Shown here: one piece after another, positions 1 to 53,422 of the stretch
Layout of the letters: each line of letters begins with the position of its first letter
Numbering within the stretch: position 1 is the first letter of the stretch
NCBI GenBank assembly: GCA_014239555.1
Contig: JAAZYR010000013.1
Location: forward strand, 1-53,422
Length of the DNA: 53,422 nt
Reading direction: 5' to 3'
Source of the DNA: Acidimicrobiales bacterium
GTDB taxonomy: Bacteria; Actinomycetota; Acidimicrobiia; Acidimicrobiales; Poriferisodalaceae
Notes under the pieces: model-generated
The model's database searches: none
Told to the model about the DNA's origin: nothing
Seen by the model: only the letters and a program-made list of their open reading frames with translations
Translations under genes and position numbers: made by a program

Positions 1-157
1 CTCGAGTAATCAGCGTTTGATGTTTGACTGAGACGCGAACAATGGAGTCTTGATCAACTTCGCCAAGAAGGGGGTAATGCACGACTTGTATGAGCCAGAT
101 AACCCCTGCCATGAAGGCATTAGATGAAATTGCAAGGATGAACACCAAAGAGCTCAC
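1..157 (-). CDS. Partial small membrane protein, cut by window edge
   Basis: The minus-strand frame is open from the window edge up to about base 250. From the GTG at 157 it encodes a hydrophobic segment followed by WLIQVVHYPLLGEV and a conserved-looking His (SVKHQTLITR). That pattern resembles DUF1772-like integral membrane proteins, which carry a W-x-x-Q-x-x-x-YPL signature after the first membrane helix; this is a family resemblance seen by eye, not a search result. The start is uncertain: the frame continues upstream and overlaps the end of the preceding small gene, and no clear ribosome binding site precedes the GTG. The C-terminus lies outside the window. It is probably the third gene of a small minus-strand operon of membrane proteins. 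Confidence 0.42.
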   Translation of the reverse strand, partial: MSSLVFILAISSNAFMAGVIWLIQVVHYPLLGEVDQDSIVRVSVKHQTLITR

Positions 158-215
158 TGCGGTCTGGCCCAGTTCTCGCTTGCTCGCACCCTGAGATGAC
201 TTGGAGTGGAACCCG

Positions 216-446
216 TCATTGGGGAAGTTCGTTTTGTTGGTCTTCAACTGCGGGGTCGCGATCGACCCTCGTGTATGCGGGTTGAGTCGCGAATTGGCCT
301 TCTGGGAACGCAAGTGGCGCGCGATGTCCATACGCCATGTCCTTATTCGAGGCCTCACGGCCATTGGAATAAGCGGCTAACAACACCCCCCACACTGAGA
401 CTCCGAATACAGATGCTCCGATGCACATAAGAATTGTTTCGTTCAC
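216..446 (-). CDS. Small single-pass membrane protein, unknown function
   Basis: This 76-residue product has one membrane helix near the N-terminus (about residues 5-25, from ILMCIGASVF to VLLAA), followed by a polar, acidic C-terminal tail. Its GTG start overlaps the TGA of the upstream small gene (GTGA junction), so the two are likely translationally coupled; a GGAG lies about 8 bases before the GTG. No family is recognised. The coupling and the shared membrane character suggest a two- or three-subunit small membrane assembly, which is inference. Confidence 0.6.
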   Translation of the reverse strand: MNETILMCIGASVFGVSVWGVLLAAYSNGREASNKDMAYGHRAPLAFPEGQFATQPAYTRVDRDPAVEDQQNELPQ

Positions 447-646
447 TGGGCTCTCCGGTCATCGGTTAACACCAAAGTCCCTAGTGAGTGAATAGCGGGC
501 ACCCACAGGCCTACGAAAATGCCCTGGTCTTTGGCACCTGAAAACCACAAGCTGACGGAAAGGACTAACGAGATAAATCCTCCCGCCATAAACAAGAGTT
601 TTGGTTTGGACAAGGCAAGAGAACTCGACTTGAAGTTTGCTAACAC
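443..646 (-). CDS. Small two-helix membrane protein, unknown function
   Basis: This 67-residue protein starts at a GTG preceded by a strong AAGGAG seven bases upstream, which decides this start over a longer overlapping frame. Two hydrophobic stretches are visible: about residues 17-36 (LLFMAGGFISLVLSVSLWF) and 43-60 (IFVGLWVPAIHSLGTLVL), with a short SGAKDQG hairpin between. The layout of a two-helix hairpin with a G-L-W-x-P motif in the second helix looks like small unannotated membrane proteins I associate with marine bacteria, but I cannot name a family. It is the first gene of a minus-strand operon with the overlapping gene downstream. Confidence 0.65.
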   Translation of the reverse strand: MLANFKSSSLALSKPKLLFMAGGFISLVLSVSLWFSGAKDQGIFVGLWVPAIHSLGTLVLTDDRRAQ

Positions 647-858
647 CGGCTATCTCCTTGGTTATTAATGAAATTAGCACTAATTAGCATATCGGGTCGT
701 GCGAGATGTCACTCCTATTTGATTTCTCCCTTGATCTGTAGCTATCGATGGTCCGTCTAAAGCGCTCGTCAAATCTTGGTTTGAATCGAGTGCGGGCATC
801 GAACTGTGGGCCAGTAACGACGGTCACCTAAAAGTTTGCTCGTCGAATCTGCGACACT
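647..858. promoter_or_regulatory. Divergent intergenic region between membrane operon and aldolase operon
   Basis: This is the longest gene-free stretch in the window. It separates the minus-strand small membrane genes from the plus-strand aldolase operon, so it should hold promoters for both. The part nearest the minus-strand genes is AT-rich (ATTAGCACTAATTAGCAT around 671-690), including the direct repeat ATTAGCA/ATTAGCA. No operator, riboswitch or RNA gene is recognisable. Confidence 0.35.
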
Positions 859-1656
859 GTGGGCATGCGCTCTAACCCCGTGAAGACAGCATTGGCAAAT
901 GGCGAAACACATTACGGCACGATGGTCTTCGAATTTCTCAGTGCTGGATTACCCAAAATCCTGGAAAATGCTGGTTCGAGTTTCGTGTTCTACGACATGG
1001 AACACAGTGGGTTCTCCATGGAAGAAATGAAGATCCAACTTGCGTTGTGTCGAGGGCTCAACATCGTCCCCCTAGTCCGACCTCCCGACACCACTTACCA
1101 ATACACAGCGAGCCTCCTAGACCTCGGTGCCATGGGAATGCTTTTCCAGATGTGTGAAACCGCCGAGCAAGCTGAGGAATTCGTGAAATGGACTCGCTAC
1201 CCTCCGGCGGGCCGACGCGGAGCCATGTTCGGTGGAGCCCACGATGATTACAGTTCCGAATCTGTCCCAGGGATCATCGACGGTGCCCACGAGAGAACAA
1301 TGGTTTGCGTTTTGATCGAATCAGCTAAGGGCCTTGCAAACGCCGAAGAAATTATGTCGATACCCGGAATTGATGTCGCCCACTTAGGCCACGGTGATCT
1401 CTCGCTCTCGCTGGAGGTACCCGGTGACACGGCTCACCCGAAGATGCAGGAAGGCATCGATACAATTCTCGAAGCTTGCGAAACTCACGGAAAAACGGCA
1501 GCATGCCTAGCCGGCTCAGTAGAGACGGGAATCGAATGGGTTACACGTGGATTTCGAATGATCAGCTATAGCTACGACATCGGCTTAATGTCATCGGCAT
1601 TGCAGACTGGAATTGACCAAATCCGCGCAGGAGTCACTGAAAATGGATCTCACTGA
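859..1656 (+). CDS. HpcH/HpaI-family aldolase (2-keto-3-deoxy acid aldolase type)
   Basis: The 265-residue protein matches the HpcH/HpaI family, class II metal-dependent aldolases that cleave 4-hydroxy-2-oxo acids to pyruvate (or oxaloacetate) plus an aldehyde. Visible family features are the opening GTMVFEF strand, FVFYDMEHSGF (acidic and His residues near position 47 at the usual general-base site), PLVRPPD carrying the substrate-binding Arg, LDLGAMGMLFQMCETAEQA, and the late IPGIDVAHLGHGDLS with its metal/pyruvate-site neighbourhood. The listed start is a GTG; an ATG two codons later is equally possible. The next gene, a dioxygenase, begins inside its last codons, so the two are probably cotranscribed. 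The natural substrate is unknown; an oxygenase-aldolase catabolic route is a reasonable inference. Confidence 0.87.
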   Translation: MGMRSNPVKTALANGETHYGTMVFEFLSAGLPKILENAGSSFVFYDMEHSGFSMEEMKIQLALCRGLNIVPLVRPPDTTYQYTASLLDLGAMGMLFQMCETAEQAEEFVKWTRYPPAGRRGAMFGGAHDDYSSESVPGIIDGAHERTMVCVLIESAKGLANAEEIMSIPGIDVAHLGHGDLSLSLEVPGDTAHPKMQEGIDTILEACETHGKTAACLAGSVETGIEWVTRGFRMISYSYDIGLMSSALQTGIDQIRAGVTENGSH

Positions 1657-2440
1657 TAATCAATGTCAGGAATTTAGAGACCGCGGGTGGCTCGTAATTC
1701 CAAACGTATTTGATAAAGAAGAAGTGCAGCTGTTAAGCGACGCCGCGCTTGAAGTACTAGAACGGCCCGGGCCAGAGGTAGGGCGAGAAGCGGATGGTTC
1801 CCCGCATGTCTCGTGGGGTATGCACCTTTTTAGCGAGCAGCTCGCGTTGTTATGCCGGCACAAAAACCTTGTTAATCCAAGTCGCACTCTCCTGAACAGC
1901 GACGTTTACGTTCATCAATCGCGAATCAACTTGAAGCAAACAAACGGATCGATTGTCGCATGGCACCAAGACTTTGGGACCTATCACCGCGTTGACGGAG
2001 TTCCCGAACCCAGGGGAATAATGATCGCCGTATTCCTTGATGACGTTACGGAGGTAAACGCTCCTCTTCTCGCTGTTCCCCGATCCCATCAAGAAGGATT
2101 GGTATCAACCGCGCGAGTGGATCCCGACGCGCCGGATTTTGATCAGGTATCGAAATATCGCTACGACATCAGTGATGAGACGATGACCAGATTGGTTGAC
2201 AACTACGGCTTGGAAACCATCACCGGACAAGCAGGCTCAGTTGTATTTATGGACATGACGATCGTTCACGGTTCGACCGTCAACATCAGCCCACTGCGCA
2301 GACTTCTCCTCTACGTCAATGTGTGCCCAGTCGACAATCGAGGCGAAAGCTTTGAACGGCCCGAGTACTACGCAGCGCGTGATTTCAGCCCGATTATTCC
2401 CATCGATTCGGCTGAGCTTCTTGCTTCTGGTCACGCATGA
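1643..2440 (+). CDS. Phytanoyl-CoA dioxygenase (PhyH) family, ectoine-hydroxylase-like
   Basis: This is a cytosolic Fe(II)/2-oxoglutarate-dependent oxygenase of 265 residues from the ATG chosen here, which lies inside the end of the aldolase gene. The iron ligands are visible as WHQD (His108, Asp110) and VHGS (His209), and the 2-oxoglutarate-binding Arg as PLRR (about 219). The region QSRINLKQTNGS through WHQDFGTYHRVDGVPEP follows the Q-x3-N-x-K ... WHQD ... DG-x-P layout typical of ectoine hydroxylase EctD, so the protein belongs to an EctD-like branch of PhyH. No ectoine biosynthesis genes are nearby, and the context (aldolase upstream, TauD-type dioxygenase overlapping downstream) argues for hydroxylation of a catabolic substrate. 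The stop overlaps the next ATG. Confidence 0.86.
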   Translation: MDLTDNQCQEFRDRGWLVIPNVFDKEEVQLLSDAALEVLERPGPEVGREADGSPHVSWGMHLFSEQLALLCRHKNLVNPSRTLLNSDVYVHQSRINLKQTNGSIVAWHQDFGTYHRVDGVPEPRGIMIAVFLDDVTEVNAPLLAVPRSHQEGLVSTARVDPDAPDFDQVSKYRYDISDETMTRLVDNYGLETITGQAGSVVFMDMTIVHGSTVNISPLRRLLLYVNVCPVDNRGESFERPEYYAARDFSPIIPIDSAELLASGHA

Positions 2441-3300
2441 TCTTGGAGTTCGAACCGTTGAGCAATAACTTCGGAGCGCGACTACACGGTCTTGACGACG
2501 GGCGTGTCTTAGACGATGGTCTCATCAACGAACTCCGAAGTGGACTCATCGAGAACGGTGTGCTGTTGCTACGCGGTCAAGAGATCTCCCCCGCCCGTCT
2601 AGTCCAGCTAGGTAGGGCTTTTGGAGAGCTTGAAATCCTTCCCGAGCCCGATAAGCGTCACCCCGACCACCCCGAGATTTTCGATCTCACCAATGTCCGC
2701 AAAGACGGCGCGGTGGTGGATTTCGAAGAACCCCAAGCCGTGTTTTTGAGGGGAACTGAGCGCTGGCACACCGATAGCTCGTTTCGCGAGATTCCATGCC
2801 TATGCACAATGCTTTACGCGCTAGAAGTTCCCGAATCTGGTGGTGAAACCCAGTTTGCCAACATGTATGCAGCATTCAAATCTCTTCCGACATCGCTGCG
2901 CAACGAGATTGAGGACAAGAAGCTGGTCCACAGCTACGTCTATAGCCGAGCGAACAACCCGGGTCGAATGGATCCGATGAGTCCCGAAGAAGAATCTAAG
3001 TACCCTCCTGTTGCCCACCCATGGGTGAGGACACATGCTGATGGACGCAAGTCCCTCTACATGGGGGCACATGTCTCCCACGTCGAAGGAATGGATCTCA
3101 ACGAAGGACGTGCCCTCATTCAAGAGGTGCTGGCAGGAGCTACAGAGGAACGTTTTGTATACCAACACGTGTGGCAAGCCAACGACCTAGTTGTGTGGGA
3201 TAACCGATCAACTCTCCATCGGCTTCGCCCCTACGAGATCACGGAACGCCGACGGGTCATGCATCGAGTGACCGTTGCCGGTGTGGATCCCGTGGTTTAA
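2437..3300 (+). CDS. TauD/TfdA-family 2-oxoglutarate dioxygenase
   Basis: The 287-residue protein is a TauD/TfdA-type Fe(II)/2-oxoglutarate dioxygenase. The facial triad is clear: WHTDSS gives His111 and Asp113, STLHRL gives His261, and ERRRVMHRV supplies the 2-oxoglutarate-binding Arg about eleven residues later. The N-terminal FGARLHGLDDGRVLDD segment and GVLLLRGQEISP are typical of the family. TauD, TfdA and relatives oxidise taurine, phenoxyacetates, alkyl sulfates and similar compounds by hydroxylating a carbon next to a leaving group; which of these applies cannot be told from sequence. Its ATG overlaps the preceding stop (ATGA), making a tight aldolase, PhyH, TauD operon. Confidence 0.89.
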   Translation: MILEFEPLSNNFGARLHGLDDGRVLDDGLINELRSGLIENGVLLLRGQEISPARLVQLGRAFGELEILPEPDKRHPDHPEIFDLTNVRKDGAVVDFEEPQAVFLRGTERWHTDSSFREIPCLCTMLYALEVPESGGETQFANMYAAFKSLPTSLRNEIEDKKLVHSYVYSRANNPGRMDPMSPEEESKYPPVAHPWVRTHADGRKSLYMGAHVSHVEGMDLNEGRALIQEVLAGATEERFVYQHVWQANDLVVWDNRSTLHRLRPYEITERRRVMHRVTVAGVDPVV

Positions 3301-3310
3301 CTCTGTTGCG

Positions 3311-4000
3311 TCAACTGAGTTTGGACTTCAAGAAGTCGATTGTTGGGGGCCATAGCTCGGCGGCAAGGCCCTCGTCGAACGTTCCTCCCGGGTTTTCCTC
3401 GTTCATGAATCCGTGACCGGCATCGTGGATCGTGATCTCAACATCTTTTCCCATGTCACGCAGACGCTGACCGAGTTCCTTCGCTGCTTCGGGCGAAAAG
3501 AAGTCGTCCGGCGAAGCCATATGGCCGTTAACTGATGCTGTGAGACCCTCCCAGTCTGGTTCGCCGTCACCCTGAGGAAAGCCGTAGAACGGAACCGCTG
3601 CTTTTACAACATCGCCGCGATTCGCGGCAATCATGAAACTCAACAAACCACCCATGCAAAACCCGATAACTCCAACGCCGTTTCCATTATTCGCATCGTG
3701 ATCGGCCAGATAATCGACGGCACCACTCATATCGCGAGCGGCACGATCAGGAGGAAGGTCCGTCATTAACTGCCCGGCCTTATCCATCTCGTCATGGCCG
3801 GCTAACTCACCGTGGTACAAGTCAGGCGCAAGAGCCACGAAACCCTGCTCCGCGAGAAAGTCTGCGACCCCTTTCATTTGCGGGTTTAGCCCCCACCACT
3901 CTTGAATCACCATCACGGCAGGTCCAGAACCGCTGTCGGGAACTGCTAAATGTCCGCGGGCATCGTGCCCATTGCTTGCAAACGTCACCATCTCACCCAT
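3311..4000 (-). CDS. Dienelactone hydrolase family protein
   Basis: This 229-residue alpha/beta hydrolase matches dienelactone hydrolase in length and motifs: VIQEWWGLNP contains the activating Glu34, GVIGFCMGG the nucleophile Cys115, ASPDDFF the Asp near 166, and HDAGHGFMNE the His196. A Cys in place of Ser is characteristic of true DLH, which opens 4-carboxymethylenebut-2-en-4-olide in chlorocatechol breakdown, although many members act on other lactones or esters. It converges with the TauD-type gene over only ten bases and is followed on the same strand by nothing close; upstream on its own strand is a PhyH dioxygenase, with which it may form a two-gene unit. Confidence 0.92.
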   Translation of the reverse strand: MGEMVTFASNGHDARGHLAVPDSGSGPAVMVIQEWWGLNPQMKGVADFLAEQGFVALAPDLYHGELAGHDEMDKAGQLMTDLPPDRAARDMSGAVDYLADHDANNGNGVGVIGFCMGGLLSFMIAANRGDVVKAAVPFYGFPQGDGEPDWEGLTASVNGHMASPDDFFSPEAAKELGQRLRDMGKDVEITIHDAGHGFMNEENPGGTFDEGLAAELWPPTIDFLKSKLS

Positions 4001-4027
4001 GAGAACGACCGTAGTCGCGTTTGGGAG

Positions 4028-4918
4028 TCAGCCGCTCTGATCGACGATGCTTGGTCCGGTCCAACCTGATGACCCTCGGTTGTCTTGATAAATCAGTTCT
4101 TCTTGATCCGGAGGAACGTAGAAATACGAACCCGGTCGGAATCCGTAACCAAGATCGCCTAAAAGACGTCTCTGACGAGGTGTCAACTGCCCAGTAACTT
4201 CCGGTGTTATTTCGTGGTCGTAGCTCCGAATAAACATCTGAGCGTAGTTATAGAGAAGTGTCTTTCTGGCTTTGCCGGAATAATTAGGTGATGGCCCATG
4301 CCATAGAGAATGAGAGAACAAATAACAGTCGCCGGCCGTGCCAGGAAGCTGCACTGCCCCCGGAGAGTGTGGTGTGGGTGGCTCGTCGCGGCGCCACGGG
4401 AAAGTGCGCAAATGACTTCCTGGAAAGACGGTAAAGGCGCCGGCATCTTCGCCGGCGACGTCGCTCAATAAGTACATCGCTTTCATGGCCAAAGGAGGCG
4501 ACGTCTCGGAGACCCGAATTTCTCGAAGCCCCTCGCCACCGTCGGTATGGGTGTAGCCGGGGAAGGTGTCTGTTGAGGGGCGAACTATGGCCTGAGTCAT
4601 GGACAACATGATGTGAGGCCCCATGATGTCGACAAGCAAATCGAACAATCCGGGGCGATCAATGAGGTCAAGAAAGTGTTGGCCGTAGTTGAGGAGGTCG
4701 CGCCTATCCATAAAGCCATCGGCGTCGGTGCTCTTTGAGGTGTCCATCCACTCGTAATGACCTAGCTGAGCTTTGCCCGGTTCGTAGCCCGGCAACAAAC
4801 GCACTCGGTCTAGTTCTTGATTAAAGAACTCCACCTCGTCGGGAGACAGCACTCCACGAAGATGCAAATAGCCGTCTGTCGACCATTGGTCCCGTTGCTC
4901 GCTGGTCAGGCTTTCCAC
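4028..4918 (-). CDS. Phytanoyl-CoA dioxygenase (PhyH) family protein
   Basis: The 296-residue protein is a second Fe(II)/2-oxoglutarate oxygenase of the PhyH family. YTHTDGGEGLRE carries the His124-x-Asp126 iron ligands, SLWHGPS the distal His207, and SGKARKTLLYN the 2-oxoglutarate Arg at 218. AFTVFPGSHLR is the usual PhyH substrate-shell motif before the distal His. It is not a close paralogue of the dioxygenase on the opposite strand upstream, as the sequences around the metal site differ. It lies 27 bases before the dienelactone hydrolase on the same strand. Substrate unknown. Confidence 0.86.
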   Translation of the reverse strand: MESLTSEQRDQWSTDGYLHLRGVLSPDEVEFFNQELDRVRLLPGYEPGKAQLGHYEWMDTSKSTDADGFMDRRDLLNYGQHFLDLIDRPGLFDLLVDIMGPHIMLSMTQAIVRPSTDTFPGYTHTDGGEGLREIRVSETSPPLAMKAMYLLSDVAGEDAGAFTVFPGSHLRTFPWRRDEPPTPHSPGAVQLPGTAGDCYLFSHSLWHGPSPNYSGKARKTLLYNYAQMFIRSYDHEITPEVTGQLTPRQRRLLGDLGYGFRPGSYFYVPPDQEELIYQDNRGSSGWTGPSIVDQSG

Positions 4919-4998
4919 TATTGCCCCCTTGTCCTCAAGAACGACGCTACTGCCCCGGTGAAGGGTGTAACACTTGAATTGTCCCGTCAGGAGACCTC

Positions 4999-5754
4999 AT
5001 GAATTTGCGTCCTAGCCCACACGCCCCTTTTTCGTACGTACCCGGTATTGACCCATACTCCGGTGGCGTGATCGCTGCTCCGGGAGCCGAGATTGTTCAT
5101 GTCACTCTGGCTACTTCAGTGCCCTGGCGCGTTGGGTTCGAACAAATTGAAGCGGTCGCGTCCGACGAAGGATTGAGTCGAACGGCGCTGTGCGCGATTG
5201 AGTTGCGATGCCCTCGACCCCATTCGTTTGAAGGATTTGCTGATTTCAACCGGGAGTACAGGTCTCTTCTTGGTGACTGGGGTTTGCTTGTGGGCGATGA
5301 CAACCCCATCGCTCGTACCAACGTTGCACCTGCACACTTCCCCCCAGATGAGACCTCCCTGTATGCCTTTAGCTACGTTCGACCGGCACCCGCGGAGCGA
5401 CCGGCATCGTTTGTGGTTGCCGGCGCAGGTGACTTGATGGATCAAAGTGATCTTCAGCCCAGCAGCATCGTTGCCGATGGAGCGCAGGATGCTGAGGCGT
5501 GGCGCCTACGAATTGCGCAGGTATGTCAGGAAATGGAAGATCGCATGTCCGCAATGGGAGTTGCATGGAACGATTGTTCAACAGTTGATGTCTACTGCGC
5601 CCAAGACTGGTTTTCACACGCAGGAGCGACATTAGTGGGACGCGTGGGGTCCGCTGTCGGTGCGGGTCTGCATTGGCATATTGCCCATCCACCTATTGAA
5701 GGTTTGAGCTTTGAGATGGATGTTCGACGCGTAGCAATAGAAAAAACACTCTGA
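4999..5754 (+). CDS. RidA-superfamily-like protein, resembles CnbZ (2-amino-5-chloromuconate deaminase)
   Basis: The 251-residue protein has an N-terminal half reading YVPGIDPYSGGVIAAPG, then VPWRVGFEQIE, ELRCPRPHSFEGFADFN and ARTNVAP, ending in a core FVVAGAGDL. This arrangement is one I associate with proteins annotated as 2-amino-5-chloromuconate deaminase CnbZ, a distant relative of the YjgF/RidA fold, known from chloronitrobenzene and aminophenol degradation. The assignment comes from recognised motifs, not a search, and members in bacteria lacking that pathway probably act on other enamines or imines. It starts at an ATG 80 bases from the divergent PhyH gene and converges with the methyltransferase, stops being three bases apart. 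Confidence 0.55.
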   Translation: MNLRPSPHAPFSYVPGIDPYSGGVIAAPGAEIVHVTLATSVPWRVGFEQIEAVASDEGLSRTALCAIELRCPRPHSFEGFADFNREYRSLLGDWGLLVGDDNPIARTNVAPAHFPPDETSLYAFSYVRPAPAERPASFVVAGAGDLMDQSDLQPSSIVADGAQDAEAWRLRIAQVCQEMEDRMSAMGVAWNDCSTVDVYCAQDWFSHAGATLVGRVGSAVGAGLHWHIAHPPIEGLSFEMDVRRVAIEKTL

Positions 5755-5757
5755 TTG

Positions 5758-6564
5758 TTACGGTACGAGGAAGGTCATGAGGACAGGGCTGATTAAGCCC
5801 TGGTTGATTGCATCTGCTGCGTTGTCGCGCATCTCCATCATTCGGGGCCCCATTAAATGCCCAAGCGATACTGGCGGGGGAGTAGATGGCGGCTCGTTAA
5901 AAAATTTGAGAGCTAAGTCATAGTGATTCGAGCTACTGACGTGTTCGAGACCGACATCAGTTCCCGCTGACTCGTATGTCGTTGCTGGCTCCGGGAAACT
6001 GAATTCGGGTGTCGTTGACCACGGCATTGGATACGGAAGGTCGCCCTCTCCGGTAATGGTCACGTCGTAAACGACCACTGTTCCTCCCGAACGGCAAACT
6101 CTCGCGAGTTCGCTCATCATCTGTACTTTGTCTTCGATGTTCATTCCAACGTGAAGCATGGTGACAGCATCGAAGCTGTTATCGAGGAACGGCAGATCGA
6201 GCGCGGAGCCAACTTTAAAATCAACTTGCGTGCCGACCCCAACTAGGTCGGATAACTGGATAGCAGCATCAACGAACTCAGGTGTGAGGTCGATACCGGT
6301 GACTGAAGCGCCCGTCGAGCCAGCTAAAAAGCGTGCTGCGCCGCCGATTCCACAACCCACATCAAGGATGCGATCTCCAGCAGCAACATTGATAGCGGCT
6401 GCTACATGAGTTGTCCCTTCTCGGCCTCCGATGTGAAACTCGTCTGCCGCTGCAAGAACGTCTGAATCGAGTTCGTCGATGTTGTGCCCCGCTTGGGTCA
6501 GCGCGTCAACGATACGTTGCATGATGCCGTCGCTGCCGTAGTGCTGTTCAACTGATTTGATCAT
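5758..6564 (-). CDS. Class I SAM-dependent methyltransferase
   Basis: From the ATG chosen here (23 codons inside a longer open frame that runs into the upstream gene) the protein has 268 residues. Motif I, ILDVGCGIGG (about 66-75), the acidic TGIDLTPEFV loop, DLPFLDNSFDAVTMLHVGMNIED and the LARVCRSGGTVVVYDV strand define a Rossmann-fold SAM methyltransferase. The opening VEQHYGSDGIMQRI and the wording around motif I resemble the UbiE / sarcosine-dimethylglycine methyltransferase group, which methylates small metabolites. It is last in a minus-strand run behind the hotdog protein, with a 29-base gap. The substrate is not evident. Confidence 0.85.
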   Translation of the reverse strand: MIKSVEQHYGSDGIMQRIVDALTQAGHNIDELDSDVLAAADEFHIGGREGTTHVAAAINVAAGDRILDVGCGIGGAARFLAGSTGASVTGIDLTPEFVDAAIQLSDLVGVGTQVDFKVGSALDLPFLDNSFDAVTMLHVGMNIEDKVQMMSELARVCRSGGTVVVYDVTITGEGDLPYPMPWSTTPEFSFPEPATTYESAGTDVGLEHVSSSNHYDLALKFFNEPPSTPPPVSLGHLMGPRMMEMRDNAADAINQGLISPVLMTFLVP

Positions 6565-6593
6565 GCCGGAGCCACCCCGAATCTTGAGACGAT

Positions 6594-7334
6594 TTAACGG
6601 CTTAAAGGGGCGGCCGGTATTTTCATTCCCCACCCCTCGGTGCGAACTAACTCTTGGTCGGCTACTGCCACCAGCCCATTTGGCCCGTACAACGCGCCGC
6701 CGCAGATGATGCTTCGATCATCGTCTCTTTCACGCCATGACTGAAACATATAGGTTTCACCGACGAGCACATCGCCGTAGAACTCGGCCGCAATGTTCCC
6801 CGTCACCGCCCCACCTCCAGATGAAGTAGGTGGGTCCACGAAGACCGCCCAGCTCGTAATGCAGTCGAACGCTGCCCAGACCAGGTTCCGAGGAATCACA
6901 CCGTTCTGATCGCTCCATTCTGCAGTGGGAGACCAGACGGCAACAGCGTGCTGTCCGTCACCTAATGGACGTATCTGAATACCCAATCCTTCGGGACCAT
7001 GACCACAACCGATGCAATCGGGATAAGGGGGATCAAAAGGAAGAGGAACTTTCATTGCGACGTCAACGGCCAGGCGCGAAATGGGTGAGCGTGCTCGAAC
7101 GTGGAGAGGACCTGGAGTTGCAACCATGACCAGTTCTTCGTCGCGATGCACCAGATTGTCATCTTGCCCTGCAGTGCGAACTAACAATTCTCCGGGATGC
7201 ATCGGTCTACGGATCCGCACCCGGACAGGTCCGTCAACGTCTCCCGCGGCCAAGCCGGCGACGTAGCCTCCCTGCATCGTGTCCGGCATTCCGACGTAAC
7301 GGTCCACCAACTCAATGTTGGTGACCTCACTCAT
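6594..7334 (-). CDS. Hotdog-fold (thioesterase-superfamily-like) protein
   Basis: The 246-residue product carries a central PDCIGCGHGPEGLGIQIRP segment followed by VAVWSP, GVIPRNLVWAAFDCITSWA and a late VGETYMFQSWRERDDDRSIICGGALYGPNGLVAVADQ. This is the pattern of actinobacterial hotdog-fold proteins related to acyl-CoA thioesterases (Cys-x-x-Cys-G-x-G, then a helix with AAFDC...WA, then a strand ending in the G-L-V/A-x-A motif). The fold assignment is by pattern only. Its ATG overlaps the end of the upstream ThDP enzyme gene (ATGA), so it is translationally coupled to it and may hydrolyse or bind an acyl-CoA made by the cluster. Confidence 0.58.
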   Translation of the reverse strand: MSEVTNIELVDRYVGMPDTMQGGYVAGLAAGDVDGPVRVRIRRPMHPGELLVRTAGQDDNLVHRDEELVMVATPGPLHVRARSPISRLAVDVAMKVPLPFDPPYPDCIGCGHGPEGLGIQIRPLGDGQHAVAVWSPTAEWSDQNGVIPRNLVWAAFDCITSWAVFVDPPTSSGGGAVTGNIAAEFYGDVLVGETYMFQSWRERDDDRSIICGGALYGPNGLVAVADQELVRTEGWGMKIPAAPLSR

Positions 7335-8968
7335 CGATGATGCCCGTAAATACTTGATACGACGTCGGGGTCGATCGAAGCCTCGATGAGAACCGGTCTC
7401 CCTGCCGTTCGATTCTTGACGATGTCTATGGCGGCATCTATGTCACTCAAAGCTTGAATTTTTGCTGTTTCACAGCCCATACTCGCTGCAACCGCACAAA
7501 AATCTGGCCACTCATGAGTCGAGGCGGCTGGATCCATACCCTTAGCTACAAGTTGAATGTGTTCCGCCCCGTAGCTGCCATCGTTGTACACGATGACAAT
7601 CAGGTCGAGCCCCAAATGAACGGCAGTCGAAAGCTCAGTCATGCCACCCATCATGTAACCCCCGTCGCCTATACAGAGCACAGTTGGGCGTGTTGGGCGC
7701 GCTACGGCTGCACCGATCGCCGTGGACATACCCAATCCAATTGCGCCGAATCCGTGGCTGGTGACTAAATCGAGTGGATCGGGCACTGACAAGGTCAACG
7801 CGTCAAGCATGAACCGACCTGCGTCAACGACTACTTGACGATCCTGAGGGAGCCCTTGGTCAAGTCGTCGAGTGAGCGTCCGCGGGTCTACCGCCCCGTC
7901 GTAGCTCTTGTCATCGAACGCTGTGGCAGGGTCGAACTCACTTAGTTTTCTTTCCAGCTCAGGGGTTCTGAAAGCGGAAGGCTGATGCTCAGCAGCGGAA
8001 AGCAGTTCCATCATTGCTTCGGCTACCACCGTCGCATCTCCGACCACGCCAGCGTCAACCGTTACGTAACGATCAATGTTGGCGGGATTGAGATCTACCT
8101 GCACCACTCGTTTTCCAGCCAACAAACTCTGATAGTCGGTAGTTAAAAAATTCAATCCGGCACCAAAAACGATCAGACAATCCGCCATAGCGAATGTCTC
8201 CCCAGCGATTTGATGGCTGAGGGTGCCGTGAAGGCCCAGGTTGAACGGTTCTTCTTGAAAAAAACCAGTCGCAAGTAGCGAAGTTGCCAGAGGCGCCCCT
8301 AAAGCGTCTCCTAGGCGAATCAGGGTTTCTCGGGCGCCTGACTTAACTGCTCCGCGCCCTGCCACGATCAAGGGACGCGCAGAGGAAGCAATAATGCCTA
8401 AGGCCGTCTCAAGGTGATCGGGATCAGCAGCGAGACGCAGAGAAGCGGGAGTAAGCGCGGGGCGTGCTTCGTATTCGACTTCGTCCCATTCAATGTTCAA
8501 TGGCACATTCAGTACCACTGGACGATGTTCGGCATGGGCCCGTCGCACGGCTGTGGAAACATCCTCGGCAATTGTTTGAACGTTACGAACGGGCTGAAAA
8601 CCAGCACCGGTAGCTGCCACCAATGCATGCTGGTCGAGGTTCTGAAGGTGTTGCTCATTCTCAACGGGAGTGTCGCCGGCCACGAGGATCATGGGCGTCC
8701 CGTTTTTCACGCCCTCCACCAAAGCTGTGATGGTATTTGTCAGCCCGGGACCATGGGTCACGGTTGCTACGCCAAGCCTTCCTGTCGCCTTTGCCCAGCC
8801 TTCAGCCATGCATACGGCGTTCGCCTCGTGGGTCGCTCCAATCAAGTTGACCCCGTGTTGACGTTCTAGATTTTCACCGATGAAAAGATTGCCGTCGCCG
8901 AGAACGGCGAAGACGGTGTCGACCCCATGGTCGACAAGGGCTTGAGCTACTGCATCGTGTCCCAGCAT
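7331..8968 (-). CDS. Thiamine diphosphate-dependent enzyme (acetolactate synthase / decarboxylase type)
   Basis: This 545-residue protein has the three domains of the pyruvate-oxidase-like ThDP family. The N-terminal Pyr domain has GATHEANAV with the cofactor-activating Glu48 and GVATVTHGPGLTN; the central domain has RPLIVAGRGAV; the C-terminal PP domain has the ThDP/Mg motif GDGGYMM through VYNDGSYG (about 434-464). Length and motifs fit acetolactate synthase-like, benzoylformate decarboxylase-like or oxalyl-CoA decarboxylase-like members, and by-eye reading does not separate these. No regulatory small subunit gene is adjacent, which argues against biosynthetic acetolactate synthase. It lies downstream of CaiB and ThuA-like genes and overlaps the hotdog gene. 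Confidence 0.88.
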   Translation of the reverse strand: MLGHDAVAQALVDHGVDTVFAVLGDGNLFIGENLERQHGVNLIGATHEANAVCMAEGWAKATGRLGVATVTHGPGLTNTITALVEGVKNGTPMILVAGDTPVENEQHLQNLDQHALVAATGAGFQPVRNVQTIAEDVSTAVRRAHAEHRPVVLNVPLNIEWDEVEYEARPALTPASLRLAADPDHLETALGIIASSARPLIVAGRGAVKSGARETLIRLGDALGAPLATSLLATGFFQEEPFNLGLHGTLSHQIAGETFAMADCLIVFGAGLNFLTTDYQSLLAGKRVVQVDLNPANIDRYVTVDAGVVGDATVVAEAMMELLSAAEHQPSAFRTPELERKLSEFDPATAFDDKSYDGAVDPRTLTRRLDQGLPQDRQVVVDAGRFMLDALTLSVPDPLDLVTSHGFGAIGLGMSTAIGAAVARPTRPTVLCIGDGGYMMGGMTELSTAVHLGLDLIVIVYNDGSYGAEHIQLVAKGMDPAASTHEWPDFCAVAASMGCETAKIQALSDIDAAIDIVKNRTAGRPVLIEASIDPDVVSSIYGHHR

Positions 8969-9098
8969 TCGCGGTCTCCTTATTTCTGGAACTAACCAGG
9001 CTGTTGGTCCGGTCAGAGAATGGTGACGTTAACTCGGTCGACCCTGTAGGTCAGGATCTTCTTCCAACACAGCATCCCACGTGGCGCTTTGTTCGTGC

Positions 9099-9917
9099 TC
9101 AAGTTGACAGTCCCCATTGAATTCCGTTGCGGATGAGGGTGCTAAACCCATCTGTTTCCCACGACCCCCGAAACGTTGTCGGAGTGGTTCGGTCTGCTGT
9201 GACTGAAACGTCAACATATGGTTGCCCATTGGTGGCGGGGGAGTGTGTGTGCCCGAGCGCAATATAGGCAACGGCGCCGCTTCCTCTATCGCAAACGATG
9301 CCTAGGGCTCGATTGTGGCCATCTTCCATCAACGACGTGTCTAAATCGACCTCGAAACCGAAAGCCGGATCCGGATCATCGGGTAGTTCAGTACTCAGCA
9401 AGATCTTTGCGTTTGGGTCGAGAATCTCGAGGAAATATAACTCGTCTGTGGTTTCGAATGACGCCGGCATATTGCGCACAATGGGGTGGTCACCATGGAC
9501 GTCGACCTCGAATTTTCGAAGTGGTGGATGATTAAGGAAAAAAGCTCCCAATGTTTCATGGTGAGGCATTTTGACCATGCGCCGCCGTCGGCGATCACCA
9601 TCGACTGATTCGGCCTTTCCTCCGCTCGTGCCGTGTAGAGCTAACCAGTGGCCTCCCCTTTCAAGCCATGAACTCAAATGAGGGAGCACGGTGTCAGAAG
9701 GAAATGGGCCCGATGTGTAGGTGATGAGTAGTTGGGTAGTGGGAAGCCAGGTCTCAAGGTCATCAAAGTTTGACGAGATTGTTGGTTGCACGTGATCTAC
9801 TTCACCGACAAAACGGAGCAGTTCCATTCGGGCATAATGCATATCGTGCCCGGCGGTGGAACCCGGTGGAAACCCTCCGATAACTAGATGAACTCCGGGA
9901 GCGGTAGGCCGTGCCAT
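9099..9917 (-). CDS. ThuA-like domain protein
   Basis: The 272-residue protein shows a flavodoxin/glutamine-amidotransferase-like ThuA fold: HLVIGGFPPGSTAGHDM, LLITYTSGPFPSD, WLERGGHWLALHGTSGG, FFLNHPPLRKFEVDVHGDHPIVRNMP, TTDELYFLE and GSGAVAYIALGHTH. The GTSGG, F-x-V-x-x-x-x-HPI and D-E-L/x-Y motifs are the standard ThuA signature. ThuA family proteins were named for trehalose utilisation but biochemical roles are poorly known; several take part in sugar or glycoside metabolism. Its ATG shares one base with the stop of the upstream CaiB gene. About 130 bases without a convincing gene separate it from the ThDP enzyme downstream. Confidence 0.76.
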   Translation of the reverse strand: MARPTAPGVHLVIGGFPPGSTAGHDMHYARMELLRFVGEVDHVQPTISSNFDDLETWLPTTQLLITYTSGPFPSDTVLPHLSSWLERGGHWLALHGTSGGKAESVDGDRRRRRMVKMPHHETLGAFFLNHPPLRKFEVDVHGDHPIVRNMPASFETTDELYFLEILDPNAKILLSTELPDDPDPAFGFEVDLDTSLMEDGHNRALGIVCDRGSGAVAYIALGHTHSPATNGQPYVDVSVTADRTTPTTFRGSWETDGFSTLIRNGIQWGLST

Positions 9918-11107
9918 CAGGACCCGCCGATGATCGACTCGTCGATGAGCCGTTGGATCGTTGCCGCTGGTAGTTGCAGGTCTTGTGTCAAAACTTCTGC
10001 CGTGTGTTCACCTAAGGCGGGAGCTGCGACCAGATCTACTGAGCTAGCTGACAATCGAGGTGCCCATCCCAAGATAGGGACCTCACCGCGATCGGGATGT
10101 TCGATTGTGGTGATGAACCCGCGTTCTTTCAAATGGCGGTCGTTCAAGAGTTCGCTGGTGTCGAGAACCGGTCCGCCTGGGACATCTTCAGCGGCGAGTA
10201 ATTCCGTGACTTCTTCCTTTGTTAGACCTTTCGTCCATGCGGAAATTTCGTTTCGCAACGCATCATTGTTGTCGACTCGGTCTCGGTTCCGAGCGAATCG
10301 GGGGTCGTCCGAAAGTTCTGGTTTCCCCATTGCGGAACAAAGGTTGATCCACATCTTTGGGGTAATCGCCATGATCATCACGTAGTCGTTGGCTCCGTCG
10401 CCCTTACATGGGTACAAGTTGTTCACCGCTCGAGAACCGTTTCCTATTCGAGCTACAGGTTCGTCATTCCAGCCAGATGCCATCGCCATCCGCGTGCGCA
10501 TGTAATACGTCATCGCTTCTTGCATTGCGATCTCCACATATTGGCCGTCGCCGGTTTGGAGTCTCTGAATGTAGGCAGCAAGAATCGCCATTCCGAGTTG
10601 CACACCAGTTCCTGAATCTCCCGTAGTGGTTCCCGGTAGGAGAGGTTCATCATCGGGTCTACCGGTTATCGACAAGGCTCCAGCCATTGCTTGAGCGACT
10701 CCGTCGAAACATTTGCGATCCGCGTAGGGGCCCGTGGAGCCAAAGCCCTTAACCGAGGCATAAATAATTGATGGGTTTACTTCTCGGAGGACCTCATATC
10801 CGAGGTTAAGTCGATCAACGACGCCAGGACCGTAGTTTTCTACGAAGACATCGTAGTGAGCGGCCATTTCTAGTAGAAGTTGCCTCCCCTCCTCATGGGT
10901 GAGGTCGATGGCGATGGATCGCTTATTACTGTTCCACTGCAAGAAATAGTTTTGTGGAATGATGTCTCCTCCCCGGCCTGGATCGCCACGTCCTGGTGGT
11001 TCGACCTTGACTACATCGGCGCCGAACCAGGCGAGCGCCTGAGTGCACGATGGCCCAGCTTCGTATTGAGTCACATCAAGGACGCGTAATTCTCTGAGAG
11101 CAGTCAT
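9917..11107 (-). CDS. CaiB/BaiF family III CoA-transferase
   Basis: The 396-residue protein is a full-length family III CoA-transferase. Seen are RVLDVTQYEAGPSCTQALAWFGADVVKVEPP at the N-terminus, NKRSIAIDL, DVFVENYGPG, GFGSTGPY and TTGDSGTG, where Asp164 corresponds to the catalytic Asp169 of formyl-CoA transferase that forms the aspartyl-CoA intermediate. Such enzymes move CoA between carboxylic acids in catabolic pathways. It heads the minus-strand run that continues through ThuA-like, ThDP, hotdog and methyltransferase genes, and is divergent from an LLM oxidoreductase. A CoA-transferase followed by a ThDP enzyme recalls the oxalate (frc-oxc) arrangement, though I cannot confirm oxalate as substrate. 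Confidence 0.92.
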   Translation of the reverse strand: MTALRELRVLDVTQYEAGPSCTQALAWFGADVVKVEPPGRGDPGRGGDIIPQNYFLQWNSNKRSIAIDLTHEEGRQLLLEMAAHYDVFVENYGPGVVDRLNLGYEVLREVNPSIIYASVKGFGSTGPYADRKCFDGVAQAMAGALSITGRPDDEPLLPGTTTGDSGTGVQLGMAILAAYIQRLQTGDGQYVEIAMQEAMTYYMRTRMAMASGWNDEPVARIGNGSRAVNNLYPCKGDGANDYVMIMAITPKMWINLCSAMGKPELSDDPRFARNRDRVDNNDALRNEISAWTKGLTKEEVTELLAAEDVPGGPVLDTSELLNDRHLKERGFITTIEHPDRGEVPILGWAPRLSASSVDLVAAPALGEHTAEVLTQDLQLPAATIQRLIDESIIGGS

Positions 11108-11204
11108 CTCATCCCCCTATCGGCACGACGTTAGGCCCTGCGACGCGACCTTGGGTAGGAGATGGCCGCTACGGTCGTTGTGTTGACCAGCATCTGGAGT
11201 ACCA

Positions 11205-12227
11205 ATGCGATTAGGACCACTACTTGGATTTGAAAACAGCTTCGACACAGTTGTAACCGTTGCTAAAGAGATGGAAGCCGTTGGTGCCGCGTCGGTGATG
11301 CTCGCAGAAGCAGGGCGAAGTGCTGTCACACAGGCTGCAGCCGTCATTGCAGCAACCACCGAAATTGAGGTCGGCACCTATGTGGTCAACGCGTTTGCTC
11401 GCTCTCCATGGCTCACGGGCCTCACAGCAAGAGACCTTGACGAAATGAGTGGCGGACGCTTTGTCCTAGGAGTGGGAACAGGCAACCCCAACTTCAACAA
11501 TTGGTACATGGGTATCGATTCCTCCAAGCCCCTTACCGCTATGCGGGACTTTGTGAACATTGTCCGCGAAGTGGTGGCCGCGCCTGTGGGAACGCGAGTC
11601 ACCTACGGCGGTCAGGTCCACGAAATGCACAAATGGCGGGCATCTTTTCCACCTTTCCGTAGTTCGATCCCCGTGTATCTTTCGGCATCTGGACCGAACA
11701 TGATGCGCTTGGCAGCTGAGGTGAGCGACGGCATTGGAGTCGGAATCATGGCCTCGGTCGAATTCATGCGTGACACCGTTCGGCCTAACGCAATTGTCTC
11801 AGCTGAGGCCGTTGGTCGTGAAGGTGCAGAGCTAGCTTTTCCTATGGGCGCGCTTGTGAGCGTTAACCAGGACTCAGAAGCTGCTCGTGACGCGGCGAAA
11901 GCATCGATATGCGGCCTATTTCATCCTGTACCCCACCCCTACTACGACTCTCAGATGCGGCAACAGGGCTTTGCCGAAGCTGCAGACATGCTCGCGGAAC
12001 TTATGCCACAAGGCAGGACCGCCGAGGCAAAGGGACTGTTGCCAGAAGAGATCGTTGACTCTCTGACGATTAGTGGAACTCCATTGGAGTGTTCACGTCG
12101 CGTAGCCCAGTACGAAGGTGTCGCCGATCAAATTGTCATGATGCGTGTCGCGCAACGAAACGAACCCGTCGGAGTAGAGGCCTACGAACCAATTCTGGAA
12201 TTGGTTTCAGAGGCAAACTCAGGCTGA
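11205..12227 (+). CDS. LLM-class flavin/F420-dependent oxidoreductase
   Basis: This 340-residue protein is a TIM-barrel luciferase-like oxidoreductase. The family pattern is plain: MRLGPLLGFE at the first strand, ATTEIEVGTYVVNAFARSPW, the L-x-x-MSGGRFVLGVGTG motif, and VYLSASGPNMMRLAAEVSDGIGV, followed by a late motif I-V-D-S-L-x-I-S-G-T-P. The sequence is close to the methylenetetrahydromethanopterin-reductase branch, most actinobacterial members of which use F420; that cofactor is inferred. It is first in a plus-strand run with RidA and a sarcosine-oxidase-like protein, separated from RidA by 95 bases, and divergent from the CaiB gene. Confidence 0.88.
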   Translation: MRLGPLLGFENSFDTVVTVAKEMEAVGAASVMLAEAGRSAVTQAAAVIAATTEIEVGTYVVNAFARSPWLTGLTARDLDEMSGGRFVLGVGTGNPNFNNWYMGIDSSKPLTAMRDFVNIVREVVAAPVGTRVTYGGQVHEMHKWRASFPPFRSSIPVYLSASGPNMMRLAAEVSDGIGVGIMASVEFMRDTVRPNAIVSAEAVGREGAELAFPMGALVSVNQDSEAARDAAKASICGLFHPVPHPYYDSQMRQQGFAEAADMLAELMPQGRTAEAKGLLPEEIVDSLTISGTPLECSRRVAQYEGVADQIVMMRVAQRNEPVGVEAYEPILELVSEANSG

Positions 12228-12322
12228 ATTTAGATAAGCCCAGACCGCTTAAACCAAGTCTTCATTCCACCGAATAAGGGTTGGTGTGGAGAAGGGAGTG
12301 GTTGCCCCGCTACTGTGCGACG

Positions 12323-12709
12323 ATGACAGAACGCATAATTCCGGCCTCTCAGCAGGCCATGTATGACAATTTCCATTTTGCACCGGGGATTAGAACTGGT
12401 GATTTACTAATTATGTCTGGGCAGGTAGGTATGGACGCTTCGGGGAAGTGTCCTGACGACCTCACAGAACAGTTCCGCCTCGCTTTCGAAAATATCGGAG
12501 AAATTCTCGCCGAAGCCGGCGGAGATCTCTCCAACATCGTGGAAATGACTAGTTATCACATCGGCATGCGAGAGCATCTCAGGGACTTCATATCCGTCAA
12601 AGATGAATTGATCAGTAAGCCTTACCCTGCCTGGACAGCGATTGGATGCACCGAGCTGGCGATGCCGGGTGCTGTGGTGGAAATCCGAGCTCAAGCGGTG
12701 CTGAGCTAG
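12323..12709 (+). CDS. RidA family protein lacking the catalytic Arg
   Basis: From the ATG chosen here the product has 128 residues, the normal RidA/YjgF length. It shows LLIMSGQVGMDASG, FENIGEILAEAGGDLSNIVEMTSY and the closing MPGAVVEIRAQAV with the conserved Glu. RidA hydrolyses reactive enamines and imines released by PLP enzymes and amine oxidases, and needs an Arg in its P-A-R-S/T motif; here the site reads YPAWTAIG, so the Arg is replaced by Trp. Rid subfamilies without that Arg generally lack the canonical deaminase activity. It sits five bases before a flavin amine-oxidase gene, whose imine products are the sort of compound a Rid protein would handle. Confidence 0.9.
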   Translation: MTERIIPASQQAMYDNFHFAPGIRTGDLLIMSGQVGMDASGKCPDDLTEQFRLAFENIGEILAEAGGDLSNIVEMTSYHIGMREHLRDFISVKDELISKPYPAWTAIGCTELAMPGAVVEIRAQAVLS

Positions 12710-12714
12710 GAGTC

Positions 12715-13863
12715 GTGCCCGAACTCTTCGAAATAGCTGTTATTGGGCGAGGGCTAATCGGTTCGGCCGCGGCTCGGCACCTCGCTGAAGCGGGACATCG
12801 AGTGGTTCTCATCGGTCCTGACGAACCCACCGACCGTCGAACCAGTCTTGGACCGTTTTGCAGCCATCCCGATGAAGGGCGAATCACTCGTGTAGCAGGG
12901 CGGACAGCCGTGTGGTCGCAGCTGGCGGCCCGCTCCATAGAACGCTACGCAGATATCGAGCAGCGAGCCGGTATCGACTTTCATGTTCCATGTGGTTTGG
13001 TGAGTTCGTCACCGAAAATATCTGAGTGGCTCGAAAACTCGACAACAGCAGGAGGCGACGCCCGCTTAGTGACCACCGATTGGGTATCGGAACACACTGG
13101 GATTGTTCTAAGCAACGGTCATCCCGCTCTATACGAAAGCGGGCCCGCGGGATATATCAATCCTCGGCGACTCGTGGCAGCTCAAACAAAACTCGCCCAA
13201 GCGGCAGGTGCGGTGCTCATAAAAGAGACGGCTCACACACTCCGAGCGTCGGGCGCCGGTTACGTGATCAGCGGGAGCTGGGGATCGTCAACCGCCGACC
13301 GAGTGCTCGTCACCACCGGAGCCTTTGGTTCCGAGTTGCTTCCGCGTTCGCTAAACCTTCACCGCATGCCTCGCACAACGGTCACAGCGGAGATATCGGT
13401 GGCAGATTCGCTACCGAGCCTGATTTGCGTAGACCCTCCCGATGAACGATTAGACGAAATTTACTGGGTACCTCCGGTCCGATACTCCGATGGTCGGGTG
13501 GCGCTCAAGATAGGTGGATCGCTGCGCAATTCGGAGCCAGTTGAACAAGCGGCGCTCACGGACTGGTTCCAAAGTGAAGGAGATGAGACAGAGGTAGATG
13601 CTTTGCGGAACTCTCTTTTTGGTCTTCTCCCTGGGATTGAAGTTCGTAGTTGGGCCCAGAAGCCCTGCGTGGTTACGAACACAGCGACGGAACATCCTTA
13701 TATCGGTTGGGTTGAAGACGGCATCGCGGTAGCAATTGGCGGATGTGGATCTGCGGCCAAGAGCAGTGACGAATTAGGGCGCTTAGCCTCAACGTTGTTT
13801 GAGTCGGAGAATTGGTCCGATGCGCTACCTTCAACGGCCTTTCAACCCAAATTCGCAGACTAA
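12715..13863 (+). CDS. FAD-dependent amine oxidase, monomeric sarcosine oxidase-like
   Basis: Starting at a GTG with AGGAG just upstream, the protein has 382 residues, close to monomeric sarcosine oxidase (about 390). It opens with the FAD-binding VIGRGLIGSAAARHLAEAG and VVLIGPDEP, then SHPDEGRITR, which parallels the S-H-G-D-x-R-I/x-R segment of that family. Cys318 in QKPCVVTNTATEHPYIG matches the position and context of Cys315 of Bacillus sarcosine oxidase, the covalent FAD attachment site. The end GGCGSAAKSSDELGRLAS is the usual FAD-binding C-terminus. It should oxidise a secondary N-methyl or cyclic amino acid to an imine plus hydrogen peroxide; the substrate is unknown. RidA-like protein is the direct upstream neighbour. 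Confidence 0.87.
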   Translation: MPELFEIAVIGRGLIGSAAARHLAEAGHRVVLIGPDEPTDRRTSLGPFCSHPDEGRITRVAGRTAVWSQLAARSIERYADIEQRAGIDFHVPCGLVSSSPKISEWLENSTTAGGDARLVTTDWVSEHTGIVLSNGHPALYESGPAGYINPRRLVAAQTKLAQAAGAVLIKETAHTLRASGAGYVISGSWGSSTADRVLVTTGAFGSELLPRSLNLHRMPRTTVTAEISVADSLPSLICVDPPDERLDEIYWVPPVRYSDGRVALKIGGSLRNSEPVEQAALTDWFQSEGDETEVDALRNSLFGLLPGIEVRSWAQKPCVVTNTATEHPYIGWVEDGIAVAIGGCGSAAKSSDELGRLASTLFESENWSDALPSTAFQPKFAD

Positions 13864-13895
13864 CGAACCGAGACTTTTCGATTTGGACTAATCGA

Positions 13896-14504
13896 TTACG
13901 CGGTAGTGCCTTTGTGGGGGGCAGTGTCGAGCAGACGCAAAAAGAACTGCACCGTGGGACCGATAGAGACAACAAACCACAAAGTGCCCCAACCAACAGT
14001 TCCCCCCATGGCCAGTCCGCAGGCTAAGGCGGTTCCCTCGATAAGAGTGCGAGCTTTCCATATTGCGACCCCGCGACGGTCAAGTGCCGTCATGAGCCCA
14101 TCTCGCGGACCTGGTCCGAGCCGCGCTCCAATGTAAAAGCCGGAACCGATTGCGACGACGATCGGTCCGAGAAGAGTGCACAACATTCGTATGAGTGAAT
14201 TTGTTGGAGTATTGCCGATACTCACCGTGGCATCGACAACCAATCCGATGACGAACACGTTGGCCAATGTTCCTACACCCATGGGTTCTTTAAGGAGAAC
14301 CAACGCAATCAGTAACGCGGCGCCGACGAAAATCATCGCTATGCCAATGGTGAGAGACGTTTGTTCGGCGAGTCCCTGATGAAAAATATCCCACGGTGGT
14401 AAACCGAAATCACCTAAGACCACTAATCCAAGTCCAACACCGAACAACGCGAGACCGATCGCTAGACGTAGGTAGCGCAGCGAAGAGGCAGTTTGGTTAC
14501 TCAC
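13896..14504 (-). CDS. YczE/YitT-like integral membrane protein
   Basis: The 202-residue protein is hydrophobic with about five to six membrane helices. RYLRLAIGLALFGVGLGLVV, the loop DFGLPPWDIFHQGLAEQTSLTIG and the FYIGARLGPGPRDGLMTAL motif are the marks of YczE-type membrane proteins, a poorly characterised family found beside regulators and synthetases in Bacillus and actinobacteria. Function is unknown. It converges with the amine-oxidase gene 32 bases away and lies downstream of AlkB on its own strand. Confidence 0.75.
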   Translation of the reverse strand: MSNQTASSLRYLRLAIGLALFGVGLGLVVLGDFGLPPWDIFHQGLAEQTSLTIGIAMIFVGAALLIALVLLKEPMGVGTLANVFVIGLVVDATVSIGNTPTNSLIRMLCTLLGPIVVAIGSGFYIGARLGPGPRDGLMTALDRRGVAIWKARTLIEGTALACGLAMGGTVGWGTLWFVVSIGPTVQFFLRLLDTAPHKGTTA

Positions 14505-14535
14505 GGGTTGTAACGGTACGGGAGTGTGGCCAATG

Positions 14536-15174
14536 TTACGACGATGATTTGACCACTCTGAACGTCAGATTCACCCTTGGTTGGGTAATCCGTTTTGAAC
14601 GGGGTACCTCGTGTTCCCATAACTGTTGTGTGGAGCCTCGCATGATCAAAACGTCGCCCGACTGTAAAACGATGTCGGTCGGTGTTTGCGACCGGTCCTT
14701 GCGTCGCATACGAAACTTTCGCGCTACTCCCAAGCTGACTGAGGCGATCACTGGGTTGATGCCGAGCACCTTTTCATCGTCCGCGTGCCAATCGACTTTG
14801 TCGTTTCCATCTCGATACAGGTTGAGTAAGGCAGAGTTGAATTGAACTGCGGCAAGGCCGTTTACCTGTTCTCTTATTTTCTGAAGAGTTGGTGTCCAGG
14901 CCAATGGGTTCATTCGAATTCCTGACCAGGCATAGGAGCAGTCGGGATCGCCATACCAAGCGTTGAGTCTTGGCACATCATGCACTTGGCCAAACATCGA
15001 AATTTTGTCTTGGCGCCACTCGATTTCTTGCACCAATTGGCTACAGAGTTGGTCGCCGCGCTCTGGGGACCACACTTGCTGGTGGAGAACTATGTCGGCG
15101 CCTGGTAGATCGATTCGTTGAGTAGTTGGTTCATCAAAAAATGCGCCTTGAGAACTTAACGACTGGCCGCTCAC
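14536..15174 (-). CDS. AlkB-like alpha-ketoglutarate-dependent dioxygenase
   Basis: From a GTG that shares one base with the upstream stop (TAGTG) this encodes 212 residues. The DNA-repair dioxygenase core is complete: RLNAWYGD, LLNLYRDGNDKVDWHADDE with iron ligands His130 and Asp132, GDVLIMRG, EHEVPR with His188, and PRVNLTFR with Arg200 and Arg206. The motif order and the NLY-x-DG-x-D-x-x-x-WH-x-D-D-E sequence match the ALKBH2/3-like branch, which removes methyl lesions (1-meA, 3-meC) from DNA or RNA. A longer frame extends upstream but would overlap the SDR gene by 50 bases without a better start. Proximity to the SDR is probably only operonic. Confidence 0.89.
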   Translation of the reverse strand: MSGQSLSSQGAFFDEPTTQRIDLPGADIVLHQQVWSPERGDQLCSQLVQEIEWRQDKISMFGQVHDVPRLNAWYGDPDCSYAWSGIRMNPLAWTPTLQKIREQVNGLAAVQFNSALLNLYRDGNDKVDWHADDEKVLGINPVIASVSLGVARKFRMRRKDRSQTPTDIVLQSGDVLIMRGSTQQLWEHEVPRSKRITQPRVNLTFRVVKSSS

Positions 15175-15947
15175 TAGAAGATGCTGAATCCGCCGTCGAT
15201 TTTTATGACATCGCCGGTGTGCCATCTACTGGCGTCGCTCATGAGATAAACAGCGATGGCACCAAAGTCATCCGGTTGACCCCACCGTCGCATAGGAATC
15301 CTCGGCATGACGTTGTCGGCGAATTTTTTCCAACCAAAGAGCCCTGCGGTCATGTCAGTTTCGATCCATCCGGGAATCACTGCGTTCGCGGTGATCTTGT
15401 AACGCGCCATTTCAACTGAGAGGCCCATCATCATCGCCAGCATCGCTCCTTTGGATGCTGCGTAGGCCTGGCCTTTGGGTGACCCCTGGATTGCAGTACC
15501 GCTTGAGGTGAGAACCAAAGTCCCGCCCTCGCCTTGCGCGACCATTTGACGAGTTGCCGCTCTCAGTGTGTAGAAGACCCCGTTCAAATTAACGTCAAGT
15601 ACTGAAAACCAATCTTCATTCGAGTGTTCGAAAAAAGGTTTCTGATTTTGCGCGCCGATGCCTGCATTGGGGAAGCAGGCGTCAATTCTTCCGTACCTTT
15701 CGATAACCGATGCCATGCATTCTTCAACTTCTTGTTCGTTAGCTACGTCGCATCTCACAGCCGACGCAGATGAATTTATTGCTTGGAGCTCTTTTTCAGC
15801 GGCAGCGTTTTTATCTTGATTAGTCCCCCAGACGCTGACATCAGCACCTGCTGCAGCGAGAGCGCGAGCGAATCCGAGACCAATGCCACCGTTTCCTCCA
15901 GTGATGACCGCTACTTTCCCGGTCAAATCGAATCCGTCGTAGGTCAT
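15174..15947 (-). CDS. SDR-family oxidoreductase
   Basis: The start is set by AAAGGAGC six bases before the ATG. The 257-residue classical short-chain dehydrogenase has the NAD(P)-binding TGGNGGIGLGF, FPNAGIGAQ in place of the usual NNAG, SSGTAIQG with the catalytic Ser, and YAASKGA with Tyr and Lys. The end GDVIKIDGGFS is typical. It reduces or oxidises an alcohol/ketone of unknown identity. It is divergent from an enoyl-CoA hydratase with 86 bases between, and AlkB follows with overlapping stop and start. Confidence 0.91.
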   Translation of the reverse strand: MTYDGFDLTGKVAVITGGNGGIGLGFARALAAAGADVSVWGTNQDKNAAAEKELQAINSSASAVRCDVANEQEVEECMASVIERYGRIDACFPNAGIGAQNQKPFFEHSNEDWFSVLDVNLNGVFYTLRAATRQMVAQGEGGTLVLTSSGTAIQGSPKGQAYAASKGAMLAMMMGLSVEMARYKITANAVIPGWIETDMTAGLFGWKKFADNVMPRIPMRRWGQPDDFGAIAVYLMSDASRWHTGDVIKIDGGFSIF

Positions 15948-16033
15948 GGACCGCTCCTTTTGCTCTCTGCCTGTGTCGAATACTAGAAGGTGCACGGTGA
16001 GCGAAGTTGTTACGGGTCTGGGAGACTCTCACG

Positions 16034-16813
16034 ATGGAATTTGAGACCATCAGGGTTGATGGCGAAGGGCCTGTCCGTCACCTCGTGCTTAATCGCCCCG
16101 AAGTACATAACGCAGTGAACGGCCAATTGATCGCTGACACACAGACAGCAGCTAGTTTGCTGGATGCCGATTCATCAGTGCGCGTGGTCATAGTCCGAGG
16201 TGAGGGCAAATCCTTTTGCTCAGGCGCTGACATGAAACAACCCCGGACGAGTCCTCAAGACGCAATGCTTGCATCGAAGCAAGGGGCCAAGATGTACGAC
16301 ACCTTGCTGCACTTGAATCCCATAACGATTGCGCTGTGTCACGGATACATGATCGGTGGCGGGGCGGTACTTCCAGCAGCATGTGATTTTAGGATCGGTA
16401 GCCCGACGGTAAATCTCACTCTGAACGAAGTGAGTATCGGCTTCAATTTGACGTGGCATTCGCTTCCGGCATTAATAAATTTAGTCGGCCCACATCGAGC
16501 AAAAGAAATGTTGATTCTGGGGCGAAGTTACGACCTAAACCAACTGGACCGTTATGGATACTTCACCGAGACGGTGAACGACGACGCGGCTTTGGTGGCT
16601 GCGGGGGAGGAGTTAGCTGCGCAAGTGGTCAATCAGCCACCAGTACCTGTCACCGTGACTAAAGCATCTATAAATGCGCAATCGATGCCTCTCGGTCGAT
16701 CTATTCAGCACATGGACCATGTCGCAGTTGGCTATATGGGTAAGAGTGACAGTTCTCGTACCGCCCGAACTTCGTACTTTGATAACGGGCAGCGCGAGTG
16801 GAGCGATGACTGA
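16034..16813 (+). CDS. Enoyl-CoA hydratase/isomerase family protein
   Basis: The 259-residue crotonase-fold protein has HLVLNRPEVHNAVN, the first oxyanion-hole loop KSFCSGADMKQ, and the second MIGGGAVLPAACDFRIGS, followed by NEVSIGFNL where one catalytic Glu of hydratases usually sits. Crotonases hydrate or isomerise enoyl-CoA thioesters; the exact reaction cannot be fixed. It precedes a thiolase and DUF35 protein on the same strand, a set that would make a short beta-oxidation-like module. Confidence 0.9.
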   Translation: MEFETIRVDGEGPVRHLVLNRPEVHNAVNGQLIADTQTAASLLDADSSVRVVIVRGEGKSFCSGADMKQPRTSPQDAMLASKQGAKMYDTLLHLNPITIALCHGYMIGGGAVLPAACDFRIGSPTVNLTLNEVSIGFNLTWHSLPALINLVGPHRAKEMLILGRSYDLNQLDRYGYFTETVNDDAALVAAGEELAAQVVNQPPVPVTVTKASINAQSMPLGRSIQHMDHVAVGYMGKSDSSRTARTSYFDNGQREWSDD

Positions 16814-16839
16814 GTCCTCGTGAGGTCGGGGGGAGACAA

Positions 16840-18012
16840 ATGAACATTTCGGGTACAGCTGCCATTGTCGGTGTTGGTGAGACCGAGTATTTCCGCGGGT
16901 CGCAGCAGAGTGTTCCAGAACTTGTGTTGAGTGCCTCGATGGAGGCCATTCATGACGCAGGCTTGCAACCAAGCGATATTGACGCTGTCATTCCACCTCC
17001 GGGTTATCTAAGTACGGAAGAGATCGCGGCGAACCTGGGGATTCCCGAGGTGACGTATGCGGTGGAAGTTCGTATGGGTGGAGCTAGCCCCACGGCTTCT
17101 CTTCAGTCAGCGGTAATGGCGTTGAGTTCTGGTATTGCCACCAACGTGTTAATCACCTTTGGTTGGAACGGTTACTCGGCGTTCCGCAGACGACCCGACA
17201 GCGCACCAATTAGGCGAAAAGGTGACCCAGGCCCATTCATCGACGTGAGCCGCAACTTTTATGCGCCGTATGGCGTGAGGTCGGCGGTGCAGTGGTACTC
17301 CATGTACATCCAGCGTTATGTGAATCTCTACGGAATCGGTCCTGAGGATGCCGCCGAGGTTGCCCTTACCTGTCGAGAGCACGCTCATCTCAACGATAAA
17401 GCTCTTATGGGTGGCCGGCCCATGACGATGGATGACTACCTTTCGTCACCTTTTATTACTGAACCCATGCGCAAACTTGACTGTTGTTTGGAGACTGATT
17501 GCGCTACCGCTGTGGTGCTCACTACGGCTGATCGGGCGAAAGATTTACCCCACGATCCGGTTCTCTGGTTAGGCGGTGCCGAAGGTCACCCGTATCCAGC
17601 TGATGAGATAACGAATCGACCCGACATGCTCAAATTGGGGTTGGATTCTGCTGCCCCACGAGCTTTTTCTATGGCAGGCGTGTCGCCCAAAGATATGGAT
17701 TTCCTCCAGATTTACGATTGTTTTACCTATGTGGTTTTGATGGAACTTGAGGCCATAGGGATATGTGAAAAAGGCGGGGCGGGAGAGTTTGTCCGAGACG
17801 GCAATATTCGACTTGGCGGACGCTATCCACTTAATACGCATGGGGGACTGCTTTCTCAGGGTCACTGCTGGGGTCTCAACCACGTGGTTGAGGCGACGAG
17901 ACAACTGCGACATGAAGCGGGCGCGGCGCAAGTTGACGGTTGTGAGTTAGGTGTGGTTACTGGCTACGGCGACTTAGGAGACGGCAGCATTGCGGTGCTG
18001 GGGAGAGCCTAA
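16840..18012 (+). CDS. Thiolase family protein (SCP-x / lipid-transfer type)
   Basis: GGGGGAG precedes the ATG by four bases. The 390-residue protein follows the thiolase superfamily: AAIVGVGETEYFRG at the N-terminus, a dimer-interface region PTASLQSAVMALSSGIATNVLI, DCCLETDCATAVVLTT, and the C-terminal NTHGGLLSQGHCWGLNHVVEATRQLR with the conserved His. This is the SCP-x/lipid-transfer subgroup, members of which act with DUF35 partners in side-chain degradation of steroids (for example thiolase-like or aldolase roles such as Ltp2). A DUF35 gene follows after two bases, supporting a heteromeric enzyme. The classic N-terminal nucleophilic Cys is not obvious, so thiolytic activity is not assured. 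Confidence 0.89.
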   Translation: MNISGTAAIVGVGETEYFRGSQQSVPELVLSASMEAIHDAGLQPSDIDAVIPPPGYLSTEEIAANLGIPEVTYAVEVRMGGASPTASLQSAVMALSSGIATNVLITFGWNGYSAFRRRPDSAPIRRKGDPGPFIDVSRNFYAPYGVRSAVQWYSMYIQRYVNLYGIGPEDAAEVALTCREHAHLNDKALMGGRPMTMDDYLSSPFITEPMRKLDCCLETDCATAVVLTTADRAKDLPHDPVLWLGGAEGHPYPADEITNRPDMLKLGLDSAAPRAFSMAGVSPKDMDFLQIYDCFTYVVLMELEAIGICEKGGAGEFVRDGNIRLGGRYPLNTHGGLLSQGHCWGLNHVVEATRQLRHEAGAAQVDGCELGVVTGYGDLGDGSIAVLGRA

Positions 18013-18014
18013 AC

Positions 18015-18446
18015 ATGTCAGACGAATTGCCGAAGCAGTACAAAAAATATGTGCCACAGCCCGACGGTCTTAATCTTGAACTGCACACGCGAGCAGTTGC
18101 TAGTGGGTTGTTGCATATACAACGATGCGTCGACTGTGGTCAGAGCCGTCAACCGCCTCGTTACTACTGTCAAGACTGCTTTTCGGACAACTACGACTTT
18201 GTTCCGGTTTCGGGTGTCGGATCTATCTATTCCTTCGCTATCAATCACTTCACTATCGACAGGGCCTGGATTGAGGAATTGCCTTATATCACTGCGGTAG
18301 TTGAGCTTGCCGAAGGGCCGCGTGTCGTAGGGGCATTACGAAATGTGGAACCGGGCGGCGTCGCGTTAGGCGATGCGGTAACTGTTTCTGTGGAGCCACG
18401 AGGCGAAAATTTCGCGTTTATCTGGGTGGATCTGAACTCCAAGTAG
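18015..18446 (+). CDS. DUF35 OB-fold zinc-ribbon protein, thiolase partner
   Basis: The 143-residue protein has the DUF35 layout: an N-terminal helix, a rubredoxin-like zinc ribbon CVDCGQSRQPPRYYCQDC with four Cys, then an OB-fold domain (GSIYSFAINHF, ITAVVELAEGPRVVGAL, ALGDAVTVSVE). DUF35 proteins bind acyl-CoA and form complexes with thiolase-like partners, as in mycobacterial steroid side-chain degradation. Its ATG is two bases past the thiolase stop, so the two are very likely one complex. Confidence 0.91.
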   Translation: MSDELPKQYKKYVPQPDGLNLELHTRAVASGLLHIQRCVDCGQSRQPPRYYCQDCFSDNYDFVPVSGVGSIYSFAINHFTIDRAWIEELPYITAVVELAEGPRVVGALRNVEPGGVALGDAVTVSVEPRGENFAFIWVDLNSK

Positions 18447-18496
18447 AGTGGCTATCTCTTGTGGGTTTGTAAATTTCGGCCCAATGCGACGGTTCG

Positions 18497-19615
18497 TTAG
18501 ACCCGCGCCGAGACGAAATCTTCGAGGCCCATCGAGCTGGACAGTTCCGACATCGATTCAAGGCGGCTTGCTGGATGGCGAGTTCCGGTCCCATCGGCGA
18601 TTCTGGTCATCATCTCGAAGTTGGCGACAACCGCTGCAGCATCCAACATTGTCGCCTCATCTGTGGCTTCGACTAGAGCTGACCGGGCTGATGGCAACGA
18701 CGCTAAATCGTTAACGGACGCGTCTACAAGTGCAGCTAATTCGGGTGCGTGGTGGATGGCATCACTTTCTTGCAGGTCTCCTCGAACTACATCTACATCA
18801 AGTTCCAGGTCGTTTGCGGTGCTGCTCGCACGGAGCATCATTGAGTGAGCCACAGTTCAGTAAAAACATTCTCTATGTGCTGACAGCCTTCCTGCGACGA
18901 GTTCGATTTGTCGACGAGACAAGGTGCCTCGAGTCCAGTTCAAGTCGACCATTTCCCGCATCGGAATGTACTGCGCGTCGCCGAGCGTAAACAGAGTATG
19001 CATCGCCGATGGGACTGAACTGAGTGCTCGGATGACTGGCGCTAGTGCTGGAAGTCCGTCGTAAAAAGGTGCGAGTTCTGGCGTGCTGTCTTCAAGATGC
19101 ACGACGGGCACCCAATGATGATTTGCAGGTTTAGAAGGTTGAGTTTGGCGCGTTGGGTGGCCTTCAAGGGGCTCAGGAAATTCTGGTTGGTCAACTCCAG
19201 CTAACTGAGCGAAGCGAAGTACTGATGTGACGATGATGGTGACTTCGATTATTTCCACCCACTGTTGGGGGGTTACTCCAGTAGCGTCGCGCATCTTCTG
19301 GTACCACTGTTCAGTCAGAGTTCCTGCGTGCAGGGCTAGGCGATATACCGCATCTTGTAGCTCCGAATTGATTACTGAGTCGTTGGGTAGCCGTCCACTT
19401 TTCGAAGCGCTGTCCCACGGTGGTACCGGGTCGGTGTCGCTTAACGCTGAGCGAACGACCTCCGCGACGGCTAAGCGTTCAGAACCGCTCCACCATGTTC
19501 CTGGAGCGGCGAGCTTTTCCCAAACCTGGGCGTGAGCTGCTGTTAGATCAGAGCGGATCTGAAGATCTGTCGACTCATGCGACGACTCGATGAGGGATGT
19601 TGGAGTTTGCGTCAT
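18497..19615 (-). CDS. Selenoprotein: two-domain AhpD-like (carboxymuconolactone decarboxylase family), Sec253
   Basis: Read through an in-frame TGA (18857-18859) this gene encodes 372 residues with selenocysteine 253. The active site is ECFY-U-TVAHS, giving E238-x11-C250-x2-U253-x3-H257, the spacing of AhpD's Glu118/Cys130/Cys133/His137; AhpD-type proteins have Cys where the TGA stands. The frame continues for 119 codons into ANFEMMTRIADGTGT, the conserved AhpD-family C-terminal motif. A SECIS-like hairpin follows 24 nt after the TGA. The N-terminal half (about 40-150) looks like a second AhpD-like repeat without CxxC. A thiol or selenol peroxidase/reductase role is inferred. Standard gene calling would split it into a 252-residue protein and a 118-residue orphan. 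It is divergent from another such gene 69 bases away. Confidence 0.86.
18820..18840 (-). promoter_or_regulatory. SECIS-like hairpin of the first AhpD-like gene
   Basis: On the minus strand the mRNA folds as UGCUC / GAGCA (five pairs) around the five-base loop CGUGC, with an A-G mismatch and two further pairs (U-A, G-C) below. The loop begins 24 nt after the UGA and has G as its second base followed by U. These are the known bacterial SECIS features (short apical loop with an early G, stem right after the UGA, 16-37 nt spacing). It lies inside the coding sequence. Confidence 0.7.
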
Positions 19616-19684
19616 AGCGCCCTACTAACTAGATAAGACCGTTATTGGCACCGTAGTTGCTGCAGGCGGGGCACGATAGTGGGT

Positions 19685-20239
19685 ATGGCTTGGATTGAGA
19701 TTGTCCCTGACGACGAATGGGCTGACGATAAAGCCCTTAGCGATCTGTATGACGGAGTCGTGGATAAAGGGCACGGCCGCGTCGATCACATCATGTCGAC
19801 ACATTCGCTTAACCCGCGCGGTCTTGCAGCGCACGCCGCCTTATACGGGTCGGCAATGTCAGGCACACGCAACTTGCGCAAAGTCGAACGGGAGATGATT
19901 GCGCTAGTAGTGAGTCTTGAAAATCGTTGTCATTACTGAATTCGTCATCACCGGCGCGGTCTGCGCGGTTTACTAAAAGACGATGTGCTAGCTGACGCAA
20001 TTGAAAGTGATTGGAGGGTTGCTCCGCTCAGCGATAAGAGAAAAGCGATGCTTCTTTACGCCACCAAGCTGACGAGCGCCCCCGCCGATGTGACGGCGGA
20101 AGACGTTGCTGTGCTCCGTCGCGCTGGTTTCACCGACCGAGATGTTCTCGACATAGTTGAGGTCACGGCTTACTACGCCTACGCGAACCGAATTGCTGAC
20201 GGTCTAGGAGTTACTGACGAACCTTGGATTGTTGACTGA
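19685..20239 (+). CDS. Selenoprotein: single-domain AhpD-like peroxidase-related protein, Sec85
   Basis: Read through the in-frame TGA at 19937-19939 this gene encodes 184 residues with selenocysteine 85, the normal length of peroxidase-related AhpD-family proteins. The active site is RCHY-U-IRHH, giving E70-x11-C82-x2-U85-x3-H89, again the AhpD spacing with Cys replaced by UGA. The upstream part (LYGSAMSGTRNLRKVEREMIALVVS) and downstream part (LLYATKLTSAPADVTAEDVAVLRRAGFTDRDVLDIVEVTAYYAYANRIADGLGV) are textbook AhpD-core sequence on both sides of the TGA, so neither half makes sense alone. The ATG is preferred over a GTG two codons earlier. A SECIS-like hairpin with the loop GGUCU follows. 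Likely a selenol-dependent peroxide or thiol oxidoreductase. Confidence 0.91.
19950..19969 (+). promoter_or_regulatory. SECIS-like hairpin of the second AhpD-like gene
   Basis: The mRNA pairs ACC-G-GCGC with GCGCGGU: four G-C pairs, one bulged G, then three more pairs, closing the loop GGUCU. The loop begins 18 nt after the UGA. GGUCU is, as I recall, also the apical loop of the Escherichia coli fdhF SECIS, whose G and U contact SelB. The bulge on the 5-prime side below the loop is also in keeping with known bacterial SECIS elements. Confidence 0.8.
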
Positions 20240-20277
20240 GCTTTCGGTCCGAAAAGGACTGGTGCGACTTGCATGGG

Positions 20278-21198
20278 TTACGTGAAGTTGGGTGCGATTT
20301 CTTCGGCGAAACGATTAATTGCCTCGAGGCGTCCCTCGTTGCCACGGCCGAGAACAAAAAATGCAGCGTGAGTGAGCCCAGCTTCCTGGTACCTGCCGAT
20401 CTGATCAATTACCTGCTCGGTGCCCCCACCGATCTCTCCTTCGTCGAGGTTGCCGCCATCGAAGTTGAGTCTGAACAAGCTCGTCAATTCCAGTTCTCGT
20501 GAGTCGCGTTCCACGACGTCGCATGCTTCTCGAACCGCAGCCCACTGCTGTGAAAGTAAGTCTGGGCTACCGAAGGCTGCGTGAAAAGCGTCGCCGAAAA
20601 CAGCGGTGCGTGTAAATGCTGCAGGAGAATGACCGCCCACCCAAACAGGTATGTGGTTCTTGACCGGTTTCGGGCTAAAGCCGATGTCGCGAAAGCTCGT
20701 CCAAGTTCCCTCATAGGAAGACAAATCATCTTCAAATAAAACCTTGAAGACCTCCAATGTTTCGTCGGCGCGCGCGCCTCGGTTATCCCAAGGGCGGCCG
20801 ACTGCCTCGAATTCCTCTTTCATCCAACCAACCCCAACACCCATAATCGCTCTTCCATTGGAGAGGTGATCAAGAGTGGCCCAACTCTTGGCTTGTTGCA
20901 CTGCGCCCCGGTAACCCAGTATCAAAACCGTGGTTCCCAGGAGTACCCGTTCGGTGATGCCGGCGACGAATTGGAGGGTTCCGAGGCAATCCAGCCAGGC
21001 GCTGCCGGCTGGCGGAAAACCGCTGTTGTCGTCGGCGTAGGGATATTTAGACGTCAAAGTTGCTGGGTCTGGCCATGCAATGTGATCGCTTGACCACAAC
21101 GACGCATACCCGAGGCTTTCGGCCGTAGTGGCGATATTGATCATTGCTTCGCGACTTGGATCGCGGCCAGCATCGGGAAGATGAACTCCGAATTTCAT
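20278..21198 (-). CDS. LLM-class F420-dependent oxidoreductase
   Basis: The 306-residue luciferase-like protein has MKFGVHLPDAGRDPS, SLGYASLWSSDHIAWPD, ERVLLGTTVLILGYRGAVQQAKSWATLDHLSNGRAIMGVGVGWMKEEFEAVG, and VWVGGHSPAAFTRTA. The D-H-I/V, L-D-x-L-S-x-G-R and G-V-G-W-x-x-E-E-F motifs mark the actinobacterial F420-dependent LLM subgroup with the conserved GWM/EEFEA segment. Substrate unknown. It closely resembles the LLM gene at 23779-24657 in these motifs. It converges on the selenoprotein gene and is divergent from a CaiB gene. Confidence 0.91.
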   Translation of the reverse strand: MKFGVHLPDAGRDPSREAMINIATTAESLGYASLWSSDHIAWPDPATLTSKYPYADDNSGFPPAGSAWLDCLGTLQFVAGITERVLLGTTVLILGYRGAVQQAKSWATLDHLSNGRAIMGVGVGWMKEEFEAVGRPWDNRGARADETLEVFKVLFEDDLSSYEGTWTSFRDIGFSPKPVKNHIPVWVGGHSPAAFTRTAVFGDAFHAAFGSPDLLSQQWAAVREACDVVERDSRELELTSLFRLNFDGGNLDEGEIGGGTEQVIDQIGRYQEAGLTHAAFFVLGRGNEGRLEAINRFAEEIAPNFT

Positions 21199-21287
21199 TG
21201 CGTTCCTTTCGAGAATTGAAACGGACCCTAGAAGATGTGAGGTGGTTCACGCTGCACGACTTGCCCGATGTCTCTACGCTTCGCTGC

Positions 21288-22511
21288 ATGGATAAGGAGG
21301 ACTTCTACCGGTATGCCCGCAGAGACGTCCCAGGTCCATTGGCAGGAATGCGAGTTCTGGACACGACCACCGCCTGGGCTGGCCCTATGGCAGCGTGTCT
21401 CCTAGCGGATTATGGCGCTGACGTTGTTCGAGTTGCGATGCCGGGAGATCAAGGGTTGCCTTGGAAACCTTTGATTGCTGGAACATCCCGATCTTTTGCA
21501 GAAGAAACTGTGAATCGGAATAAGAGAAGTGTGGCGATTGATCTTCGAAAGCCTGAAGGTGCAGAGACGTTCTTAACGCTTGTGTCTTCTGCTGACATCG
21601 TTATCGAAAACTTCAAGCCAGGCACACTTGCAGGATGGGGTGTGGGATACGAACAATGCCGACGCATAAAGCCTGATCTTGTGTATGTCTCGCTCAGTGG
21701 TTGGGGCCAGTTCGGACCTGAGTCGGAACGACCCGGATACGACCCGGGCGCACTAGCCCACAGCGGATGGATGGCCCTGAACGGATCTATTGAAGGACCT
21801 CCGACCAAGGCTCCAACATTTCTTGCTGATGACCTCGCAGGTTTACATGCGGCGCTTGCCGCGTTGTCCGCTCTTCGTCATCGCGATGCAACGGGTGAAG
21901 GTCAACATGTAGATGTTTCCCTTCTCGACTCGATTCTTTACCAGTCCAACGGTTACCTGACCTTGGGGGCTACAGGTGATCCTCTCGAACGGTGGGGTAG
22001 CGAAGTAAGAGTTTGCGCGCCGACAAACTGCTACCAATGCCGAGACGGCCATGTGTTTATTGCACTTATTCTCGACTCTCATTGGATTCGGCTCACCGAA
22101 GTGCTTGGTTGTCCTGAACTCGGTACTGATCCTCGCTATCTCACTAACGAAGATCGGGTGGTCCACCGATCCGAAGTCAACGCTTTGGTCGCGGACTGGT
22201 GTCGAGATCGAAGCAAAGCGGAAGTTATTGCCGCTATTGACGCAGCAGGCATCGTGATTTCGTTGGTCAACACATTCGCGGATGCTGCTCGTGATCCTCA
22301 TATTCTCGAGCGCGACATGTTGCAGTCGACGGTATTAGCCGATGGGTCTTCAGCACCCTTAACTGGCCCTGCCGCAAAGTTCAGTCGCACGCCGGTTGGC
22401 GTGCGACACGGCGCGCCTTCACCGAATCAGCACACAGATGAAATCCTCGCTGAAGTGGGAGTGACGAGAGAACAGTTAGAACTCCTTCGTCAGGCCGGGG
22501 TGATTGATTGA
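21288..22511 (+). CDS. CaiB/BaiF family III CoA-transferase
   Basis: The 407-residue protein has MRVLDTTTAWAGPMAACLLADYGADVVRV, NRNKRSVAIDL, DIVIENFKPGTLAGWGVGYE, SLSGWGQFGP and TFLADDLAGLHAAL, in which Asp181 or Asp182 matches the catalytic Asp of family III CoA-transferases. The C-terminal part carries LGCPELGTDPRY and the DEILAEVG ending. The ATG used here lies 48 codons inside a longer frame that would overlap the divergent LLM gene; no clear ribosome binding site precedes it, so the start is moderately uncertain. Acyl substrate unknown. Confidence 0.92.
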   Translation: MDKEDFYRYARRDVPGPLAGMRVLDTTTAWAGPMAACLLADYGADVVRVAMPGDQGLPWKPLIAGTSRSFAEETVNRNKRSVAIDLRKPEGAETFLTLVSSADIVIENFKPGTLAGWGVGYEQCRRIKPDLVYVSLSGWGQFGPESERPGYDPGALAHSGWMALNGSIEGPPTKAPTFLADDLAGLHAALAALSALRHRDATGEGQHVDVSLLDSILYQSNGYLTLGATGDPLERWGSEVRVCAPTNCYQCRDGHVFIALILDSHWIRLTEVLGCPELGTDPRYLTNEDRVVHRSEVNALVADWCRDRSKAEVIAAIDAAGIVISLVNTFADAARDPHILERDMLQSTVLADGSSAPLTGPAAKFSRTPVGVRHGAPSPNQHTDEILAEVGVTREQLELLRQAGVID

Positions 22512-22555
22512 GGGATCACCACCTGGTGTCCCTCCCTGCTGTCACTATGTAGCGG

Positions 22556-23764
22556 ATGAACGTGGTTTTGATCTCAGCAGTTGTGGTTTTAGCCGTGGCG
22601 CTTGGTTATCTCGCCAATCAATTACGTCAACGCACGATCGATCTCTCGGCTGTGAATTCGGTAGGTCAAGTTGATACGGATGGACTAGTGAGTGCCGTTA
22701 AAGAAGCTGTTGATGCGCAGGTGGGGAAGGCGGCACAAGAGGCTTTGAAGACCAATACTGAACTGGCTGGCCAACTCATTGATGAACGTGCCCGGACGTT
22801 GGAAGAACAAACCAAGAATTTGTTGCAGCCGGTCACGGAGCAGATGGGCCAATTGAAAGCTTCGGTTGGCGATTTAAAATCAACTTACGAAAATAACAAA
22901 GGATCTGTTGACCGACTCAACGAAAGCCTCACTCAACAAATCAATGAACTCAATTCCCGGACAGGTGCGCTCGCCGGCGCGCTGAAATCCCCCTCTGCTC
23001 GAGGCGCGTGGGGTGAGAACCAACTGCGAAACATCATTGATCTCTCAGGGATGGCCACTTACTGCGACTACTCAGAGCAGACTATGGCGGCTGGTGACGA
23101 CGGCGGTCTTCGGCCAGATCTAACCGTGAGATTGCCGAATGGGGCTCGCCTCGCGATCGACTCAAAAGTCCCGTTAGCTGCGTACCTTCGTATGCAAGAA
23201 ATTGATGATTCGGCGGCGAGGGAAGCTGAAATGAAAAGCCACGTGAGGGCGATGCAAACTCATGTGAAGGCTTTGGCCGACAAACGTTATTGGTCTCTGT
23301 TTGATGATGCACCTGACTTCGTCGTGATGTTCGTTCCAGGAGAATCCTTTCTTGCTGACGCGTTGCGAACCGAACCGGGGTTGGTAGATGACGCGATGCG
23401 CCAACGGGTCGTCATCGCGTCGCCGATGAGCCTCATGGCTTTGTTACTGACTGTTGCCCGAGGTTGGCAGACCACCCTGTTAGCTGAAAATGCCAAGAAG
23501 GTTGAAGAACACGGACGGGAGTTGCATCGCCGGGTGGGAACGACACTGGCGGCGATGGCGAAAACTGGCCGTGGTCTAGAAAGTGCGACGAAGGCATACA
23601 ACGAGATGGTGGGAAGCGTAGAAAGCCGTGTGCTTCCAACGCTAAGGAAATTCAGTGAGTTAGGTGTATCGGGGGAAGAACTACCCGAAGTGCAACCAGT
23701 TGAGAGCGCTACTCGAGATTTGGCGTCGCGCGAATTAGAGAGCGGACCTGAGTCGACTGACTAA
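22556..23764 (+). CDS. rmuC: DNA recombination protein RmuC
   Basis: The 402-residue protein begins with one membrane helix (VVLISAVVVLAVALGYLA), followed by a long coiled coil (about 40-145) and the RmuC nuclease-fold domain: SPSARGAWGENQLRNIIDLSGM, DLTVRLPNGARLAIDSKVPLAAY, FVVMFVPGESFLADAL and LMALLLTVARGW. RmuC was found in E. coli as a limiter of inversion at short inverted repeats and has a PD-(D/E)xK-like core (D-x-x-V-x-L-P ... I-D-S-K is visible). The neighbours are catabolic, so it appears to be independent of them. Confidence 0.92.
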   Translation: MNVVLISAVVVLAVALGYLANQLRQRTIDLSAVNSVGQVDTDGLVSAVKEAVDAQVGKAAQEALKTNTELAGQLIDERARTLEEQTKNLLQPVTEQMGQLKASVGDLKSTYENNKGSVDRLNESLTQQINELNSRTGALAGALKSPSARGAWGENQLRNIIDLSGMATYCDYSEQTMAAGDDGGLRPDLTVRLPNGARLAIDSKVPLAAYLRMQEIDDSAAREAEMKSHVRAMQTHVKALADKRYWSLFDDAPDFVVMFVPGESFLADALRTEPGLVDDAMRQRVVIASPMSLMALLLTVARGWQTTLLAENAKKVEEHGRELHRRVGTTLAAMAKTGRGLESATKAYNEMVGSVESRVLPTLRKFSELGVSGEELPEVQPVESATRDLASRELESGPESTD

Positions 23765-23778
23765 TTGTCGTCGCGGGG

Positions 23779-24657
23779 TCAGGTTGAACTGTGTGCCGCT
23801 TCGATGAACGGTTCGATCATCTCTAAATTCGCGTCGAGGTGTTTGCTGCCCTGACGCATAAATGGGATCAATAACTGCGTCACTCCAGCTTCGGCGTAAG
23901 CCTCAACGAGTGAGGCATCCATTCGGTCGTTCACTGCACCAATGTGAATTTCTAGTTCCTCGATTGAGCGGCCCTCGGCTTCCATGAAGCGAGCTAGGCG
24001 GGTAATCATTTCCTTGCTGCCCTCAGGAGAAAGGTTTATGCCATACCACCCTTTCGCGAAGCGGGCTGTGCGACGAAGTGCTGCATCTGAATGCCCGCCA
24101 ACGCAGATAGGAACTCCGCCCAACTGAACCGGTTTGGGATGCATACGACACTCTCGCAACTTGTACATGTCACCGTCGAACGAACTCACTTCGTCGTTCC
24201 AGAGTGTGTTGATTACCTCAAGGTATTCGTCACATCGTTTGCCTCGATTCTCCCAAGGTGCGCCGCAGGCCTCAAACTCTTCCCAACTCCAGCCAACCCC
24301 GATACCAAAGTCCAGCCGGCCGTTAGACAAGAAATCCAGGGTTGCGTACTCCTTAGCTGCATAGACAGGGTTGTTTTGGGGAAGGATGCATATACCGGTA
24401 CCTAGACGGAGAGTAGAAGTGCAGGCCGCCAAGAAACCGATGCTGCTTACCATGTCCATCAGGCCACTGCCGTCGGGAAACCGGAACACTCCGTCGGGAT
24501 TACCGGGGTATTTCGACTCGTAGTTATCGAATAACACGATGTGTTCACCCAACCAAAACGAGTGAATCCCCATGGATTCGGCCTTTTGTCCGAATTCCTT
24601 CAGGAATTCGGGGGTTGCGACGGGTGATCGTAACGGAGTGAACAAGCCGATCTTCAT
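23779..24657 (-). CDS. LLM-class F420-dependent oxidoreductase
   Basis: From the MKIGLFTP start (eight codons inside a longer frame) the protein has 292 residues. LGEHIVLFDNY, STLRLGTGICILPQNNPVYAAKEYATLDFLSNGRLDFGIGVGWSWEEFEACGAPWENRG and PICVGGHSDAALRRTARFAKGWYG mark the same LLM subgroup as the gene at 20278-21198. The W-E-N/D-R-G step after the G-V-G-W motif is shared by both. It sits 36 bases behind the P450 gene on the same strand, suggesting a two-gene oxidation unit. Confidence 0.91.
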   Translation of the reverse strand: MKIGLFTPLRSPVATPEFLKEFGQKAESMGIHSFWLGEHIVLFDNYESKYPGNPDGVFRFPDGSGLMDMVSSIGFLAACTSTLRLGTGICILPQNNPVYAAKEYATLDFLSNGRLDFGIGVGWSWEEFEACGAPWENRGKRCDEYLEVINTLWNDEVSSFDGDMYKLRECRMHPKPVQLGGVPICVGGHSDAALRRTARFAKGWYGINLSPEGSKEMITRLARFMEAEGRSIEELEIHIGAVNDRMDASLVEAYAEAGVTQLLIPFMRQGSKHLDANLEMIEPFIEAAHSST

Positions 24658-24693
24658 CGAATATGTCTTTCTTCTAAGCAATTTTGGCGGACA

Positions 24694-25896
24694 TCACCAC
24701 TGGAGAGGTATATGTCGAGGCCCGCGTACTTGACCACCAGACCAAGTAACCGCATTGGGGTCGGTTAGTTCGAATTCAGGAATACGGCGGAACCACTCCT
24801 CGAGTGCAACTTTGATTTCCATCCGAGCCAAGTTGGACCCGAGGCACCGGTGGATACCCAACCCGAAAGCTGAATGACGGTTTACTTCTCGGTCGATTTG
24901 AAAAGTATCTGCATCTTCCATGAAATCGGTATCGCGATTCGCTGCTCCGAAGGGGAGCAGTACCCGCTGTCCGGGACACAGGGTTGTACCGGAGATCTCA
25001 ACCTCGTCGGTAATGACTCTGGCCATGGTTACTGGCGAGTAGAAGCGCAGAAATTCCTCGACTGCCGGGTCGAAGGAAGCGCTATCGCTAGCCAGGCGTC
25101 GACGATCTTTTGGGTGTTGTCCTAAATGCCAGAACGAGGAGCCGATAGAACTCCAAGTCGTGTCGATCCCGGCCAAGAGAAGAAGAAAAAGTCCTCCCAT
25201 GATCTGATTGTCATCCATCGGTTTGTCGTCGACTTCGGTTTCGAGAAAGTAGGTGACGATATCGTCACGCGGGTCCGCGCGACGGGCCTTCACGTACTCA
25301 CGGAAGTAGTCGAAAACCTCTTTAGTTGCGGCTTGAGCGACGTTCAGGTCAGTAGGCCCGATTTCAAGTAACTCTTCGACCCATTTACGGAAAAGATCAC
25401 CGTCTTCCTCTGGGATGCCGATCATGCGAGCAATGACCTTCACTGGTATGTGCTGGGCATAGTCCGCGCTGGCATCACACGACCCGGAATCGGAAAATTC
25501 GTCAAGTAATTCGTTGCATATTTGGCGCGTGATGGGGATCCATTTTTCGATTGCCTTCGGAGAAAAGGCAGGTAACAGTGCGCGGCGATGATCTTGGTGT
25601 TCAGGAGGGTCAGACGTGATTGGAGGGCTGCGAAAACTGCCGATGTCACTGACAGGGAGATCATTAACGATTACTGATTTTGATGAGAAATGTTCAGTGT
25701 CATGAGCAATTGTCGAGATGTCTTCGTGCCGCGTCGGGAGGTACACCCCATGGAAACGGTCGGTGTGGGCAACTGGGCATCCGCCCTCGCGCATGTCTTT
25801 CCAAATGGAGTATGGATCCGCGCTGTAATCAACGTGGAAATGGTCGAAGTCCGTTTCCCAGTCTTCGACATCAGGTCGGTTTGGAATTTCCGCCAC
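24694..25896 (-). CDS. Cytochrome P450
   Basis: The 400-residue soluble bacterial P450 has the I-helix oxygen-activation motif LLAGIDTTWSS, the K-helix ExxR in EEFLRFYSP, and the heme-binding SAFGLGIHRCLGSNLARME with the axial Cys351. ITSDPPEHQDHRRALLPAFSP is the usual C-helix region that carries the heme-propionate His and Arg. It needs a ferredoxin and reductase; neither gene is close by. It leads a minus-strand pair with an LLM oxidoreductase and is divergent from another LLM gene, so this is a small oxidoreductase cluster. Substrate unknown. Confidence 0.94.
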   Translation of the reverse strand: MAEIPNRPDVEDWETDFDHFHVDYSADPYSIWKDMREGGCPVAHTDRFHGVYLPTRHEDISTIAHDTEHFSSKSVIVNDLPVSDIGSFRSPPITSDPPEHQDHRRALLPAFSPKAIEKWIPITRQICNELLDEFSDSGSCDASADYAQHIPVKVIARMIGIPEEDGDLFRKWVEELLEIGPTDLNVAQAATKEVFDYFREYVKARRADPRDDIVTYFLETEVDDKPMDDNQIMGGLFLLLLAGIDTTWSSIGSSFWHLGQHPKDRRRLASDSASFDPAVEEFLRFYSPVTMARVITDEVEISGTTLCPGQRVLLPFGAANRDTDFMEDADTFQIDREVNRHSAFGLGIHRCLGSNLARMEIKVALEEWFRRIPEFELTDPNAVTWSGGQVRGPRHIPLQW

Positions 25897-26038
25897 TTCT
25901 TCCCCCTCTGGGCCTTTTCAGCTACCAGGTAACGCACCCAAGAACGAGCGTAGTCGGATCCCCACCCCTTTCTTCGATTTCTTGATTCTCCGGAATGCAA
26001 CGCGGCGGCACCGATCGCGGCGCGGCTACGGTCGGCGC
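25897..26038. promoter_or_regulatory. Divergent intergenic region, P450 versus LLM
   Basis: This 142-base stretch separates the start codons of the minus-strand P450 and the plus-strand LLM gene and should hold both promoters. I see no clear operator, repeat or small gene. Confidence 0.3.
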
Positions 26039-27109
26039 ATGGCCAGAATCTTTCAACAAATGGTTGCTCGACCTGATTCGCGTCAGATCGCCAGTGAGCT
26101 TGAAGAACAGGGTTTCGACGGGGTCTCGTTCGTCGACTCTCAAAACTTGTCAGGCGACGTGTACGTAGCGATGACTACCGCCGTGTTGGCCACCGAAGAT
26201 CTTCATGTCAGTTCCGGCGTCACTAACCCAGTTACGCGACATCCCGCCGTTACCGCGGGTGCGGCTGCGAGCGTAAATCGTTTGGCGGCTGGACGAGTGC
26301 AACTGGGAATTGGTCGCGGCGACTCTGCGCTTGCACATCTAGGTCGAGCTCCCGCGCGGGTCAAGGATTTTGAGCACTACTTGTCTACTTTGCAGGCGTA
26401 CCTCCGCGGCGAGGAAATCCCCTTCGACGCCCTCGATTTTGCCGAATCTTTAGCGCCCCCGGTCGATGAGCTTGAACTCGCAGATACAGCCGGCACAAGC
26501 CAGATATTTTGGTTGCCTGGCTCTTCGGGCAAGGTCCCTGTTGAGGTTTCCGCCACCGGTCCGAAGGTAATCGGCGCGGCAGCACGTCACGCTGAACGAA
26601 TCATGTTTGCGTTAGGGGCAGCTCCCGAACGCGTTGCTTGGGGTATCGACATAGCTCGAAGTGCTCGAAGCGACGCTGGACTAGATCCCGATGATTTGGC
26701 CTACGGGGCGTATGTCAACGTTGTGTGTCACGGGGACCTAGATCGAGCGCGTGACCTTGTGCGCGGTGGGTTGTCGACCTTTGCAAGATTCTCAGTGATG
26801 CATGGCGAGGTCATTGGACCTGTGTCGGAAGCTGAGCGCAAGGTTATGGGTGAGTTGCATGACAGTTACGACATGAACAGCCACACCCGTGCTGATAGTC
26901 AACAAGCCGCAGTGCTCACCCCTGAGTTTGTGGACAGCTACGCGATAGTTGGCGGTCCCGACGTGTGCGTTGAACGTATACGCGCGCTGGACGACCTAGG
27001 ACTCGACAAACTGATTTTCGTTGGGGCGACTATGGGTAGTAACAGAGAAATTGCGACTGAATCTGATGCTCTTATACGCGAAGAAGTGCTCCCCAATTGC
27101 CGGGATTAA
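26039..27109 (+). CDS. LLM-class oxidoreductase
   Basis: From the ATG chosen (19 codons inside a longer frame) the protein has 356 residues. GFDGVSFVDSQNLSGDVYVAM, LHVSSGVTNPVTRHPAVTAGAAASVNRLAAGRVQLGIGRGDSALAHLG and VEVSATGPKVIGAAARHAERIMFALGA are luciferase-like TIM-barrel features; the G-x-G-R-G-D-S version of the G-R-x-x-L-G-I-G motif places it in the methylenetetrahydromethanopterin-reductase-like branch, distinct from the GVGW branch of its neighbours. It overlaps the stop of the convergent flavin monooxygenase gene by four bases. Confidence 0.88.
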   Translation: MARIFQQMVARPDSRQIASELEEQGFDGVSFVDSQNLSGDVYVAMTTAVLATEDLHVSSGVTNPVTRHPAVTAGAAASVNRLAAGRVQLGIGRGDSALAHLGRAPARVKDFEHYLSTLQAYLRGEEIPFDALDFAESLAPPVDELELADTAGTSQIFWLPGSSGKVPVEVSATGPKVIGAAARHAERIMFALGAAPERVAWGIDIARSARSDAGLDPDDLAYGAYVNVVCHGDLDRARDLVRGGLSTFARFSVMHGEVIGPVSEAERKVMGELHDSYDMNSHTRADSQQAAVLTPEFVDSYAIVGGPDVCVERIRALDDLGLDKLIFVGATMGSNREIATESDALIREEVLPNCRD

Positions 27110-28245
27110 GCGTTGTTTAGCAAGGCTTTTCCGTAAATATTGGCGGCGTGGTCCCAGGTGAGAATGGCGTGAGATCTGGCCGCGTTGACATCTCGCCAGA
27201 GTCGCTGCATTGGTTCGTCCGCCCTCATCACGTTGGCGCCGCTTGCTTCGTAGAGACGATCCACTGCCTCTGCTAACGCCCTAACTGCCCATCCGCAGTC
27301 GCGCACGATCGAGGCATTGATAAGCAAGTCAACTTCGTCAGCGCCACCGAGTTGGTCTAGGCGGGCAGCAGCGTCGTAGAGCAGTAACTCAGCCGCATGA
27401 ATTTCAGCAGTTGATTCAGCCAGGCGATAACCCGCCGCGGGGTCATTTCTCTGAGTGTTGGCAAGAGCAACCAGGAAATGATCATCTAAACGTTCCTGAA
27501 ATCGACGAACCGCAGCTTTAGCAGCACCAATTACTGGGGCGGCAAGCACGAGTATCGCCGTGGTACGCCATGGGCAGGTGTACAGCGGCCCACCGTAGTG
27601 GACCTGACCTGGGGATTTACGCGACGCACTTTCAGCTACTCGTAACACCCGATGACGTGGAACAACTACCTCTTCAGCAATCACGAGATCTTTGCTGCCG
27701 GTGCCGCGCAGACCGATTACATCCCAAGACTTGTGGTCAATGATCACGTCGTCGGCGGGCAATGCGCAGATGACAGGACTTGGCTGATCACCGGGAAGTA
27801 AACCACCCACGCTGAGCCATGGCGCGTGGTCGCACCCTGAGGCAAACCCAAAACGACCTGACACGACTACGTCACCGCCGTTTTCGCGGAACGTCACTTT
27901 GGGAACGATTGATGCGCTGACAAGAGTCGTAGGGTCCTCCCAGATTTCCTGTCGCCCCTCAGTTGGCATGTGCGAAAGCATCCATCCGTGAGCGCTCCAC
28001 ACACTGAGACACCATGAAGTCGCCATGCAATATTCGCCCGCAACTGCGACTGCGCGCATGTGGTCTTCGATAGATGATTGAGCCCCTCCGAAGTCAGTTG
28101 GCTGAAGAAGACGAGCAGCTCCCATTGCCTTTATGTCGTTCGCGTTCTCCGCGTCAATATGACCGACCTCGTCAGCGGCGGACGCTTTTTTTTCCCACGA
28201 AGGACCGACTGAGTGCAGTCCTGCCACTACTTGATCAAGGTTCAC
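27106..28245 (-). CDS. Acyl-CoA dehydrogenase-fold flavin monooxygenase (HsaA/HpaB-like group)
   Basis: The 379-residue protein has the acyl-CoA dehydrogenase fold: an N-terminal helical domain (GAARLLQPTDFGGAQSS), a beta domain (SASIVPKVTFRENGGDVVVSGRFGFASGCDHAPWLSVGG, GLRGTGSKDLVIAEEVVVPRHRVL) and a C-terminal helical bundle. V-S-G-x-x-x-F-A-S-G and the absence of the catalytic Glu region typical of dehydrogenases point to the two-component flavin monooxygenases (group D; HsaA, DszC or p-hydroxyphenylacetate hydroxylase oxygenase type). These take reduced flavin from a separate reductase; none is recognisable nearby, although LLM proteins surround it. Substrate unknown. Confidence 0.84.
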   Translation of the reverse strand: MNLDQVVAGLHSVGPSWEKKASAADEVGHIDAENANDIKAMGAARLLQPTDFGGAQSSIEDHMRAVAVAGEYCMATSWCLSVWSAHGWMLSHMPTEGRQEIWEDPTTLVSASIVPKVTFRENGGDVVVSGRFGFASGCDHAPWLSVGGLLPGDQPSPVICALPADDVIIDHKSWDVIGLRGTGSKDLVIAEEVVVPRHRVLRVAESASRKSPGQVHYGGPLYTCPWRTTAILVLAAPVIGAAKAAVRRFQERLDDHFLVALANTQRNDPAAGYRLAESTAEIHAAELLLYDAAARLDQLGGADEVDLLINASIVRDCGWAVRALAEAVDRLYEASGANVMRADEPMQRLWRDVNAARSHAILTWDHAANIYGKALLNNA

Positions 28246-28351
28246 GACACCTACCCTAGAGAGCTTGAGGTTGGCTCGGCCACCAACGACTCATATCTCC
28301 GAAGCTTCTCGTCGCTAGTGTTGCGACGCAAGAGCTCGGAATAGGGGTGTT

Positions 28352-29071
28352 ATGGGACGGCTAGACGGCAAAGTAGCGGTGATCACAGGGGGCGCTCGAG
28401 GTCAGGGTGCTGCCGAAGCAGAAATTTTCCGTGATGAAGGCGCAGAAGTGGTTATCACCGATGTGCTTGACGACGAAGGTGGCCGCACTGCCGCTGGGCT
28501 CGGCATCGAATTTCTGCATCACGATGTCTCATCGGCTTCAGCTTGGGAGGCTGTAGTTGCAGACGTAGTTTCCCACCATGGCCGAATTGACGTTTTAGTT
28601 AACAATGCAGGGATCTTGCGAGGTGCCCGACTTGTCAACACCAGCGACGACGTTTGGGATCAAACTGTTGCCATAAACCAGACGGGTGTTTTTTATGGAA
28701 TGCGCGCTGTTGCTCCAATAATGATCGAACAAGGATCAGGATCAATCGTGAATATCAGTTCTGTGGCGGGGCTTGAGGCCACGTTCGCATCTATGGCCTA
28801 TGGAGCGACTAAATGGGCTGTTCGCGGAATGACTAAAATTGCTGCACTTGAATTGGGAAGGCATAACGTTCGCGTGAACTCGATTCATCCTGGTTTAATC
28901 AATACCGATATGACCTCGGAATTCGATAAAGACCGAATGGTGCGTGCGATACCCCTCGGCCGCGAGGCTGAGCCATCTGAAGTGGCAGCAGTCGCCCTGT
29001 TTCTTGCTTCTGACGATGCCAGCTATTGCTCTGGTCAAGAGTTCACGGTCGATGGCGGCATGCATCGTTAG
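28352..29071 (+). CDS. SDR-family oxidoreductase
   Basis: The 239-residue classical short-chain dehydrogenase has VAVITGGARGQGAAEA for NAD binding, ITDVLDD suggesting NAD(H) preference, VLVNNAGILRGA, ISSVAG with the catalytic Ser, and YGATKWAV with Tyr and Lys. The wording resembles 3-oxoacyl/hydroxysteroid dehydrogenase types of actinobacteria. The GTG of an MFS transporter begins directly after its stop, so the two are cotranscribed. Confidence 0.92.
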   Translation: MGRLDGKVAVITGGARGQGAAEAEIFRDEGAEVVITDVLDDEGGRTAAGLGIEFLHHDVSSASAWEAVVADVVSHHGRIDVLVNNAGILRGARLVNTSDDVWDQTVAINQTGVFYGMRAVAPIMIEQGSGSIVNISSVAGLEATFASMAYGATKWAVRGMTKIAALELGRHNVRVNSIHPGLINTDMTSEFDKDRMVRAIPLGREAEPSEVAAVALFLASDDASYCSGQEFTVDGGMHR

Positions 29072-30358
29072 GTGACTACCACCTTCGATGCGCTCAAAAT
29101 TCGTTATTTTCCGCTGATCCTTGTCTCCGGTTGGACGTGGAATCTTTCTCGCTGGGGAGTTTCGTTTGTGGGTCCGTTCATTGCGAACGATCTCACCGGA
29201 TCAGCGCGAATGGTCCAGCTGGCAGGTGTTGCTCTGTGGTCCCCGTTGTTATTTGGGGGAGTGATTGGGGGATGGATTGCAGATCGATTCGACCGACGCC
29301 GCGTAGTGATATATCAATTTTTTGTCACGATCCCCGGCCTCATTCTTCTTGGTTGGATTGAGCTAGCCGGCGAACTACGGCTTTGGATGGTTTATCCGGT
29401 GCTCTTCGTCACGGGCATCGGCTGGGTCTTCGACATGGTGGGCCGGCGAGTGATTGTTTATGACCTCGTAGGGTCAGAAAACATCGACAATGCCTTGGCT
29501 CTAGAAGCGAGTGGCGGAGCAATCGCGTTGGCATTAGGTGCCCTTGGCGGCGGGACCCTTATTCAAACTGTCGGTGTCGGTTGGGCGCTCATTGTCATGG
29601 GGGCCTTGCAAATCGTTTCATTTAGTGCTTTCGCGGCGGTACCGGTCATTGCGCGAATGGAGCAGGTAGCCGCTGCGGGGGCTTCTGCGTTACTTGATGG
29701 AGTGCGCATGCTCCGGACCGAAAAGAGTCTGGTGTCAATCCTTGGCGTCACGGCTTTTGTGAACTTTTTCTTCTTTTCCTCCAGCCCTCTGCTACAGGTC
29801 GTCGGCGGCAAATTTGATGTTGGCCCTGCCCTACTGGGACTCCTGGCAGCGATGCTGGGTATTGGCATGTTCGGAGGGTCGTTAGCGATGGCCCGATACC
29901 AACCCCAACGGCGTGGACTGATGTATGTGTGCGGTTCATACCTGGCCTTCATGTTTATGATCGGATTTGCTCTAGCGCCGTGGTACCTCGCCTCGGCAGT
30001 GTCCTTGGCTGTTGCGGCGTCCGGTATGGGACTGTTCGCGTCGACCCAAGCTGTGTTGGTAATGGATTCGGTTTCCGAGGAACGACGCGGTCGCGCCTTA
30101 GGCCTGTTGAGCAGCGCTATCGGCGTCCTGCCAATAGGAATGCTCGTATTAGGTGAGATTGCGGAATTGGTGGGTACGTCACTCGCAATAACAATTTCGG
30201 TGATCACGGGCGCTGTTCTCATGACGATATTCCTGCGGATACGCCCTGAAACCCTGTACTTGCGTCAAAACACAGGCGAGGAGGAGGCGCCCACAACACA
30301 GGATCCGCCGCGTTCAAGGGGTCTCCCGCCGACCGTATTCAACCTGAAACCAGTTTGA
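29072..30358 (+). CDS. MFS transporter (enterobactin-exporter-like MFS_3 group)
   Basis: The 428-residue protein has about twelve membrane helices and the MFS loop motif GGWIADRFDRRRVV between helices 2 and 3 plus EERRGRALGLLSS later. The order resembles the MFS_3/EntS-like branch, which includes putative exporters. Start is a GTG with no gap after the SDR stop. The C-terminus continues past the last helix with a charged linker and the 12-residue tail GLPPTVFNLKPV, which recurs almost unchanged at the end of the other MFS protein 1.2 kb downstream. Substrate unknown. Confidence 0.88.
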   Translation: MTTTFDALKIRYFPLILVSGWTWNLSRWGVSFVGPFIANDLTGSARMVQLAGVALWSPLLFGGVIGGWIADRFDRRRVVIYQFFVTIPGLILLGWIELAGELRLWMVYPVLFVTGIGWVFDMVGRRVIVYDLVGSENIDNALALEASGGAIALALGALGGGTLIQTVGVGWALIVMGALQIVSFSAFAAVPVIARMEQVAAAGASALLDGVRMLRTEKSLVSILGVTAFVNFFFFSSSPLLQVVGGKFDVGPALLGLLAAMLGIGMFGGSLAMARYQPQRRGLMYVCGSYLAFMFMIGFALAPWYLASAVSLAVAASGMGLFASTQAVLVMDSVSEERRGRALGLLSSAIGVLPIGMLVLGEIAELVGTSLAITISVITGAVLMTIFLRIRPETLYLRQNTGEEEAPTTQDPPRSRGLPPTVFNLKPV

Positions 30359-30359
30359 T

Positions 30360-31001
30360 TTATATAGTCGCTAACCAGTCCCTCAAATCAAACAATGACG
30401 CGGCAGAGATCTCATGACCCATTGGGTATTCTGAGAAATCGGGAAGATGGCCAGCCGCAACCAAAACGTCTCGAATATGACGCCCTCGTTCTACGTCAAC
30501 CATCGGATCCTGAGTCCCGTGCTGGATGAAGGTCGCAGGGAGAGTCGTGAAGTCGTAGTCGAAATCGGGTATTTCCTGCAGCATGCCAGACAAACAAGCG
30601 AGGGCGGCGGGACGGACTGCGGTCTCCTTCCATAGCGTTACGGCAAGAGCCATTGCGCATCCTTGAGAAAAACCAAGCAGAACCATTTCGGCCCGATCAA
30701 ATCCTCCCGCGGCGCAAACTTCATCGATAGTTGCGTCGATCGCTATCGCTGAACTCTTAAAGGTTTGAGCGTTGACGACTCCTTCGTTGCTTCGCTCGTA
30801 CCAAGCAGCTCCGAATGGCACGAGGTCTATGGGCGCCCGGAAACAAACAGAGGTGAAACGTCCGTCAGGGTCAATGTGTTGAACGACGGGCGCCAAGTCG
30901 TTTTCATCCGCGCCAAAACCGTGGAGGAGAACCAAAAGTCGATCACCGGGTCCGAGCGACCCGACGGGGTTAACCCGCAGCAAACCCGAATCTTGATCCA
31001 C
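30360..31001 (-). CDS. Carboxylesterase/phospholipase-family alpha/beta hydrolase
   Basis: The protein has about 213 residues from the GTG with GGAG five bases upstream; an ATG 13 codons earlier is an alternative. RLLVLLHGFGADENDLAPVV, LLGFSQGCAMAL with the nucleophile Ser, GTQDPMVDV with Asp and YPMGHEIS with His form a complete catalytic triad of the bacterial carboxylesterase/acyl-protein-thioesterase-like family. Frames running further upstream are antisense to the next MFS gene and are not coding. It sits convergent to one MFS gene and divergent from the other. Confidence 0.84.
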   Translation of the reverse strand: MDQDSGLLRVNPVGSLGPGDRLLVLLHGFGADENDLAPVVQHIDPDGRFTSVCFRAPIDLVPFGAAWYERSNEGVVNAQTFKSSAIAIDATIDEVCAAGGFDRAEMVLLGFSQGCAMALAVTLWKETAVRPAALACLSGMLQEIPDFDYDFTTLPATFIQHGTQDPMVDVERGRHIRDVLVAAGHLPDFSEYPMGHEISAASLFDLRDWLATI

Positions 31002-31143
31002 TAAATCTCCTAGCGCCAAAAGCATCATGGCAGAACTCATCGCTTGGCACAGACCGATCGGGTACAACTCTGAGATAAAGGATCTGGGGTCGTTTGGTTT
31101 GCGCGGGCAATAAAGAGGTAACAGCTTTACGATGGCTTGAAGA

Positions 31144-32445
31144 ATGAGCGAAGCCACCGACCACTTCGATACACCGCGAGCTTGGGCGGTCGCCGTCGGT
31201 GCATCCATCGCTAATGGTGTTGCGTTCGGTGTTCTGTACACCTTCGGTGCATTTGTTATCCCAATGGCTGAAGAGTTCGATGCCAGCCTCGGGCCAACCT
31301 CAATTGTCTTTGGCCTGTCGATGTTCCTCTTTTTCGGGACTGGAGCGATCTCGGGTCGGTGGGCTGATTTATATGGACCCCGACCGTTGCTGGTCGTGGG
31401 AGGAGCCCTTTTTTGTGGCGGCCTGATCGCGACCTCGTTCGTGACTGCCATTTGGCAGGGCTACATCGTGTATGGACTTGGTTGTGGGGCCGGTGGCGGA
31501 GTTTTCTGTTCTCCGTTGTTTTCAACGGTCGCCACATTTTTTGTCAAATTCAGGGCCTTGGCCCAAGGGGTGGCGGCAACCGGGTCAGGGATTGGAACTC
31601 TCATCCTCGTTCCGTTTTCTAAGGCGATTATCGAAACTGAGGGGTGGCGTAATAGCTACCGGATACTCGCCGCCATCTCCGCAGTCGTGTTCCTTGTTGG
31701 GTTGATGCTGGTGCGTCGGTCACCCTCACAGGCTCCAGGAGGGGCTGAGGGGCACGTTCGACGAGTGATGCGAACCCGCGAGTTCAAAACTATCTCTGTT
31801 GCTTTCGCGCTCATGTCGATGGCGCTACTTGGAGCGTTTGCATTCGTCATCAAATTTGCTGAAGATGACGGAGTCAGTCCATCCCGAGCGGCGCTGTTAA
31901 TGAGTATCGTCGGCGCGTCAAGCATTCTTGGTCGTCTCCTACTTACAGCAATCGCTGGAAGACTTGGATCGGTTCGTTTGCTGCAAATCGCGCTTGCAGC
32001 GCAGCCGATTGCCTACTTCTTTTGGGTGATCGCCGACGGTCGCTACTACCTGTTAGCAATTTTTGCTGCGCTACTTGGACTTACCTACGGAGGTTTCGTG
32101 GCGTTAGCAGGCGACGTTGTCGCCTTCTACTTCGGCCTGGCGGGAATCGGCGCTGTTACGGGCATGCTCTTTTTGTGTTCCGGCGTTGGGAGTTTGCTCG
32201 GTCCACCGATGGTGGGGTTCCTAGCCGACCTTTCAACTATTCGACTAATTCCTCTCAGCGCTGTTTTCATAATGGCGCTGCTTGGCGCCATCATCCTCTT
32301 TACCATCCCAACTAAACCCGTTGATTTTGGGACAGGTCAACCAGCGTCGGCAAATCCCGGGCTTACCCCGAAACCATCTGATGAACCGAATAAGAAAGAA
32401 AATGCGGGTGTTCGCCCGAGCGTGTTTGACCTCGAACCGGTCTGA
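31144..32445 (+). CDS. MFS transporter (monocarboxylate/OFA-like)
   Basis: The 433-residue protein has about twelve helices, starting ASIANGVAFGVLYTFGAFVIPMAEEFDASLGPTS, then SGRWADLYGPRPLLVVGG for the MFS loop and GCGAGGGVFCSPLFSTVATFF. This arrangement is typical of the oxalate/formate antiporter and monocarboxylate-transporter (OFA/MCT) group, so a small organic acid is a likely substrate. The C-terminal cytosolic tail ends GVRPSVFDLEPV, matching the tail of the neighbouring MFS protein. An amidohydrolase gene follows 64 bases later. Confidence 0.88.
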   Translation: MSEATDHFDTPRAWAVAVGASIANGVAFGVLYTFGAFVIPMAEEFDASLGPTSIVFGLSMFLFFGTGAISGRWADLYGPRPLLVVGGALFCGGLIATSFVTAIWQGYIVYGLGCGAGGGVFCSPLFSTVATFFVKFRALAQGVAATGSGIGTLILVPFSKAIIETEGWRNSYRILAAISAVVFLVGLMLVRRSPSQAPGGAEGHVRRVMRTREFKTISVAFALMSMALLGAFAFVIKFAEDDGVSPSRAALLMSIVGASSILGRLLLTAIAGRLGSVRLLQIALAAQPIAYFFWVIADGRYYLLAIFAALLGLTYGGFVALAGDVVAFYFGLAGIGAVTGMLFLCSGVGSLLGPPMVGFLADLSTIRLIPLSAVFIMALLGAIILFTIPTKPVDFGTGQPASANPGLTPKPSDEPNKKENAGVRPSVFDLEPV

Positions 32446-32509
32446 TCAGCAAGCTGGAACTAGAGTTCTCTTCGCGGACGGCGATTCGCAGTGAAGGGGG
32501 TCCGGCGTG

Positions 32510-33688
32510 ATGTCGGCAGTTAGTGAGATTTTCCCAGGAATTAGCATTATTGACTCTGATACCCATTGGTCTGAACCACCTGATCTTTGGACCAGTTTGG
32601 CCCCAGCCAAATACAAAGACTTAGTGCCTCAGATCAAAGAGCACAATGGCCGACGAAAATGGGTCGTTGATGGCGATATACCGATTGCCGGGGACTCTGC
32701 AGTGAGTGCAATCTTGCCAGACGGCGAAAAAATGCTCGGGCTTCGCTTTTTGAAGGCCGATATTGAGATGGTTCACGCAGCCAGTTATGACTGCAACGCC
32801 CGGTTGGATCTGATGGACCAGATGGGAGTTAGTCACGGCATCGTGTACCCGAATGTGGGTGGTTTTGGGAACCAAAACTTTCTCCGTGTTGAGGACAAAG
32901 CGCTGCGCATAGCGTGCGTTGAGATCTACAACGACTGGATGAACGACTTGCAGGCGCGTTCAGGGGGTCGGATCCTTCCGATGGCGTTGGTTCCTTGGTG
33001 GGATATCGATGCTTGTATCGCGGAAGTTGACCGCATGCAGCGAAACGGGGCGAAGGGCATCGTTATGTGCTCCAACCCTCATGACTCAGGCATGCCAAAT
33101 TTTGCTCAGCCCGAATGGCGGCCGTTCTGGGAGATATGTGAATCGCTGAAGATGCCAATCAACTTCCACATCGGCGCCTCAGAAGGAGATATCAACTGGT
33201 CGGGATCGGTGCCGTACGACACATGGGCTGGAGATGTCAAAATCAGTCTTGGGGGTGCGGCAATTTTCTTGGGGCAGTTGCGGTGGATGGTCAACTTGCT
33301 CGTAAGTGATGTGCCTGAGCGTTACCCGGACCTCAACTTCGTTTCTGTCGAGTCGGGAGTCGGTTGGATCCCCTTTCTGCTTGACGCGTTGGACTACCAG
33401 TGCGGTGAGACCGCCCCAGAGCATTTGGCGCATCTTTCGATGAAGCCGTCTGAATATTTCCGCCGCCAGTTCTATGGCTGTTTCTGGTTTGAATCGAAAA
33501 CGCTAGGCCCGGCGATAGAACACTTGGGACCTGATCGCATCATGTTTGAAACCGATATCCCGCACCCCACGTGCCTCTACCCCCACAGCGTCGAGAGGGT
33601 ACGAGATGCTATCGAGCAACTTTCGCCGGTGGTTCAGAAAAAAATTCTCCAAGACAACGCAGCCGAGCTGTACCAGATCGAGGTGTAA
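32510..33688 (+). CDS. Amidohydrolase-2 family metal-dependent hydrolase/decarboxylase
   Basis: The 392-residue TIM-barrel protein begins ISIIDSDTHWSEPPDLW, in which D-x-H is the first metal site, then NFHIGASEG with a central His, SVESGVGW, and FETDIPHPT with the late Asp. These are the amidohydrolase-2 (ACMSD-like) signature, a family that includes decarboxylases of aromatic acids as well as hydrolases. A GTG directly before the ATG could also be the start. It lies behind an MFS organic-acid transporter on the same strand, so it may act on the imported acid (inference). Confidence 0.9.
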   Translation: MSAVSEIFPGISIIDSDTHWSEPPDLWTSLAPAKYKDLVPQIKEHNGRRKWVVDGDIPIAGDSAVSAILPDGEKMLGLRFLKADIEMVHAASYDCNARLDLMDQMGVSHGIVYPNVGGFGNQNFLRVEDKALRIACVEIYNDWMNDLQARSGGRILPMALVPWWDIDACIAEVDRMQRNGAKGIVMCSNPHDSGMPNFAQPEWRPFWEICESLKMPINFHIGASEGDINWSGSVPYDTWAGDVKISLGGAAIFLGQLRWMVNLLVSDVPERYPDLNFVSVESGVGWIPFLLDALDYQCGETAPEHLAHLSMKPSEYFRRQFYGCFWFESKTLGPAIEHLGPDRIMFETDIPHPTCLYPHSVERVRDAIEQLSPVVQKKILQDNAAELYQIEV

Positions 33689-33704
33689 ATCTTCGGTGAG
33701 TCTG

Positions 33705-34253
33705 ATGGGACGGTTGGAGGACGAGCCTGGTAACGGGCTTCTAGAAATTTTTGGTCTTCCCACCGACGAAGCGACATTGCTGCACTTGCTGGAGGAAGTG
33801 TTTGCTCATTGGCAGGTGGTGCAATTCGGACCCATTATTCAAGGAGCCGCGTACGAAATAAAGGCCCCTCGCGCGCCACGAATCACCACGCTAGATGGCT
33901 ACGCGACGCTCGATTTTGGTGACTGGCATATGCACGTCTGTATCGGCACCACAGTTGGTGATGCATCCAATCCGACGGAGCCGCGTGTCGCTGCGATCAG
34001 GCCATGCCAGCGCGCCGAGCTTTACCGCCTCCTTTCGGACGGAGCGCCGGTGTCTTGGGGTCTTCGCCTATTTAATGGAGCGGAGGAACAGCTGATGACT
34101 GTGTTGTTGCCCAATCCTTTCCTTGATGAAAACGACAGACCATGTGAACCAAACTGGGATCGGCTTGAACTGTGGGATCATTTGCGATCGAAATTTCTCA
34201 ACCTTGCCCCTGATCCGATTGATCGAACAGGTCATCGGTTCGTGCATGGTTGA
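33705..34253 (+). CDS. Conserved-looking hypothetical protein
   Basis: The 182-residue soluble protein from the ATG 16 bases past the amidohydrolase stop is not recognised. It has no signal peptide or membrane helix. Notable segments are ATLDFGDWHMHVCIG, which has two closely spaced His and a Cys that could bind metal, AIRPCQRAELYRLL, and GLRLFNGAEEQLMTVLLPNPFLDE. The sequence reads as a normal globular domain with hydrophobic strands, and the gene is in line with its neighbours, so it is coding. The downstream partner is a CaiB gene. Confidence 0.72.
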   Translation: MGRLEDEPGNGLLEIFGLPTDEATLLHLLEEVFAHWQVVQFGPIIQGAAYEIKAPRAPRITTLDGYATLDFGDWHMHVCIGTTVGDASNPTEPRVAAIRPCQRAELYRLLSDGAPVSWGLRLFNGAEEQLMTVLLPNPFLDENDRPCEPNWDRLELWDHLRSKFLNLAPDPIDRTGHRFVHG

Positions 34254-34296
34254 CGCCCTGCACACTGACCGCTGTAAAAGGTAGTTTTTCGCCCCT

Positions 34297-35520
34297 ATGG
34301 AAAAGCCGCTCTCCGATGTGACGGTGCTTGATTTAACTCGAGCTCTGGCAGGCCCGATTTGTGGTCGACTTCTCAGCGATCTGGGAGCTCGAGTTATCAA
34401 GGTGGAGCCTCCGGACGGCGATTTAACTCGGCTTCTGATTCCACGAGTAGATGGACAATCCGCCTACTACGTGCAATACAACGCAGGCAAAGAATGCGTG
34501 TCAATCGATCTCAACGGTTCGGCTGGGCGGGAGCTGTTTCTCCAACTTGTTCCCCATGCTGACATCGTGCTCGAGAACTATCGACCGGGAGTGATGGACC
34601 GTTTGGGTATTGGTTACGACCGTCTGACGGAGGTAAATCCCGGGGTCATCCTAGGATCAGTGAGCGGATGGGGTCACAACAACGCCCGTTCAAACCAAGG
34701 AGCGTTTGCTTCGGCGATTCATGCTGAAGCTGGTGTGACTGAGATGGTCGCTCGGCGAAGAGGAGAAGAGCCCCGCAACGACCCAATGTCGCACTCTGAT
34801 ACCTACACCGGTTTGCACGCTCTTGGGGCGGTTTTGGCGGCTCTGCATTTGCGAAACAGGACGGGGCAGGGCCAAAAAGTTGAGGTGTCGATGGCGGAAA
34901 GCACGTTGATGGTGAACGATCTTGCCGCCATTGAGATGACCGGACAAGATCCGTCTGCTGGTTTTAAAGGGGGCCAAAACTGGTCTCCCGTGCTTCGTAT
35001 GGCCAACGGCCGCTACGTCAGCATCACTATCGACATCACGACGAATGATGGGTTTCGCTACATAGTGGAAGCAATGGAACGGCCTGAGCTAGCCGAAGAT
35101 CCGCGTTTCGCGATCATTGAGGATCGGGTGGCGAATCGTGACGCGCTGACAGAAATTCTTGCCGAGTTCATAGCGACCTTCGATGACGCGGCAGCAGTTG
35201 AGGCCGCTATCGGCCCCCGAGGCGTACTCGCGGCCGAAATGCGAACTGTTCCAGAGTTAGCGGCGACCGATTGGGCCGCTGAACGCGGTGCCTTCGTGGA
35301 TATCGACACTGGCCGAGGTGAGATAATCACCATCCCTCAGTCACCATGGCGATTTCAAAACGTCGACGCAGGAGCGGCGGCTTTCGTGGGGTATCGCGGG
35401 CAGCACAACAGAGAAGTTCTCACCGACTTGTTAGGGCTGAGCGCGTCCGAACTAGATGCCCTTGAGACCGAATCGGTCATCAGCAGCCGTCCCCCAAGGT
35501 GGGTTCGAGAGTCCGAGTAG
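34297..35520 (+). CDS. CaiB/BaiF family III CoA-transferase
   Basis: The 407-residue protein has VTVLDLTRALAGPICGRLLSDLGARVIKVEPP, DIVLENYRPGVMDRLGIGYDRL, SVSGWG and MSHSDTYTGLHALGAVLAALHLRN, with Asp168 at the catalytic position. The C-terminal portion ends with LTDLLGLSASELDAL, usual for the family. It belongs to the group of family III CoA-transferases with the Gly-rich N-terminal loop and should transfer CoA to a carboxylic acid substrate, possibly that handled by the amidohydrolase before it. It converges with an enoyl-CoA hydratase over four bases. Confidence 0.92.
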   Translation: MEKPLSDVTVLDLTRALAGPICGRLLSDLGARVIKVEPPDGDLTRLLIPRVDGQSAYYVQYNAGKECVSIDLNGSAGRELFLQLVPHADIVLENYRPGVMDRLGIGYDRLTEVNPGVILGSVSGWGHNNARSNQGAFASAIHAEAGVTEMVARRRGEEPRNDPMSHSDTYTGLHALGAVLAALHLRNRTGQGQKVEVSMAESTLMVNDLAAIEMTGQDPSAGFKGGQNWSPVLRMANGRYVSITIDITTNDGFRYIVEAMERPELAEDPRFAIIEDRVANRDALTEILAEFIATFDDAAAVEAAIGPRGVLAAEMRTVPELAATDWAAERGAFVDIDTGRGEIITIPQSPWRFQNVDAGAAAFVGYRGQHNREVLTDLLGLSASELDALETESVISSRPPRWVRESE

Positions 35521-35524
35521 CTGC

Positions 35525-36313
35525 CTAGATTCCCGGTATTGACGAAAAGTCAGGGTCGCGCTTCTCGACGAATGCGGCGATCGCTTCGGTGTTTGCTGGT
35601 GCACCCAACAGTTCGGCGTAAGCGCCGTTTTCTCGTTTGTGCGCGGACCATGCGTTCTCGGGTCGGCCTGCTCCCAAGAGCAATTTTTTTGTTGCCACGA
35701 GTGAAGGGATGGGGTTCGCGGCCAGTTCCTGAGCTACCTGCAATGTCTCTGGCATTAATTCCTCAGGCGTGGTCACTCTCCAAACAAGTCCCATCTGCAG
35801 GCATTCCGTTGCGCTGAACCAGCGCCCGGACATCAGCACATACGCAGCATTTTGCCAACCCATACGCGTTGTGAAGGTGTAACTGCTTCCTGCCTCGGGG
35901 GCCAGCCCCAATTGAGGGAAGGGCGTTCGTAGCCGAGCGGAATTTGACATGAATACCAAATCGCAGTGAGCGAGGAATGTCATTCCTATTCCAACGCCGA
36001 GTCCATTGACCGCAGCGATTAACGGTTTCTTGAATTCCGTGAGTTGTTTAAGCATGGAAGGGAAGAGATGTTCTTCGCCTGCTTCGCCTGAGAGGCCATC
36101 TTGCATTTCTTGAAGGTCTTGTCCGGCTGAAAATGCTCGACCTTCTCCAGTGATTATTGCAACCGCAACTCCATTGTCGGTCTCGGCTTCAGCGAGCGCG
36201 TCGCGGATTCCGCCGAACACGGCGTTGTTCATAGAGTTGAGGGCTTGAGGTCGGCTAATTGTGATGACCCTGACCCGGCCGATGTCCTCGGTGACGATAA
36301 CTGAACTGCTCAT
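35525..36313 (-). CDS. Enoyl-CoA hydratase/isomerase family protein
   Basis: The 262-residue crotonase has VITISRPQALNSMNNAVF, the oxyanion loop RAFSAGQDLQEM, GLGVGIGMTFLAHCDLVFMSNSARLRTPFPQLGLAPEAGSS and the C-terminal FVEKRDPDF. It resembles the PaaG/PaaB-like enoyl-CoA hydratases of phenylacetate or fatty acid breakdown, and shares the AGQDL and L-x-P-E-x-G-S motifs with the paralogue at 42475-43287. Substrate unknown. Confidence 0.91.
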   Translation of the reverse strand: MSSSVIVTEDIGRVRVITISRPQALNSMNNAVFGGIRDALAEAETDNGVAVAIITGEGRAFSAGQDLQEMQDGLSGEAGEEHLFPSMLKQLTEFKKPLIAAVNGLGVGIGMTFLAHCDLVFMSNSARLRTPFPQLGLAPEAGSSYTFTTRMGWQNAAYVLMSGRWFSATECLQMGLVWRVTTPEELMPETLQVAQELAANPIPSLVATKKLLLGAGRPENAWSAHKRENGAYAELLGAPANTEAIAAFVEKRDPDFSSIPGI

Positions 36314-36433
36314 AAGCGCATCTTGACACGCTGTACCTTGACATGCCTCAGGTTCTTATGTTTCTCGCGACGCCTCCAACGTTTACTGATACTTAAATGA
36401 GATCATTGGTGTACAACAAACCAGGAAGAGAGC

Positions 36434-36649
36434 ATGTCGGGAAAACAACAGTGGGCCTGTGGCAAGTGTGACGGGCAAGAAGCCGAAACTGGAACCATCC
36501 GCACTACCGGAGACGGGGCATCACGGTACCTCAACATGCAGAACCAAAAGTTTGATTACGTCAGTTGCGCTCAGTGTGGGTACACCGACTTCTTCCGCGC
36601 TGCAGGCGGGGGCGGTTGGCGAAACGTCCTTGACGTCCTGTCGAATTAA
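36434..36649 (+). CDS. Zinc-ribbon nucleic-acid-binding protein
   Basis: The 71-residue protein has two CxxC knuckles: WACGKC (Cys9, Cys12) and VSCAQCGYTDFFR (Cys45, Cys48), with TGDGASRYLN between. This is the signature of COG3478-type zinc-ribbon proteins, predicted nucleic-acid binders of unknown role. The 120 bases before it form an isolated leader region, and the next small genes are close behind in the same direction, so it leads a four-gene operon of small and unknown proteins. Confidence 0.86.
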   Translation: MSGKQQWACGKCDGQEAETGTIRTTGDGASRYLNMQNQKFDYVSCAQCGYTDFFRAAGGGGWRNVLDVLSN

Positions 36650-36654
36650 TCAAC

Positions 36655-36768
36655 ATGGACAACACTGCGAAAGTTGAAGTCGAAGACTACAAAGCTCACA
36701 TCATCAGCGGTTACGGACTTAGGCGTCCACACAACCAATCGCCGATGCCGACTCTGTCTACTAAGTAG
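36655..36768 (+). CDS. Small 37-residue ORF, unknown
   Basis: This short frame begins at an ATG five bases after the zinc-ribbon stop and encodes a basic-to-mixed peptide (MDNTAKVEVEDYKAHIISG then GYGLRRPHNQSP). Its stop overlaps the GTG of the ribbon-helix-helix gene (TAGTG), the kind of junction common elsewhere in the window. No ribosome binding site is obvious and no family is known, so it could be a leader peptide, a small protein, or simply a leader region. Confidence 0.4.
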   Translation: MDNTAKVEVEDYKAHIISGYGLRRPHNQSPMPTLSTK

Positions 36769-36923
36769 TGACTCGCAAGGCGTACCCGTTGCGACTGAAC
36801 TTTCGAGTTCATGAAGCGATCGCGGAATGGGCGGACGATGAGCTTCGAAGTGTCAACGCTCAAATCGAGTATTTGTTGCGCCAAGCGCTCCCAGATTCGA
36901 AACGGATGAAGAGCAGTTCGTGA
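36768..36923 (+). CDS. Arc-type ribbon-helix-helix DNA-binding protein
   Basis: The 51-residue protein reads RKAYPLRLNFRVHEAIAEWA followed by DDELRSVNAQIEYLLRQAL. A beta strand with alternating basic and hydrophobic residues, a first helix, then a second helix with the S-V-N-A-Q-I-E-x-L-L-R core is the signature of Arc-like ribbon-helix-helix regulators; related short proteins exist across actinobacteria. Such dimers bind palindromic operators, so it may regulate its own operon. The GTG start overlaps the preceding stop and its own TGA overlaps the GTG of the next gene, so it is coupled on both sides. It is too short for usual gene calling. Confidence 0.84.
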   Translation: MTRKAYPLRLNFRVHEAIAEWADDELRSVNAQIEYLLRQALPDSKRMKSSS

Positions 36924-37558
36924 ACCCTCAGCCCCGGCCATCGATCGCTGAATTACATGTCGGCGATGAACCTGGGATTTGGGAAGGTCTCGGGTTTGGT
37001 GTCGAGGGCAACCGATGTCGCATAGGAACCGTCGACATTATCTTCACCGGAGATGAGCCCGGTATCCACGGTTGGGTGTTGCGTGATTCATTTTCAACCG
37101 ACTTTGGGCCCTTACCCACCAGTTCGGTTGACACACCAGTCCCTGAGCGCGCAGAGCCGCACCCCAATCGGTCCATAGGTTTTGACCATGTGGTTTTGTC
37201 GGTTCCTTTCTTCGAAGAGGGAATGACGGCCATTGCCGCAACAGGAGTGTCAATTCCAAAACCGCAACCATTTGGCGCTCCCGAGAAACGGATGCTTCGA
37301 ACCGCCCCAGAGATGGGTGACCTGGAGCTTGAACTCATCGGCCCGGAAAGTCGCGATTCGAGGCGCCCTTGGGATTTATGGGGTCTAGTGGTTACCGTCG
37401 ACGATATTGACACCACAGTTGGTCTACTGGGCGAGCTCCTTCGGCCTGCAAAAGGGGCTGTGCAGGCCGGTCGTCGCATAGCAACAGTCGATAAATCGGC
37501 GGGATCTGGAGTAGCGATCGCGTTCTTGGGTCCGCGAGAGAGCAAGCGGGCAACCTGA
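36920..37558 (+). CDS. VOC (glyoxalase/bleomycin-resistance) superfamily protein
   Basis: The 212-residue protein has two apparent VOC halves: GIWEGLGFGVEGNRCRIGTVDIIFTG, and after SIGFDHVVLSVPFFEEGMTAIAATG a strand-rich segment MGDLELELIGPES, then WGLVVTVDDIDTTVGLLGELL. The D-H-V-V-L-x-V and W-G-L-V-V-x-V-x-D-I-x-x-x-V patterns are VOC-fold beta-alpha-beta modules with the usual metal positions (His in FDHVVL, Glu in LELEL). Function within the superfamily is not clear. The GTG start overlaps the stop of the ribbon-helix-helix gene, and an intrinsic terminator overlaps its own stop. Confidence 0.84.
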   Translation: MNPQPRPSIAELHVGDEPGIWEGLGFGVEGNRCRIGTVDIIFTGDEPGIHGWVLRDSFSTDFGPLPTSSVDTPVPERAEPHPNRSIGFDHVVLSVPFFEEGMTAIAATGVSIPKPQPFGAPEKRMLRTAPEMGDLELELIGPESRDSRRPWDLWGLVVTVDDIDTTVGLLGELLRPAKGAVQAGRRIATVDKSAGSGVAIAFLGPRESKRAT

Positions 37559-37583
37559 CTGACCGTCTCGTCAGATCAGTTTT
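37555..37583 (+). terminator. Intrinsic terminator after the VOC gene
   Basis: CTGACTGAC pairs with GTCAG-A-TCAG, nine pairs with one bulged A, around a six-base CGTCTC loop, followed by TTTT. The stem covers the stop codon of the VOC gene. The position at the end of the zinc-ribbon to VOC operon makes it a good rho-independent terminator. Confidence 0.7.
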
Positions 37584-37645
37584 ATGTAGATAGACGAAGT
37601 CGCTAAGGTCCCCTACACAAAACGACAAAGGGTGTGGTGGGAAAC

Positions 37646-38284
37646 ATGAAAATCTTCCAGCGGCTTATGCAACTCAAACCTGAATGCACATACGAAGGTT
37701 TGGGCAAAGTGGCCGAAATCGTCGGCTACTTGAACTCAAATAGCGAGTTGACATGGTACGGATGGCAGGCATTGATGGGAATGCCGCTTGGGTCCGTTGC
37801 GGTGAGCGCAAGAGCTGAGAGTTGGGCGTCCTTGGCAGAGACTCAGGCCGCTTTGGTCGCTGATGAGAAATACATGGAAAAAATTCTTCCGATAACAACG
37901 ATGATGGCCGGACCTGCGCAAGACAACATCATGACTCCGATTGCGGGATCATCCAATATGCCCGCTGAGCCACCCGACATCCTTTTCAGCAACGTAGCCA
38001 AAGCACCATATAGCCAGATCCCAAGAGCGATGGATTGGTCTCAAAGGTTCTGCGATATGGCAAATAGTCTTGCAGGGACTCCTACGGCCGGTCTCATGAC
38101 CAGCCATGGTGAGGGCGGGGCGAGTTTCGCTCTTCTCATGTATTACGAGTCAATCGCACAATATGAGGAGCGTCAGAGTCCAGAGGTTTTCTCAATGCCT
38201 GTTCTTAACTCGTTACAGAACGAAGCGGACTCCATCTTTGATGGTGCTACCAACTTGCAATCCTTGGCTCGGCGAATCGCCTAA
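37646..38284 (+). CDS. Hypothetical protein, possibly dimeric alpha/beta-barrel
   Basis: The 212-residue protein is not firmly recognised. The opening MKIFQRLMQLKPECTYEGLGKVAEIVGYLNSN and VSARAESWASLAETQAALVADEKYMEKI (a hydrophobic strand followed by an amphipathic helix and W-A-S-L-A-E-T-Q) resemble NIPSNAP/antibiotic-monooxygenase-like dimeric alpha-beta barrels, which is a weak impression. The rest has no signal peptide or membrane helix. The ATG is preferred over a GTG four codons earlier. It lies after the terminator and before an LLM gene whose start is inside a hairpin. Confidence 0.6.
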   Translation: MKIFQRLMQLKPECTYEGLGKVAEIVGYLNSNSELTWYGWQALMGMPLGSVAVSARAESWASLAETQAALVADEKYMEKILPITTMMAGPAQDNIMTPIAGSSNMPAEPPDILFSNVAKAPYSQIPRAMDWSQRFCDMANSLAGTPTAGLMTSHGEGGASFALLMYYESIAQYEERQSPEVFSMPVLNSLQNEADSIFDGATNLQSLARRIA

Positions 38285-38300
38285 CTGGTCTTTTGACGGA

Positions 38301-38343
38301 GATCCTCATCCCGGTTCCGTGATGGAATACAGGGATGAGGATC
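38301..38343 (+). repeat. 12-bp perfect inverted repeat around the LLM start codon
   Basis: GATCCTCATCCC at 38301-38312 pairs perfectly with GGGATGAGGATC at 38332-38343. The 19-base interval folds further as TTCC/GGAA around GTGAT. The LLM start codon (ATG at 38335) and any ribosome binding site before it are inside the structure. There is no T-run after the right arm. It may be a transcription terminator for the preceding gene, a translation-control hairpin or an operator; the pairing itself is certain. Confidence 0.75.
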
Positions 38344-39318
38344 TCTGTTGCTTTTCCACCCATTCCTGAAACCCCTGACCACATCGCCCTAGCGGAGGAA
38401 CTGGGATATGAAACGGCTTGGGTTTATGACACACCCGCTCTTCAGTTGGATGTGTGGATGGTTTTGGCATTAGCTGCCACGCGCACGAAACGCATCAGGC
38501 TTGGACCTGGTGTGCTCATCCCTTCTTTGCGTCATCCAATGGTTACTGCCTCCGCAATAGCGACTCTTGTCGACTTAGTAGGACAAGAACGCGTAGTTAT
38601 AGGGGCTGGAACGGGATTTACTGGTCGCCGAGCAATGGGTCAAAAGCCCCTGAAATGGTCTGAATTTCCGAGGATGATTGACGAAATTCAAGCATTGCTC
38701 AAAGGTGAAACCGTCATGTTTGATGGGAAACCAATATCAATGTTGCACTGGGATAGCCAAGCCCCACAGCGTCCTATCGAGGTGCCGTGGATTCTCGGAG
38801 TCAACGGACCACGAGGTCTCGCGACTGCGGGAGAAATGGGTTGCGGAGTGTTTACTTCTCGACCAAGGCCAGATGCCGATTATGGAGGCCTGACAGACGT
38901 AATTTTGCTGACTAGCGGCACGGTGATGGAACCGGGCGAGACGGTGGACTCTCAACGCGTTATCGAAACCGCCGGACCGTGGGTCAGTGTCGCCTATCAC
39001 GCTTTTTTAGAGCAAAAAGATGGCCGGCTCGAAACGTTTCCCAATGCCAGTGAATTTGTGAAATTAGTTGAGCAAGTTCCAGAAGACGAACGTCATCTGC
39101 ATGTTCACGCGGGACATCTAACGAATCTCAACGCAATTGACCGTGAAGTGGTTGTTGGAGAATCGATGTTCCTTTCCCCATTTACCATTCACGCCCCCGA
39201 TGTCCCAGAACGCATAGAGGAAATGAAAAAGCAAGGCGTAACAGAAATCGCATTCCAACCCATGGGAGATATCGAACGAGAGATGCGGGCGTTCGCCCAA
39301 GCCGCAAACCTAAGGTAG
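38335..39318 (+). CDS. LLM-class oxidoreductase
   Basis: The 327-residue protein begins MRISVAFPPIPETPDHIALAEELGYETAWVYDTPALQLDVWM and continues RIRLGPGVLIPSLRHPMVTASAIATLVDLVGQERVVIGAGTGFTGRRAMG. These are luciferase-like motifs (L-x-P-G-V-x-x-P-x-x-R-H-P and G-x-G-T-G-F-T-G-R), in the branch with GTGFTGR rather than the GVGW or GIGRGD branches. Substrate unknown. Its start codon is sequestered in a strong hairpin, which suggests control at translation or that the hairpin is also a terminator for the gene before. A PEBP-family gene follows 39 bases later. Confidence 0.87.
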   Translation: MRISVAFPPIPETPDHIALAEELGYETAWVYDTPALQLDVWMVLALAATRTKRIRLGPGVLIPSLRHPMVTASAIATLVDLVGQERVVIGAGTGFTGRRAMGQKPLKWSEFPRMIDEIQALLKGETVMFDGKPISMLHWDSQAPQRPIEVPWILGVNGPRGLATAGEMGCGVFTSRPRPDADYGGLTDVILLTSGTVMEPGETVDSQRVIETAGPWVSVAYHAFLEQKDGRLETFPNASEFVKLVEQVPEDERHLHVHAGHLTNLNAIDREVVVGESMFLSPFTIHAPDVPERIEEMKKQGVTEIAFQPMGDIEREMRAFAQAANLR

Positions 39319-39357
39319 AAGTACACAACGTTTACTAAAAAAAGTTGAGCAGCCGAA

Positions 39358-39894
39358 ATGAACAACCCTCCCGATCCCTACAACTTTCTTCCCGAAGTTC
39401 CGGCTTTCGAAGTCACCAGTGACGATGTTGCCGAAGGGGAGATGCTTGCCATGCCCCAGGTTTCGGGCATCTTTGGGGCAGGCGGAGAAGACATCTCTCC
39501 GCATCTCAGATGGGACGGGGCGCCTGAGGAGACCCTAAGTTACGCGGTGACATGTTTCGACCCTGACGCCCCAACCGGTAGTGGCTTTTGGCATTGGGTT
39601 GTCTATGACATCCCTGCAGATATCAACGAGCTAACGACTGGAGCCGGGTCCCAGGATGGTTCGACCCTCCCAGCAGGCGCCAAGCAGCTAAAGAATGACG
39701 CCGGGTTATTTGGTTACCTGGGCTCGGCTCCTCCCGCGGGCCATGGACCCCACCGCTACATGTTCGTGGTACATGCTCTCAACGTTGCGTCACTGCCAAT
39801 CACTGAGGAAGTCTCTCCCGCTATCTGCGGTTTCAACATGTTCGGTATCACCATTGCGCGCGGGATTGTGACCCCGGTGTACGAACAGAACTAG
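39358..39894 (+). CDS. YbhB/YbcL (Raf-kinase-inhibitor-like, PEBP) family protein
   Basis: The 178-residue protein has SPHLRWDGAPEETLSYAVTCFDPDAPTGSGFWHWVVYDIPADI, HRYMFVVHALN and an ending GFNMFGITIARG. D-P-D-A-P ... W-H-W-V-V-Y-D-I-P is the ligand-binding signature of the PEBP family. The bacterial members are small cytosolic or periplasmic proteins of unclear role; no signal peptide is evident here. It may be cotranscribed with the LLM gene upstream. Confidence 0.92.
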   Translation: MNNPPDPYNFLPEVPAFEVTSDDVAEGEMLAMPQVSGIFGAGGEDISPHLRWDGAPEETLSYAVTCFDPDAPTGSGFWHWVVYDIPADINELTTGAGSQDGSTLPAGAKQLKNDAGLFGYLGSAPPAGHGPHRYMFVVHALNVASLPITEEVSPAICGFNMFGITIARGIVTPVYEQN

Positions 39895-39910
39895 TTGAAT
39901 GTGTCGGGCG

Positions 39911-40930
39911 CTATGACCGAGCGGCTTTAACGGTGTCGGCGATGGCGTCTGGATCTGGGGGCGCGCCGTAGAACATCATCGTTGACCTATCAGCGAAGCC
40001 GTTACGTTCTTTAAGTTTGGCACCAACTTCTGATGGCGTCCCTGAAACACAAAGCAGATCAACGAGATCATCGTCGATCTTCTCTGTCATCGTTTTCCAA
40101 TCACCTTGCTTAGAAAGCTGATTCAATTCAGGTTGCAAGTGCTCGTAACCGTGATAATCGAGTACACCTGAATACGCCGGTGTCGAGCCGTAAAACGCTA
40201 ATTGTGCTGCGGCTTTTCGCCGTGCGTCTGCAACTTCTGCGTCGTCGCGACCCATTGCGACAATCGTCAGGCAGGCGATGGTGACCTCGTTGTCAACGCG
40301 ACCTGCCGAACGTGCTGCGGCCGACAACACGGGAAGTGTCTCGGCTTCCATGTGATCTGGTGTGTGAAAAGGATGAACAAAGAACCCATCGGCAGAGTGA
40401 CCAATGGTCTCAACCATCTTCGGTCCGACTCCGGCGACGAAAATCTTTGGGCGGTCTACCTCTAGGGCCCCTGGGCTGAAGAATGGGGTCATCAGGGTGT
40501 GGGTATAGAACTCCCCCCGAAAGTCGAGTTTCTCGCCCGTCTGAAAATTGTCCCAAATCGCGTGGAGGGCAGCGATGTATTCCCTCATACGAGCAGCGGG
40601 TCGAGACCACGGTTCGCTGTATCGCTTGGTGATGTGGGGTTTTATCTGGGTTCCCAATCCCAAGATGAATCGGCCGTTGGATAGGCGTTGTAAATCCCAG
40701 GCGGTAACTGCGCACGTCATAGGGTTACGAGCAAACGCCACAGCGATAGCTGTACCCAACTCAATCGAAGTCGTCTGTTCTGCTGCTAACGCCACTGGAA
40801 GAAATGGGTCGTGAGAGGCCTCGAACGTCCATGCAGCGTTCAACTGCATGGCTTCGAAACCAGCAGCTTCGGCCGCGCATCCATCAACGGTAGAAGCTGT
40901 AGTAGCTCCGTCAATTAGGAATTCAGTCAC
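39911..40930 (-). CDS. LLM-class F420-dependent oxidoreductase (TIGR03617-like)
   Basis: The 339-residue protein opens AEAAGFEAMQLNAAWTFEASHDPFLPVALAAEQTTSIELGTAIAVAFARNPMTCAVTAWDLQRLSNGRFILGLGTQIKPHITKRYSEPWSRPAARMREYI. The F-A-R-N-P and R-F-I-L-G-L-G-T-Q-I-K-P-H-I motifs are those of the TIGR03617 family of actinobacterial F420-dependent LLM proteins. Substrate unknown. It follows the acyl-CoA dehydrogenase gene on the minus strand by 15 bases, so the two are probably cotranscribed. Confidence 0.92.
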   Translation of the reverse strand: MTEFLIDGATTASTVDGCAAEAAGFEAMQLNAAWTFEASHDPFLPVALAAEQTTSIELGTAIAVAFARNPMTCAVTAWDLQRLSNGRFILGLGTQIKPHITKRYSEPWSRPAARMREYIAALHAIWDNFQTGEKLDFRGEFYTHTLMTPFFSPGALEVDRPKIFVAGVGPKMVETIGHSADGFFVHPFHTPDHMEAETLPVLSAAARSAGRVDNEVTIACLTIVAMGRDDAEVADARRKAAAQLAFYGSTPAYSGVLDYHGYEHLQPELNQLSKQGDWKTMTEKIDDDLVDLLCVSGTPSEVGAKLKERNGFADRSTMMFYGAPPDPDAIADTVKAARS

Positions 40931-40945
40931 AGTGTCGCCTCCCGA

Positions 40946-42202
40946 TCAGTCGCCAAACCATTCAACTCCGCCTTTGCCTTCGAGGCGGGAAATTTCTGCC
41001 TGTGCCATGGTGAGTTTGGCGAGCTGATTCATATGAACTTCGTCAGGTCCGTCGGCTATACGCATGAGCCGCCCCGTTACATACATTTCAGCGATTGGTG
41101 TATCCCCGCTCACGCCTTTGCCTCCAAATATCTGCATAGCGCGCTCTGCTACGTCATGAGCCAATTTTGGTCCAACGATCTTCACCATTGAAATGTAATC
41201 ACGTGCTCCTTTAGCCCCGGATTTATCCATTTCTGCTGCTGCTTTGAGCACGAGAAGGCGCGTCTGCTCAATAGAACAACGAGCGCGAGCAATGTCTTGC
41301 CGTACCGAAGAGAAGTCGCGGAGTTTGTTGCCAAATGCCTCGCGTTGCTCAACGCGAGCGCACACGAGGTCAAGCATCCGTTGAGCCATTCCAACGTTGG
41401 TCATCGCATATTGGAAACGGCCTGGACCCAATCGCCCTTGGGCAATCTCAAAACCGCGACCTTCACCGAGGATGATGTTGTCAACAGGAACCCGAACATC
41501 GTGATACGCGAGCTCTCCATGACCTTGCGGGGAGTGAACGTTGCCAAAAACCGAGAGAGCTCGAACTATTTCTAAACCGGGCGTGTCCTTGGGGACAATG
41601 ACCATGGAGTGACGTTGATGCCGGGGATTATCAGGATTTGACACCCCCATCGTGATCACAAATTCACACAGCGGATGGTAAATGTTGCTGCTCCACCACT
41701 TACGACCGTTGAGTACGTAGTGATCGCCGTCGCGTTCTATTTGCAATTCCATATTTGTCGCATCTGAGGACGCTACTTGCGGCTCGGTCATACCGTATGT
41801 GGAACGAATTCGACCTTCCATCAGCGGTCGGAGCCACTGATCTTGCTGTTCTGAGGACCCATATTTGGCGAGTACCTCCATGTTTCCTCGATCTGGTGCC
41901 GAGCAATTGAACACCTCAAATGACCAGGGAATTCGACCCATTACCTCGGCGAGAGGGGCAAATTCGAGGTTGGTGAAGCCGGGACTCCATTCCGCGTACT
42001 CCGCAGGTAGAAACCAGTTCCAAATTCCCGCCGCCTGAGCTTTAGTTTTTAGCTCCTCAACGATCGGAGGCTGCTGCCATAGATTCGAAGGATCTTCCAC
42101 AAATTCGTGACGCTCGCGATCTGCGGGATACACGTTTTCTTCCATAAAGCCTTCGAGCTTTTCTTTGTACTCGAGTGTTTTGTCGTTGTATTCGAAGTCC
42201 AT
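40946..42202 (-). CDS. Acyl-CoA dehydrogenase (FadE/ACAD11-like)
   Basis: Start chosen from AGGGAGG eight to nine bases before the ATG (an upstream start in the same frame has no such site). The 418-residue protein has NCSAPDRGNMEVLAKYGSSEQQDQWL, IRSTYGMTEPQVASSDATNMELQI, GDHYVLNGRKWWSSN, RFQYAMTNVGMAQRMLDLVCARVEQREAFGNKL and MQIFGGKGVSGDTPIAEMY. The T-E-P-x-V-A-S-S-D-A-T-N and G-R-K-W-W-S motifs place it in the ACAD10/11-like branch, with flavin-binding Ser and Trp residues visible. It should catalyse alpha,beta-dehydrogenation of an acyl-CoA. Confidence 0.93.
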   Translation of the reverse strand: MDFEYNDKTLEYKEKLEGFMEENVYPADRERHEFVEDPSNLWQQPPIVEELKTKAQAAGIWNWFLPAEYAEWSPGFTNLEFAPLAEVMGRIPWSFEVFNCSAPDRGNMEVLAKYGSSEQQDQWLRPLMEGRIRSTYGMTEPQVASSDATNMELQIERDGDHYVLNGRKWWSSNIYHPLCEFVITMGVSNPDNPRHQRHSMVIVPKDTPGLEIVRALSVFGNVHSPQGHGELAYHDVRVPVDNIILGEGRGFEIAQGRLGPGRFQYAMTNVGMAQRMLDLVCARVEQREAFGNKLRDFSSVRQDIARARCSIEQTRLLVLKAAAEMDKSGAKGARDYISMVKIVGPKLAHDVAERAMQIFGGKGVSGDTPIAEMYVTGRLMRIADGPDEVHMNQLAKLTMAQAEISRLEGKGGVEWFGD

Positions 42203-42334
42203 TTCCAAATACCTCCCTGGCATAGACGACTGACCCGCATGATTGCATAACGAGAGGGATGCGTGTTTGACGAATGGACTCGGAGTAATGATCGACTATC
42301 GTGTGCATCCGTTGAACAAGAGTGAGGAGCCTCT
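42203..42334. promoter_or_regulatory. Divergent intergenic region before a small membrane-protein gene
   Basis: This 132-base stretch lies between the acyl-CoA dehydrogenase start (minus) and the small membrane-protein start (plus). It should hold a promoter for each. No operator or repeat stands out. Confidence 0.3.
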
Positions 42335-42445
42335 GTGGAAGACGAAAATTCTCTGATTCCTGCGATGATCGCGGTGTTCCTAGGTCTTGGTGGAGCGCTA
42401 GCGGCGGTCACCGTAGTGATCGTCACTACGCTTGTACTGATTTAG
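42335..42445 (+). CDS. 36-residue single-pass membrane protein
   Basis: A GTG with GAGGAG about six bases upstream starts a 36-residue peptide: a short acidic N-terminus (VEDENSLIPAM) and one hydrophobic helix running to the C-terminus (IAVFLGLGGALAAVTVVIV then TTLVLI). The GxxxG-like LGLGGAL segment could support helix packing. It is too short for usual gene calling but has a good ribosome binding site, a single-function composition and an otherwise unexplained 250-base gap around it. A role as an auxiliary subunit of a larger membrane protein is possible; none is adjacent. Confidence 0.6.
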   Translation: MEDENSLIPAMIAVFLGLGGALAAVTVVIVTTLVLI

Positions 42446-42474
42446 CTGCGACTGATAGTTGAGCTGCCGGAAAT

Positions 42475-43287
42475 TCAGAGACCCATGTCGGGCATATCGT
42501 TCGCCACGCTTCCCGACCAAGACGGCGCTCGCTTTTCCATGAAGTGCATGACTCCTTCGGTTGCATCGGGTTGACTGCCTAGCCAGGGGATCAAACGCAA
42601 TTCTCGTTGGAAGGTGTCGTCGATCTCAGCGCGCAAATTTTCCCACATCAGCTTCTTCGTCACTGCGACTGACACCGGTGCAGTGTTGTGTGCGACGTCG
42701 CGTGCCCATTCCAAGGCAGCGTCGAGAACAGCATCCGATGGTAAAGCGCGGGCTGCGAGCCCAATTTCGACTGCTTCGGTGCCTGAGAAGAACCTTCCTG
42801 ACATCAGCAGGTCGCTCGCGACCTGTAAACCCACCATTTGACTTAAGAGTTTCGTTGAACCCAATTCAGGGGCGATACCCCGGCGTACAAACGCAAATTG
42901 CAGTTTCGCGTCCTCTGCTACGAACCGCACGTCGCATGTCAGGGGAAACGTAAGCCCGACGCCGACAGCGTGGCCATTGATAGCGGCGACAACAGGTTTA
43001 GAAACATCCCAAGGCATGGTGCTCGGAGTTCCTTGTTCATGGGGATTCGCATCTGGGCTATCGGCGAAGGTGTCTCCTCCGGCCGAAAGATCCTGGCCGG
43101 CGCAGAACGCTCGACCCGCCCCCGTGATGACGACCGCCCTGACGGCGTCTTCTGCCTGCGCGTCTGCTAACGCCAGACCGAGTTCAGCAGCCATTTTCGT
43201 GTTCCAAGCATTTAGGCGTTCTGGACGGTTCAGAGTGACGAGAGCGACGCCTTGGTCAACTTCGTAGACGATCGATTCGTAGGTCAT
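42475..43287 (-). CDS. Enoyl-CoA hydratase/isomerase family protein
   Basis: The 270-residue crotonase has VALVTLNRPERLNAWN, GRAFCAGQDLSAGGDTF, GHAVGVGLTFPLTCDVRFVAEDAKLQFAFVRRGIAPELGSTKLL and MHFMEKRAPSW. The AGQDL and AF-x-x-R-G-I-A-P-E-L-G-S motifs include the position of a catalytic Glu (in PELGS). It is a paralogue of the crotonase at 35525-36313. The epoxide-hydrolase-like gene is divergent, with start codons 51 bases apart. Confidence 0.91.
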   Translation of the reverse strand: MTYESIVYEVDQGVALVTLNRPERLNAWNTKMAAELGLALADAQAEDAVRAVVITGAGRAFCAGQDLSAGGDTFADSPDANPHEQGTPSTMPWDVSKPVVAAINGHAVGVGLTFPLTCDVRFVAEDAKLQFAFVRRGIAPELGSTKLLSQMVGLQVASDLLMSGRFFSGTEAVEIGLAARALPSDAVLDAALEWARDVAHNTAPVSVAVTKKLMWENLRAEIDDTFQRELRLIPWLGSQPDATEGVMHFMEKRAPSWSGSVANDMPDMGL

Positions 43288-43338
43288 CGCCGCAGAGTAG
43301 TTGTGACAGGCTTGCCTTTGACGAGAAAAGGGACTCTG

Positions 43339-44295
43339 GTGGCTTTAGCAGATCGACACTTCGAAACGATTGAGACAAATGGTGTGAAACTGCGCTGCGT
43401 CGTGGAAGGTGATGGGCCTCTCATCATCCTGCTTCACGGTTGGCCTCAATGTTGGTACCTCTGGCGGCATCAGATCGACCCGCTAGTAGATCAGGGTTGG
43501 AAAGTTTGTGTGCCGGATCAACGCGGTTATGGCTTTAGCGAATGTCCCCCCGAAATCGACGACTACGGAGTTCGCGAACTGGCCGGCGATGTTGATGGGT
43601 TAGCAACAGCGCTGGGCTACGACGAGTACGCACTGATGATTCACGACTGGGGTGCGCTAGTTGGTTGGAACGTTGCCTTGCTCTACCCGCACAGAGTGCG
43701 TGCGGTAGTAGGTATGTCGGTTCCTTATGGGCGCAATCTGGATCCCGCTTGGTGCACGCAGCAATTCTGGGGCGACAGTTTCTTTTATTGGGCGTTCTTC
43801 TGTGAAAATGTTGGCGATGCGGAAGCTCATTTCGAAGCCGATATCAGAACTTCATTGTTAACGCTGCACCTTTCGGCCTCGGGTGATGCTGGACCGCCGG
43901 TCAGCCAAGTTGGTAAGACCACCATGTTGGAGGCCAGCCCACCCCCGCCCTCTGAGTTGCCGTCGTGGATGACTTCCGAAGATCTGGACTATTACGAAGC
44001 TGCATACGGCAACTCGGGATTTCGTGGCGGACTTAATTGGTACCGAAACATTCCGACTTTTTTGAAAGACACCGACGAATTAGAAGGTCACAAAATCGCT
44101 CAGCCAAGCATTTTCATTACAGGCTCAGAAGACCCAGTTCGGAAAATGACTGGTGGAAAAACGGGCGGCGAGCATTTTGAAGACTTGAGATCTGTCCACG
44201 TCATTGACGGCCCGGGGCATTGGGTACAACTGGAGGCGGTTGAAGAGACCAACACAATTGTTCTCGACTTTCTCTCAGAATTTGTATCGGGGTGA
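43339..44295 (+). CDS. Epoxide-hydrolase-like alpha/beta hydrolase
   Basis: The GTG start is chosen from AAAGGGA six bases before and because upstream frames overlap the divergent crotonase. The 318-residue protein has LLHGWPQCWYLWRHQI (oxyanion H-G-W-P, residues 33-36), VPDQRGYGFS, and the nucleophile elbow MIHDWGALVGWNVAL with Asp103. SEDPV and DGPGHWVQLEA near the end give the acid and the His. The HGWP and HDWG motifs are those of soluble epoxide hydrolases, which hydrolyse epoxides through an alkyl-enzyme ester on Asp. It leads a plus-strand run with SRPBCC and MFS genes. Confidence 0.9.
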   Translation: MALADRHFETIETNGVKLRCVVEGDGPLIILLHGWPQCWYLWRHQIDPLVDQGWKVCVPDQRGYGFSECPPEIDDYGVRELAGDVDGLATALGYDEYALMIHDWGALVGWNVALLYPHRVRAVVGMSVPYGRNLDPAWCTQQFWGDSFFYWAFFCENVGDAEAHFEADIRTSLLTLHLSASGDAGPPVSQVGKTTMLEASPPPPSELPSWMTSEDLDYYEAAYGNSGFRGGLNWYRNIPTFLKDTDELEGHKIAQPSIFITGSEDPVRKMTGGKTGGEHFEDLRSVHVIDGPGHWVQLEAVEETNTIVLDFLSEFVSG

Positions 44296-44338
44296 TGGAA
44301 CGAAGCAGCGGCAGCGGCGGCCTGTCAGACTCTCGGGT

Positions 44339-44815
44339 ATGAGCGAACCAATCATGAGTCACAGTGAGTCCATCGAAATTGATGCTTCAACCAACACCGT
44401 GTGGTCCCTGATTACCGACATGGAACGTTACGGCGAGTGGAGTTCGGAGAACACCGGCGGCTATTGGCGTAAGAACGAAGAAGGCGTGCCCGGGACGGGT
44501 GAGGTTGGTGACGAATTCGTTGGTATCAATCGACGTGGCGAAGACGAGTGGAAAGCGCTGGTGGAGATCATTGAACGCAAAGAGGGTCAAAGCTTCGCCT
44601 TTGTAACCGGTGGCAGTGCGATGAATTTGGTGCACTGGCGGTACGACCTTGAAGCTAACGGTGAAAGCACAACACTCACCGAGTCGTGGGCGTTAATGAA
44701 CCTGTCTCCGTTAATGATCGAAAACGGGGAAAATGAAGTTCAGTCGCGGGCAGCCAACGCTCGGGAAAGCATTACAGCGACACTTCAAGGTATGAAGGCA
44801 GCGGCTGAGGGCTAA
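44339..44815 (+). CDS. SRPBCC-family protein (polyketide cyclase / START-like)
   Basis: From the ATG chosen the protein has 158 residues. SHSESIEIDASTNTVWSLITDMERYGEWS is the standard SRPBCC opening (strand, then V-W-x-L-I-x-D-x-x-R-x-x-x-W-S), followed by long beta strands (SFAFVTGGSAMNLVHWRYDLEANGESTTLTESWAL) and a closing C-terminal helix ARESITATLQGMKAAAEG. These helix-grip proteins bind hydrophobic ligands. It sits three bases before the MFS start, so the two are cotranscribed. Confidence 0.88.
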   Translation: MSEPIMSHSESIEIDASTNTVWSLITDMERYGEWSSENTGGYWRKNEEGVPGTGEVGDEFVGINRRGEDEWKALVEIIERKEGQSFAFVTGGSAMNLVHWRYDLEANGESTTLTESWALMNLSPLMIENGENEVQSRAANARESITATLQGMKAAAEG

Positions 44816-44818
44816 ACA

Positions 44819-46234
44819 ATGGAGCGTCGCGGCCCCTTCATCGTCGCTTGTTTAGGTGGACTACTTGGTGGCCTTGATACCTCTGTGAACATAGCGTTTC
44901 CAGCGATCACAGCGGCATTTGACATTGATGTGTCGCAGATCCAGTGGGTTGTCGTCAGCTTCGTGCTCACCTACTCAGCCCTTCTCCTCCCCGCAGGTCG
45001 GTTGGCGGACCGAATCGGCCATGGTCGAGTCACGGTCATCGGAATTTTGGGGCAAGGCATCGCCTTCACATGCTGTGCGTTAGCTCCCTCGTTTCCTCTC
45101 TTCTTGCTGGCAAGAGTCAGCCAAGGTGCTGCTATGGCTCTCATCCTAGGTGCCGCCCCAGCTCTTGTGACCTTGTCGGTAAGTGAAGCACGGCAACCTC
45201 AAGCGTTGGGTGTCTACTCGATGGTCAGCGCGTTGGGGTTTGCTCTGGGAGCACCCGTTGGCGGTTTGCTGCTGCAAATCTGGGACTGGCCGTCGGTCTA
45301 TTTTTTCCGGGTCCCCTATATGGGTATGTTGCTCGTGTTCGCGTTGGCTTCAGGTTTGCATCGCCGACCATCAAAGATCACTCATCAACCGTTGGACCTT
45401 CTTGGCGCCGCGACCCTGACGGCTGGTCTCGGTTTGGCGCTTTTTGTTGCGAGCCGCGGATTGACATGGGGTTGGTTGACGCCACGTACGGCAATCCTCG
45501 GTTGCCTGGCACTTCTTCTTTTAGGACTTTTTTGTTTCGTCGAAAATCGGGCGACGTTACCTTTGGTTCAGATAGGACTGTTTCGCAGACCGGGCTTCGG
45601 CCAAGCCAACCTTTTGAATGCGCTGGCTAACGCCTCAATGTTTAGTTTGTGGTTCCTTGGCCCATACCTACTGGTGGATATCCGAGGTCACGGTCCGGTC
45701 ACGGGAGGGCTCATTCTTGGAATAGCCCCGACAACCACGGCTGCTGCGGCTTGGGTTGCTGGTCGTTTGACGAATCGACTCGGGCTTCGGGCCTTGACTC
45801 GATTTGGGTTGGCGTGCCAAGGAATTGGATTGATTGTTTTTAGCCGGGCTGACGCCGACACTCATCTGGGTTTGTTGATTGTCGGATTGAGCATGGTGGG
45901 GATTGGCCTCGGTTCCTTTCAGGTTCCCAACATGAGCTTTGTGATGGGTTCTATTCCTCGGTCTCAGCAAGGAGTTGCTGGAGGGATGACGCAGATGGTT
46001 CGCACGTCCGGACTGGTCGCTGGGCTTGCTATTTGGAACACAGCATTCGTGGGTCTTCGTGACCGTCGAGCTGACTCCCTTGGTATTGAGGATGTCTCCA
46101 GTCCCGAAGTTTTCGTGCCCACGTTTGCAGAGGTCGTGGGAATGTCGGGGCTACTCGCGTTAGCTGGAATCCTTCTGACTATCGGTGTGACCTTCGAAAA
46201 TCGGCTTAGCGGCTCGCCTCCCGACGAGACATGA
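44819..46234 (+). CDS. MFS transporter, DHA2-type (about 14 helices)
   Basis: The 471-residue protein has fourteen hydrophobic stretches, starting GGLLGGLDTSVNIAFPAITAAFDIDVSQIQWVVVSFVLTYSALLLPAGRLADRIGHGRVTVIG. The D-T-S-V-N-I-A-F-P-A-I motif in helix 1 and Q-W-V-V-x-x-F-x-L in helix 2 are characteristic of the DHA2 (EmrB/QacA) drug:proton exporters. The tail overlaps the 3-prime end of the convergent selenoprotein gene by 29 bases. It exports a hydrophobic or toxic compound of unknown type. Confidence 0.9.
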   Translation: MERRGPFIVACLGGLLGGLDTSVNIAFPAITAAFDIDVSQIQWVVVSFVLTYSALLLPAGRLADRIGHGRVTVIGILGQGIAFTCCALAPSFPLFLLARVSQGAAMALILGAAPALVTLSVSEARQPQALGVYSMVSALGFALGAPVGGLLLQIWDWPSVYFFRVPYMGMLLVFALASGLHRRPSKITHQPLDLLGAATLTAGLGLALFVASRGLTWGWLTPRTAILGCLALLLLGLFCFVENRATLPLVQIGLFRRPGFGQANLLNALANASMFSLWFLGPYLLVDIRGHGPVTGGLILGIAPTTTAAAAWVAGRLTNRLGLRALTRFGLACQGIGLIVFSRADADTHLGLLIVGLSMVGIGLGSFQVPNMSFVMGSIPRSQQGVAGGMTQMVRTSGLVAGLAIWNTAFVGLRDRRADSLGIEDVSSPEVFVPTFAEVVGMSGLLALAGILLTIGVTFENRLSGSPPDET

Positions 46235-47261
46235 AATCGTTGACTCCCACAATCTCGCGAATCTCAGCCGATGGCTCGATTGTCCCAACGTCCAGGGGAG
46301 TACCTGTTCCGTCGGCGATGCGAGTCATCATGTAAAAGTTCGCCGATACTGCGATTGCGTCCACCAGCACGTCAGGTCCGGCAGCTTCGATTACCTCATC
46401 TCGAATCGAAGCTATTTCATCGGGGTCCTGAGTGAACATTGCTTCGCACAGACGCGACAGCAACGCACCATGTTTGACACCGCCATCGCCAGCTTGGGAA
46501 CCGTCAATCGCTTCGAAACTGATTTGGGAATCTTGGTTCATTCCGCTCAGACCGAGCAGGAGAGCATGACTAGTGGTTCAGTAAAAACACTCATTGAGCT
46601 TCGATGTCCTCGCCGCGATCAATTCAATCTGCATGCGAGTAAGCGAGTTCTGGTCTGATACAAGATCGGACAACAACGTACCCATCGGCACATATTGGGT
46701 CGCCGAGAGAAGGCTCATCGACTCAACTTCGAAGGGGACAGCGCTTAACGCCTTCACCACATTTGGCCCCTTGACTTGCGCAGTAGGAACCCAGTGTGAA
46801 GTTACTTCTGCCGAATTGTCGTTAGACCGAAGGGGTTGATCTGACGACGCTTCGGGCAAGGTGACCCGGGCGACGTTCAACGCGTCCGCAAACCGATCGA
46901 CTGCGTTTGCTTGGGCCACCACACCCACGAGTTCTACATAAGCCTGAGGGTTGACGTCTTGACCCAGGATCGACGCGTGCCATTCAGCCGTCAAGGTGCC
47001 TGGATGGTTAGTGATGCGCCAAATCGCATCTACAACAGCAGTTGGTAATAGGTGATCTTTAGCGACGAGGCCGTCCAGCTGGCTTGGGGCTTCCCATGGC
47101 GCTAAGTCATCTGCATCTCTCGCTCGGCGAACTTCTTCGACTATCGCCACACGTTCAACGCCCGACCACCAACTGCCCGTAGTCGCCCAGCGACTCGCGA
47201 CCTCAACATGGCTGGTGTCTAGATCGAGGCGAATAGGTAGTTCAGTCGTGTAAGCAACCAT
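46206..47261 (-). CDS. Selenoprotein: two-domain AhpD-like protein, Sec228
   Basis: Read through an in-frame TGA at 46578-46580 and started at the ATG before VAYTTELPIRLDLD, this encodes 351 residues with selenocysteine 228. The active site NECFY-U-TTSHA gives E213-x11-C225-x2-U228-x3-H232. After the TGA the frame goes on for 123 codons with ANFYMMTRIADGTGT, the same C-terminal motif as the paralogue at 18497-19615; N-terminal halves also match (W-W-S-G-x-E-R-x-A-x-x-E-x-V-R, H-x-G-T-L-T). An upstream in-frame ATG 42 codons earlier would intrude into the divergent DyP gene. A SECIS-like hairpin with the loop GGUCU follows. It is divergent from a DyP-type peroxidase, which supports a peroxide-defence role. 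Confidence 0.87.
46543..46559 (-). promoter_or_regulatory. SECIS-like hairpin of the third AhpD-like gene
   Basis: On the minus strand CUGCUC pairs with GAGCGG (six pairs, one G-U) around the loop GGUCU. The loop begins 24 nt after the UGA. The loop is identical to that of the second gene although the stems differ in sequence, a covariation-like pattern that favours a conserved RNA structure over a conserved peptide. Confidence 0.8.
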
Positions 47262-47377
47262 GTCTAATCTTTGCACAGCAAAACAAAAAGCTTTGCGAAA
47301 GATTGTTTGGGGCTGACGAAAGTATTCAAAGTAGCCTACGATCCGGGAAGCACACTCACCAGCACGAAGGAGTGAAC
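47262..47377. promoter_or_regulatory. Divergent promoter region, AhpD-like selenoprotein versus DyP peroxidase
   Basis: The 116 bases between the two start codons must hold promoters for both peroxide-related genes. It contains A-rich runs (CAAAACAAAAAGCTTTGCG), an AAAGCTTT palindrome at about 47287-47294, and, close to the peroxidase ATG, a strong AAGGAG. A shared regulator such as an OxyR, PerR or IdeR-type protein is conceivable, but I see no recognisable box. Confidence 0.45.
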
Positions 47378-48307
47378 ATGGCGACACCTCAAAGGGCCAT
47401 TTTTAATGGGATGGGCCAAAACCAGTGGTATGTGCACCTCAGCCGCACCGAAGGAGCGGACCTAGGTGTTATCAAGTCAGTATTAGGAGATCTTCGAGCC
47501 GCATGCGCTGCTGAGGACATCAACCTCACACTCGGCATTGGGCCCGGGCTTTTGCCTGACCTGACTGACGATGTCCCTGAGGACTTCCAACCGTATGTGA
47601 CGGTTGAGTCCGACGATGGTTCGGGCCGGCAAGCCAAAGGCACTCAAGAAGAACTTCTTTTGTGGCTGAACCATGATGACAAAGACAAAATTTGGAAGGC
47701 TCAATACGACGCGCGTACGGCGCTTGCAGGCCACATGGCTGTTGCCCGCGAAACGCCTACGTTCATCTATGGCGACTCTCTCGATATGACTGGGTTTAAG
47801 GACGGTACCGGGAACCCTGCCGACGAGGACCAGCCGGCGGTTGCGATCGTCGCTGATGGAGACGCTGGTGCGGGCGGAAGCCACATCATCGCTCAACGTT
47901 GGGTGCATGAACTTGACGATTGGAATGCCCTGTCTGACGAGCAACAAGAAAAGAACTTCGGGCGAAAGAAGTTCCCGGGTATCGAAAAGACCGAAAGCCA
48001 GGAGCCGTACAGCCATCTCAGCCATGTCGAGCTGCGTGAAGACGGCAATCACGGCAATGAAGGCTCTGCTAAACGCAACGAAATAGCACGGCGTTCGACT
48101 CCCTATGCATTCCACGATGGAACGGTCGGACTGTATTTCATGGCGTTTTGTAAAGATCAGGCTCCACTGCGAGAGCGGTTGCGCAGCATGTACGGCCTAG
48201 ACGACGCTAATGGCGTCCGCGACGCTATGACCGATTATTCGAACCCTGCGTCAGGGTCCTTCTATTTCGCGCCGAGTGAAGAAACGCTTGATGCCATAAC
48301 TGGCTAG
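47378..48307 (+). CDS. DyP-type heme peroxidase
   Basis: The ATG with CACGAAGGAGTGAAC upstream is a clear start. The 309-residue protein has the DyP signature GFKDGTGNP (G-x-x-D-G, catalytic Asp142), YSHLSHVELRE with the proximal heme His (213 or 216), and ARRSTPYAF with the distal Arg239, followed by GLYFMAFCKD. The order (N-terminal ferredoxin-like fold, then GxxDG, then His and Arg in the second ferredoxin-like domain) and the length fit the bacterial YfeX/DypB-like class. No signal peptide or encapsulin gene is present, so it is probably cytosolic. It uses hydrogen peroxide to oxidise dyes, phenols or heme; divergent from an AhpD-like selenoprotein. Confidence 0.93.
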   Translation: MATPQRAIFNGMGQNQWYVHLSRTEGADLGVIKSVLGDLRAACAAEDINLTLGIGPGLLPDLTDDVPEDFQPYVTVESDDGSGRQAKGTQEELLLWLNHDDKDKIWKAQYDARTALAGHMAVARETPTFIYGDSLDMTGFKDGTGNPADEDQPAVAIVADGDAGAGGSHIIAQRWVHELDDWNALSDEQQEKNFGRKKFPGIEKTESQEPYSHLSHVELREDGNHGNEGSAKRNEIARRSTPYAFHDGTVGLYFMAFCKDQAPLRERLRSMYGLDDANGVRDAMTDYSNPASGSFYFAPSEETLDAITG

Positions 48308-48338
48308 AGCTTGGCGTTACCTAAAAAATAATGAACTT

Positions 48339-48370
48339 TGTGGCGGCTGGTTATTGAATCAGCCGCCACA
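48339..48370. terminator. Strong bidirectional terminator hairpin
   Basis: TGTGGCGGCTG and CAGCCGCCACA form an eleven-pair perfect stem around a ten-base loop (GTTATTGAAT). It lies between the stops of the convergent DyP and DUF35 genes. On the minus strand the hairpin is followed by the T-rich CATTATTTTTTAGG; on the plus strand it is preceded by AAAAAA but not followed by a T-run, so termination should be better for the minus-strand transcript. Confidence 0.75.
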
Positions 48371-48382
48371 TCGCGTTCATGG

Positions 48383-48841
48383 TCAACTCGCTGAAGTCAC
48401 TTCCCATTGAACGAGAGTGAAATCGGGGTCTCCTCCATCATGGTCTTCGAAAATTACTGAGACAGGCGCCCCAATTTCGATTTCCTGTAGAGGATCACCT
48501 AGCAAATTTCCGACCATTCGAATGTTGTCGGCCTGAGGTAACTCGACCAAAACGATGATGTAAGGACCTCGATCGGTAAGAGCTCTGTGGACTGGATGGT
48601 GGGGACGCTGCCAGCTGTAAATCTGGCCGACCGGATCGATATTTACCCAGTCAAGTTCCATCGAGTTGCACGCGTGACACATCCACTCGGGCCCCCACTG
48701 GTGAACTTTGCATTTGCTGCAGCGTTGAACACGTAGTTCATGAGCCCGCGTACCTTCCCAAAATGGAGCGTCAAGGCCGTCGTTTGCAGGCGCTGGTTGC
48801 CTAAGACCCGGTAGATGAGGTTCTGACGTGGATTTGCTCAT
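48383..48841 (-). CDS. DUF35 OB-fold zinc-ribbon protein, thiolase partner
   Basis: The 152-residue protein has the zinc ribbon CSKCKVHQWGPEWMCHACNS with four Cys after an N-terminal helical part (FWEGTRAHELRVQR), then an OB fold (GQIYSWQRPHHP, IIVLVELPQADNIRMVGNL, EIGAPVSVIFEDHDGG). Its ATG overlaps the thiolase stop (ATGA), tying it to that gene. It is a second copy of the thiolase/DUF35 module at 16840-18446, but with clearly different sequence, and probably has a different acyl-CoA substrate. Confidence 0.91.
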   Translation of the reverse strand: MSKSTSEPHLPGLRQPAPANDGLDAPFWEGTRAHELRVQRCSKCKVHQWGPEWMCHACNSMELDWVNIDPVGQIYSWQRPHHPVHRALTDRGPYIIVLVELPQADNIRMVGNLLGDPLQEIEIGAPVSVIFEDHDGGDPDFTLVQWEVTSAS

Positions 48842-50025
48842 CCCAGGGCCTCCTGAGTTCCATAAATAGCGGTCGAAGCCACGGCGACCATCGGACCGGC
48901 ATTAGCTAAAGCCACTTTGACGTCGGGGACTTGATTGCAAGACTCGCCCCGCACTTGCCGGACCGCTTCAACCTGAAGCCCTAGGCCATGCATGTAGCAC
49001 TCCGCAAGGTTTCCCCCACTGGTGTTGAGGGGAAGATTGCCGCCGTCTGCACGTAAGTTTTCGAAAGTAAGTACCTCGTCGGCGTTTTCGTAGGTGCATA
49101 GTCCGTGTTCGATCAAACTCATCACCACTCCGCCAGTGAAATTCTCGTAACTCTGGACGACATCAATATCTTGTGGTGTCACTCCGGCCTGCTCGTAAAG
49201 ATATTTCGCTGCGGGCTTGAAACTTGACGTTACGTAATCCGTAGCATTTTCTGCCGTTGCTCCGGATCGATGACCGCCGCTTTGTTGAGCACCCAGCACC
49301 AATGCTGGCACCTTTGGTAGGTCCATCGCTCGGTCACTCCGAGTGATGATCATGGCGGCGGCCCCATCGTTTTCGAGACAACAATCGAACAATCGGTAGG
49401 GCTCGGTGATCCACCGCGATGCGTCATAGGTTTCCTCGTCGAGAGTGCGTCCGTTCATCACGGCGCGAGGGTTGTTCTGGGCGTGGTGATAGCAGGCCAT
49501 AGCAATTGAGCGCATGGCGTTTCTTCCGACCCCGTGTTCGTGCATGAAGCGAGTTGTGCGCATCGCGTACATCTGAGCTGCGCTCATCATGCCGTAAGGC
49601 AAGGTGTAGGCCGCGCCCCCGCTAACTGGGCGAGAGCCTCCGCTGCGTCCGAACCTTCCGAACTGACCTTGAGCCAGACCGCGATAGGCGACCACGACAT
49701 CGGCCGATCCAGCGGTTATCGCACCAGCAGCATTTTGCACCGCTGCCGCTGCGCCTCCTCCTCCGCTCGTCCACTGCATATTGGAGTAACGAAGTTCCGG
49801 AAGTCCTAAAGCGTTCGCTAATCGAGGTGGGTCATTCCGATCGTTGGAATAGGAACAAAATCCGTCGATTTCCTTAGGATTGATCCCGGCATCCTCACAC
49901 GCAGCGAGAATCGCTTTCAATACCAAAACGAATTCGGGATCGGAAGATTGGCCATGTTTGTAGTAGGTCGTTTCGCCCACCCCAACGACCGCGGTCTTTC
50001 CCCTGAGGTTGTAATCATCACTCAT
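48838..50025 (-). CDS. Thiolase family protein (SCP-x / lipid-transfer type)
   Basis: The 395-residue protein begins TAVVGVGETTYYKHG and has GLPELRYSNMQWTSGGGGAAAAVQNAAGAITAGSADVVVAYRG, DCCLENDGAAAMIIT and NTSGGNLAECYMHGLGLQVEAVRQVRGES, with the C-terminal His in an H-G motif as usual for SCP-x-like thiolases. As in the first copy, an N-terminal catalytic Cys is not evident. The start ATG is two bases after the stop of the upstream GNAT gene. Together with the DUF35 partner it likely forms a heteromeric acyl-CoA-processing enzyme. Confidence 0.9.
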   Translation of the reverse strand: MSDDYNLRGKTAVVGVGETTYYKHGQSSDPEFVLVLKAILAACEDAGINPKEIDGFCSYSNDRNDPPRLANALGLPELRYSNMQWTSGGGGAAAAVQNAAGAITAGSADVVVAYRGLAQGQFGRFGRSGGSRPVSGGAAYTLPYGMMSAAQMYAMRTTRFMHEHGVGRNAMRSIAMACYHHAQNNPRAVMNGRTLDEETYDASRWITEPYRLFDCCLENDGAAAMIITRSDRAMDLPKVPALVLGAQQSGGHRSGATAENATDYVTSSFKPAAKYLYEQAGVTPQDIDVVQSYENFTGGVVMSLIEHGLCTYENADEVLTFENLRADGGNLPLNTSGGNLAECYMHGLGLQVEAVRQVRGESCNQVPDVKVALANAGPMVAVASTAIYGTQEALG

Positions 50026-50027
50026 GA

Positions 50028-50531
50028 TCAAGTGACGGTAGCTCCTCTTGTTGCCAACGTGCTGAGTTCAGGTCCCTGGAGTCGACAAGGGAGCCAGCTA
50101 TTCAGGACCTTTGCCCCAAGGATTTTGTAAAAGTCGATTGCCGTTTGGTTCCAATCGAGTACTTGCCATTCCAGCCTGGGACAGTCGCGCTCCTCTGCAA
50201 TTCGTGCAAGAGTCGCGAGCAATAATTTTCCGATGCCGACGCCACGATGCTGCTCCGGGACAAAGAGGTCTTCGAGGTAAATCCCTGGTTTGCCCCGCCA
50301 CGTGGAATAGTTGTGAAAGAACAGAGCAAAGCCCCGGACTTCGTCGCCTACTTCAGCTAGAAGACACTCGAATGGTGGCTGACTTAAGCGCAGTTGTGCA
50401 CTGATGCTTTCTGGAGTCGCTTCCACTGCGTCGGGCTCTAGCTCGTACTCAGCTAAGCCTTGAATCAAATCACAAATGGTATGAGCGTCGTCCGCAGTGG
50501 CAAAGCGAATAGTGGTTTCGATCACCGCCAT
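50028..50531 (-). CDS. GNAT-family N-acetyltransferase
   Basis: The 167-residue protein has FATADDAHTICDLIQGLAEYE, VRGFALFFHNYSTWRGKPGIYLEDLFV and PEQHRGVGIGKLLLATLARIAEERDCPRLEWQVLDWNQTAIDFYKILGAKVL. Q/R-x-x-G-x-G-K is the acetyl-CoA pyrophosphate-binding motif A, and W-N-x-x-A-I-x-F-Y motif B, both of the diamine/spermidine acetyltransferase-like subgroup. It overlaps nothing but is two bases from the thiolase start, hence probably cotranscribed. Substrate unknown (polyamine, amino acid or aminoglycoside). Confidence 0.93.
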   Translation of the reverse strand: MAVIETTIRFATADDAHTICDLIQGLAEYELEPDAVEATPESISAQLRLSQPPFECLLAEVGDEVRGFALFFHNYSTWRGKPGIYLEDLFVPEQHRGVGIGKLLLATLARIAEERDCPRLEWQVLDWNQTAIDFYKILGAKVLNSWLPCRLQGPELSTLATRGATVT

Positions 50532-50596
50532 GGCCTAGCACTAGGTTGACGGGTTTAGCCACTTAACGCTTGTTATCGAATAAACAAATGCCCAAC

Positions 50597-50610
50597 GTCG
50601 CTGCAGCGAC
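50597..50610. promoter_or_regulatory. 14-bp perfect palindrome before chorismate mutase gene
   Basis: GTCGCTGCAGCGAC reads the same on both strands and lies 14 bases before the chorismate mutase ATG, in a divergent region shared with the GNAT gene. A second inverted repeat CCTAG-CA-CTAGG lies at 50534-50545. Either could bind a dimeric regulator; a single palindrome of this length can also occur by chance. Confidence 0.35.
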
Positions 50611-50624
50611 TAGAAAAGTCACCG

Positions 50625-50912
50625 ATGAGCAATAACCAACTGTCCGAGTTTCGACGCAGCATTGACAATATTGACGCTGCTCTCATCCACATGCTCGCGG
50701 AACGTTTTCGGATTACCCAGGCTGTCGGCCAGTACAAAGCTGAATCGGAGATGCCGCCAGCTGATCCGGAACGCGAACAAGAACAAATCAAGCGGTTACG
50801 AAAACTTGCTGAAGAGGCAGGGCTGGACCCAGAATTCTCAGAAAAATTCTTGCGATTCGTGATCGATGAAGTGATTCATCATCACGAACGAATTGCAGAC
50901 GGCCCGCCCTAA
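50625..50912 (+). CDS. Chorismate mutase, AroQ class
   Basis: The 95-residue protein is all helical and opens LSEFRRSIDNIDAALIHMLAERFRITQAVGQYKAESEMPPADPEREQEQI, which gives the AroQ layout: R-x-x-I-D-x-I-D in helix 1, L-x-x-R in the middle, V-G-x-Y-K, then a helical R-E-x-x-I/Q and a final FLRFVIDEVIHHHERI. Catalytic residues expected in AroQ are visible as Arg10 (or 11), Arg28 and Lys39 and Glu52-type positions. It makes prephenate from chorismate for Phe and Tyr synthesis. The flanking genes are not aromatic biosynthesis genes, so it is an isolated monofunctional enzyme. Confidence 0.92.
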   Translation: MSNNQLSEFRRSIDNIDAALIHMLAERFRITQAVGQYKAESEMPPADPEREQEQIKRLRKLAEEAGLDPEFSEKFLRFVIDEVIHHHERIADGPP

Positions 50913-50931
50913 TTCATAGTTGGCTGTTTGG

Positions 50932-52155
50932 TTACGTGCCGGATTGCTGCTTGAGAACATCGCTCAATGTGTCGAAAATTGTGCCGATCTCGTCGTCCGT
51001 AATTATTAGAGGGGGACAAAACGCGATTGCTTCGCCGATTCCTCTACAGACCACGCCGTTGTTAATCATGGCGTCTCTGGCGGGGATAGCGTCGCCCCCG
51101 ATCTCACAGGCCCAGATGCCACCAATTCCCCGAAAGCTTTGAATCATGCCGTCACCGAGTAAGGCCGTGAAGCCTTCGCTCATTCTTTGCCCAATCCGTT
51201 GCGCTGCGTTCACTAGCCCTTCATCTTCAATTACTTGGATGTTGGCAATAGCGGCTGCAGCGGCGGTGGGGTGACCCGAATAGGTGTATCCGTGCATGAG
51301 TTTTGCGGTTTCGTCACTGACTAACTCGTTGGCAAGTGCTTCCGAAATAATCACGCCCGACAAAGGTAAGTAACCGGAGGTGACTCCTTTAGCGAAGGTC
51401 AACATGTCGGGTGTCACATCGAATGTTTGACTTGCGAACCACTGTCCTGTCCTGCCGAATCCACAAATCACCTCGTCAAATATCAACAGGGCGCCGTGTT
51501 GATCGCACAAGCGGCGAAGCCCTTCGAGATAGCCATCTGGCGGCATAATCACCCCACCCGCGCCTTGTACAGGTTCACAGATGACAGCGGCAATCCTTGA
51601 TCCATGTTGGGCAAACAGTGAAGCTGCTTCTTCTATGTCGTCGTTGGGGATCTCGACTACGTGAGGAAGCAGGTCGCCCCAGCCAACTCGATTCGGTTCG
51701 ATTCCCTGAACGCTCGTTCCTCCTACGTTGACACCGTGGTAGCCGCTCGTCCTCCGAACGATGATTTGGCGATCAGAGTCGCCTCGACGTTGGTGGAACA
51801 TTCGCGCAAGCTTCAGGACAGTATCGACAGCTTCAGAACCGGAACATCCCAGAAAAACTTTTCCCTCCGGGTGTGGGGATACACGTCGGATGGCTTCAGC
51901 TGCTTGCGCTGCGGGCTCATTGGTGAACGGATCAAACGTGTTGTAAGTCTGTAACTGATCGAGCTGGTGCTTGATCGCGTTAATTACCCGGGCATTGCCG
52001 TGGCCGATCTGACATAGCCACAGGCTCGCCATCCCATCCAGGTATTGCTTCCCTTTGTCATCTACCAAGGTGCAATCTTTAGCGCTGACGATGTTGATGA
52101 AATCAGCCTCGGACTTGCTGGATAGGCTGAAAGCGTGAATCAGTGCGTCACTCAC
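50932..52155 (-). CDS. Class III PLP-dependent aminotransferase
   Basis: A GTG with GAAGGGGA a few bases upstream is preferred as start, giving 407 residues; the frame stays open 22 codons further up. YLDGMASLWLCQIGHGN, FLGCSGSEAVDTVLKLAR, TSGYHGVNVGGTSVQG, EPVQGAGGVIMPP, LLIFDEVICGFGRTGQWF (Asp227) and TFAKGVTSGYLPL (PLP Lys256) are the standard class III (omega-aminotransferase) motifs, similar to beta-alanine/taurine:pyruvate enzymes. A catabolic role with an omega-amino acid or amine donor is likely. The class V aminotransferase gene is divergent. Confidence 0.93.
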   Translation of the reverse strand: MSDALIHAFSLSSKSEADFINIVSAKDCTLVDDKGKQYLDGMASLWLCQIGHGNARVINAIKHQLDQLQTYNTFDPFTNEPAAQAAEAIRRVSPHPEGKVFLGCSGSEAVDTVLKLARMFHQRRGDSDRQIIVRRTSGYHGVNVGGTSVQGIEPNRVGWGDLLPHVVEIPNDDIEEAASLFAQHGSRIAAVICEPVQGAGGVIMPPDGYLEGLRRLCDQHGALLIFDEVICGFGRTGQWFASQTFDVTPDMLTFAKGVTSGYLPLSGVIISEALANELVSDETAKLMHGYTYSGHPTAAAAAIANIQVIEDEGLVNAAQRIGQRMSEGFTALLGDGMIQSFRGIGGIWACEIGGDAIPARDAMINNGVVCRGIGEAIAFCPPLIITDDEIGTIFDTLSDVLKQQSGT

Positions 52156-52310
52156 GTGGGTCCCCTTCGATATCCGTTCCCCCATGGAACTATCACAGCC
52201 TACGATGCGGTCCGTGCCCACGTCGCCACAACGAATCTTGGTAGATGCACCTAATGCGCAGGTACCCTTCCAGAGCGCGTTGAATGATCACTTCGTAGTG
52301 GGGTAATGAA

Positions 52311-53422
52311 ATGTCTTTGAGTTATGGTCGACCGATGGTGTCCATTCCGGGTCCATCAGTGATCCCGGATCGTGTGCTTGCAGCGATGCATCGCCCGATG
52401 CCCAACATCTATGAAGGAGAATTAGTCGAAATTTCCTACAGTGTGCAAGACGATCTGCGGAAAATAGCGCGGACCGAACAACCGGTCTACATCACCGTTT
52501 CGAACGGCCACGGCGCATGGGAGATGGCTATCAGTAACACCTTGTCTCGAGGTGACAAGGTGTTAGTGCTCGAGTCTGGGCGCTTTGCGGTTGGTTGGGG
52601 CGAGATGGCGGAAACGTCGGGAGTGAAGACAGAGATTTTGCCTGGAATTGACGCGGATCCGGTCGATCCTGCTGCTGTCGAACAGCGCCTAAGAGCCGAC
52701 CTTTCGCGAGAGATAACGGCAGTCATGGTCGTCCAAGTGGATACAGCGACTTCGGTCCGTAACGATATCCCAGCTATTCGAGCTGCTATGGATGCGGCCG
52801 AACACCCAGCCTTGTTAATGGTTGACTGCATAGCGTCTCTCGGTTGCGAGCCATATGAGCATGACGACTGGGGAGTGGACATCACAGTTGCAGCTACTCA
52901 AAAAGGATTGATGGTGCCACCAGGACTTGGGTTTGTCTTCCCAAGTGAGAAAGCGATCGCAGCGCACCAAACCGCTGATCTACGAACTGGTTATTTCGAT
53001 TGGGGCCCGAGAACTAACCCTGATGAGCACTACAAGATCTACTGCGGAACCCCACCGATCCAACACTTATGGGGGATGCGCGAGGCTCTTGACATGCTTT
53101 TCGAAGAAGGACTCGAAAGTGTGTGGAATAGGCACAGGATCCTTGCAGACGCGGTTAGATCGGCGGTTCAAGCCTGGAAAACCGAAGATGGTTTTTCGTT
53201 TAACGTCACTGAATCCGAATTCCGATCGAACTCCGTTACCACCGTTCTCACAGGTGACATTGATGCAACGGAACTTCGTCGAATCGCCGAACAAGATGCC
53301 GGGGTAACCCTGGGGATTGGTCTTGCTGAGTTCGCTGATCGGGCTATACGCATTGGCCACATGGGGCACCATTGCCAATTGGACATGTCCGAGACCCATA
53401 CCTCCCCATTGTTCGGGCATGT
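52311..53422 (+). CDS. Class V PLP-dependent aminotransferase (serine/alanine-glyoxylate type), partial
   Basis: The frame runs from an ATG at 52311 to the window edge, at least 370 codons, so a little of the C-terminus is missing. GPSVIPDRVLAAM at the start, YITVSNGHGAWEMAISN, GDKVLVLESGRFAVGWGEMAE, and ITVAATQKGLMVPPGLGF with the PLP Lys198 fit the class V alanine-glyoxylate/serine-glyoxylate aminotransferases and isocitrate-type aspartate 1-decarboxylase relatives. VVQVDTATSVRNDIPAIRAAMDA contains the usual cofactor-stacking region with Ser/Thr. It is divergent from the class III aminotransferase, 155 bases apart. Confidence 0.9.
   Translation, partial: MSLSYGRPMVSIPGPSVIPDRVLAAMHRPMPNIYEGELVEISYSVQDDLRKIARTEQPVYITVSNGHGAWEMAISNTLSRGDKVLVLESGRFAVGWGEMAETSGVKTEILPGIDADPVDPAAVEQRLRADLSREITAVMVVQVDTATSVRNDIPAIRAAMDAAEHPALLMVDCIASLGCEPYEHDDWGVDITVAATQKGLMVPPGLGFVFPSEKAIAAHQTADLRTGYFDWGPRTNPDEHYKIYCGTPPIQHLWGMREALDMLFEEGLESVWNRHRILADAVRSAVQAWKTEDGFSFNVTESEFRSNSVTTVLTGDIDATELRRIAEQDAGVTLGIGLAEFADRAIRIGHMGHHCQLDMSETHTSPLFGH

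Follow-up and report, generated by a model that had tools for sequence, protein, structure and literature searches.

The window, i.e., the whole 53,422 nt stretch of DNA that was analyzed (contig C4 of the host genome, G000), contains three open frames when TGA is translated as a residue. Gene 1 (nt. 18497–19615, minus strand) and gene 3 (nt. 46206–47261, minus strand) encode two-domain AhpD-related proteins of the NF041238 family (372 a.a. with a predicted Sec253 and 351 a.a. with a predicted Sec228, respectively), which share 34% identity over nearly their full length. Gene 2 (nt. 19685–20239, plus strand), oriented divergently from gene 1, encodes a TIGR01926 peroxidase-related (AhpD-like) protein of 184 a.a. 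with a predicted Sec85. A DyP-type peroxidase gene lies divergently from gene 3 (nt. 47303–48307, plus strand; TIGR01413, 145.5 bits against a cut-off of 100.5).

Active site and family membership

In all three genes, an in-frame UGA occupies the position of the second Cys in the AhpD-type E-x11-C-x2-C-x3-H site, namely, codon 253 of gene 1 (nt. 18857–18859, minus strand), codon 85 of gene 2 (nt. 19937–19939, plus strand), and codon 228 of gene 3 (nt. 46578–46580, minus strand), which confirms what the first-pass annotation of this DNA had claimed. Its further claim of an exact E-x11-C-x2-U-x3-H pattern also held on direct reading of the translations (E238, C250-x-x-U253, and H257 in gene 1), with the UGA of genes 1 and 3 lying within an ECFYUT motif. 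The catalytic relay, as excerpted from PMC3141380, comprises Glu118, Cys130, His132, Cys133, and His137 in M. tuberculosis AhpD and Glu36, Cys48, Tyr50, Cys51, and His55 in PA0269. The relay residues of both were found in the three genes and, given that this relay matches E-x11-C-x2-U-x3-H, the UGA is the counterpart of Cys133/Cys51, while the Tyr preceding the UGA is the counterpart of PA0269 Tyr50. As for further UGA candidates in the window, six of nine sites were set aside on ORF position alone, homology aside, since they overlap a longer ORF in a different frame or on the opposite strand or join two adjacent ORFs (4030).

Genes 1 and 3 scored 334.8 and 343 bits against NF041238 (curated cut-off 175), and gene 2 scored 138.6 bits against TIGR01926 (curated cut-off 81.8), making each a member of its family; genes 1 and 3 fell below the TIGR01926 cut-off (30.3 and 35.9 bits). 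Against the canonical AhpD model TIGR00777 (cut-off 191.95 bits), gene 2 reached only 12.7 bits and genes 1 and 3 gave no match. NF041238 is named AhpD_rel_CFYUT, an "alkylhydroperoxidase-related (seleno)protein", in NCBIfam, and genes 1 and 3 fall fully within it. TIGR01926 is a family with both Sec and Cys members, of which gene 2 is a Sec member; no difference was found between gene 2 and the AhpD-like CxxU selenoproteins of this family.

Evidence for selenocysteine

Among relatives, UGA was present at the aligned position in all 28 loci taken from named genome records, which are MAGs of Acidimicrobiia and other Actinomycetota. Across 198 genomes of the order, gene 1 gave 54 rows at E 1e-10 or better, 52 with exactly one TGA and two without, the latter reading ECFYC, i.e., Cys at the site. 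These Cys forms of the NF041238-type protein are located at G094:C434 (L079) and G165:C69 (L080), and L079 was placed within a clade of UGA-bearing rows in our tree, as may be expected after a Sec/Cys switch. For gene 2, one TGA was noted in all 27 rows of at least 58% identity that cover the site; rows lacking a stop were seen only at ≤41% identity, bar one 54-residue fragment (63% identity) that ends short of the UGA site. Two of three extra UAA/UAG codons checked in gene-3 rows were gene ends. We did note one NF041238 copy (G203:C30:4500-7000, L175) with an open frame in which the stretch carrying the CxxU hairpin is missing, either by real loss or through an assembly fault; it was left out of both the UGA count and the Cys count.

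Downstream of each UGA lies a SECIS-type hairpin. The gene 1 hairpin (TGCTC-CGTGC-GAGCA, nt. 18823–18837, minus strand) has a loop beginning 24 nt past the UGA, that of gene 2 (nt. 19952–19968, plus strand; one outer-stem mismatch in the window copy) a GGTCT loop 18 nt past it, and that of gene 3 (CTGCTC-GGTCT-GAGCGG, nt. 46543–46559, minus strand) a loop at 24 nt. The inner stems all enclose 5 nt loops (GCTC-CGTGC-GAGC, GCGC-GGTCT-GCGC, and GCTC-GGTCT-GAGC in genes 1, 2, and 3), and the lowest-energy 54 nt folds contain these loops (−10.8, −12.4, and −9.3 kcal/mol); in some relatives, the lowest-energy fold lacks the loop. Loop, stem, and spacing agree with the bSECIS model as presented in excerpts of PMC13188914. 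Among distinct segments, the four loop-proximal pairs form in 59/64 for NF041238 (against a mean of 5.0 and a maximum of 12 over 1000 synonymous resamplings) and in 32/36 for gene 2 (against a mean of 3.1 and a maximum of 10), with GGTCT invariant across the latter 36; these counts exclude six duplicates (L046-L051) and four distant matches (L149-L152).

Codon usage at the hairpin points the same way. Over 28 homologues of gene 1, only UGA+8 (CTC) and UGA+11 (AGC) were single-codon among 42 conserved four- or six-fold columns, and in 16 close homologues, only UGA+8 to +11 were locked out of 150 columns; in gene 2, UGA+7 and +8 were locked, along with two columns elsewhere, out of 63. In the gene-2 stem (38 segments), both-side changes occurred in 4/6 pairs, with a covariation of 0.212 that none of 500 shuffles equaled and sliding partners did not approach (≤0.130). 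The inner three pairs of the NF041238 stem are invariant, so covariation is uninformative there and the codon lock is informative instead. The bacterial SECIS search proposed in the first-pass annotation thus returned a conserved SECIS-type hairpin 18–24 nt past each UGA, covarying for gene 2.

The Sec-insertion genes, which the annotation had suggested looking for in the rest of the genome, are present over cut-off: a tRNA-Sec (anticodon tca; 65.5 bits, cut-off 47), selB (288.7 bits, cut-off 242.25), and an adjoining selA (399.4 bits, cut-off 267.9) on contig C68, and selD (369 bits, cut-off 125) on contig C44. The selD gene (G000:C44:173025-173966) itself has one in-frame TGA, owing to which its product may also be a selenoprotein. 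Within the window, Rfam gave no match at gathering score and ARAGORN no tRNA. Across the order, a selA match was found in 119/198 genomes (114 over cut-off), and in 42 of the 43 genomes with a UGA-bearing homologue (41 over cut-off; hypergeometric 3.2e-10, a value that overstates independence since the genomes are related). The sole exception is G170 (83% complete), where the UGA gene is present and selA was not found. For gene 2, this count took rows of at least 39% identity; weak rows with one TGA in G009, G025, G055, G078, and G172 were excluded, and each of these five genomes has some selA match.

In protein databases, the picture at first sight favors a different reading, namely, that each UGA is a normal stop or a nonsense mutation in a truncated or decaying gene. 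Of the NF041238-type homologues listed for the gene 1 query, 55/57 end exactly at C-[FHYW]-[YFW], as do 119/120 among the matches listed for a query of 13 aligned members (best 120 of 320), and 104 of the best 120 of 170 gene-2 homologues are short frames taken to begin past the UGA. The database homologues seem to terminate there because gene callers took the UGA for a stop; the DNA of the homologues read here has an open frame past the UGA and conserved sequence after it. Termination of close homologues at this position, which the first-pass annotation had named as one point against a selenoprotein, is therefore apparent in the databases but absent from the DNA read here. Truncation or decay is further opposed by the presence of UGA rather than UAA/UAG at one aligned position in 52/54 rows, by the locked hairpin codons, and by Cys as the alternative residue, and we regard it as very improbable. 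More improbable still is an organism-wide reading of UGA as Trp or another amino acid. The site in the best 120 of 170 gene-2 homologues does hold W in five cases (P0061, P0063, P0064, P0072, and P0074), alongside C in eight (Cys forms reaching up to 55–58% identity), and L in one (P0062), with two further homologues falling outside these groups, and the W/L relatives may be true replacements or UGA translated under another code by the gene caller. However, gene 2 and its 13 close orthologues use TGA as their terminal stop, many ORFs of conserved families in the window have their bounds under table 11, and the genome carries the Sec genes.

Reading of the UGA as selenocysteine in all three genes is thus strongly supported at the level of sequence: the Sec genes are there, the hairpins are conserved, and UGA is kept in 52/54 gene-1 rows with Cys in the other two. 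The comparison with Cys-containing homologues that had been proposed gave these two ECFYC rows and the eight gene-2 matches among those listed.

Gene neighborhood and proposed function

The DyP ORF begins at TTG, with an ATG near nt. 47378 the likelier start. The DyP gene is divergent from gene 3 in every one of the 30 loci fetched, which come from 30 of the 39 host-family genomes searched; locus L117 contains only its start. Beside order-level NF041238 copies, DyP matches occurred solely in loci of host-family members, a result from which a more distant DyP partner would escape, as most order-level loci reach ~1.5 kb beyond the gene. Judged by title, none of the papers in our literature search concerned the pairing of DyP with selenocysteine, AhpD, or a selenoprotein. 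Genes 1 and 2 are divergent neighbors in 13/15 close loci; the exceptions are L020, which is rearranged, and L031, where the contig edge falls at the start of gene 1.

The wider window encodes thiolases with ChsH2-type OB proteins, enoyl-CoA hydratases, an acyl-CoA dehydrogenase, a CoA-transferase, F420-type LLM oxidoreductases, and a P450. These genes suit lipid-type catabolism, where organic peroxides could plausibly arise; the neighbors are mostly CoA, LLM, and P450 genes, which do not single out peroxide. Two similar pairs of thiolase and ChsH2-type OB-fold genes were noted, one near gene 1 (nt. 16840–18446) and one near gene 3 (nt. 48383–50031), the first of which adjoins gene 1 in 4/15 close loci.

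Taken together, we propose, with a probability of roughly three in four, that the locus encodes three selenoproteins with a CxxU site that likely reduce organic peroxides by Sec chemistry, the gene 3 product alongside DyP. Reduction of alkyl hydroperoxides is suggested by the retained AhpD relay, the alkyl hydroperoxidase activity of Sestrin2, and the DyP neighbor. SelB and tRNA-Sec would insert selenocysteine at the UGA. The Glu and His of the relay, both retained, would activate the selenolate for attack on an alkyl or lipid peroxide. The first Cys of CxxU would then resolve the resulting selenenic acid, and the selenenylsulfide so formed would be reduced by a cellular dithiol of the dihydrolipoamide or thioredoxin type. 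The gene 3 product would act together with the DyP peroxidase of the adjacent divergent gene. Alternatively, selenocysteine could be inserted and serve another chemistry, such as the reduction of disulfides, an adaptor function of the AhpC type, or a reductive dehalogenation like that of Bmp8, a debrominase with the AhpD fold. We consider this possible but doubtful, given that the complete AhpD peroxidase relay is kept and that a DyP peroxidase gene adjoins gene 3.

Comparison with known selenoproteins and sestrins

Excerpts of a 2026 review (PMC13188914) identify NF041238 as the "hypothetical protein 1" of the 2005 Sargasso Sea selenoproteome survey and give both NF041238 and TIGR01926 as CxxU selenoproteins; a 2008 ocean survey, likewise seen in excerpt, counted 299 AhpD-like 1 and 70 AhpD-like 2 selenoproteins. 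This agrees with the statement in the first-pass annotation that AhpD-like selenoproteins had come from marine surveys. With both families already named as selenoproteins, the basic phenomenon is known, and the novelty that the annotation attached to three paralogous Sec genes was overrated. Nor are several paralogues unusual, as it had held: by hand count, at least two UGA-bearing NF041238 rows occur in 27/39 genomes of the host's family. What is new is the structural and contextual information on these known families. A full-text literature search for NF041238 returned PMC13188914 alone, and the excerpts of this and related sources contain no sestrin-like two-domain architecture, DyP neighbor, or sub-group with CxxC in the N half. 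In both families, the majority of the listed database entries are cut or split at the UGA, and their function is therefore easily overlooked.

The host genome has a third NF041238 copy, its fourth AhpD-like UGA gene (G000:C44:77552-78643; L078, L180), which has one TGA and follows a large ORF that, by the look of its translation, may be of penicillin-acylase type. This copy combines CxxC in the N half with CxxU in the C half. An N-half CxxC (e.g., FECHLC) was seen in all 20 scored loci of the 24 taken with this copy as the query (L196, L197, L199, and L200 were unscored) and in one further row from another family (L056), i.e., in 21 of 72 tree rows, the other 51 lacking it; it is not accompanied by Glu and His at relay spacing. 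On the tree, which is rooted at its midpoint only and has several long branches, each of the three copies in this genome belongs to a separate clade, and four changes are required to account for the N-half CxxC.

Gene 1, one of the two larger proteins, is predicted from its structural model to have a fold similar to that of sestrin, a human stress protein. Sestrin2 was the best structural match of the model (9% sequence identity in the structural alignment), and a Foldseek search with the model gave no match at E 0.001 or better. Against the sestrin model PF04636, genes 1 and 3 had no match at E up to 1 and gene 2 scored 12.6 bits, below the gathering score of 29.4. Both larger proteins are predicted to have two domains, with catalysis confined to the C half: the C half of the gene 1 model keeps the active-site helix (residues 251–267, with U253 and H257), and its N half has a loop at the corresponding place. 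An acidic character of this N-half loop, as in sestrin, was considered and rejected as too weak (mean 3.7 acidic versus 1.7 basic residues over 30 rows, one of which, L041, lacks that part).

These points can be joined into a tentative reading, to which we give slightly less than even odds. NF041238 would be a Sec-using bacterial sestrin, i.e., a fused AhpD dimer in which the active-site helix of one half became a loop, on the side opposite to the sestrin C half; the paralogues (N-half CxxC plus C-half CxxU versus CxxU alone) would preserve steps in the loss of the half-site, and one copy would form a peroxide-defense unit with the DyP heme peroxidase. The sestrin-like architecture, if true, would connect a family of bacterial selenoenzymes with the question of sestrin descent from fused AhpD dimers and offer, in the NF041238 proteins, an enzyme on which to examine that question.

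Sestrin2 is an alkyl hydroperoxidase whose N half is redox-active (single Cys125) and whose C half binds GATOR2, according to excerpts of PMC4674687. NF041238 proteins share with sestrins the two AhpD-type halves per chain, and the gene 1 model has in common with Sestrin2 one half without the catalytic helix. In sestrin, however, the acidic DDYDY hinge replaces the catalytic helix of the C half, while gene 1 has a loop in the N half instead. Excerpts of PMC11429811, in which the word selenocysteine is absent, describe two-domain AhpD analogues from Corynebacterium and Comamonas with cysteines in the C half only, as in genes 1 and 3. The Sestrin2 site thus lies in the N half and uses Cys, whereas that of the NF041238 proteins lies in the C half and uses a predicted Sec.
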